Assembly: GCA_902799875.1 (NCBI GenBank)
Contig: CADCCH010000020.1
Span: 31,363-64,322 of the forward strand
Reading direction: 5' to 3'
From: an uncultured Bacteroidales bacterium
GTDB taxonomy: Bacteria; Bacteroidota; Bacteroidia; Bacteroidales; Paludibacteraceae
Length of the DNA: 32,960 nt
Part shown: in pieces, positions 1 through 32,960 of the stretch
Position numbering within the stretch: the first letter of the stretch is position 1
Layout of the letters: every line of letters starts with the position of its first letter
Program-made: the position numbers and the translations under genes
The notes under the pieces: model-generated
Told to the model about the DNA's origin: nothing
Databases searched by the model: none
What the model saw: only the letters and a program-made list of their open reading frames with translations

Positions 1-27
1 GTTTTTCCATATTTTTTTATAAAATTC

Positions 28-58
28 TTGCATGTTCCAACTTTTTTTAGTATCTTTG
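28..58 (+). promoter_or_regulatory. Bacteroidota-type promoter for the 86-aa protein gene
   Basis: TTG at 28-30 and TATCTTTG at 51-58 are separated by exactly 20 nt, matching the Bacteroidota sigma-ABfr pattern TTG-N19/20-TAnnTTTG. The first ATG follows 27 nt downstream at 86. The spacer carries a T7 tract, as in the other promoters of this window. Confidence 0.75.
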
Positions 59-85
59 CACCCAAATTTGTAAAATAGCACAATT

Positions 86-346
86 ATGGAAAATTTCTTT
101 CTCTCGATGTCTGACTTTTTTGTCGCTCTCTTTGCCGGAATGACGGTAACAGGTATGATCTTCTTGTGGCTCCTTATCGCTGCTATCGGACTTATCCTTA
201 CCTTCTTCTTCCGCATTTATATCGCCTATCGCATGGCCAAGAACCGCCGTCGCGATCCGCTGCCTTGGACGCTCCTTTCCTTCTGTTTCTCGCCCATCCT
301 GACCTGGATCATTCTCCTGCTCATTGGCGACGCAGAAAACAAATAA
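86..346 (+). CDS. small membrane protein, unknown function (86 aa)
   Basis: The family is not recognised. The protein has a long hydrophobic stretch at about residues 10-45, one or two membrane passes. A strongly basic segment follows at about 47-56 (AKNRRRD), then a second hydrophobic helix at about 60-80. The basic loop between helices suggests a small hairpin-type inner-membrane protein with that loop in the cytoplasm. It sits directly behind a good promoter at 28-58, which supports real expression. No catalytic motif is visible. It is probably transcribed alone or with the acetyltransferase gene downstream, from which it is separated by 159 bp of repeat-rich DNA. Confidence 0.7.
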   Translation: MENFFLSMSDFFVALFAGMTVTGMIFLWLLIAAIGLILTFFFRIYIAYRMAKNRRRDPLPWTLLSFCFSPILTWIILLLIGDAENK

Positions 347-388
347 ATAACAACTGTTACCCAAAACAAGGGGAAATGACTATGCGGA

Positions 389-432
389 CCATAGGATACC
401 CATACCATACCCATAGGATATCCATAGGATAA
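389..432 (+). repeat. 11-bp tandem array, four copies
   Basis: Four head-to-tail 11-bp units: CCATAGGATAC (389-399), CCATACCATAC (400-410), CCATAGGATAT (411-421) and CCATAGGATAA (422-432). They fill the gap between the 86-aa gene and the acetyltransferase gene. The period is not a multiple of 3. Confidence 0.9.
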
Positions 433-459
433 AACGCAGAAAATAGCAAAAATTCAACA

Positions 460-491
460 TATACTATATATATACTATGTATATATATACT
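460..491 (+). repeat. alternating TA-rich tract before the acetyltransferase gene
   Basis: A 32-bp tract of almost pure alternating A and T, broken by ACTA and TGTA words, ends 14 nt before the ATG at 506. It could melt easily or hold a promoter, but no exact TAnnTTTG box is present. Confidence 0.6.
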
Positions 492-505
492 TTTTGATAA
501 AAAAC

Positions 506-1330
506 ATGGCAAAAGTAGAAGACAACGCTTTCCCGGGCACTCGAGGAAAAGTTAACAAGAAAAGCTCTACCGTCTACAGGATTCGTAACGGCGAACAGCA
601 ATCCTATACGCTGTCCGAATCTTCCGTTCCGCCATCCAAAGCGCAGAAAGCTCATCGTAAGTTATTCGGCAAAGTAACCGCACTCGTCAATGCGATTGTG
701 GCGGACCCGCAGCAAAACGCAGAATGGGACCGTAAACGCCTGGAGTACAATCAAAGTGTGGCTCAAGATATGACAGCCAGACGCTATAAAACGACTCGAT
801 CCTACGCCCACGCTGTCATCAGTGCCCAACTGGCAAAAGCCGAGTCACGCAAACGTCGCAAGAACCCGTTTCCAAAGGCTCTTCCGAAAGGTCTCAAATT
901 ACATATCAGACATTTTGCAGATCTCTCCAATACCGAACTGTACGAAATCCTTAAAGCGCGTTTTGCGGTCTTCTACATGGAGCAAAATATCCGCTATCAG
1001 GACTTCGACGGAATCGATTACAATGCCATCCATCTTGCCGTTCACCGCAAAGGACAGGTGCTTGCCTACGCACGTTTATTCAAAGGCAAAGAGCGCGGTC
1101 AATGGATCCTCGGTCGTATGCTTACTACCGAACGCGGAAAAGGACACGGCAGGTACATTCTCTTGCAAGCCATTTCCGAAGCAGAACGCCAAGGCGCCAA
1201 GTCCCTCGTACTGCATGCACAAACACAGGTCGTTCCCTTCTATGAGAAGTTCGGATTTGAGACATCCGGAAAGACCTTCATGGAGGCCGATATCCCTCAT
1301 ATCACGATGATAAAAAAACTAACTGAATAA
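506..1330 (+). CDS. GNAT acetyltransferase (ElaA-like) with an extra basic N-terminal domain
   Basis: A 274-aa protein. From about residue 132 on it looks like the ElaA branch of the GNAT family, which uses acetyl-CoA to acetylate an amino group. Signs are the helix ELYEILKARFAVFYMEQN, then DFDGID, and the acetyl-CoA loop RGKGHGRYILLQAI, ending in FYEKFGFETSGKTFMEADIPH. ElaA proteins are usually about 150 aa, so the first 130 residues are extra. They are rich in Lys, Arg and Gln (for example AKAESRKRRKNPF) and resemble no enzyme I know, though they recall small basic Bacteroidota proteins of unknown role. ATG 506 is chosen over an in-frame TTG at 494 because MAKVEDNAFPG is a normal N-terminus. 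The acceptor substrate is unknown. Confidence 0.85.
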   Translation: MAKVEDNAFPGTRGKVNKKSSTVYRIRNGEQQSYTLSESSVPPSKAQKAHRKLFGKVTALVNAIVADPQQNAEWDRKRLEYNQSVAQDMTARRYKTTRSYAHAVISAQLAKAESRKRRKNPFPKALPKGLKLHIRHFADLSNTELYEILKARFAVFYMEQNIRYQDFDGIDYNAIHLAVHRKGQVLAYARLFKGKERGQWILGRMLTTERGKGHGRYILLQAISEAERQGAKSLVLHAQTQVVPFYEKFGFETSGKTFMEADIPHITMIKKLTE

Positions 1331-1346
1331 TCCTTTTATCCATCCT

Positions 1347-2033
1347 ATGTATTCGATGCTTGTTGCGGCGTTATTACCCGCTATCATTCTCTTCCTTTAT
1401 ATCTGGCGCAAAGATGCGGCTCAACCGGAACCTTTTAAGTGGTTATTCCGCGCCCTTCTGGCAGGTGCCGGACTGTGTATCCCCGTCGCACTGGTGGAGA
1501 TGGTTATTTCCAATTATCTCTTCCCTGTAGGAGGCCCCACCACGCTCTTCGGTACGACCGTGCAAGCTTTCTTTGTAGCTGCTGTACCTGAAGAGTGCGC
1601 CAAACTGCTCGCTTTATGGCTGGTTCTCCGCAAAAACCCCTATTTCGACGAACGTTTTGACGGTATCGTCTATGCCGTTTGTGTCGGACTCGGCTTTGCC
1701 GCCATCGAGAACGTCTCCTACGTCTTCCAGAGCGGTGAAGGATGGGCAACTGTAGCAGCAATGCGTGCCCTTTTGGCTGTCCCGGGGCATTATGCGTTTG
1801 CCATCCTGATGGGCTTCTATTACTCCATCTACCACTTCATCGACCCATCCCGCAAGAACGCTGTCAAGGTCCTTCTTTTCCCGATCTTGGCACACGGAGT
1901 CTATGACTCCCTTGCTATGAGCGGCTCGGTGGATCCCGTTGCCGGTGGACTCAGTTTTATTGTGCTCATCTACTTCTGCATCAAGCTCCAAAAACTGGCG
2001 CAACGCAAAGTAGAAACCCTCGTAGCACAGTAA
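1347..2033 (+). CDS. PrsW-family glutamic intramembrane protease
   Basis: A 228-aa multi-pass membrane protein. The hallmark motifs of the PrsW family (peptidase family M82) are visible: PEECAK at residues 81-86, with the catalytic glutamate pair and lysine; FAAIEN at about 117-122; PGHYAFA with His148; and LAHGVYDS with His183. In Bacillus subtilis PrsW cuts the anti-sigma factor RsiW. The substrate here cannot be inferred. It starts 16 bp after the acetyltransferase stop, so the two are probably cotranscribed. It is followed by a hairpin terminator at 2052-2092. Length is normal for the family. Confidence 0.92.
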   Translation: MYSMLVAALLPAIILFLYIWRKDAAQPEPFKWLFRALLAGAGLCIPVALVEMVISNYLFPVGGPTTLFGTTVQAFFVAAVPEECAKLLALWLVLRKNPYFDERFDGIVYAVCVGLGFAAIENVSYVFQSGEGWATVAAMRALLAVPGHYAFAILMGFYYSIYHFIDPSRKNAVKVLLFPILAHGVYDSLAMSGSVDPVAGGLSFIVLIYFCIKLQKLAQRKVETLVAQ

Positions 2034-2051
2034 TTTTATCCACTATTTTTA

Positions 2052-2092
2052 TAAAAAAAGGCATACACTCTTGTGTATGTCAATTTTTTTTT
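2052..2092 (+). terminator. intrinsic terminator merged with the next promoter
   Basis: A run of seven A, then stem CATACAC (2062-2068), loop TCTT, stem GTGTATG (2073-2079), extended by G-U and G-C pairs, then a T9 tract. The A-run and T-run make it potentially bidirectional. It ends transcription after the PrsW gene. Its 3' arm and T-tract are also the -33 box and spacer of the bactofilin promoter. Confidence 0.8.
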
Positions 2093-2101
2093 GTACCTTT
2101 G
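2071..2101 (+). promoter_or_regulatory. promoter for bactofilin and the long downstream run
   Basis: TTG 2071-2073, a 20-nt spacer, and TACCTTTG 2094-2101. The TTG lies in the loop and 3' arm of the terminator hairpin. The spacer (TGTATGTCA plus a T-tract) is almost identical to the minus-strand promoter at 32362-32392 and close to the lysS promoter at 24287-24317. Confidence 0.9.
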
Positions 2102-2163
2102 CGCCCGATTTTGGTTATTATGGCCAATTGTGTACGAATTGAATTATTAAATATATAGGAATT

Positions 2164-2529
2164 ATGGCAAATGAGAAGCAACAGAGCGGTTTGATGTTCA
2201 ACGCATTGACTGCAGGAAGTAAGATCGTGGGTAACATCACGGCGGACAGTGATTTCCGTATTGACGGTTTGATCGAAGGTGAATTGAACTGTACGGGTAA
2301 GGTCGTTATCGGTGAAGGCGGTAAGGTAAAAGGTACCGTTAACTGCGCGAACGCAGAGATCCTGGGTCTGATGGACGGTAAGATCACATGCAGCCAGCAG
2401 TTAAGTCTGCGTGCGAGCGGTAAGATCCAGGGCGATGTACATACGAAGACCTTGATCGTTGAGCCCGGTGCAGTGTTTAACGGTACCTGCTCGATGGGCG
2501 GCGAGGCTCCGAAGGCTCCGGTGAAATAA
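2164..2529 (+). CDS. bactofilin (polymer-forming cytoskeletal protein)
   Basis: A 121-aa protein with the bactofilin fold signature: repeated short beta-strand turns of the form I-x-G-x-(I/V)-x-G, such as FRIDGLIEGELNCTGKVVIG, VKGTVNCANAEILG and SGKIQGDVHTKTLIVEPGAVFNG. They should build a right-handed beta helix that polymerises without nucleotide. Flanking tails are short and non-helical (MANEKQQSG and EAPKAPVK), which is usual. Bactofilins place cell-wall or polarity factors at the membrane. Length fits the short single-domain class. It is the first gene after the composite terminator/promoter element and is followed by a long inverted repeat at 2538-2628. Confidence 0.95.
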   Translation: MANEKQQSGLMFNALTAGSKIVGNITADSDFRIDGLIEGELNCTGKVVIGEGGKVKGTVNCANAEILGLMDGKITCSQQLSLRASGKIQGDVHTKTLIVEPGAVFNGTCSMGGEAPKAPVK

Positions 2530-2537
2530 AGAAGCTC

Positions 2538-2628
2538 GCATATCAAACTCATCGAGACAACTCGCCCCATGCTCGACGACTCTCGCGTTCCCCATCCGCT
2601 CGAGACGGTCTCGATTGAGTTTATATGC
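2538..2628 (+). repeat. long imperfect inverted repeat with two alternative pairings
   Basis: The left arm is GCATAT, C, AAACTCA, TCGAGAC (2538-2558). The right arm is GTCTCGA, T, TGAGTTT, ATATGC (2608-2628). The arms pair over 20 bp with one bulged base on each side, enclosing about 49 nt. A second TCGAGAC at 2600-2606 lies one base from GTCTCGA (2608-2614), so the right arm can pair either locally or with the far arm. There is no T-tract, so a simple terminator is unlikely. It sits between the bactofilin stop and the DUF1015 start. Confidence 0.8.
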
Positions 2629-2651
2629 TCACTATAAATAGAGAAAATTAT

Positions 2652-3881
2652 ATGAAGATCAAACCTTTTAAGGGAATACGGCCACCGAAAGAGTTGGTGG
2701 AGCAAGTGAGCAGTCGACCGTATGACGTGCTGAACAGTGAAGAGGCGCGTCAGGAAGCGGCAGGCAATGAGATGAGTCTGTATCATATCATTAAGCCGGA
2801 AATCAATTTTGCGCCGGGCACGGACGAACACGATCCGCGGGTATATCCTGAAGCCAAATCGCAGTATCAACGTTTTAAGATCAAAGGTTGGTTGGTGCAG
2901 GATCAGGAGCCGCATTACTATGTGTATGCCCAGACCATTCCGAAGGGTCATCGTTTGGCGACCCACGGCGAGCACACGCAGTACGGTCTGGTGGTCGATG
3001 CGTGGGTGAACGACTATATCGAGGGTCGTATCAAGAAACACGAGTTGACGCGACGCGACAAGGAAGAGGATCGTATGAAGCACGTGCGGATCTTGAACGC
3101 CAACATGGAGCCGGTGTTCTTCGCCTACCCTCACCGCGATGACCTCGATGCGATTGTAGCAGAGGTAGTAAAGGGTGAGCCGGAGTACGATTTTGTGGCG
3201 GCACCGGAAGGATTCAGGCACACGTTTTGGGTGATCGACAACAAGGAGACGATCGACAAGATCACGGCTATTTTTGAGGAGATTCCGGCGATGTATATTG
3301 CCGACGGACACCATCGTACAGCTGCTGCTGCAGGTGTCGGTAAGGGATATTTCCTGGCCGTTTGTTTCCCGGACAATCAACTCAATATCATCGACTACAA
3401 CCGCGTAGTGAAGGACCTGAACGGACTGACGAGTGAGCAGTTCTTGGAGGCATTGAAGGAGGATTTTGAGGTCGAAGACAAAGGTAAAGAGATCTATAAA
3501 CCGCAAGCACTGCATAACTTCAGCCTCTATCTGGACGGCAAATGGTATTCGTTGACGGCTAAGGAAGGTCGTTACAACGATGCGGATCCGATTGGAGTAC
3601 TGGACGTGACGATCAGCAGTAATCTGATTTTGGACAAGATCCTCGGTATCACAGATCTGCGGAGCGACAAACGGATTGATTTCGTGGGTGGTATCCGTGG
3701 TCTTGGTGAGTTAAAGAGGAGAGTCGATAGTGGAGAGATGAAAGTAGCGCTAGCACTCTACCCCGTTACGATGCAGCAGATCATCGATATCGCGGACTCG
3801 GGCAATATTATGCCGCCGAAGACGACGTGGTTTGAACCGAAGTTACGGAGCGGACTCGTGATCAATGAACTAGGAAACTAG
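2652..3881 (+). CDS. DUF1015 family protein
   Basis: A 409-aa protein. The start MKIKPFKGIRPPKELVEQVSS and the segment RPYDVLNSEEARQEA are typical of DUF1015, as is YIADGHHRTAAA (near residue 216). The family is sometimes annotated as a SerC-associated uncharacterised kinase-like protein, and its biochemical role is not settled. ATG 2652 is preferred to the in-frame ATG at 2625, because the family begins with this M-x-I-K-P-F-K motif and the upstream codons overlap the inverted repeat. The last codons (LGN, stop) lie inside the 8-bp array at 3868-3907, so the C-terminus is set by the repeat. I do not see serA or serC nearby. Confidence 0.92.
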   Translation: MKIKPFKGIRPPKELVEQVSSRPYDVLNSEEARQEAAGNEMSLYHIIKPEINFAPGTDEHDPRVYPEAKSQYQRFKIKGWLVQDQEPHYYVYAQTIPKGHRLATHGEHTQYGLVVDAWVNDYIEGRIKKHELTRRDKEEDRMKHVRILNANMEPVFFAYPHRDDLDAIVAEVVKGEPEYDFVAAPEGFRHTFWVIDNKETIDKITAIFEEIPAMYIADGHHRTAAAAGVGKGYFLAVCFPDNQLNIIDYNRVVKDLNGLTSEQFLEALKEDFEVEDKGKEIYKPQALHNFSLYLDGKWYSLTAKEGRYNDADPIGVLDVTISSNLILDKILGITDLRSDKRIDFVGGIRGLGELKRRVDSGEMKVALALYPVTMQQIIDIADSGNIMPPKTTWFEPKLRSGLVINELGN

Positions 3882-3907
3882 GAAACTAGGGGACTAGGAA
3901 ACTAGGA
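3868..3907 (+). repeat. 8-bp junction array AACTAGGA, five copies (DUF1015 / PorE-like)
   Basis: Units are AACTAGGA (3868, 3876), AACTAGGG (3884), GACTAGGA (3892) and AACTAGGA (3900-3907). The DUF1015 stop TAG (3879-3881) is in unit 2. The A of the next ATG (3907) is the last base of unit 5. TAG recurs every 8 nt and so falls in all three frames. Confidence 0.95.
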
Positions 3908-5967
3908 TGAAGAAAACTATATTTTTCATAGTAGCAGTGCTGTTGATGAGTAGTTGCTCTATTCAGCAGCGGATCAAGCGAGCGGACAAGAAATTCGCTA
4001 TCGGTGAGTATTACACCGCGGCGGATATCTACAAGTCCTGCTACGGTCGTATCTCCTCGAAAACGGATAAGCCGCTGAAGGGATATGTAGCGTTCAAGCA
4101 AGGCGAGTGTTACCGGATATTGAACAACCCGCGTGCGGTGAACTGTTACCAGAACGCGCTGCGCAACAAGTACCAGTTGCAGGACTCGATTGTGTTCCTG
4201 CATTGTGCCCAAGCGCTGCAGTATCAGGGTAAGTACAAAGACGCCGCCAAGAGTTACGATCTGTACCTCGAATCCCATCCTGACGAGTATGTAGCCAAAG
4301 CCGGTAAGTACGCTTGTATGAAGATCGAGGAGTGGAAGAAAGAAGGTTCGCGGTATAAGGTGTCGGAGGCGAAGGAATTTAACGCCAAGCGCTCGAGTAC
4401 GTTCGCACCGATGTTTATCGGAGATAACAGTGATGCGCTGATGTTCACCTCTAACCGTCCGGAGAAGAGCAAGAGCAACAGCAAGAAGCTCAAACGGCCG
4501 AGTAACGTCACGGGTCAGCAGTTGTTCCAACTCTACCAGACGCGTAAGAACGCGGCGGGTTTATGGGAAGATATTGTGCTGACAGAGGGTTTGTACGACG
4601 GCGGTGAAGAGGAAGAACAACAGAACGACTCGACCGGTGGTGGTAAATCTGCCGGAATGGCAGAGATGGGTGTTTGTTGCTTCACCAAAGACGGGCGCAC
4701 GATGTTGTTTACCTATTCGAAACCGATTAACGGTCAGGACCTGGGTGCCAAGATCTTCCGCAGTGAACGCGCAAGTGGAGAATGGGGTGAACCGCAGGAG
4801 GTGAAGTTATTTGCCGACAGTTCAATCACCGTGGGTCACCCTGCGCTGAACCCTGCGGGAGACACCTTATACTTTGTGTGCGACGACCCGCGCGGTATGG
4901 GAGGCAAGGATATCTGGTGCGCGGAGTTAGATAACGGCGAATGGGTCAATCCTCAGCCGCTGGGTAAAGGTATCAACACCGCCGCGGACGAGATGTACCC
5001 GTACGTTCACGCCGACGGAACGCTGTATTTTGCATCGAATGGTCATCCGGGATACGGAGGTTTGGATATCTTCAAAGCGACAAGGGACACGACGAATAAG
5101 GACTCGGTGGTATGGTTGCTGTACAATATGGGTGCACCGTTCAACGGCACCGGAGACGATTTCGGTATCACGTTTGAGGGCGAGACGCAGAATGGTTTCT
5201 TTAGTTCCAACCGCGGCGACAAGAAAGGTTTTGACAAGATCTACCGCTTTGTGTTACCGGAGATGGAGTTTTTGGTGGAAGGTACGGTGACGGACGAACA
5301 AGGTAACCCGCTCAGCGAGGCGGTACTGCGTATTGTGGGTTCCGATGGGACAAACAGCAAGCTCAATGCAAGACGCGATGGGACGTATAAGATCAAACTG
5401 AAAAAGGACGTGAAGTACGTTATGTTAGCGACCTGCCGCGGACACCTAAACGCCAAAGAACAATGGAATACGCTGGGTCTGAAGGACAGCAAGACGTATA
5501 ATGTGAACTTTGCTTTGAACCCGATCTCACGACCGGTGAAGATGGAGAATATCTTCTATGAGTTCGGTAAATGGGATATAACAAAGGCTTCGGAGACGGA
5601 ATTGGAAAAACTGGTTAAGTTGTTGAATGACAACCCCAATATCACGATCGAGTTGAGTGCCCACACGGATATGAAAGGTACGGACGAGTTCAACAACGAG
5701 CTGAGTCAAAAACGTGCGCAGAGTTGTTGCGATTTTCTCAAGAAACGCGGTATCGAAGCGGAACGTCTAACCCCGGTGGGATACGGTAAAACCAAACCGG
5801 TGGTAGCGGACAAAGCGCTCAATAAACAGTATCCGTGGATTGCGGTGGAGCAAGTGCTGGACGAGGCGTTTATCACGGCCCTACCAGCGGACAAACAGGA
5901 GATCTGCAACCAGATCAACCGTCGTACGGAATTTAAGGTCCTTAAAACAACGTATAAATTGTATTAA
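3907..5967 (+). CDS. PorE-like OmpA-family lipoprotein (T9SS-associated)
   Basis: A 686-aa protein. The N-terminus has a lipoprotein signal with lipobox LMSSC (Cys17). Then come TPR-like helices (about 20-130), a WD40/PD40 beta-propeller (about 160-440, with repeats such as [19 protein letters not shown] and [17 protein letters not shown]), a carboxypeptidase-regulatory-like fold (about 455-540) and a C-terminal OmpA-like peptidoglycan-binding domain (about 555-660, [20 protein letters not shown] and [12 protein letters not shown]). This order and length match PorE of Porphyromonas gingivalis, which anchors the type IX secretion machine to peptidoglycan. Paralogues with the same architecture exist, so PorE identity is an inference. 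Its start codon completes the 8-bp array. Acts at the periplasmic face of the outer membrane. Confidence 0.85.
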
Positions 5968-5968
5968 C

Positions 5969-6763
5969 ATGCAACAATATTTGGATTTATGCCGTAGAGT
6001 GCTGGAAGAAGGCACTGTCAAACACGACCGGACAGGCACGGGAACGATGTCGGTGTTCGGGCATCAGATGCGGTTTAAGATGGCCGACGGTTTTCCGTTA
6101 CTGACCACAAAAAAACTGCACCTCAAGTCGATCATTTATGAACTGCTGTGGTTCCTTCAGGGCGACACAAACGTAAAGTATCTGCAGGATCACGGGGTGC
6201 GTATCTGGAACGAATGGGCAGACGAGAACGGTGAGTTAGGTCCGGTGTACGGGCATCAATGGCGTAGCTGGCCGGACTATAACGGCGGACACATCGACCA
6301 GATCAAGAATCTGGTAGAGCAGATTAAGCACAACCCGGATAGCCGGCGATTGATGGTCAGTGCGTGGAACGTAGCGGAAGTGGAGAAGATGGCGTTGCCG
6401 CCGTGTCACTGTCTGTTCCAGTTCTATGTAGCGGACGGGAAATTGAGTCTGCAATTGTACCAGCGCAGCGCGGATATTTTCCTGGGTGTACCGTTTAATA
6501 TTGCGAGTTATGCGCTACTCCTGCAAATGATGGCGCAGGTAACGGGTTTGGAGTGCGGTGATTTTGTACATACGCTCGGTGACGCACATATTTACTTGAA
6601 CCATCTGGAGCAGGTGAAGTTGCAGTTGACGCGTGAACCGCGACCGTTGCCAAAGATGCTTATTAACCCTGAGGTAAAGGATTTGTTTGGCTTCCAGTTT
6701 GAAGATTTCCAACTGGAAGGTTACGATCCCCACCCTCATATTGCAGGAGTAGTAAGCGTATGA
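5969..6763 (+). CDS. thyA: thymidylate synthase
   Basis: A 264-aa protein, the same length as E. coli ThyA. It methylates dUMP to dTMP with 5,10-methylenetetrahydrofolate, yielding dihydrofolate. The catalytic site [13 protein letters not shown] places the nucleophile at Cys146. The phosphate-binding RTGTGT, the substrate motif [20 protein letters not shown], and the C-terminal [11 protein letters not shown] are intact. ATG 5969 is one base after the PorE-like stop, and an in-frame upstream extension overlaps that gene and is rejected. The stop overlaps folA by 4 bp (ATGA), so the enzyme that makes dihydrofolate and the one that recycles it are translationally coupled. Confidence 0.98.
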
Positions 6764-7245
6764 TTTCGATTATAGTAGCGATCGCAGAGAACTATGCGAT
6801 TGGTAAGAAAGGTGACCTGCTGTGTCACATGCCGGCGGACTTGAAGCATTTCAAGCAGATCACGAGCGGGCACACTGTGATGATGGGTGAGCGGACGTTT
6901 TTGTCGTTACCCAAGCACCCGCTGCCGAATCGCCGCAATATTGTGCTGACGGACGTGAAAGGAAAGACGTTCGAGGGCGCGGAGACTGTATATAGCATTG
7001 ATGAAATGATTCAATGTTGTAATGATGAAGAAGCGTTTGTGATTGGCGGCGGAATGGTGTACCGGCAAATGATGGAGCGTGCGGATAAACTCTATATCAC
7101 GCATATTCATCATTCCTGGGACGATGCGGATACGTTCTTCCCGGAGATCGATCCGACAATTTGGAAACAGCTCAGCGCAGAGCGGCACAGCGCAGACGAA
7201 AATAACCCTTACGATTATACTTTTGCAACTTATGGCAGACGATAA
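6760..7245 (+). CDS. folA: dihydrofolate reductase
   Basis: A 161-aa protein that reduces dihydrofolate to tetrahydrofolate with NADPH. Motifs: [32 protein letters not shown] (catalytic acidic residue in the PADLK segment), [21 protein letters not shown], and the cofactor loop [12 protein letters not shown]. Length is standard. It overlaps thyA by 4 bp and ettA by 14 bp. Confidence 0.97.
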
Positions 7246-8908
7246 GAAGATTATTTTTTCGATGGTGGGACTGAATAAGAGTTTTGGTCCCCAGAAACAG
7301 GTGTTGAAGAATATCTACCTGAGTTTTTTCTATGGTGCCAAGATCGGTATCATCGGTCTGAACGGTGCCGGTAAATCGACGCTCTTGAAGATCATCGCCG
7401 GTATTGAGAAAGAATACCAGGGAGAGGTGGTTTGGTCACCCGGCTATTCGGTTGGTTACCTGGAGCAGGATCCGAAACTCGATCCCGAGAAGACCGTACG
7501 TGAGATTGTGCAGGAAGGTGTGCAGCCTATTATGGACATGCTCAAGGAGTACGACGATATCAATATGGCTTTTGCAGAGCCCGATGCGGACTTCGATAAA
7601 TTATTGGCACGGCAAGCAGAACTGCAAGACAAGCTCGATGCCGCCGACGCATGGAATATTGACCAGAAGTTAGACCGCGCCATGGACGCGTTGCGTTGTC
7701 CGCCGGACGATGCGAAAGTGCCTACCCTCTCCGGAGGTGAACGTCGTCGTGTAGCGCTCTGTCGTCTGTTGTTGCAACAACCGGACGTGCTGCTGTTGGA
7801 TGAGCCGACGAACCATTTGGATGCAGAGAGTATCGATTGGTTGGAGCAACACCTGCAACAATATGCAGGAACGGTGATCTGTATTACGCACGACCGTTAT
7901 TTCCTGGATAATGTAGCGGGTTGGATCCTGGAGCTGGACCGCGGAGAAGGTATCCCCTGGAAAGGCAACTACTCGTCCTGGCTGGAGCAGAAGACCAACC
8001 GGATGGCGCAGGAGGAAAAACAGGCCAGCAAGCGTCGCAAGACTTTGGAGCGTGAGTTGGAATGGATCCGTATGGCTCCGAAAGCACGTCACGCCAAACA
8101 GAAAGCCCGTCTGGACTCGTACGACCGCATGTTGAACGAGGAACAGAAGGAACGCGAGGAGAAGCTGGAGATCTTTATTCCGAATGGTCCACGTTTGGGT
8201 AACAAGGTGATCAATGCCGAAGGTGTGGCCAAGTCCTTTGGTGACAAGTTGCTGTTTGAGGATCTCAATTTCATGTTACCGCCTAACGGTATCGTCGGTG
8301 TGATTGGTCCGAACGGTGCGGGTAAAACAACGCTCTTCCGTATGATAATGGGTACGGAGAAAGCCGATAAGGGTACGTTCTCGGTAGGTGAGACGGTCAA
8401 GATCGGTTACGTCGATCAGCAACATGCCGATATTGACCCGAACAAGAGTGTGTTTGAGCAGATCAGCGGTGGAACGGAGTTTATCCGTGTCGCAGGTCGT
8501 GAGATCAATGCGCGGGCGTACTTGAGTCGTTTCAATTTCACTGGAGCGGATCAAGAGAAGAAATGCGGTGTACTGTCCGGTGGTGAACGAAACCGTTTGC
8601 ATCTGGCTCTGACGCTCAAATCCGAAGCGAACGTACTATTGCTGGACGAGCCGACGAACGATATCGATGTGAACACGCTCCGGGCGTTGGAGGAAGGTCT
8701 CGAGAACTTTGCCGGCTGTGCAGTAGTGATTAGTCACGACCGTTGGTTCCTCGATCGTATCTGTACGCATATTCTGGCCTACGAGGGAGAGGGCAAGGTG
8801 TTCTGGTTTGAAGGCAGCTACTCGGAGTACGAGCAGAATAAGAAAATGCGACTCGGTGAAGAGGCTTGCGAGCCCAAACGGGTCCGCTATCGCGGGCTTA
8901 ATGGGTGA
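7232..8908 (+). CDS. ettA: energy-dependent translational throttle ABC-F protein EttA
   Basis: A 558-aa soluble ABC-F ATPase. It has two ABC domains: Walker A GLNGAGKST with signature LSGGERRRVAL, and Walker A GPNGAGKTT with signature LSGGERNRLHL. Both D-loop regions read LLLDEPTN. EttA hallmarks are RGEGIPWKGNYSSWLEQK, WIRMAPKARHAKQKARLDSY, and a C-terminal half ending in FEGSYSEYEQNKK. In E. coli EttA binds the ribosomal E site and gates the first peptide bond according to energy state. It has no membrane segments, so it is not a transporter. ATG 7232 is chosen because upstream in-frame codons lie in folA. The stop TGA (8906-8908) falls in the first unit of the 8-bp array before tilS. Confidence 0.96.
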   Translation: MADDKKIIFSMVGLNKSFGPQKQVLKNIYLSFFYGAKIGIIGLNGAGKSTLLKIIAGIEKEYQGEVVWSPGYSVGYLEQDPKLDPEKTVREIVQEGVQPIMDMLKEYDDINMAFAEPDADFDKLLARQAELQDKLDAADAWNIDQKLDRAMDALRCPPDDAKVPTLSGGERRRVALCRLLLQQPDVLLLDEPTNHLDAESIDWLEQHLQQYAGTVICITHDRYFLDNVAGWILELDRGEGIPWKGNYSSWLEQKTNRMAQEEKQASKRRKTLERELEWIRMAPKARHAKQKARLDSYDRMLNEEQKEREEKLEIFIPNGPRLGNKVINAEGVAKSFGDKLLFEDLNFMLPPNGIVGVIGPNGAGKTTLFRMIMGTEKADKGTFSVGETVKIGYVDQQHADIDPNKSVFEQISGGTEFIRVAGREINARAYLSRFNFTGADQEKKCGVLSGGERNRLHLALTLKSEANVLLLDEPTNDIDVNTLRALEEGLENFAGCAVVISHDRWFLDRICTHILAYEGEGKVFWFEGSYSEYEQNKKMRLGEEACEPKRVRYRGLNG

Positions 8909-8927
8909 ATGGATGAATGGGTGAATG
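8900..8927 (+). repeat. 8-bp junction array AATGGGTG, 3.5 copies (ettA / tilS)
   Basis: AATGGGTG (8900-8907), AATGGATG (8908-8915), AATGGGTG (8916-8923) and the partial unit AATG (8924-8927). The ettA stop TGA is at 8906-8908 and the tilS ATG is at 8925-8927 in the partial unit. TGA at 8906, 8914 and 8922 covers all three frames. Confidence 0.93.
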
Positions 8928-9806
8928 TTACGTAGAGTCTCGACATATATACGCAAACACGGTTTATTGGATAAAGATAAGCCGGTGTTGGTGGCGGTGA
9001 GTGGTGGTGCAGACAGTGTGGCACTGTTGGATGTGTTACTTCGTGCCGGTTATACCTGTGTGGTGGCACATTGTAACTTCCATCTGCGTGGTGCAGAGAG
9101 TGACCGAGATGCGGCTTTTGTGAGGGAGCTGTGTGCACAATGGAACGTACCCTTGGAAGTCAAAGACTTCGATACGAAAGCCTATGCGAGTGCGCACAAC
9201 GTGAGTATCGAAGTAGCGGCACGGGAGTTGCGATATGCATGGTTTGCGGAAGTAGCGCGCCAACATGCTTGTCAGGCTATCTGCGTAGCGCACCATCAGA
9301 ACGACCAAGTGGAGACCTTGCTGCTGAACCTCAAACGCGGTACGGGACTGCGTGGACTCGCCGGCATGCGGCCCGTCAGTACCAATCCGATGGTGCCCGA
9401 AAGTGCACCGGTAGTTCGTCCGCTCTTATGCACCACACGGGATTATATTGAACATTACCTACGGGACAAGAGGCAACTCAATTGGGTGAACGACAGCACC
9501 AACAGCGACACCTCGATCACCCGGAATGCGATCCGTGCACAGGTGCGTACATACACCAAAGCCGAGATCGAACACATGGCCCAAACGGCAGAATATATAC
9601 AAGGGTATGTAGATTGGTTAGAAGGTAAAGATACCCGCGAAGCAGGAATAGCCCGATTGTACGAAGCACTTCGCGATTGTAATTTTGCTGAAATAGATAA
9701 GATATACGATGCGTTGCAAAAGGGAGAAGGAGGTAAAACATTCACATCCAAGACCCATCAGGCAACGATAAAAAAAGGTAAGTTATGCGTCACTACGGTA
9801 TCATAG
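8925..9806 (+). CDS. tilS: tRNA(Ile)-lysidine synthase, short form
   Basis: A 293-aa N-type ATP pyrophosphatase. The PP-loop SGGADS is at residues 26-31, followed by AHCNFHLRGAESDRDAAFV, HNVSIEVAARELRYAWF, AHHQNDQVETLLLNLKRGTGLRGLAGM and the tRNA-binding segment NWVNDSTNSDTSITRNAIR. The enzyme attaches lysine to C34 of tRNA-Ile(CAU) so that it reads AUA. Most TilS proteins are about 430-450 aa with C-terminal substrate domains. This one ends soon after the core, with a short beta-rich tail (GKTFTSKTHQATIKKGKLCVTTVS), so it appears to lack the final domain. It overlaps aroE by 22 bp, and no frameshift is evident. Confidence 0.93.
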   Translation: MLRRVSTYIRKHGLLDKDKPVLVAVSGGADSVALLDVLLRAGYTCVVAHCNFHLRGAESDRDAAFVRELCAQWNVPLEVKDFDTKAYASAHNVSIEVAARELRYAWFAEVARQHACQAICVAHHQNDQVETLLLNLKRGTGLRGLAGMRPVSTNPMVPESAPVVRPLLCTTRDYIEHYLRDKRQLNWVNDSTNSDTSITRNAIRAQVRTYTKAEIEHMAQTAEYIQGYVDWLEGKDTREAGIARLYEALRDCNFAEIDKIYDALQKGEGGKTFTSKTHQATIKKGKLCVTTVS

Positions 9807-10513
9807 GATTTCCACTACTCCACTCGTTCTCTGCGAAGTATTTCAATGAGAAATTTGCAACAGAGCATATCGAGGCGGAATATTCGTTGTACCCAACAGG
9901 GATTGAAGATTTAAGATTGAAGATTGAAGATTTATTGGACTCCCTGGATGGGTTCAATGTAACCTTGCCGTATAAGCAAGCGATTATTCCGTTTTTGGAT
10001 CGATTGGATGAGACTGCGCAGGCGATTGGTGCAGTGAATGTGGTGTATAAGCGTGTGGGTTATAACACGGATTGTTTGGGATTTATGGAGTCCATTAAGC
10101 CTCTATTGCGTGCGTATGATAGCAAGGCGTTGGTTCTTGGTACAGGTGGAGCGTCCAAAGCCGCATGTTACGGTTTGCGTAAATTAGGGATCACCCCTAC
10201 CCTCGTCAGTCGGAATCCGAAAGAAGGACAGTTGGGATACAAGGACTTGACGCCGGAGATAATGGCAGAGCATACGATCATTGTGAATTGCACGCCCTTA
10301 GGTATGTACCCGGACGTGAACAGTTGTCCGGATATACCATATGAACTTATTTCGGCACGACATTTGTTGTTTGACTGCGTGTATAACCCTGAAGAGACGC
10401 TCTTTTTGCAGAAAGGCAAGGCACAGGGCGCCACGATTCAAAACGGTATCGGGATGTTATACGGTCAGGCCAAAGAAGCATGGGGTATTTGGAGTGAATG
10501 GATGAATGAATGA
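9785..10513 (+). CDS. aroE: shikimate dehydrogenase
   Basis: A 242-aa enzyme that reduces 3-dehydroshikimate to shikimate with NADPH, in the pathway to aromatic amino acids. Motifs: substrate-binding PLLHSFSAKYFN, catalytic Lys64 in FNVTLPYK, Asp96 in YNTDCLGF, the nucleotide-binding loop GTGGASKA (119-126), and the C-terminal QNGIGMLYGQA. It is shorter than E. coli AroE (272 aa) but complete. Residues about 39-52 (IEDLRLKIEDLLD) are written by a 7-bp tandem array at 9901-9935, which lies in a variable region before the catalytic Lys. Its final codons are part of the 8-bp array at 10494-10525. Confidence 0.96.
   Translation: MRHYGIIGFPLLHSFSAKYFNEKFATEHIEAEYSLYPTGIEDLRLKIEDLLDSLDGFNVTLPYKQAIIPFLDRLDETAQAIGAVNVVYKRVGYNTDCLGFMESIKPLLRAYDSKALVLGTGGASKAACYGLRKLGITPTLVSRNPKEGQLGYKDLTPEIMAEHTIIVNCTPLGMYPDVNSCPDIPYELISARHLLFDCVYNPEETLFLQKGKAQGATIQNGIGMLYGQAKEAWGIWSEWMNE
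9901..9935 (+). repeat. 7-bp array GATTGAA, five copies, inside aroE
   Basis: GATTGAA (9901), GATTTAA (9908), GATTGAA (9915), GATTGAA (9922), GATTTAT (9929-9935). It is read through in the aroE frame. TGA and TAA triplets in the array fall only in the other two frames. Confidence 0.93.
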
Positions 10514-10525
10514 AAGAATGAAAGA
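10494..10525 (+). repeat. 8-bp junction array ATGAAAGA/ATGAATGA, four copies (aroE / DUF4831)
   Basis: GTGAATGG (10494), ATGAATGA (10502), ATGAAAGA (10510), ATGAAAGA (10518-10525). The aroE stop TGA is at 10511-10513 in unit 3, and the chosen DUF4831 start follows at 10527. TGA occurs in all three frames. Confidence 0.9.
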
Positions 10526-10526
10526 T

Positions 10527-11573
10527 ATGAAAAGAATTTTTGTTATTTCCGCCTCAGTTTTGGCGCTGTGCGCGGTGCAAGCACAAGTATTGGAAGAGAA
10601 CGAATCGGCACTGGTGTACTACAGTCCGAAGACAGAAATCCGTTTGGATTTTACCTACACGGTAGAACGTTTTGAACGCGGACAGTACGCAGAGTTTGCG
10701 GAGTCGATGATCGGTGCAACCGATGCGGTGATGGAAACCGGAAGTGTATGTACGCTGCAAGACGTACATATCGGTACGGCTACCACGACCGACTATCAAC
10801 GTCCGCATAAAGTGAACACCGATGCCGGTTTTCCGATGTTGTTGAATATCAACGACAAGGGTCTGCTGACAGGTTATAACGTGCGTCACTTTGGTGGTAA
10901 ACCCGCACCGAAAAAGGACGAGTGTGAGAAAGAGCGTAAGCATAAAGCACCGCGGGTACTGGTTCCGCCCTACCCGGAAGAGGTGCTGAATGCCGCTAAT
11001 CCCGAGGCACAGGCACACGAGGTAGCCAAACAGATCTTCCATCTGCGCGAGACGCGTATGTATTTGTTGAACGGAGAAGTGGAGAACGCACCGGCAGACG
11101 GAGAGGCCATGCGACTGGTGCTCGAAGAGCTGGATAAGCAGGAACGGGAGTTAACGCGTCTGTTTGTCGGTAAGCGCTCCAAGCGGGAAGAGCACAAGAG
11201 TGTCCGTGTGGTGCCTAACGATGCAGGTGAGTTGCTGTTCTTCAGTGATGAGAACGGTTTTACGGACAGCGACAATGTCGATGCCGACACGATTGAGATA
11301 CGTATGAGTTGTGAGCAACAAGTAGCACAACCGGTGATTGTAGATGCCAAGAACAAGAAGAAAGCACCGGAGATGACGCAGATTGTGTATAACATCCCTG
11401 GATATTGTACGGTAAGCGTCCTGTACAAGGGTCAAAAACTGGCCGATCGTGCCGTGCCGGTTGCCCAATTAGGTATCGATGTGGCGTTACCGAAGAGTAT
11501 GTTTGTAGGCAAAGACCTGCCGAAGATTGTGTTCAGTGACAAAACCGGAAATATCGAGTCGATTAATCAATGA
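10527..11573 (+). CDS. DUF4831 family exported protein
   Basis: A 348-aa protein with a signal peptide MKRIFVISASVLALCAVQAQ. The first part, ALVYYSPKTEIRLDFTYTVERFERGQYAEFAESMIG, is the feature by which I place it in DUF4831, a Bacteroidota periplasmic or surface family with no assigned role. The rest has a charged middle (about residues 130-150, rich in Lys, Glu and Arg) and beta-rich segments. ATG 10527 is preferred to 10506, because the earlier start would place array-encoded residues before the signal peptide. It overlaps porD by 4 bp (ATGA), and in Bacteroidales this pairing suggests an envelope or secretion link, which is an inference. Confidence 0.85.
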   Translation: MKRIFVISASVLALCAVQAQVLEENESALVYYSPKTEIRLDFTYTVERFERGQYAEFAESMIGATDAVMETGSVCTLQDVHIGTATTTDYQRPHKVNTDAGFPMLLNINDKGLLTGYNVRHFGGKPAPKKDECEKERKHKAPRVLVPPYPEEVLNAANPEAQAHEVAKQIFHLRETRMYLLNGEVENAPADGEAMRLVLEELDKQERELTRLFVGKRSKREEHKSVRVVPNDAGELLFFSDENGFTDSDNVDADTIEIRMSCEQQVAQPVIVDAKNKKKAPEMTQIVYNIPGYCTVSVLYKGQKLADRAVPVAQLGIDVALPKSMFVGKDLPKIVFSDKTGNIESINQ

Positions 11574-12478
11574 GAAAGTTTTTTTACATAGCATGCATAC
11601 TATGTGCCGCAAGCCTAGCGAACGCGCAGGAGATCAACTGTACGGTGACCATCAACTCCGATCAGATAGAAGGCTCCAACAAACAGGTCTATGAGACGCT
11701 GAAATCGTCCATCGAGGAGTATATGAACCAGAACCGCTGGACGAATATGACGTACGCCGAGCAGGAGAAGATTGAGTGTAGCATGCTGATCTTAGTCAAG
11801 GAAGCGGCGGATAACATGTACAAATGTGAGATGACGTTGCAGAGTCGCCGTCCGGTTTGGGGTACGACCTACACCACTCCGCTGCTCAATTTTGTGGACC
11901 GCAATTTCAACTTCACCTACCAGGAGTATGATCGTCTGGACTGGCAGCAGAACACATTTACCACCAACCTCACGGCGATGTTGGCGTACTACTGTTACCT
12001 GATCATCGGTCACGACCAGGATAGTTTTCAACGTTTGGGTGGTACTCCCTTTTTCCAGGTCTGTGAAGAGATTGTTAACACCTGTCAGAGTGCCAGTATG
12101 GAGAGTTCTGAACAGAAAGGTTGGTTAGCTTTTGACAGCAACCGAAACCGTTATGCATTGATCAACAACCTGCTGGACGAGGCGTTTAAGAAATACCGCA
12201 ATTTCTACTACGAGTACCACCGTTTGGGGCTCGATGAGATGAGCGGGAACGTCACCAACGGTCGAGCCCGTATTGCGCAAGGCATGCCGGTGCTGAAGGA
12301 AGCCTATCGCGCTCGTCCTGCGACGTACGTGATCAATACCTTCCTGGACGCCAAGGCCGATGAGTTGGTGGATATCTTCAAAAAGGGCACGGACAAAGAG
12401 AAAAAAGAAGTGTATGATCTGCTGATGGATATCGATGCCACGCGGCAGAGTACGTATGATCGCATTAATGGAAATTAA
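11570..12478 (+). CDS. porD: type IX secretion system protein PorD (DUF4835)
   Basis: A 302-aa protein with signal peptide MRKFFYIACILCAASLANAQ. The mature part begins EINCTVTINSDQIEGSNKQVYETLKSSIEEYMNQNRWTN. It also contains TLQSRRPVWGTTYTTPLLNFVD, YYCYLIIGHDQDSF and a C-terminal helix DRING. This is the DUF4835 pattern known as PorD, required for type IX secretion in Porphyromonas gingivalis; its exact role is not settled. porD directly upstream of recN is a gene order I know from other Bacteroidota. The stop TAA closes the first unit of the 7-bp array before recN. Confidence 0.9.
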   Translation: MRKFFYIACILCAASLANAQEINCTVTINSDQIEGSNKQVYETLKSSIEEYMNQNRWTNMTYAEQEKIECSMLILVKEAADNMYKCEMTLQSRRPVWGTTYTTPLLNFVDRNFNFTYQEYDRLDWQQNTFTTNLTAMLAYYCYLIIGHDQDSFQRLGGTPFFQVCEEIVNTCQSASMESSEQKGWLAFDSNRNRYALINNLLDEAFKKYRNFYYEYHRLGLDEMSGNVTNGRARIAQGMPVLKEAYRARPATYVINTFLDAKADELVDIFKKGTDKEKKEVYDLLMDIDATRQSTYDRINGN

Positions 12479-12499
12479 AAATTAAGAATTAAAAATTAA
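12472..12499 (+). repeat. 7-bp junction array AAATTAA, four copies (porD / recN)
   Basis: AAATTAA (12472), AAATTAA (12479), GAATTAA (12486), AAATTAA (12493-12499). The porD stop TAA is the end of unit 1 (12476-12478). The A of the recN ATG (12499) is the last base of unit 4. TAA at 12476, 12483, 12490 and 12497 covers all frames. Confidence 0.95.
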
Positions 12500-14076
12500 T
12501 GCTCAAGCATTTACATATACAGAACTACGCGCTGATCAGCCATCTCGATATTGATTTTGAGAGCGGCTTCTCGGTGATGACCGGTGAGACCGGTGCCGGA
12601 AAGAGTATCATCTTAGGTGCTCTGGCGTTGGTGCTCGGTGCGCGTGCGGATAGTAAGGCCATCACAGACGGTGAGGACAAATGTATCATCGAGGCAGAGT
12701 TTGATGAGGGGATTATCCGTCGTGAGCTATACACCAACGGCAAGAGTCGTTCGTTTGTCGATGACAGCGTGGTGACGCTGCAGGAACTCAAAGTGTTGGC
12801 TAACCGACTCATTGATATCCACAGCCAGCACGCGAACTTGCTGATTGAGAACGCAGATTTTCAGTTGGAGGTCGTAGATGCGGTAGCACAAAACGATGAG
12901 CAACTAAGCGCGTACGGTCAACAATACGAACGGTACACCGATGCTTTAGAAGCTTTGCATAAGTTGCAGGCGCTGGCCAAGAAGAGTCAGACCGATGCGG
13001 ATTATATCCAGTACCGGTACCAGTTGCTCAATGAGGCGAACTTGGAAGCCGGAGAACTGGAGGCCTTGGAACAGGAGCAATACACGCTCAGCCACGCCGA
13101 AGAGATCCAAACGGCCCTGCAGACTGCGGTGGAGGCATTGAGCGGAGAGCAAGGCAGTGCGATAGAAGCACTACGTGCTTGTCGGTTGGAGGACGCAGCA
13201 AGTGACTTGCAAGAGCGCATCGACAGTGCCCGTATTGAGCTTCAGGACATTGCCGAAGAAGCCGAACGTAAGTTACGTCATATCGAAATGGATCCGCAAC
13301 GTCTGGAATGGGTGGAAGAGCGCATCGGGACACTGGAAGAACTGAAACGGAAATTCAGTGTCGAGACGGTCGAGGAACTCATTGGAATACGGGACGAGTT
13401 AGCGGAACAAGTGAACCGTTTGGACAGTTTTGATTTTGACATCGAACAAGCGAAGAAAGTGCTGGAGAAAGAGAAATCAGCCCTCACCAAAGCGGCAGAC
13501 GTGCTTACCAAGAGTCGCAAAGCCGTGACTCCGCATATGTGCGAAAAGCTGATCGCGGATCTCAAACGGCTAGGTGTTGCACATGCAAACGTACAAATTG
13601 CGATCCTCCCAACCCCGGACTTTACACCAAATGGTTGCGACGAGGTACAGATCCGTTTTGCAGCTAACTTGAATCAGAGTTTACGAAATGTGAGTGAGGT
13701 TGCGTCCGGTGGTGAGATCAGTCGTCTGATGCTTTGCATCAAGGCCTTGATAGCTAACACCAAAGGTCTGCCGACCATCATCTTTGATGAGATAGACACC
13801 GGTGTGAGTGGAGATGTCGCGACGCAGATGGCCTCTATTATGCAGGAGATGGCGACCCATCGTCAGATCATTGCCATCACCCATCTGCCGCAGATTGCCG
13901 CCAAAGGAACGCACCATTATAAGGTCTATAAGGCGGATACGGCAACCCGCACGGAAACGCATATTGCGTGTCTGAATGACCCAGAGCGAATACACGAAAT
14001 AGCCAGCATGCTGAGTGGTAAGCACACCAGCGAGGCGGCACTGAATACAGCCAAAGAACTACTATGTTGCCATTAG
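12499..14076 (+). CDS. recN: DNA repair ATPase RecN
   Basis: A 525-aa SMC-like protein. Order: Walker A GETGAGKSIILGAL near residue 32, the RecN-type IDIHSQHANLL, a long coiled coil broken in the middle (about 150-350, rich in Glu, Gln, Leu and Ala), the ABC signature VASGGEISRLML, and Walker B TIIFDEIDTGVSG followed by HRQIIAITHLPQIAAKGTHHYKVYK. RecN gathers DNA ends during double-strand break repair. It is slightly shorter than the E. coli protein (553 aa). It overlaps rarA by 13 bp. Confidence 0.97.
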   Translation: MLKHLHIQNYALISHLDIDFESGFSVMTGETGAGKSIILGALALVLGARADSKAITDGEDKCIIEAEFDEGIIRRELYTNGKSRSFVDDSVVTLQELKVLANRLIDIHSQHANLLIENADFQLEVVDAVAQNDEQLSAYGQQYERYTDALEALHKLQALAKKSQTDADYIQYRYQLLNEANLEAGELEALEQEQYTLSHAEEIQTALQTAVEALSGEQGSAIEALRACRLEDAASDLQERIDSARIELQDIAEEAERKLRHIEMDPQRLEWVEERIGTLEELKRKFSVETVEELIGIRDELAEQVNRLDSFDFDIEQAKKVLEKEKSALTKAADVLTKSRKAVTPHMCEKLIADLKRLGVAHANVQIAILPTPDFTPNGCDEVQIRFAANLNQSLRNVSEVASGGEISRLMLCIKALIANTKGLPTIIFDEIDTGVSGDVATQMASIMQEMATHRQIIAITHLPQIAAKGTHHYKVYKADTATRTETHIACLNDPERIHEIASMLSGKHTSEAALNTAKELLCCH

Positions 14077-15284
14077 CAGAAAGATTGCGTCCGAAGAATC
14101 TGGACGAGTACATAGGCCAGAAACATCTGGTGGGTCAAGGGGCAATCCTGAGACAGATGATTGAGAGCGGTAACATCGCCAGTTTTATCCTGTGGGGTCC
14201 TCCGGGTGTGGGTAAGACAACCCTTGCCCGTATCATCGCGCACCAACTGCAACGACCGTTCTATACGCTGAGTGCGGTGACAAGTGGTGTGAAAGAGGTA
14301 CGGGACGTGATTGACAAAGCCAAACGGAATGCGAGTCTCAACAGCGGACTCTTTGCGCCGACGGACAGTCGCAGTCCGATCCTGTTTATCGACGAGATCC
14401 ATCGGTTCAGCAAGAGTCAGCAGGACAGTCTGTTAGGTGCAGTCGAGGAAGGAACTATCACCTTGATTGGCGCGACGACCGAGAACCCGAGTTTTGAAGT
14501 CATCACTCCCCTACTCAGCCGTTGTCAGGTGTACGTTCTCAAGTCTCTGGACAAGGACGATCTGTTGGAATTACTGCACCGTGCACTGACGCAAGACGAG
14601 TATATCCGGTCCTTGGGACTGGAAGTCAAGGACACCGACGCCCTGCTGCGGTACAGCGGAGGAGATGCCCGTAAGTTGCTCAATATCATTGAGTTGGTAA
14701 GTAACAGCGGTGTCAAAGTGATCGACAACGAGACCGTTACCAAACAACTGCAACAGAACCCTGTGGCTTACGACAAAGACGGCGAGATGCATTACGATAT
14801 CATCTCGGCCTTCATCAAGTCGGTACGCGGCAGTGATCCGAATGCAGCGATCTACTGGTTGGCACGAATGATCGAAGGAGGAGAAGATCCGAAGTTCATT
14901 GCCCGCCGATTGGTCATCCTGGCCAGCGAAGATATCGGTCTGGCTAACCCGAATGCGATGTTGCTGGCGAACACGTGTTTTGATGTAGTGAACAAGATCG
15001 GCTGGCCGGAAGGACGAATTCCGTTAGCGGAAACGACCATCTATCTGGCGACCTGTAAGAAAGATAACTCGGCCTATTTGGCAATTGATTCGGCGTTGGC
15101 TAAAGTGCGTGAGACGGGAAACTTACCGGTGCCTTTACACTTGCGCAACGCCCCGACGAGTCTTATGAAAGAACTGGGTTACAGCGACGGATATAAGTAC
15201 CCGCACGACTATCCGGGACATTGGACAGAACAACAATACATGCCCGATGAACTGGTGGGCACCGCGTTTTGGCACAAAGATTGA
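14064..15284 (+). CDS. rarA: replication-associated recombination protein A (AAA ATPase RarA/MgsA)
   Basis: A 406-aa AAA+ ATPase of the clamp-loader clade. The start LAERLRPKNLDEYIGQKHLVG is diagnostic. Walker A GPPGVGKTTLARIIA, Walker B PILFIDEIHRFSKSQQD, sensor GATTENPSFEV and the C-terminal helical region with RGSDPNAAIYWLARMIEGGEDPKFIARRL are intact. RarA acts at stalled replication forks. Its stop shares one base with the hemW start (TGATG). Confidence 0.96.
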   Translation: MLPLAERLRPKNLDEYIGQKHLVGQGAILRQMIESGNIASFILWGPPGVGKTTLARIIAHQLQRPFYTLSAVTSGVKEVRDVIDKAKRNASLNSGLFAPTDSRSPILFIDEIHRFSKSQQDSLLGAVEEGTITLIGATTENPSFEVITPLLSRCQVYVLKSLDKDDLLELLHRALTQDEYIRSLGLEVKDTDALLRYSGGDARKLLNIIELVSNSGVKVIDNETVTKQLQQNPVAYDKDGEMHYDIISAFIKSVRGSDPNAAIYWLARMIEGGEDPKFIARRLVILASEDIGLANPNAMLLANTCFDVVNKIGWPEGRIPLAETTIYLATCKKDNSAYLAIDSALAKVRETGNLPVPLHLRNAPTSLMKELGYSDGYKYPHDYPGHWTEQQYMPDELVGTAFWHKD

Positions 15285-16351
15285 TGGCAGGATTGTACGT
15301 ACATATTCCGTTCTGTAAGAAGCGGTGTCTCTACTGCGATTTTTTCTCCACCACGTTGTTGGAGCGCAGAGAGGAATATGTGGAGACCCTGTTAAAAGAG
15401 ATTGCCGCACGCAAGCACGAAGCGGGAGAGATCGGTACGATTTACCTCGGTGGAGGGACACCCAGTACCATGCCGGCCGAAGACATACAGCGTATTCTGG
15501 AGGCGATTGGTACGGAGCATGCAACGGAGATCACGATGGAGATCAATCCCGGAGATGCCACGCAACCATACTTGCAAGCGATCCGAAAAACCGGTATTAA
15601 CCGCCTATCCATCGGGATACAGAGTTTTCAGGATCGACTGCTGACGCTTATCGGACGCAGACATACGGCACAACAAGCCCTCACAGCGGTGAGGATGGCG
15701 GAAGAGGCCGGTTTCGACAACTTGTCCATCGACTTGATGTACGCACTCCCTACCCAAACGATGGAGGAGTGGAAAGCGGATATCGAGACAGCGATCGGTC
15801 TGAACGTACAACATATATCGTCCTATGGATTGATGTACGAAGAGGGAACGGCACTGACGCGACAACTGGAAGCCGGACAGCTGGAAGCGATCGATGAAGA
15901 GACAGAAAACGCGATGTACGACTATCTCTGTGCGCGACTGAAAGCGGCAGGATGGGTGCATTATGAGGTGAGTAATTTTGCCTTGCCCGGCTACGAGGCG
16001 CAGCATAACAGCAACTACTGGAACGGAACTCCGTACGTAGGCGTAGGCGCGGGTGCGCATAGTTATATAGGAAAAGAACGCAGTTGGAATCCCGATGATC
16101 TGGAAACTTATATACAGGGCTCCTATACCCGTGAGAGCGAGATCTTGTCGGAGACAGACCTATACAACGAAGGTATTATGTTAGGGCTGCGCACGAGTCG
16201 AGGCATTACCGGTCCGTTTTCGGTCCAACATCGGTCCATTATCGAGAGCAAATTGAAAAATGGACTGCTGCAAGAGAAGGACGGACGCATCGTAGCCACG
16301 CAAAAAGGCTTGCATATTTTAAACAGGATAATTGAAGATTTGATGATATGA
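15284..16351 (+). CDS. hemW: HemW-like radical SAM protein (heme chaperone family)
   Basis: A 355-aa protein. Near the N-terminus HIPFCKKRCLYCDF holds the CxxxCxxC cluster of a radical SAM enzyme, then YLGGGTPSTM, a glycine-rich SAM-binding motif, and RLSIGIQSFQD. Formerly annotated as oxygen-independent coproporphyrinogen oxidase, HemW family members bind heme and lack that activity. The length (355 rather than about 455 aa) and the start directly at the CxxxC region favour HemW over HemN. ATG 15284 is preferred to an in-frame ATG at 15269, since MAGLYVHIPFC is the family start. It overlaps the next gene by 4 bp. Confidence 0.92.
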   Translation: MAGLYVHIPFCKKRCLYCDFFSTTLLERREEYVETLLKEIAARKHEAGEIGTIYLGGGTPSTMPAEDIQRILEAIGTEHATEITMEINPGDATQPYLQAIRKTGINRLSIGIQSFQDRLLTLIGRRHTAQQALTAVRMAEEAGFDNLSIDLMYALPTQTMEEWKADIETAIGLNVQHISSYGLMYEEGTALTRQLEAGQLEAIDEETENAMYDYLCARLKAAGWVHYEVSNFALPGYEAQHNSNYWNGTPYVGVGAGAHSYIGKERSWNPDDLETYIQGSYTRESEILSETDLYNEGIMLGLRTSRGITGPFSVQHRSIIESKLKNGLLQEKDGRIVATQKGLHILNRIIEDLMI

Positions 16352-18618
16352 ATACAAAGACTTGGTACAAACCGTTTTTGATTTGGTTCTGGAGCCTCTT
16401 CTTGGGAGGCATTCTGGTAGCTTTTCTGGTGATTTGGTTGATCACCAAAGGCGCTTTGGGTTATTTGCCGCCTTTGGAGGAGTTGCAGAACCCGAAGAAC
16501 ACGTTTGCCAGTGAGGTCATCTCGGCGGACATGCAGTCGCTGGGACGTTACTACCGGTATGAGAACCGTATCGGCGTGCAGTACACGGACCTCTCTCCTA
16601 ACCTGATCAACGCCCTTGTGGCAACCGAAGATGTACGGTTCTATGAGCATACAGGTGTGGATTTCAAGTCCATGTTCCGTGCGATTCTTAAACTGGGTCG
16701 TGCCGGTGGAGGTAGTACGTTGACCCAACAATTGGCTAAGCAGTTATGGTCTCCGCGAGCCAATAATATCTTTGAGCGGGCCATGCAGAAACCGATTGAA
16801 TGGGTGATTGCGACCAAGTTAGAGCGACTCTACTCCAAGGATGAGATCCTGCTGATGTACCTCAATCAGTTTGACTTCCTGTACAATGCGGTTGGCGTTC
16901 AAACGGCTTCGCAGGTTTATTTCTCCACCACCCCTACGGAACTCAAACTGGAAGAGGCCGCGATGTTGGTAGGTATGTGTAAGAACCCCTCGTTATACAA
17001 CCCTGTTCGTCACCCGGTTCGGGCAACCAACCGCCGCAATACGGTACTAGGTCAAATGGAGAAATACGGTTACATCGATGCGGCAACCAAAGATTCCGTC
17101 GCTGCTTTACCGCTTACATTGCACTATAGTTCGGTGGATCACAAACAAGGTCCTGCACCTTACTTGCGGGAGTACTTACGTACGGTGCTGACTGCCAAAG
17201 AACCGCGGGAGAGTGATTACTCGGAGTGGAACAAACAGCAGTATAAACTGGACCTCTGGCAGTGGGAAAACAACGCGCTCTACGGTTTCTGCGAGAAGAA
17301 CAAGAAAGCAGATGGTTCTTCGTATGACCTCTATCAGGACGGACTGAAGATTTACACGACCATCGACTCGCGTATGCAGCGTTATGCCGAAGAGGCGGTC
17401 AGTGAACATATGCAGGCGCAACAGAAAGCGTTCTTTAAGGAACTCAAACGCAAGAAGAATGCACCGTTCTCCAAGCAACTGACGCAAGCCGAAGTGGACG
17501 GTATTATGAACCGCTCTATGCGGCAAACAGACCGGTATCGTAACATGAAACGTGCCGGTATCAGTCACGACTCGATTATTGCTTCGTTCATGGTGCCGCG
17601 CGAGATGCAGGTGTTTGACTATACGAATGGATTGATCGATACGGTGCTTAGTCCGTATGACTCGATCAAATGGCTCAAGAGTTATTTGCGTTGCGGTTTT
17701 ATGTCCATGGATCCGCATACAGGACACGTCAAGGCGTACGTAGGCGGACCTAATTTTGCGCATTTCCAATACGATATGACGACCAAAGGTCGTCGGCAGG
17801 TAGGATCGACCGTTAAACCGTACCTCTACACGCTTGCGATGGACGAAGGTATGTGGCCCTGCGAGACCTGGGTGTATGACTCCGTGGTCTTTGTTCTCCC
17901 GGATGGGACCCGCTGGGTGCCGCGCGACACGCACGACAAGTACCAAGGCGATACGGTAACGCTGACTTGGGGACTGAAAGAGTCCTCCAACTGGATGGCG
18001 GCCTATTTGATGTCGCTCTTTACGCCGGAACAACTCGTTAAGATGATGCAATCGTTCGGTATCCAAGGACAGTTAGATCCGGTTGTATCACTCTGTCTCG
18101 GTCCATGTGAGGTAAGTGTAGAAGAGATGGTGGACGCCTATACGACTTTTGCCAACAAAGGTATCCGTACCGAGCCGCTGTATGTTACTCGTATTGAGGA
18201 TAACAACGGCAATGTGATAGGTACGTTCACGCCCAAGACACACGAGATCATCAGTGAGACAACCGCCTACAAGATGATTTATATGCTGCGTCAGGTACTC
18301 GACCATGGAACAGGTGTCCGTACCCGTTTCAAATACGGTATCACGGCTCCGATGGGCGGTAAGACCGGTACGACGAACAATAACTCTGACGGTTGGTTTA
18401 TGTGCTTTACGCCCTCTCTGGTCAGCGGCACGTGGGTAGGAGGAGAAGACCGTGGTATCCATTTCGACAACATGGCCGAAGGACAAGGTGCGTCCATGGC
18501 GCTACCTATCTGTGCACTGTATATGCAGAAGATCCTTGCTGATCCGGAATTGGGTTACAGTCCGGAAGAACAATTCGATATCCCCGCATGGTTTGATCCG
18601 AATGAAGGGTGTAGATAG
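16348..18618 (+). CDS. class A penicillin-binding protein (PBP1A-like)
   Basis: A 756-aa bifunctional peptidoglycan synthase. It has one N-terminal membrane anchor (about residues 8-32) and a glycosyltransferase domain with catalytic Glu in ATEDVRFYEHTGVD, GGGSTLTQQLAKQLW and the family-51 motifs after it. The transpeptidase domain has Ser487 in GSTVKPYLY (SxxK), the SSN triad in LKESSNWM, and KTGTTNNNSDGWF. It builds glycan strands and cross-links them on the outer face of the inner membrane. Length is normal for this class in Bacteroidota. The stop TAG begins the 7-bp array at 18616. Confidence 0.96.
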   Translation: MNTKTWYKPFLIWFWSLFLGGILVAFLVIWLITKGALGYLPPLEELQNPKNTFASEVISADMQSLGRYYRYENRIGVQYTDLSPNLINALVATEDVRFYEHTGVDFKSMFRAILKLGRAGGGSTLTQQLAKQLWSPRANNIFERAMQKPIEWVIATKLERLYSKDEILLMYLNQFDFLYNAVGVQTASQVYFSTTPTELKLEEAAMLVGMCKNPSLYNPVRHPVRATNRRNTVLGQMEKYGYIDAATKDSVAALPLTLHYSSVDHKQGPAPYLREYLRTVLTAKEPRESDYSEWNKQQYKLDLWQWENNALYGFCEKNKKADGSSYDLYQDGLKIYTTIDSRMQRYAEEAVSEHMQAQQKAFFKELKRKKNAPFSKQLTQAEVDGIMNRSMRQTDRYRNMKRAGISHDSIIASFMVPREMQVFDYTNGLIDTVLSPYDSIKWLKSYLRCGFMSMDPHTGHVKAYVGGPNFAHFQYDMTTKGRRQVGSTVKPYLYTLAMDEGMWPCETWVYDSVVFVLPDGTRWVPRDTHDKYQGDTVTLTWGLKESSNWMAAYLMSLFTPEQLVKMMQSFGIQGQLDPVVSLCLGPCEVSVEEMVDAYTTFANKGIRTEPLYVTRIEDNNGNVIGTFTPKTHEIISETTAYKMIYMLRQVLDHGTGVRTRFKYGITAPMGGKTGTTNNNSDGWFMCFTPSLVSGTWVGGEDRGIHFDNMAEGQGASMALPICALYMQKILADPELGYSPEEQFDIPAWFDPNEGCR

Positions 18619-18650
18619 TTAATAGTGAATAGTAAAAAGTTAATAGTCCT
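18616..18650 (+). repeat. 7-bp junction array TAGTTAA, about five copies (PBP / TPR)
   Basis: TAGTTAA (18616), TAGTGAA (18623), TAGTAAA (18630), AAGTTAA (18637), TAGTCCT (18644, degenerate). The PBP stop is the first triplet. The GTG start of the next gene (18625) lies in unit 2, so the array encodes the first residues of its signal peptide. Stops occur in all frames, but not in the reading frame after GTG. Confidence 0.9.
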
Positions 18651-20574
18651 TGCTCTTTTGTCTTTGTTCCTTGTTCCGGCAAAAGCGCAGCTCAACACCG
18701 ACCGCATTACCGCGATCGGACGAAATGCGTTGTACTTTGAGGATTACGTTTTGTCCATCCAATATTTCAACCAGGTCATCAGTTTGAAGCCGTATCTGGC
18801 TGAACCTTATTTCTATCGGGCGATTGCCAAGATTCAACTGGAGGATTATCAGGGTGCACTCAAAGACTGTAACGCCGCTATCGAACGCAATCCTTTCTCG
18901 CCCGGAATCTACTATGCTCGTGGGTACATCTATCGGCAATTGAACCAACCCGAACTGGCAGAACAGGACTACACACAAGCCTTACATTTCTCACCGGAGA
19001 ACCGTACGTACATGTTGCTCCGAGCGGACACCCGCGCATCAATGGAGCAGTACGATGCAGCCCTCGAAGATATCGAAGCAATGTTACGTCGTGAACCGAA
19101 TGCCGCGTCGGTATGGTCCGAGAAAGGACGAATCTGTATCCTCAAAAAAGACACTTTAGATGCGCTTGAGGCGTTTGAGAATGCAGTTAAGTATGACAAG
19201 AACAATGCCGCCTCCTGGTCAGCGCTGGGAGTCACAAATCTGATGCTCGAGCACGAAGATGAGGCGTACGTCCAACTGACACAGGCCATCAATCTGGGCT
19301 CTAAATGGGCCGGTGATTATATCAACCGCGGTATCATTCATTACCACCGTAATAACTTCCGCGGTGCGCTGTCTGACTATGACCATGCGGTTCAGATAGC
19401 TCCGCGTGACGCCGATTGTTACTACAATCGTGGTATAATGCGTCAAGAAGTAGGCGATTATAACCATGCGCTCGAAGATTTCAACACGGCGGTCAACTTA
19501 GCCCCCGAACGCACCGAGATGCGCTACCAACGGGGCTTGGTGGAGATGCAACTCAAACAATGGAAAGCGGTTGTGACGGACATGAACGCACTCATCGAAC
19601 GCTATCCGTATTTCTTGCCGGCCTATTATCTGGCGGCACAAGCCAAGACCCAGCAAGGGGACAGCAAAGCGGCGTATCAGTACCGCCAGAAGGCGTACGA
19701 TCTGGAGCAACGCAAAGACGAGATACAAGCCCAGCAGGCTCAGCCCAATACGGATCTGCTAATTGCTGATGCCCAGCCGCAGAAGAAAGACCATCGGAAA
19801 GAGTTCTCTGCTTCTACGGCACAAAACCAATCGGAGTTACCGGAAGAGGAACAGAAATACGACTCGCAGACCCGCGGCACGGTACAGAAACGCTATCAAG
19901 ACGTGGTCAACGAGCCGAATGTCGTGCTGAACTACTACAGTCAGGACCTGAGTCTACGGCGTACGAACTACTACCATCCTCTTGTGGATCAACTTAATAA
20001 GCAAGCAATCTTACCGGCTGCGCTTAAGTTCACGTCCCAAGAGCTGACGTTGACGGCCGACATGGTGGATTATCATTTCGCGAACATCAAACGCATCACC
20101 ACGCTAATGGACGAGAACCCGTCAGCCTATTTCTATTTGGCACGCGCGATGGAATTTGCGATCATCAAAGACTATGCGAGTGCCGTAGATGACTGCACCA
20201 AAGCGCTGCTGTTAGCTGATCGGGATCTCGAACCGATTATCGTCTTCTGCCGTGCCAACTGGCGTTATCGTATGATGGACGGAGACTATGAGATGATCCT
20301 GCGCGACTATGATCACGTACTCGACTTGCAACCTGATTTCTGCTTTGCTTTATACAACAAAGCCAATACACTTTGTGCTAAACGAGAGTACCAGGAAGCC
20401 ATCAAGTATTACACGCAGGCCATCAGCAAAGATCCTGATTTTGCCGAGTCGTACTTCAACCGGGGACTGACCTATATCTACACCGGAGAGAATGAGAAAG
20501 GCTTGGCGGATCTGAGCAAAGCCGGTGAACTCGGTATCTATCAGGCGTATAACTTAATTACACGATTTAAATGA
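18625..20574 (+). CDS. exported tetratricopeptide-repeat protein
   Basis: A 649-aa protein. GTG start, then a signal peptide ending near LVPAKAQ. TPR motifs follow one another from about residue 40 to 350, such as YFYRAIAKIQLEDYQGALKDCNAAIERNP and CYYNRGIMRQEVGDYNHALEDFNTAVNLAP. A Gln-rich linker follows (about 370-420), and more TPRs run to the end (CFALYNKANTLCAKREYQEAIKYYTQAI). It probably scaffolds envelope complexes in the periplasm. Position between a PBP and a TraB-like gene suggests an envelope role, but no specific partner is visible. The GTG start is forced: the array supplies no ATG, and the next codons make a clean signal peptide. Confidence 0.9.
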   Translation: MNSKKLIVLALLSLFLVPAKAQLNTDRITAIGRNALYFEDYVLSIQYFNQVISLKPYLAEPYFYRAIAKIQLEDYQGALKDCNAAIERNPFSPGIYYARGYIYRQLNQPELAEQDYTQALHFSPENRTYMLLRADTRASMEQYDAALEDIEAMLRREPNAASVWSEKGRICILKKDTLDALEAFENAVKYDKNNAASWSALGVTNLMLEHEDEAYVQLTQAINLGSKWAGDYINRGIIHYHRNNFRGALSDYDHAVQIAPRDADCYYNRGIMRQEVGDYNHALEDFNTAVNLAPERTEMRYQRGLVEMQLKQWKAVVTDMNALIERYPYFLPAYYLAAQAKTQQGDSKAAYQYRQKAYDLEQRKDEIQAQQAQPNTDLLIADAQPQKKDHRKEFSASTAQNQSELPEEEQKYDSQTRGTVQKRYQDVVNEPNVVLNYYSQDLSLRRTNYYHPLVDQLNKQAILPAALKFTSQELTLTADMVDYHFANIKRITTLMDENPSAYFYLARAMEFAIIKDYASAVDDCTKALLLADRDLEPIIVFCRANWRYRMMDGDYEMILRDYDHVLDLQPDFCFALYNKANTLCAKREYQEAIKYYTQAISKDPDFAESYFNRGLTYIYTGENEKGLADLSKAGELGIYQAYNLITRFK

Positions 20575-21494
20575 TGGTAAAGGTTAAAGGTTATAGGTTA
20601 AAGGTTATCGTTTTAATATGGATGGTTCTTTCGCCATTCATTCTTCACCATTCGCCATTATCGGCACAAGTACTATATGAGATATCCGGTAACGGAGCGA
20701 AAGCCAAGTCCTATCTGCTGGCTACCAACCGCTATACGGAAATGACGTTTTTGGATACTATCCCAAATGTCTTCAAGTGCTTCGGACGATGCAAAACGGT
20801 GATCACGGAGTTTGCCTTGCAAGACTATGAAGCGATTGCTGCCTTACGTCGTGCAGCCGTCCTTCCGGACTCTATTAAATTAAACAATTTTTATAGCGAA
20901 AGCGAGTATAAACTTATCGACAATAGTCTTCGCATTAATATCGGTATGGGATTAGATCAGTTATGCCGTATGAAACCGGCGTACCTGACAGAGCTGTTTC
21001 GGGTGGAATTATTCAAACAATGGTTAGGGTACGACGATACCAAATCGATGGACAGCTTCTTTGAGTCCGTTGCGGCAGAACGCAACATTCCGGTCTACGG
21101 TCTCGACGATATAGGCGAGACGATGTATATGCTCTTTGACCGCGAGCCATTTCATTGGCAATGTAAAGAATTGTTGAAGGTCATCGAGTACCCCGAGAAC
21201 GAAGTCAAACAGGAACGAACGATCCGGGATTTATATAAGAACGGACTGCTTACCGACATCGCTTATCAGGTGGAAGGACCTAACAATACCACCTCTATCT
21301 CGTACTCGGATTATAAGGTATATGCGCAACGGAACATTGCATGGACCAAACGTCTGCGTCCCTACCTCACTACCGGTGGAGCGTTCATCACACTCGATGC
21401 GGTTTATTTGGGAGGAGACAAAGGACTGATCCAACAATTACGCAAAGCCGGATACCGAGTTCGAGCATACAATAAGATTATCCATCAAAAATAA
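20571..21494 (+). CDS. TraB/GumN-like exported protein
   Basis: A 307-aa protein resembling the TraB/GumN (Tiki-like) family. After a signal peptide come VLYEISGNGAKAKSYLLATNRYTEMTFLDTIPNVF, FFESVAAERNIPVYGLDDIGE and a C-terminal GGAFITLDAVYLGGDKGLIQQLRKAGYRVRAY. The family is thought to include metal-dependent proteases, though bacterial functions are mostly unproven. The canonical GxxH motif near the N-terminus reads LLATNRY here, so a key His may be replaced. The signal peptide itself (residues 1-33) is encoded by two separate heptamer arrays. It overlaps the TPR stop by 4 bp. Confidence 0.8.
   Translation: MMVKVKGYRLKVIVLIWMVLSPFILHHSPLSAQVLYEISGNGAKAKSYLLATNRYTEMTFLDTIPNVFKCFGRCKTVITEFALQDYEAIAALRRAAVLPDSIKLNNFYSESEYKLIDNSLRINIGMGLDQLCRMKPAYLTELFRVELFKQWLGYDDTKSMDSFFESVAAERNIPVYGLDDIGETMYMLFDREPFHWQCKELLKVIEYPENEVKQERTIRDLYKNGLLTDIAYQVEGPNNTTSISYSDYKVYAQRNIAWTKRLRPYLTTGGAFITLDAVYLGGDKGLIQQLRKAGYRVRAYNKIIHQK
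20576..20609 (+). repeat. 7-bp array GGTTAAA at the start of the TraB-like gene
   Basis: GGTAAA (20576), GGTTAAA (20582), GGTTATA (20589), GGTTAAA (20596), GGTTATC (20603-20609). It lies just after the TPR stop (20572-20574) and encodes the basic start of the signal peptide (VKVKGYRLKV). TAA and TAG fall in the two non-coding frames only. Confidence 0.93.
20632..20659 (+). repeat. second 7-bp array CGCCATT in the same signal peptide
   Basis: CGCCATT (20632), CATTCTT (20639), CACCATT (20646), CGCCATT (20653-20659). It encodes the end of the signal peptide hydrophobic core and cleavage region (SPFILHHSPLSAQ). The complement (AATGGYG) resembles the 8-bp array before tilS. Confidence 0.82.
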
Positions 21495-21513
21495 TAAATC
21501 AAAAACATATAAA

Positions 21514-22071
21514 ATGAAAAAGGTATTTTCTGTAATGGTAGCGCTGATGATGGCGCTCAGTATGATTGCCGCAGAGCGCGGTAAGTTGATTCATGTCGAT
21601 TGCTCAACATCGAAGAACCTTAAGCCCCAATTGGCTTTCTGTCAGGAGACCAAGGACGGTCAGGACATCACGACCCTGCTGGTCAAAACAGTCAATGTCA
21701 ATCAGTACAATGAGTTTAATGACGCTTCGCGTGTACTTGTTCGTTTTGCAGATGGAGCCGCTGTTCGTCTGAACAAAGTGCCCGGATCGGCTGTAGAGAA
21801 AAAGAAACACACCGAGAAAAAAGGCAACGCTACGATCTCTTTTTATGACACCTATACTTCCTATGAAGTAAGTCCGGAAGTGATTGAGAAACTCGAAGCC
21901 GGTATAGCCATCATCAAAGTGCGTATCGTCTTCAAAGAGAACGACTCCAAGGACTATGATATCGTAGAGGGATACCAGGCTAAGATGGCGGAAGATCTGC
22001 TGAAATCGTATCAAGAAGCCGTTCTCAAAAACCGTAAAGTAAACGGAGACACAGCAGATGACGATTTCTAA
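21514..22071 (+). CDS. exported protein of unknown function (185 aa)
   Basis: Not recognised. A clear signal peptide, MKKVFSVMVALMMALSMIAA, precedes a mature part of about 165 residues. The mature part has alternating beta-type segments, a Lys-rich loop (EKKKHTEKKGN, about residues 95-105) and a helical end with EKLEAGIAIIKVRIVF and MAEDLLKSYQEAVLKNRKVNGD. It has one early Cys pair (residues about 30 and 48). No catalytic motif is visible. It sits 19 bp after the TraB-like gene and overlaps the amidase-like gene by 14 bp, so it is made with envelope proteins. Confidence 0.8.
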   Translation: MKKVFSVMVALMMALSMIAAERGKLIHVDCSTSKNLKPQLAFCQETKDGQDITTLLVKTVNVNQYNEFNDASRVLVRFADGAAVRLNKVPGSAVEKKKHTEKKGNATISFYDTYTSYEVSPEVIEKLEAGIAIIKVRIVFKENDSKDYDIVEGYQAKMAEDLLKSYQEAVLKNRKVNGDTADDDF

Positions 22072-24250
22072 GCGCATAGTTTTATTCGTCTGTTTTCTGT
22101 GTGCGGCACTCTGCACCCCACTCCATGCCCAGATAGGTATGGCGGAATTAGGGGATTCGTTGTTTGCGTACACCGGTTTCTCGCGGGTATGGTCTCCGGC
22201 TGTACATGTCAAACAGATGCGTATCAACGGCAATAACGTGGTACTTAAAACGAATGGTACCTTACGGGATTATCGCTGGACTCCGGAGAGCATCAAGGAC
22301 ATCCAACATAAAGTCAGCCGCTGGACCCTCGGTCACGAGAACGGTAAAGTTACTATTTATAGTTCCAACACCGATATCGAGACGCTCGTTACGCCCTGCG
22401 CCAAAGGGAGCAGTCCGGATAGCAAGTCTAGAGACTTGACCGAGCGCTCTATCGTACTCTACCCGAGTCACGGATTGTATTTCAATCGTGACCGCGATGA
22501 GTGGATCTGGCAACGGGCGACGCTGTGGACGACGGTCGAGGATCTGTACAGTCAGGAGTACGTACGACTCATCCATAAGATGCTGGAAAATGCCGGTGCC
22601 ACGGTACTTTCTCCCCGTGCCGGTTTGGATCAACTGCAACCCGGTCGATCCGGAATGCCGCAATGGACCGAAGGAGCACGGTACTGGTTGCAGCAACAAA
22701 ACGCAGACTCAACGCTGTGGGATCTGTACGAGGGGAATGAGTACAAGGACGACATGAAATGTCGGGCGATGTGGGTGAATAGTCTAGAGGCGGATCCAGA
22801 TCTCTGTCTCGCTTTTCACACGGACGGTTTGGATAGCGGAGACGACACGACTATCGTTGGGACACTCGTTATCTATACAGCGAAAGACGATGAAGGTCAT
22901 ACGGTACTACGCGATGGACGGGATCGTGAGCGGACCAACCGCAACCTTGCCGATTGGATTCAGACAACCGTTACTGAGGACTTACGGCAGATTGCACCCG
23001 AATGGACCAGACGCCAACTCAAAGAGGCCAATTACTGCGAGACACGTGTGCCGGTGATACCGAGTATTATCCTTGAACTGCTCAGTCACAAGAACATGGC
23101 GGACATGCGGTACGGATTGAATCCGAAGTTCCGCTTCACGGCTGCCCGTGCGGTGTATAAAGGTATACTTCGTTACCTCAACGGTCCGGACGCAATCGTT
23201 CAACCGCTCCCTATTCAGGACCTGGCGATTGGTACAGACGGGATTCTGAAATGGCAACCGAACTTGGACACACAGGAACCAAGTGCCCAACCCACCTATT
23301 ACATGGTTTATATCCAAGCGAACGATGGTGAATGGGATGTACAGCAAGTGGAAAAAGCGACCTCTATCCAACTCGACCTGCAACCCGGCGTGCGGTACAA
23401 CTACTATGTAGTTGCCGGCAATGAAGGAGGTCTGTCTTTGCCTTCGCCTATGATTAGCGCCTGTTTGAATGAAGGACCGGTGACACTTATCGTAGATGCG
23501 TTCAACGACACGTATGGTCCGGAGTGGTTTGCGGACTCGACTTATGCCGGTATTGTCCCCAACACCTACGCCTGCGAGGATCGTTTTTCCTGCGCCTATA
23601 TCGGTGAGGTATGGAACTACACCCGATCGGACGAATGGAAGAATGATGATAACTGCGGTTGGGGTGCTTGTTACCGAGACCATGCGGGTCAGTTCACAGT
23701 CGGCAACACGCGCGATTACACCACCCAGCACGGACGGGTTCTGCAATCCCTTCACATCAGCTATGTCTCCTGTACCGCCGGCATGGTACATATCGACAGT
23801 ACGTACGCACTCATCGATTATATATGCGGACGGCAACGAAAACCAATTGAAGATTCTTTGTATGGTATCCTTGGAGCGTATTTGGCAGAAGGCGGTCGTG
23901 TGCTGCTCAGTACCGACCATTATAATGCGATTGACCCGATTTGGGCAAAACGCTATCTGCGTGCCTCCTATTATGCATCACAGGCTACCCGCAGCGGTCG
24001 TGTAGTTCGTCCGGGACATCGTCCGTCACGCATCGTTATGGAGCCGAATGAGTTGCAACTCTTCTCTCCTGCCCCGCAGGCCTTGATGCCTTGCAACGAT
24101 GCGGTACGGATAGCCAGTTATGAAGACATGCGCTGTCCTGCAGCAGTCGGATACGACCATAAGACCCTTGTTTTCGGCTTTCCTTTGGAGGCTGTACAGG
24201 ACTTTGAATCAATCTACCGCAAGTCCGTTATATGGCTCATCGAACCATAA
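22058..24250 (+). CDS. secreted amidase_3-like protein with C-terminal extra domain
   Basis: A 730-aa protein with signal peptide (KRIVLFVCFLCAALCTPLHAQ). The first half resembles the zinc amidase_3 fold (N-acetylmuramoyl-L-alanine amidase): VLYPSHGLYFNR (His), CLAFHTDGLDSGDDTTIVGTLVIY (His) and IPSIILELLSHKNMADM (Glu). A fibronectin-III-like stretch follows (about 405-475, YYMVYIQANDGEWDVQQV and YNYYVVAGNEGG). The last 250 residues form a domain (VDAFNDTYGPEWFADS to the end) that looks like a glutamine-amidotransferase fold. Bacteroidales homologues of this layout are often called xanthan lyase or golvesin-domain proteins, names that I would not trust. It may act on peptidoglycan. It has no T9SS C-terminal signal that I can see. 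A terminator follows. Confidence 0.75.
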   Translation: MTISKRIVLFVCFLCAALCTPLHAQIGMAELGDSLFAYTGFSRVWSPAVHVKQMRINGNNVVLKTNGTLRDYRWTPESIKDIQHKVSRWTLGHENGKVTIYSSNTDIETLVTPCAKGSSPDSKSRDLTERSIVLYPSHGLYFNRDRDEWIWQRATLWTTVEDLYSQEYVRLIHKMLENAGATVLSPRAGLDQLQPGRSGMPQWTEGARYWLQQQNADSTLWDLYEGNEYKDDMKCRAMWVNSLEADPDLCLAFHTDGLDSGDDTTIVGTLVIYTAKDDEGHTVLRDGRDRERTNRNLADWIQTTVTEDLRQIAPEWTRRQLKEANYCETRVPVIPSIILELLSHKNMADMRYGLNPKFRFTAARAVYKGILRYLNGPDAIVQPLPIQDLAIGTDGILKWQPNLDTQEPSAQPTYYMVYIQANDGEWDVQQVEKATSIQLDLQPGVRYNYYVVAGNEGGLSLPSPMISACLNEGPVTLIVDAFNDTYGPEWFADSTYAGIVPNTYACEDRFSCAYIGEVWNYTRSDEWKNDDNCGWGACYRDHAGQFTVGNTRDYTTQHGRVLQSLHISYVSCTAGMVHIDSTYALIDYICGRQRKPIEDSLYGILGAYLAEGGRVLLSTDHYNAIDPIWAKRYLRASYYASQATRSGRVVRPGHRPSRIVMEPNELQLFSPAPQALMPCNDAVRIASYEDMRCPAAVGYDHKTLVFGFPLEAVQDFESIYRKSVIWLIEP

Positions 24251-24260
24251 GGATTGGAAA

Positions 24261-24308
24261 AAAAATCGTAAAAAGATGGCATATGCTTGCATATGTCATT
24301 TTTTTTTC
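24261..24308 (+). terminator. intrinsic terminator merged with the lysS promoter
   Basis: An A-rich run, then stem CATATG (24280-24285), loop CTTG, stem CATATG (24290-24295), extended outward by G-U, G-C, T-A and A-T pairs, then an uninterrupted T-tract to 24307. It has the same layout as 2052-2092 but different stem bases. It ends the long gene run, and its 3' arm is the spacer of the lysS promoter. Confidence 0.8.
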
Positions 24309-24317
24309 GTACCTTTG
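24287..24317 (+). promoter_or_regulatory. lysS promoter
   Basis: TTG 24287-24289, a 20-nt spacer (CATATGTCA plus T-tract plus CG), and TACCTTTG 24310-24317. The lysS ATG is 37 nt downstream at 24355. TTG is in the loop of the terminator hairpin. Confidence 0.9.
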
Positions 24318-24354
24318 CACCCGCAAAGGTTTGTAATCAAAAATAAGACATAAT

Positions 24355-25878
24355 ATGGAATTATCTGAACAAGAATTGGTACGCCGGCAGAGTTTACAGG
24401 CAATGCGTGATTTGGGCATCGATCCCTACCCTGCGGCGGAGTATGAAGTCACCGGTCACTCGACCGATATCAAGGAGCATTTTGACGAATGGGACCAAAA
24501 GCCGGTACGCATTGCCGGACGACTGATGTCCAAGCGTATTATGGGTAAGGCTTCCTTCATTGAGATCCAAGACTCCAAAGGTCGTATTCAAGTATATGTT
24601 TCCCGTGACGACATCCAAGCTCCGGTAGAAGAAGGTCAACAACCTCAGACCGTAGAGCAGCAGATGTACAACGTCGTTTTCAAGAAACTACTGGATATCG
24701 GTGATTTTATCGGTATCGAAGGTTTTGTCTTCCGCACCCAGATGGGCGAGATATCGGTGCATGCCAAAAAACTGACAGTACTAGCCAAGAGTCTGCGTCC
24801 GCTGCCTATCGTGAAGTACAAGGACGGTGTGGCCTACGACGGCTTCAATGATCCGGAGCAGCGTTACCGTCAGCGTTACGTGGACCTCGTAGTGAACGAG
24901 GGCGTGAAGGACACCTTCTTGAAACGTGCGACGATCTTGCGTACGATGCGTCAAGTCTTTGACGAGGCAGGTTATACGGAAGTAGAGACCCCTATTCTGC
25001 AACAGATTGCCGGTGGTGCATCGGCGCGTCCGTTTATCACGCACCATAACACGCTGGACGTGGATATGTACCTACGTATTGCAACGGAGTTATACCTCAA
25101 GCGTCTGATTGTAGGTGGTTTTGAGGGAGTGTACGAGATCGGTCGTAACTTCCGTAATGAAGGTATGGACCGCAGTCATAACCCTGAGTTCACCTGCATG
25201 GAGCTCTACGTGCAATACAAGGACTATAACTGGATGATGAGTTTCACCGAGCAGTTGTTGGAGAAGATTGCTATTGCCGTCAACGGTACGACCAAGGTAC
25301 AGATCGGTGACCACGAAGTGGACTTCAAAGCTCCGTATCGTCGACTGCCGATTCTTGATGCTATTAAGGAGAAGACCGGACTGGATCTGGCGTCCATGAG
25401 CGAAGACGAGATTCGTGTAGAAGCCAAGAAACTGGGCGTAGAGGACACGGAGCATATGGGTAAGGGTAAACTGATCGACGAGATCTTCGGCGAGACCTGT
25501 GAAGGTACGTTCATCCAACCGACCTTCATCACCGACTACCCCGTGGAGATGAGTCCGCTGACGAAGATGCACCGCTCCAAACCGGGTTTGACCGAGCGTT
25601 TTGAGTTGATGGTGAACGGTAAGGAGCTGGCGAATGCATATAGCGAGTTGAATGATCCGATTGACCAATACAACCGTTTTGTAGAGCAGATGAAGTTGGC
25701 TGACAAGGGTGACGATGAGGCGATGGTGATCGATCACGATTTTATGCGTGCTCTCGAGTACGGCATGCCGCCTACGTCCGGTATCGGTATCGGTATCGAC
25801 CGTCTCGCTATCCTTATGACCGGTCAACCGACCATTCAGGAGGTACTTTTATTCCCGACAATGAAACCGGAGGCATAA
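24355..25878 (+). CDS. lysS: lysyl-tRNA synthetase, class II
   Basis: A 507-aa enzyme that charges tRNA-Lys with lysine. Order: an N-terminal OB-fold anticodon-binding domain (about 55-160, VRIAGRLMSKRIMGKASFIEIQDSKGRIQVYV), class II motif 1, motif 2 with FRNEGMDRSHNPEFTCMELY, and motif 3 with GIGIGIDRLAILMTGQPTIQEVLLFPTMKPE. Typical length for Bacteroidota. It has its own promoter and leads lysS-gpsA-pgi, with one base between lysS and gpsA. Confidence 0.98.
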   Translation: MELSEQELVRRQSLQAMRDLGIDPYPAAEYEVTGHSTDIKEHFDEWDQKPVRIAGRLMSKRIMGKASFIEIQDSKGRIQVYVSRDDIQAPVEEGQQPQTVEQQMYNVVFKKLLDIGDFIGIEGFVFRTQMGEISVHAKKLTVLAKSLRPLPIVKYKDGVAYDGFNDPEQRYRQRYVDLVVNEGVKDTFLKRATILRTMRQVFDEAGYTEVETPILQQIAGGASARPFITHHNTLDVDMYLRIATELYLKRLIVGGFEGVYEIGRNFRNEGMDRSHNPEFTCMELYVQYKDYNWMMSFTEQLLEKIAIAVNGTTKVQIGDHEVDFKAPYRRLPILDAIKEKTGLDLASMSEDEIRVEAKKLGVEDTEHMGKGKLIDEIFGETCEGTFIQPTFITDYPVEMSPLTKMHRSKPGLTERFELMVNGKELANAYSELNDPIDQYNRFVEQMKLADKGDDEAMVIDHDFMRALEYGMPPTSGIGIGIDRLAILMTGQPTIQEVLLFPTMKPEA

Positions 25879-25879
25879 T

Positions 25880-26869
25880 ATGTATCGTAAAGTAGCTATT
25901 TTGGGTTCGGGTTCATGGGCGACCGCTTTGGCGAAGATCGTGATGCAGAACCAAGGAGAGATCAACTGGTTTATCCGTCGCCAAGAGGTGATTGATGAGT
26001 TCATCTCAACCGGTAAGAACCCTTCCTATCTCGGAGCGGCGGAGTTTGACATCAGCCGTATCCATTTCTCAGCGGACATCAACCAAACTGTAGCGCAGTC
26101 CGATGTGCTCATTCTCGCTATCCCGTCCCCTTACGTGAAGCCCTCGCTCAACAAGATCCGTCGCGATATGACCCACAAGGTCGTTATCTCGGCGGTCAAG
26201 GGTATGATTCCGGATGAGAACATCATCATCACCGACTACCTGCACGAGCGTTTCCGTATCCCGTTTGACCAATTGGGCGTCATTGCCGGTCCTTGCCACG
26301 CGGAGGAGATTGCATTGGAGCGACTCAGTTATCTCACCATCGGCTGCGAGAACCGCGCTAATGCGGAAATCTGGGCGAAACTCTTCCAGACGCCTTACGT
26401 CCACACCACGATTTCCAGTGACGTCATCGGATTGGAGTACAGTTCGGTAATGAAGAACATCTATGCTATCGCAGCAGGTATGTGTCAGGCGCTCCATTAC
26501 GGTGATAACTTCCAAGCTGTACTGCTGTCCAATGCCATCCAGGAGATTCAGCGTTTTGCAACGGCCACTAGTAACGTGCCGCGTGAGATCACGGCGTCCG
26601 GATACCTGGGAGACGTGCTGGTTACCGGTTACTCGCAGTTCAGTCGTAACCGTCAGTTCGGTCAGATGCTCGGACTCGGTTATTCGGTCAAAGCCGCGCA
26701 GATGGAGATGGAGATGGTTGCAGAGGGCTACTATGGCACCAAGGCTATCCACGATGCCAACGAGCGTATGAAAGTGACGCTGCCGATCGTGGACGCCATG
26801 TATGAGATTCTATACAATAAGCAGAAAGCCAAATCCATTATCAAAGCATTAACTTCTAAATTACAATAA
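25880..26869 (+). CDS. gpsA: NAD(P)-dependent glycerol-3-phosphate dehydrogenase
   Basis: A 329-aa enzyme that reduces dihydroxyacetone phosphate to sn-glycerol 3-phosphate, the backbone for phospholipids. The N-terminal Rossmann motif is [14 protein letters not shown], then SAVKGM with the conserved Lys region, [27 protein letters not shown] and [27 protein letters not shown]. Normal length. One base separates it from lysS and from pgi, so it is cotranscribed with them. Confidence 0.97.
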
Positions 26870-26870
26870 T

Positions 26871-28214
26871 ATGCAAATCTGTCTTAAGAATGCAGCTTCG
26901 TTTGTGGACGGTGCTGCGCTCAAACAACTGGAAGCACAAACCGAATCAGCGAACTTGCTGCTCGAGAACGGTCAAGGTGCCGGTAATGATTTCATCGGTT
27001 GGGTACATCTGCCCTCCTCTATTACTGACGCTTTCTTGGCGGAAGTACAAGCGTGTGCAGACGAACTGCGCAAACGTTGCGAGGTCGTTATCGTAGCCGG
27101 TATCGGTGGTTCGTATCTGGGTGCGCGTGCTGTGAATGAGGCTTTGGCATCGGCTTTTGATGCCTTCGTAGCCAAGGATCGCAAAAATCCGTACGTGGTG
27201 TATGCCGGTAATAATATCGGTGAGGACTATCTGGCGGAACTCATGGAGTTTATCGCGGACAAGCAGTTCGGTATCATCAACATCTCCAAGTCCGGTACGA
27301 CGACCGAGACAGCGCTTGCTTTCCGTCTGCTGAAGACCATGCTGGAGAAGCAAGTCGGCAAAGAGGAAGCACGTCACCGTATCGTGGCTGTTACCGACCA
27401 AGCCAAAGGTGCGCTCCGTTCGCTTTCCACCCAAGAGGGATACAAGACCTTCGTTATCCCCGATAACGTAGGCGGCCGTTTCTCGGTACTCACGCCGGTA
27501 GGTCTGCTGCCGATTGCAGTAGCAGGTGGTGACATCAAAGCGCTCGTACGCGGTGCACAGGAGATGGAGAAAGCAACGGACGTCAAGGTGCCGTTCGCTC
27601 AAAACCCCGCATGCCAATATGCAGCGATGCGTAACGCACTCTATCGCAGCGGTAAGAAGATTGAAATCCTCGTGAACTTCAATCCGAAGTTGCACTATTT
27701 CAGCGAGTGGTGGAAACAACTCTACGGTGAGTCGGAAGGTAAGGACCATAAGGGTATTTTCCCGGCAAGTGTGGACTTTACGACGGATCTGCACTCGATG
27801 GGTCAATGGATCCAAGACGGTGAGCGTTCGATCTTCGAGACCGTTATCTCGATCGAGAAAGCCAACAAACAGGTACTCGTTCCGATGGACGAGGAGAACC
27901 TCGACGGACTCAACTTCCTCGCCGGCAAGCGTGTCGATGAGGTCAATAAGATGGCTGAACTCGGTACCCAACTCGCTCATATCGACGGCGGTGTACCCAA
28001 TATCCGTATCTCGTTTGAGAAGATCGACGAGTACAACATCGGTCAGTTCATCTATTTCTTCGAGCGTGGTTGCGGTATCTCCGGTTACGTACTGGATGTC
28101 AATCCGTTCAACCAACCGGGCGTGGAGGCATACAAGAAGAACATGTTTGCCTTGTTAGACAAACCGGGATACGAGGCTGAAAGCAAAGCCATTAAAGCGC
28201 GTTTGAACGGATAA
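26871..28214 (+). CDS. pgi: glucose-6-phosphate isomerase
   Basis: A 447-aa isomerase of glucose 6-phosphate and fructose 6-phosphate, of the short bacterial type. Motifs: [20 protein letters not shown], the phosphate-binding [41 protein letters not shown] and DQ/E region [14 protein letters not shown] [12 protein letters not shown], then [32 protein letters not shown] with a catalytic Lys. Its stop overlaps the convergent plug gene by 23 bp, and its terminator lies inside plug (28300-28331). Confidence 0.98.
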
Positions 28215-29406
28215 CGGAAACACCGACGAGGCGATCATAACGGGCTCCGAAAGGACGCCACCAGACGTAGATCGCGTACTCGTTTTCCGTTTGCCAATAA
28301 CTACCATCCACACGTTGGGTGGTAGTTTTTTGATTCTTGGGTACAAACCAATACTGGTAGTCATACCCACCCTGTTTTACGAGGGCTGTGAGCCAGTAAC
28401 ATTGTGCCTGGTTATCGTACTGCATGCGGTTTTTCAGACTCAGTTCATTGCCGAACAGCTCCCCGCCTACGTACAACGCGCCGTCAAAGAAAGGCTGCTC
28501 CATCGGTAAGGTCCAGTGTACCCACATGTACTCCGCTTCCACGTCCGCATCACTCGTACGTTCCGCATTGATCACATAACGGCCGTTGGAGTCAAACTCA
28601 TGGATATACTGCCCTTTCGTGATCTCATCCGCAAAAAGCGGTGCGTGGTAGTCACCTAACTCGTGATACACACGATCAATCCCGTGACCGGCGTAGAAAC
28701 AAGAGAACGCATCGAAATGGTGGTACTCGTTTCCGCCCTCAAAAATCAGGTCCCTGCAGTTGATATACCGCAAGCGCTTGGAGTCCACAAAAGTGGGACG
28801 ACGCAGCGTAACCGCATTGTCCAAACGGTTGTTCTGCATGACCACCATATAATAATTGTCCGAATTCTGAACGCTTTCTTCCGTATTCAAAGCCACATCG
28901 ATATCGAGCTGCTGATACCGTCCGTTATACTCGATATCCGTGTTGGCACGCACTTTCGCGTCGATCTTTACCAGCGGCTCTACCACATAGAAATCCACTT
29001 CAGCTATCTTCTTGTCCTTATCGCCGTCTTCGTAGATTGTCAGCCGGTACTGACCGCTCTTGGTGAGGGTCATATCTTCGTTAGGAAAATCGAACCAGTA
29101 ATGGGTGTATTCCCTACTGGTGTTCATCGAGTGCTCGTATTCTATAATGTCTTTTGTAGGAAAGCCCGTCAGATACTCTCCGCTCAACAAATCGCTATTG
29201 AGCATCTCCACGCTGTAGGTGTAAAAATGCACATCGTGACTCATCTCGTCAAAGGAAATATGCAGCGGTTCGAGTTCATCAAGCACCAGCACCTCGCGTG
29301 CCACACGCAGCGTACGGATTTGCTCATTGAACACACGCACATGCGTCTGCGCCATAAGACCGCAAACAGCACACAAAAAAGCCGCTATGCACGATATTTT
29401 TTTCAT
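28192..29406 (-). CDS. type IX secretion system plug protein (DUF5103)
   Basis: A 404-aa protein with signal peptide [20 protein letters not shown]. The segments [49 protein letters not shown] and [33 protein letters not shown], and the C-terminal [20 protein letters not shown], fit DUF5103. This family includes Plug, which closes the periplasmic end of the SprA translocon of the type IX system in Flavobacterium johnsoniae. ATG 29406 is chosen for the signal peptide; an upstream in-frame ATG at 29445 overlaps the promoter. It is convergent with pgi (23-bp overlap) and has its own promoter, divergent from tRNA-Thr. Confidence 0.87.
28300..28331 (+). terminator. intrinsic terminator for pgi, inside the plug coding sequence
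   Basis: Stem ACTACCATCCA (28300-28310), loop CACGT, stem TGGGTGGTAGT (28316-28326), with all 11 pairs formed (one G-T), then T5 to 28331. It faces rightward, 86 nt after the pgi stop, and is antisense to plug codons. Confidence 0.8.
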
Positions 29407-29415
29407 TTCCGACTG

Positions 29416-29445
29416 CAAAAGTACAAAAAAAATGCCAAAGTACAA
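29416..29445 (-). promoter_or_regulatory. plug promoter
   Basis: On the minus strand, TTG (29443-29445), a 19-nt spacer, then TACTTTTG (29416-29423). It starts 9 nt before the plug ATG, so the leader is very short. A second TACTTTGG lies at 29435-29442. Confidence 0.65.
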
Positions 29446-29463
29446 AATATTTTTGCAAAAAAT

Positions 29464-29494
29464 TTGCGTATATCAAAAAAAAGCAGTACCTTTG
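29464..29494 (+). promoter_or_regulatory. tRNA-Thr promoter
   Basis: TTG 29464-29466, a 20-nt spacer and TACCTTTG 29487-29494. It is back to back with the plug promoter. The leader before the tRNA is about 105 nt. Confidence 0.8.
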
Positions 29495-29561
29495 TCGTCG
29501 ATTTCGCCGATAAACGACTTCGTTGCTCTGCAACTCGTGTAGTTTTCGGGAAATCTCCTCT

Positions 29562-29596
29562 CCGATTAAAACTCCATCAGATGGTATTTTAATCGG
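29562..29596 (+). other. leader hairpin just before tRNA-Thr
   Basis: Stem CCGATTAAAA (29562-29571) with TTTTAATCGG (29587-29596), a 2x2 internal loop, then CCAT (29574-29577) with ATGG (29581-29584). It ends 9 nt before the mature tRNA 5' end, so it could guide precursor processing. Confidence 0.6.
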
Positions 29597-29605
29597 GTAA
29601 TTTAA

Positions 29606-29678
<73 letters not shown>

Positions 29679-29680
29679 CA

Positions 29681-29708
29681 AAGGGAGAAGACATTAGTCT
29701 TCTCCCTT
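29681..29708 (+). terminator. perfect hairpin after tRNA-Thr
   Basis: Stem AAGGGAGAAGAC (29681-29692), loop ATTA, stem GTCTTCTCCCTT (29697-29708), 12 perfect pairs. Only two T follow in the linear sequence, so it may be a terminator without a T-tract or a processing hairpin. Confidence 0.6.
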
Positions 29709-29779
29709 GCCATTCCAAGGCCTCGAATCCGGGGGTTCTTAGCCCCTATAGGGGCACGATTATTGCACATAAGTGCAAT

Positions 29780-29802
29780 GTTCGAGTCCGGGAAGTGGCT
29801 CA
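29780..29802 (+). other. tRNA 3'-end copy 2 of the 23-bp direct repeat (possible att site)
   Basis: Identical to 29658-29680 over 23 bp, including the T-loop and acceptor 3' strand, but with no 5' half of a tRNA in front. It is therefore a duplicated tRNA end, not a second tRNA. Confidence 0.7.
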
Positions 29803-29839
29803 CTGCTTGAAAATAAGCAAGTTACAGATGAGGACTTAA

Positions 29840-29861
29840 AAATTCTGCCCAAATTCTGCCC
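29840..29861 (+). repeat. two tandem 11-bp copies of AAATTCTGCCC
   Basis: AAATTCTGCCC at 29840-29850 and 29851-29861, followed by AAAA. They lie 38 bp beyond the duplicated tRNA end, where arm-type integrase binding sites would be expected. That role is an inference. Confidence 0.7.
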
Positions 29862-29862
29862 A

Positions 29863-29892
29863 AAATGACTTTCACGATTGTGGAAGTCATTT
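29863..29892 (+). terminator. hairpin of terminator type in the scar region
   Basis: Stem AAATGACTTTCAC (29863-29875), loop GATT, stem GTGGAAGTCATTT (29880-29892), 13 pairs with one G-T. Flanking A and T runs make it possible in either direction. It could be the end of a lost integrase gene. Confidence 0.5.
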
Positions 29893-30027
29893 GCTATTTA
29901 TAGGACATTCATTAACTTTCACAGGCACCTTGCACCTTTTATTGTATCAATAGTTTTTCTGCCAAAGGAACATACCATCTGCGCATAGAAAGCGCCACAA
30001 CTATTCCCGATTAGCAAATCGGTCTTT

Positions 30028-30252
30028 TCACGAACACTTGTCTTCCTTGGCGATGGCATCCAGTTTATGCCCCTCAACCGCTGAATGGAAATACAGTTTT
30101 CCCTCTGCATAAACAAAACTCATTGGCACACCATACGGATAGCCACCATCACCCAAAACAGACAGCACTCCGGCGGTTGCATTATTTAAAATCTTCTCGC
30201 ACTCCTCTTTCGGGAGTTCCTGCCGAATACGGCGCATTGGTCTAAATTCCAT
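30028..30252 (-). pseudogene. truncated pyridoxamine-5'-phosphate-oxidase-family (NimA-like) gene
   Basis: The 74 residues from ATG 30252 match the start of the flavin-binding PNPOx/Nim family: FRPMRRIRQELPKEECEKILNNATAGVLSVLGDGGYPYGVPMSFVYAEGKLYFHSAVEGHKLDAIAKEDKCS. Full-length members are about 150-170 aa, and the barrel continues after this point (usually K-V-S-F-C-V-V). Here the frame stops right after KCS, and no other frame continues the family. So the 3' half is missing rather than shifted. The break lies at the edge of the scar region next to tRNA-Thr. The start is 2 bp after the exonuclease stop. A short functional form cannot be excluded. Confidence 0.75.
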
Positions 30253-30254
30253 AT

Positions 30255-30770
30255 CTATAAAATCTGTTTTGCGATAATAGCGCATGCCTCTGCATCGGCG
30301 AGGGCATGGTGGTGGTTCGTCATTTCGTAGCCGCAATAGCCGGCAATGATATCCAAGTTATGATGTCCCTCCGGCCAGACCTTGCGCGACTTTAGCAAGG
30401 TACATTCAAACTCATAGTCCGGATAAGCAATCTCATACGCACGGAACACTGCCTTCAGGCAGTTCTCGTCAAACGCCTTATTGTGCGCCACAAACGGCAC
30501 TTCTCCGTCCTCGATATACGGGAAATACTCATGAATCTTGTGCTGAGCGTCCATCCACACGTCGGGAAACTCCGGCGCGTCATTGGTGTCATCGAAATGC
30601 AAGCCGTTCACTTCGCTGCAGCGCGCATTGTAGTAGTTCGGCACCGGACGGATAAGCGAGTAGTAGTTATCCACTATCTCGCCGTCTTTGACGATGACCA
30701 ACCCGACCGAACAAACGCTTGACTGCGCGAAGTTCGCCGTCTCAAAATCTATGGCTACGAAATTATCCAT
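30255..30770 (-). CDS. DEDDh 3'-5' exonuclease (DnaQ/RNase T-like)
   Basis: A 171-aa exonuclease fold. ExoI is FVAIDFETAN (Asp8, Glu10), ExoII VPFVAHNKAFDENCL (Asp in AFDEN) and ExoIII HHALADAEACAII (His, Asp). Together these are the five metal-ligand residues of DEDDh enzymes such as the epsilon subunit of DNA polymerase III. It has no extra domain, so it is a stand-alone exonuclease; DNA or RNA substrate cannot be told. Upstream lies a possible 26-aa ORF that overlaps its start. The downstream gene is a remnant. Confidence 0.92.
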   Translation of the reverse strand: MDNFVAIDFETANFAQSSVCSVGLVIVKDGEIVDNYYSLIRPVPNYYNARCSEVNGLHFDDTNDAPEFPDVWMDAQHKIHEYFPYIEDGEVPFVAHNKAFDENCLKAVFRAYEIAYPDYEFECTLLKSRKVWPEGHHNLDIIAGYCGYEMTNHHHALADAEACAIIAKQIL

Positions 30771-30835
30771 TGCTCTTCTACTCTCGCGGGCTCACGCGTC
30801 CAGCGCATTTGATTATATATCTCATCAAAAGTCAT
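30755..30835 (-). CDS. possible 26-aa leader peptide overlapping the exonuclease start
   Basis: An ATG at 30835 opens 26 codons (MTFDEIYNQMRWTREPARVE and on) ending in TAG at 30755-30757, 16 nt inside the exonuclease gene. The peptide is well composed (acidic and basic, two Trp) rather than low-complexity. It overlaps the exonuclease ATG in another frame, as coupled genes do. No homologue is recognised. It may equally be chance. Confidence 0.3.
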   Translation of the reverse strand: MTFDEIYNQMRWTREPARVEEQWIIS

Positions 30836-30860
30836 AATCTGCTACATCTTTAGGGCACTT

Positions 30861-31784
30861 CTAAAAATTCCGCGAATATATGCGTGCAATGATTGCGCCG
30901 CTGATATTATGCCAGACGCTGAATACTGCGCCCGGAATGGTGGCTAATGGAAAAGCGGCAAAATGCATCACAGCCAGCGAAGTCGCCAAACCGGAGTTCT
31001 GCATACCGACTTCTATACTGAGTGCCACACTCTTGGGCCGTTGCAGACGCAACAGGCGTCCGACCAGATAGCCTATGCCGAGTCCGAGCAGGTTGTGGAG
31101 CATCACTACGAGCACTACAAGAAAACCTGCACTCAAAAGCCGGTCGGCATTGTGTGACACAACAATGCCTACGGTAAGTGCTACGGCGAATGACGAGAAC
31201 GCCGGCAGGTAAGGCGTTACGCGTTGTGTGATTTTAGGGACGAAGCGTTGGCATAACAGCCCGCAGACGATGGGAAGAATAACTATATATACGATACTCA
31301 ATAGCATTCCTGATGCATGCACATCGACCATCGTGCCTGCCAACAGCCAGACGAGGAGCGGCGTCAATAGCGGTGCCAGTAAGGTAGATGCAGCGGTCAT
31401 GCCCACAGAAAGAGCAAGGTCGCCTTTCGCCAGATAGGTGATCACATTCGATGCGGTTCCTCCGGGACAGCAGCCTACGAGGATGACACCTATCGCCAGT
31501 TCTTGCGGAAGAGAGAAAACCCGTGTCAGTCCCCATGCCAGAAACGGCATGACGGTAAACTGCGTGAGACAACCGATGAGGATATCTTTCGGACGGCTCA
31601 GTACAATTCGCAAGTCCTGCGCCGTGAGTGTCAATCCCATGCCGAACATGATGATACCTAACATTGGATTGATGACCCATGTGCCTATCCACGCGAGTGA
31701 AGAAGGCACAATGAGACTTATTGCTGCTACCAACAGCACTATCGCCCCCATCCATTTGGCTATAAAATCACATATTCGTTTCAT
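30861..31784 (-). CDS. bile acid:sodium symporter (BASS) family transporter
   Basis: A 307-aa protein with about nine or ten membrane segments. BASS motifs are GCCPGGTASNVITYLAKGD (crossover helix, near residue 105) and SIEVGMQNSGLATSLA near residue 262, with the Glu and Gln that bind sodium. Substrates of bacterial members include bile acids, pyruvate, pantoate and other organic anions, so no substrate can be set here. ATG 31784 is preferred to an in-frame TTG at 31799. It is downstream of the 75-aa unknown gene, with 53 bp between. Confidence 0.9.
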   Translation of the reverse strand: MKRICDFIAKWMGAIVLLVAAISLIVPSSLAWIGTWVINPMLGIIMFGMGLTLTAQDLRIVLSRPKDILIGCLTQFTVMPFLAWGLTRVFSLPQELAIGVILVGCCPGGTASNVITYLAKGDLALSVGMTAASTLLAPLLTPLLVWLLAGTMVDVHASGMLLSIVYIVILPIVCGLLCQRFVPKITQRVTPYLPAFSSFAVALTVGIVVSHNADRLLSAGFLVVLVVMLHNLLGLGIGYLVGRLLRLQRPKSVALSIEVGMQNSGLATSLAVMHFAAFPLATIPGAVFSVWHNISGAIIARIYSRNF

Positions 31785-31837
31785 TCTCTTACTGCGCAAT
31801 CATTTATTATTTAAGTAAACCGGTGTAACTCATAGTG

Positions 31838-32065
31838 TCATAGCAACTCCATTAATGTATCTTCACGAACGATCTTTGGTGTACTCTTGCCGGCGAGAAC
31901 CAGTATTTTCTTCCCGTCGCGATAGATATGCAGCTGCCGCGAACGGACAACCGCCGTGAGCGTCGGATCGCTCTCTATCTGCTCGCGGATTGCACGGAAC
32001 TCGCCGTCCTCCGCGAACAATTTCCGCTGCAGATGACTGCACATATTCGTAGTGTCTATTGTCAT
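31838..32065 (-). CDS. unknown 75-aa protein
   Basis: Not recognised. The sequence has a helical first half (LQRKLFAEDGEFRAIREQIES) and a beta-like end (RQLHIYRDGKKILVLAGKSTPKIVREDTLMELL). It reads like a real small folded domain, with well mixed charge and no low-complexity sequence. It has no signal peptide and no Cys pair beyond one Cys at residue 9. It precedes the BASS transporter on the same strand. Confidence 0.5.
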   Translation of the reverse strand: MTIDTTNMCSHLQRKLFAEDGEFRAIREQIESDPTLTAVVRSRQLHIYRDGKKILVLAGKSTPKIVREDTLMELL

Positions 32066-32140
32066 TGTCCTTCGTTCTTATTTATAGATGTTTTGTGTTA
32101 ATCGATTTGTGTTTATATATACCCCTCCATATATAAGTCA

Positions 32141-32164
32141 AAAAAGTGCCCAAATCTATCACTT
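32141..32164 (-). terminator. weak terminator after the 47-aa Cys-rich gene
   Basis: Minus strand: AAGTG, an 11-nt loop, CACTT, then a T-run, about 24 nt after the stop at 32188. The stem is only 5 pairs, so confidence is low. Confidence 0.35.
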
Positions 32165-32187
32165 GAAAAGCAACTTTTTTTCATTTT

Positions 32188-32331
32188 TTATTTCTGCCAA
32201 TCTATGCCGCGTAAGCAGGCGGGGAGTTTGGTTCCGGCGGCTTTATGATGTGCTACGCAGGCACAGCAATGCCCGTGCCTCGGACAGTCTTTAGGACAAG
32301 GGCAATCTATGGAATTATGTGGACAGGGCAT
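32188..32331 (-). CDS. small Cys-rich protein, DUF6485-like (47 aa)
   Basis: A 47-aa protein missed by length cut-offs. Residues 1-20 hold CPHNSIDCPCPKDCPRHG, followed by HCCACVAHH and a final LPACLRG. The eight Cys with CPRHG-x-CC-x-C spacing match what I recall of DUF6485, small Cys-rich proteins of anaerobes (pattern CPRHGKCCECVAYH...LPACL). Eight Cys and several His suggest metal or Fe-S binding. It has a clear promoter (32362-32392) with a hairpin at the transcript start. Family placement is from memory, and the cysteine pattern is directly visible. Confidence 0.75.
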   Translation of the reverse strand: MPCPHNSIDCPCPKDCPRHGHCCACVAHHKAAGTKLPACLRGIDWQK

Positions 32332-32344
32332 GGTGTTTGTTTTC

Positions 32345-32364
32345 TTGCACGATTTTTCGTGCAA
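32345..32364 (-). other. hairpin at the transcript start of the Cys-rich gene
   Basis: TTGCACG (32345-32351), loop of six, CGTGCAA (32358-32364), 7 perfect pairs. It overlaps the end of the -7 box, so the mRNA would begin within a stem that may protect its 5' end or bind a regulator. Confidence 0.6.
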
Positions 32365-32392
32365 AGGTACAAAAAAAATCTGACATACACAA
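32362..32392 (-). promoter_or_regulatory. promoter of the 47-aa Cys-rich gene
   Basis: On the minus strand, TTG (32390-32392), 20-nt spacer (TGTATGTCAG plus a T8 tract plus G), TACCTTTG (32362-32369). The spacer is nearly identical to the bactofilin promoter, but without the upstream terminator arm. Confidence 0.9.
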
Positions 32393-32477
32393 GGATTCCA
32401 CCCAGAAAAACGCTAAGAGAGTTGATTTTCCACCCTAAAAATCAAAAATTCCACCCTAAAACCGCCCCAAAATTGAT

Positions 32478-32633
32478 GGGTAAAGTGACGGGTAAAGTGA
32501 CGGGTAAAGTGACGAATAAAGTGACGGAAAGAGCACACCCAAAAGTTCACCAAAAAGTTCGGAGAAAGGTTCGGAGAAAGGTTTGGAGAAAAAGTACATT
32601 GAAATGTACAATGAAAAGTACAATGACGATCAA
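32478..32633 (+). repeat. 12-bp minisatellite, about 12-13 units in perfect register
   Basis: GGGTAAAGTGAC x3 (32478-32513), GAATAAAGTGAC (32514), GGAAAGAGCACA (32526), CCCAAAAGTTCA (32538), CCAAAAAGTTCG (32550), GAGAAAGGTTCG (32562), GAGAAAGGTTTG (32574), GAGAAAAAGTAC (32586), ATTGAAATGTAC (32598), AATGAAAAGTAC (32610), AATGACGATCAA (32622-32633). No indels. In one frame it reads as 4-residue repeats GKVT, NKVT, PKVH, QKVR, RKVW, LKCT. Confidence 0.88.
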
Positions 32634-32688
32634 GAGAGGTGGGTGGAAAAGTGAGGGTTAAAACGCTACAGACAAACGCCACAGAAAA

Positions 32689-32909
32689 CTTGGATAACAT
32701 CCAAGCCAATGGACGATGTAACCCAAATTAGATTTGGGGCTAATGAACAAAGGACAGTTACTATCGGCAGAGTGTGGGCGGCTCGGTATAGCGGTATAGC
32801 GGAATAACGACAGGAGAGCGGGCAATCAGATTGCCCTGAAATGGAAGAAAGAGAAACGCGAGGCTGACGACTCGCGCACTTGACAAAGAGAAAACCGGAT
32901 GAAATCCGG
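32689..32909. repeat. run of perfect short hairpins with AT-N3-AT tips
   Basis: CTTGGAT-AAC-ATCCAAG (32689-32705), CCCAAAT-TAG-ATTTGGG (32722-32738), GGGCAAT-CAG-ATTGCCC (32820-32836), CGCGAG with CTCGCG (32857-32876) and CCGGAT-GAA-ATCCGG (32895-32909). Four of the five share the same tip geometry. No gene is seen here. Confidence 0.6.
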
Positions 32910-32960
32910 AGTAAGGGACAAACGTTATTTAAGACTAATGAAGGTGCTTAATGGTTCGAT

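Follow-up and report, generated by a model that had tools for sequence, protein, structure and literature searches.

Heptamer repeats after the stops of co-directional genes (Xanthomonas, Nostoc) and beside gene starts (Beggiatoaceae) are, from the reports cited here, already known. In Xanthomonas (GGGAATC) and Nostoc (GGGGA(T/C)T), the G-rich repeats are described as lying mostly between co-directional ORFs, near the stop and on the sense strand, and as scarce in coding and divergent regions (Rehm 2015, PMC4692102). In marine Beggiatoaceae, direct repeats of one heptamer, TAACTGA, usually end just upstream of starts, and a few are reported in Bacteroidetes, Paludibacter included (MacGregor 2015, PMC4679880). 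Both reports cite Mrazek 2007 for long simple sequence repeats in which heptamers are commonest, an excess for which polymerase contacts have been put forward as a cause. Tandem repeats of archaeal Borgs are described as fast-evolving and as occurring in spacers and genes, with all ORF units divisible by three (PMC9879509).

We analyzed a 32,960-nucleotide stretch of an uncultured Bacteroidales genome (hereafter, the window), in which a first-pass annotation had described six gene junctions with tandem arrays of different 7- or 8-bp units. What is odd here, compared with the systems above, is a set of lineage-specific units that turn up again at unrelated sites, with no similarity in the flanks, and that are rapidly replaced.

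Tandem arrays in the window

The tandem arrays claimed for the window are real. Our own detector, which overlooks weak arrays such as that at 18615-18647, found six arrays of period 7-8, compared with a mean of 0.01 and a maximum of 1 per shuffled window (200 shuffles). All six listed arrays exist (Table 1), although the list was incomplete: a GATTGAA array within aroE had been overlooked, at a site where relatives have AGTTGAA, AAGTCGA or AACGAATG. TRF reads the degenerate array at the aroE/DUF4831 junction as 10495-10531, with period 4 (TGAA) and 76% matches; the PBP/TPR array, with 80% matches, lies under the threshold of our detector.

Table 1. Tandem arrays and array-associated genes in the window
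Feature	Position	Strand	Location or role	Source
8-bp array AACTAGGA x5	3868..3907	+	DUF1015/OmpA-PD40 (PorE-like) junction	TRF, ORF list, direct reading
8-bp array AATGGGTG x3.5	8900..8927	+	ettA/tilS junction	TRF, ORF list, direct reading
aroE gene	9785..10513	+	One internal array and one at the 3' end	PF08501
7-bp array GATTGAA x4.6 (IEDLRLKIEDLL)	9901..9932	+	Within aroE, no junction	TRF
Degenerate 8-bp array (TGAATGAA/ATGAAAGA)	10495..10525	+	aroE/DUF4831 junction	Own detector
porD (DUF4835)	11570..12478	+	Query for fetching homologous loci	PF16119
7-bp array AAATTAA x4	12472..12499	+	porD (DUF4835)/recN junction	TRF, direct reading
Degenerate 7-bp array, TAGTTAA-like	18615..18647	+	PBP/TPR junction	TRF, direct reading
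7-bp array GGTTAAA x4.3	20578..20607	+	N-terminus of TraB-like gene as called	TRF, ORF list

The arrays were said to hold both the upstream stop and the next start, with the stop in an early unit (in one case just before the array) and the start at, in or just after the array, and five of the six follow this plan. At the DUF1015 junction the stop TAG (3879-3881) lies within the second unit and the next ATG (3907) takes the last array base; the porD stop is at 12476-12478 and the recN ATG (12499) again takes the last base of the array. The ettA stop TGA (8906-8908) and the tilS ATG (8925-8927, within the array) share the array at 8900, and the PBP stop (18616-18618) and a GTG at 18625, the start as called, that at 18615. 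These four arrays hold both codons and the aroE/DUF4831 array nearly does: the aroE stop TGA is at 10511-10513, in-frame ATGs occur at 10506, 10518 and 10527, and the last of these, directly past the array, agrees with the start in relatives. The exception is the GGTTAAA array. Here the array comes only after the stop (20572-20574) and after the earliest ATGs in frame (20571 and 20574), and as called it is not a spacer with a start at its end; it codes for the N-terminus of the TraB-like protein (PF01963 match).

A genome-wide population dominated by period seven

Similar arrays occur genome-wide, genes included, in 60 related loci and in 1.6 Mb from 13 relatives; 7-bp arrays come first, followed by 8-, 11- and compound 14-16-bp ones. 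The records of this clade are mostly titled Paludibacteraceae or uncultured Bacteroidales. In the 1.6 Mb sample, drawn from genomes that are mostly metagenome assemblies with repeats possibly collapsed in places, there were 167 arrays of period 7, and 5, 37, 17, 16 and 41 of periods 6, 8, 9, 10 and 11; shuffled sequence gave means of at most one array per period. Such a clear excess of the 7-nt unit is also a feature of the Xanthomonas and Nostoc repeats and of those of Mrazek 2007, as these are described. With genes called by our own dicodon model, whose starts may be off, noncoding/coding counts were 112/55 for period 7, 28/9 for period 8, 3/2 for period 6 and 14/3 for period 9, and there were none of period 5. 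Array density was 1.24 per kb in co-directional spacers, 0.86 in convergent spacers, 0.51 in divergent spacers and 0.062 in coding DNA. This resembles the distribution reported for Xanthomonas and Nostoc, yet 88 of the 282 arrays in our sample are coding.

Within genes longer than 450 bp, 54 arrays have period 7, whereas period 6 occurs once and periods 9 and 12 twice each; the period is divisible by three in 24 of 108 coding arrays (15 or 18 in 19 of these). Like the Borg repeats, the arrays evolve fast in spacers and genes alike; unlike the Borg ORF units described, most of those in coding DNA are not divisible by three. Only multiples of 3 leave a reading frame intact, yet period 7 is the prevailing one within genes; the size of the step thus seems to be a property of the generator rather than of selection on frames. 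The first-pass annotation had pointed out that a period that is not a multiple of 3 brings stops in all frames; as an adaptation to that end the period is rejected, because period 7 dominates in-gene arrays too, and also in view of the stop counts given below.

Two-copy tandems outside arrays also had their top excess at period 7 in noncoding DNA (70 vs 16 in one shuffle; period 8, 18 vs 3; period 6, 74 vs 58). In coding DNA the excess was not specific to period 7 (period 6, 663 vs 524; period 7, 111 vs 58; period 9, 34 vs 10).

Arrays are anchored at the upstream stop

The junction arrangement of the window recurs throughout the clade, as had been proposed: among the 738 junctions of co-directional genes less than 120 bp apart, 106 carry an array. 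The first-pass annotation took it for a device in which the array forces termination in all frames and then sets up re-initiation at the next start. This frequency, and the position of stop and next start often at opposite array ends in the window, count in favor of such a device. We nevertheless consider it very unlikely, in view of where arrays lie when there is room to choose. In spacers of at least 120 bp, 20 of 47 arrays are at the stop (5.2 expected from random placement within each spacer, P = 3e-8) and 3 of 47 at the next start (4.4 expected, i.e., chance level); "at the stop" was scored before "at the start", an order that matters only in the short spacers, which are unused for this anchoring claim. 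Moreover, 10 of 14 convergent arrays are at gene stops, where no start follows, and arrays also occur within genes. Location near the stop is a likeness to the Xanthomonas and Nostoc repeats as reported. The Beggiatoaceae repeats share with these arrays a genome-wide spread of heptamers that contain stop codons and adjoin gene starts; they differ, as described, in being a single heptamer that ends upstream of starts, whereas the many units found here are anchored at upstream stops.

Nor are stop codons enriched in the units beyond what composition gives. In every noncoding class, the number of units containing a stop was within about 5 of that expected from letter-shuffled units: genome-wide, 43 of 54 units overlapping a gene stop (39.6 shuffled) and 16 of 34 located 0-20 nt past it (19.4); in the homologous set, 84 of 90 (79.1) and 18 of 25 (19.2). 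One comparison does favor the device: units overlapping a real stop contain a stop far more often than their own reverse complements (84 vs 45 in the homologous set, 43 vs 16 genome-wide). Part of this sense excess may come from the stop of the gene itself, which these units overlap; arrays 0-20 nt past the stop give 18 vs 10 in the homologous set and 16 vs 14 genome-wide.

Arrays at stops also lean to the sense strand by G over C (87 vs 28, against 18 vs 21 in the rest of the co-directional spacers, with 7 ties excluded), as is reported for Xanthomonas and Nostoc, and this orientation could reflect a function. A transcribed heptamer array past the stop might serve as a putative binding site, for an RNA-binding protein, as a ribosome standby site or in 3'-end protection, along the lines proposed for the TAACTGA repeats. 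Besides the strand bias, the like placement reported in Xanthomonas and Nostoc, the location upstream of starts reported in Beggiatoaceae, and the genome-wide presence of some units within one species argue for such a regulatory element. It remains improbable in our judgment: at one and the same gene pair, sister loci change both the unit and its presence, unit classes are numerous, and like arrays are present in coding DNA.

Rapid turnover at homologous junctions

The first-pass annotation had named homologous junctions without arrays as evidence against its own reading, and the relatives come close to that. Arrays were found at just 132 of 691 homologous junctions, a count that is not one of independent cases because the 61 near sequences (the window and L001-L060) are homologous; weak tandems under the detector threshold occur at a further 44. 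That the majority is array-free speaks against the termination and re-initiation device. At ettA/tilS 19 of 36 homologues carry an array (16 unit classes), and at porD/recN 13 of 55 (11 unit classes); in 17 of the 55 the porD stop and recN start instead overlap by one base. No arrays were detected at tilS/aroE (0/53) or hemW/pbp (0/52). Median gaps per junction are -24 to +23 nt where there is no tandem and -19 to +73 nt where there is an array, 10 of these 14 medians being 25-50.

Arrays turn over quickly. Two loci of sister species that are 95.4% identical throughout (L023 and L025) are exactly one 7-bp unit apart at porD/recN, and at pbp/tpr they differ by 21 bp and two mismatches, which bears out the suggested variation in copy number and is reminiscent of phase-variable simple sequence repeats. 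In eight pairs with recN identity of at least 93%, which have taxa in common, 34 comparisons involved an array: the unit was shared in 9 and different in 4, and in 21 the array was one-sided. AroE C-termini likewise vary among near-identical proteins (30 close homologues, P0001-P0030, without the 208-aa partial P0043, from a table of the best 120 of 7922 hits). For PorD, the motif for strain-level C-termini missed 102 of 120 homologues.

Arrays did not appear to be seeded locally from the ancestral junction. Similarity of array units to the homologous array-free junction was 0.739, compared with 0.734 for unrelated junctions (P = 0.26, 108 arrays). The units being no closer to their own junction than to unrelated ones, simple local duplication is unsupported as their source.

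A lineage-specific set of units

The 200 arrays fall into 80 unit classes, mostly not G-rich, some with GGG (e.g., ACGGGTT). This diversity, and the presence of many arrays in genes, sets them apart from the single G-rich, quadruplex-forming unit type per lineage reported for Xanthomonas and Nostoc. The choice of units is strongly nonrandom and differs in part by species, a pattern that slippage alone would not lead one to expect. Arrays share a unit class in 1.9% of comparisons across species and in 4.5% of those between different stretches of one species; for spacer 7-mers the value is 0.16%. By label permutation, 83 were observed against a mean of 35 and a maximum of 68 (500 permutations). 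Certain units are spread genome-wide within one species. Around arrays with the same unit the flanks show no likeness (27% vs 26% similarity), and the arrays are for this reason not pieces of a larger interspersed element. The Mrazek 2007 repeats, as cited in the two reports, come with no mention of a shared unit vocabulary or of unit replacement at homologous sites.

These features raise the possibility, doubtful on balance, of a lineage-specific and self-propagating vocabulary, in which heptamers would pass from array to array without flanks, by template switching, ectopic conversion or a dedicated templated process, and existing arrays, reading frames included, would be rewritten in place. 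Such copying would fit the excess sharing of classes, the unlike flanks and the lack of support for the local junction as a source of units. It would also fit an excess of unit-class pairs one substitution apart (153 vs 86 expected, maximum 110 in 50 randomizations) and the distribution of AAAGTCG arrays, which were found in 12 of 20 clade genomes (0-21 matches per genome, overlapping ones included) and in none of 118 others from the order. However, the same picture could arise if the slippage machinery preferred certain sequences and relatives recombined, neither a donor tract nor an enzyme was found, and exact arrays of AACTAGGA, a unit of the window, are present in just 1 of 20 genomes. Were the vocabulary reading true, bacterial chromosomes would harbor a mobile repeat process that spreads 7-nt units without flanks, with template switching or a dedicated enzyme as its driver.

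A probable mutational process filtered by tolerance

The stop/start plan of the window is probably passive, the outcome of a 7-nt tandem-expansion process filtered by tolerance and not of a termination and re-initiation device. The six arrays would be local instances of the short arrays that are spread over whole genomes in a clade of rumen and gut Bacteroidales. Tandem duplication or slippage would create and resize them in intrinsic steps, usually of about 7 nt and less often of 8 or 11, and whole tracts would probably be swapped by recombination between alleles or sites, replacing the unit. Purifying selection may then spare arrays where they are least harmful: past stops, in short co-directional spacers, in signal-peptide regions and in loops. 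When a repeat block falls on a close or overlapping stop and start, early copies would keep the stop of the upstream gene, and the last copy or the sequence beyond would give the downstream start. The absence of arrays at hemW/pbp is not obviously accounted for by tolerance alone. The nonrandom units, their lack of likeness to homologous array-free junctions, the coding two-copy excess at several periods and the sense orientation at stops also weigh against this reading.

On this expansion-and-tolerance reading, what had been taken for a translation device becomes a phenomenon of mutation. The clade, for which dozens of species assemblies exist and changes of a single unit can be seen, suits the study of why heptamers are over-represented in bacteria and of how units come to recur at unrelated places. 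Gene calling in it calls for caution: C- and N-termini, signal peptides and loops are here partly repeat DNA.

Repair genes

MutS (mutS1) scored above cut-off in all but one of 20 genomes tested, and MutL in 11 of 11; loss of mismatch repair was therefore rejected as a sufficient cause of the arrays. Loops of 7 nt evade usual mismatch repair, and slippage in genomes with MutS and MutL is in keeping with this. Loss of the hairpin nuclease SbcCD was likewise rejected: SbcD, above cut-off in 2 of 20 clade genomes (1 of 11 and 1 of 9 in two sets), reached it in only 13 of 40 controls from elsewhere in the order, and it does not separate the groups because one of the two carriers, G011, has three 8-bp arrays at its locus (L032). 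For SbcC, 4 of 11 clade genomes had matches; all stayed under a cut-off that only 1 of 14 controls passed, and only the match in G005 was near-full. A Y-family polymerase domain was found in 10 of 11 genomes.

Tandem Arrays in the Window

The first-pass annotation had described six gene junctions at which tandem arrays of 7- or 8-bp units hold both the stop of one gene and the start of the following one, and had proposed that they enforce termination and re-initiation. TRF and direct reading confirmed that the arrays are real; the arrangement of stop and start held at four junctions and failed at TPR/TraB-like. A seventh array, missing from that list, lies in the middle of aroE. Our detector passed six period-7/8 arrays in the window, compared with a mean of 0.01 and a maximum of 1 in 200 shuffles that preserved genic codons and spacer dinucleotides. 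Arrays of longer period were also seen in the window; those of 12 bp fall within a 138-aa ORF (32245-32661) that has no Pfam match, where they yield KVTG/KVRR/KSTM-like peptides.

Tandem arrays of the window
Position	Site	Observation
3868-3907	DUF1015/PorE-like	upstream stop and called next start inside array or at its edge
8900-8927	ettA/tilS	upstream stop and called next start inside array or at its edge
9901-9932	mid-aroE	GATTGAA array
10495-10525	aroE/DUF4831	stop inside; likeliest start, by comparison with relatives, at 10527, just 3' of array; scored as period 4 by TRF
12472-12499	porD/recN	upstream stop and called next start inside array or at its edge
18615-18647	PBP/TPR	upstream stop and called next start inside array or at its edge
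20578-20607	TPR/TraB-like	stop and first in-frame ATGs precede array, which therefore encodes N-terminus of TraB-like protein (PF01963)
389-489	5' of GNAT-like gene	11-bp arrays and AT-rich tandem stretch
29840-29864		period-11 array
32478-32626	138-aa ORF	three neighbouring 12-bp arrays with differing units

A 7-nt Step Prevails in Spacers and Genes

A porD query returned 72 loci. Homologous loci L001-L060 (PorD identity 56-93%) come mostly from metagenome assemblies of rumen or gut whose titles read Paludibacteraceae or uncultured Bacteroidales; L001 is nearest to the window by recN (81% nucleotide identity). Genome-wide figures derive from relatives rather than from the window's own genome, and cover 13 relatives, sampled as 80 stretches of 20 kb with 1300 called genes. 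In these stretches, 282 arrays had a period of 7, 8 or 14-16; they were located in co-directional spacers (161), coding DNA (88), divergent spacers (17), convergent spacers (14) and at stretch ends (2). Density per kb fell from 1.24 in co-directional and 0.86 in convergent to 0.51 in divergent spacers and 0.062 in coding DNA.

Noncoding/coding counts were 0/0 at period 5, 3/2 at 6, 112/55 at 7, 28/9 at 8, 14/3 at 9, 12/4 at 10, 36/5 at 11, 6/3 at 12, 18/12 at 15 and 2/7 at 18, while shuffled controls (homologous loci, 40 of the 80 stretches and outgroup loci) averaged at most 1 array per period. In the 12 outgroup loci (218 kb), period 7 was represented by three arrays and period 8 by none. 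Within genes longer than 450 bp, 54 arrays had period 7 and five had periods 6, 9 or 12; the period was divisible by three in 24/108, with 15 and 18 included. Period 7 thus dominates coding arrays too, and therefore the array step of 7 is not a product of reading-frame selection, a statement that excludes coding two-copy tandems. Among noncoding two-copy tandems outside arrays, the excess over one shuffle was greatest at 7 (70 vs 16); among coding ones it was not 7-specific (period 6, 663 vs 524; 7, 111 vs 58; 8, 22 vs 12; 9, 34 vs 10; one shuffle).

Period-11 arrays form a second class (36 noncoding and 5 coding in 1.6 Mb), periods 9 and 10 being rarer; AAATTCTGCCC and ATAATAAGGAC are example units. 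The longest arrays (sampled stretches L078, L110 and L111) are of GGGTTAC/GGGTTAT type, with up to about 20 copies and a GGG every 7 nt; they look telomere-like and might form quadruplexes.

Arrays Are Anchored at the Upstream Stop

In co-directional spacers of at least 120 bp, 20/47 arrays began no more than 15 nt from the upstream stop (random placement predicts 5.2, P = 3e-8), 3/47 ended no more than 15 nt from the next start (4.4 predicted), and 24/47 lay in between, at neither. Ten of the 14 convergent arrays were at a stop. G exceeded C on the sense strand in 87 arrays at stops, with the opposite in 28, compared with 18 to 21 elsewhere in co-directional spacers (7 ties omitted). Stop-bearing units were within about 5 of the letter-shuffled-unit expectation in all noncoding classes, whereas genome-wide coding arrays fell short of it (13/64, 29.3 expected). 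Where arrays overlap the gene's own stop, stops occurred in the sense unit versus its reverse complement 84 vs 45 times (n=90) and 43 vs 16 times (n=54); 0-20 nt past the stop, the counts were 18 vs 10 (n=25) and 16 vs 14 (n=34). We conclude that the upstream stop is the anchor of the arrays and the downstream start is incidental. This placement, together with the near-shuffled frequency of stop-bearing noncoding units, speaks against a termination/re-initiation device.

In six homologous loci (L004, L006, L028, L029, L051, L059), TCTGTAC/TCTGTGT-like pyrimidine-rich heptamers occupy the first codons of the TPR or TraB-like gene, apparently building hydrophobic signal-peptide cores from repeat DNA.

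Turnover of Arrays at Homologous Junctions

An array was present in 132/691 homologous junction instances and a weak tandem in 44 more, with up to 16 unit classes per junction, the maximum being at ettA/tilS (array in 19/36 species). No arrays were found at tilS/aroE (0/53) or hemW/pbp (0/52), though neighbouring junctions bear them; the median overlap of hemW/pbp equals that of array-bearing junctions such as thyA/folA. At porD/recN, 13/55 instances had an array, and in 17/55 the stop and start have one base in common. The window has AAATTAA there, its nearest relative only a TAATG overlap, and further relatives GTTGAAA, GGATTAGA, GAATGAAG and more.

Eight sister pairs (recN identity at least 93%) gave 34 junction comparisons with at least one array: the unit was common in 9, different in 4, and the array one-sided in 21. 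Sister loci L023 and L025, 95.4% identical across the locus, are one 7-bp unit apart at porD/recN, and 21 bp plus two mismatches apart at pbp/tpr. At DUF1015/PorE their units differ (AAAGGTG-type vs AATAATG-type); their sequences are identical until three bases 5' of the stop, and the differences extend into the next gene. At ettA/tilS the arrays share phase, with units altered throughout, a 4-bp gap beyond and about 30 bp of left flank changed, which points to a replaced tract.

At porE/thyA, the counterpart in L025 of the L023 heptamer array is a longer insert containing inverted-repeat-like stretches. In L023, L057 and L012, pairs of arrays of inverse-complement type share a spacer (GTGAAAG ... 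TTTCAAT; AGTTGATAG ... CTATAAACT) and could in principle fold into long imperfect hairpins.

A Unit Vocabulary Shared across Sites

The 200 period-7/14 arrays fell into 80 strand-free unit classes. A class was common to 1.9% of between-species and 4.5% of within-species array pairs (different stretches), compared with 0.16% for spacer 7-mers; all stretches were kept, including any homologous between species. Permuting the species labels of stretches 500 times gave a mean of 35 and a maximum of 68, against 83 observed. Pairs of equal base composition had a common class in 83/168 cases within and 341/1157 between species, vs 5% for random letter order. Sharing a unit did not go with greater flank similarity (27% vs 26% for other arrays), and array units matched the homologous array-free junction no better than other junctions. 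AAAGTCG arrays occurred in 12/20 clade genomes, with 0 to 21 matches per genome, and in 0/118 other genomes of the order, and AATTGAT arrays in 10/20 clade genomes; the window's AACTAGGA is uncommon, with exact arrays in 1/20. To account for this vocabulary, either the machinery must favour certain sequences or units must be copied between sites. The vocabulary, the sense-strand bias and the two consistently array-free junctions are the strongest counterpoints to a purely neutral view of the arrays.

An Array Site within aroE

At roughly one position in aroE, different species carry AAGATTG, AAAGTTG, AAAGTCG, AAATTGG-like or AACGAATG arrays, and some have none. As 7 is not divisible by 3, each unit is translated in three frames; the arrays encode helices, e.g., IEDLRLKIEDLL and VESLKLKVESLL. 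In the window's array, T replaces G in copies that would otherwise place TGA in frame.

Thirty close AroE proteins (94-100% identity, from the best 120 of 7922 matches; partial P0043 excluded) showed five C-terminal states: a window-like four-residue extension (WMNE and variants, 10/30), WGIWSE (4/30), WKIWNI (14/30) and two states of one protein each. Loop IGNLKLEIGNLL occurred in 2/30. Two of these proteins, P0030 and P0024, differ at nine residues, eight of them within residues 38-49. Judged from the protein sequences, such differences are most simply explained by replacement with an allele from a relative.

Origin of the Arrays and Relation to Known Repeats

The simplest account is a ubiquitous tandem expansion stepping by 7 nt, combined with selection on where arrays persist. 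The expansion would be active everywhere, and selection would clear most coding and promoter DNA of arrays, while those past stops, in short spacers, in loops or in signal-peptide regions would persist. The stop/start plan of the first-pass annotation would then arise without function.

The SbcCD nuclease is seemingly absent from most clade genomes (SbcD above cut-off in 2/20); SbcD also exceeded the cut-off in just 13/40 other genomes of the order.

Among the literature matches listed, none dealt with this clade or with the sharing of units between sites. G-rich heptamers are described in Xanthomonas and Nostoc (Rehm 2015, PMC4692102), with the same placement as the clade arrays, and TAACTGA heptamers 5' of starts, a few of them in Bacteroidetes (MacGregor 2015, PMC4679880). 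Both cite the Mrazek 2007 survey, which reportedly found heptamers over-represented and suggested a polymerase contact length. Unlike the clade arrays, Borg repeats have coding units divisible by three (PMC9879509).
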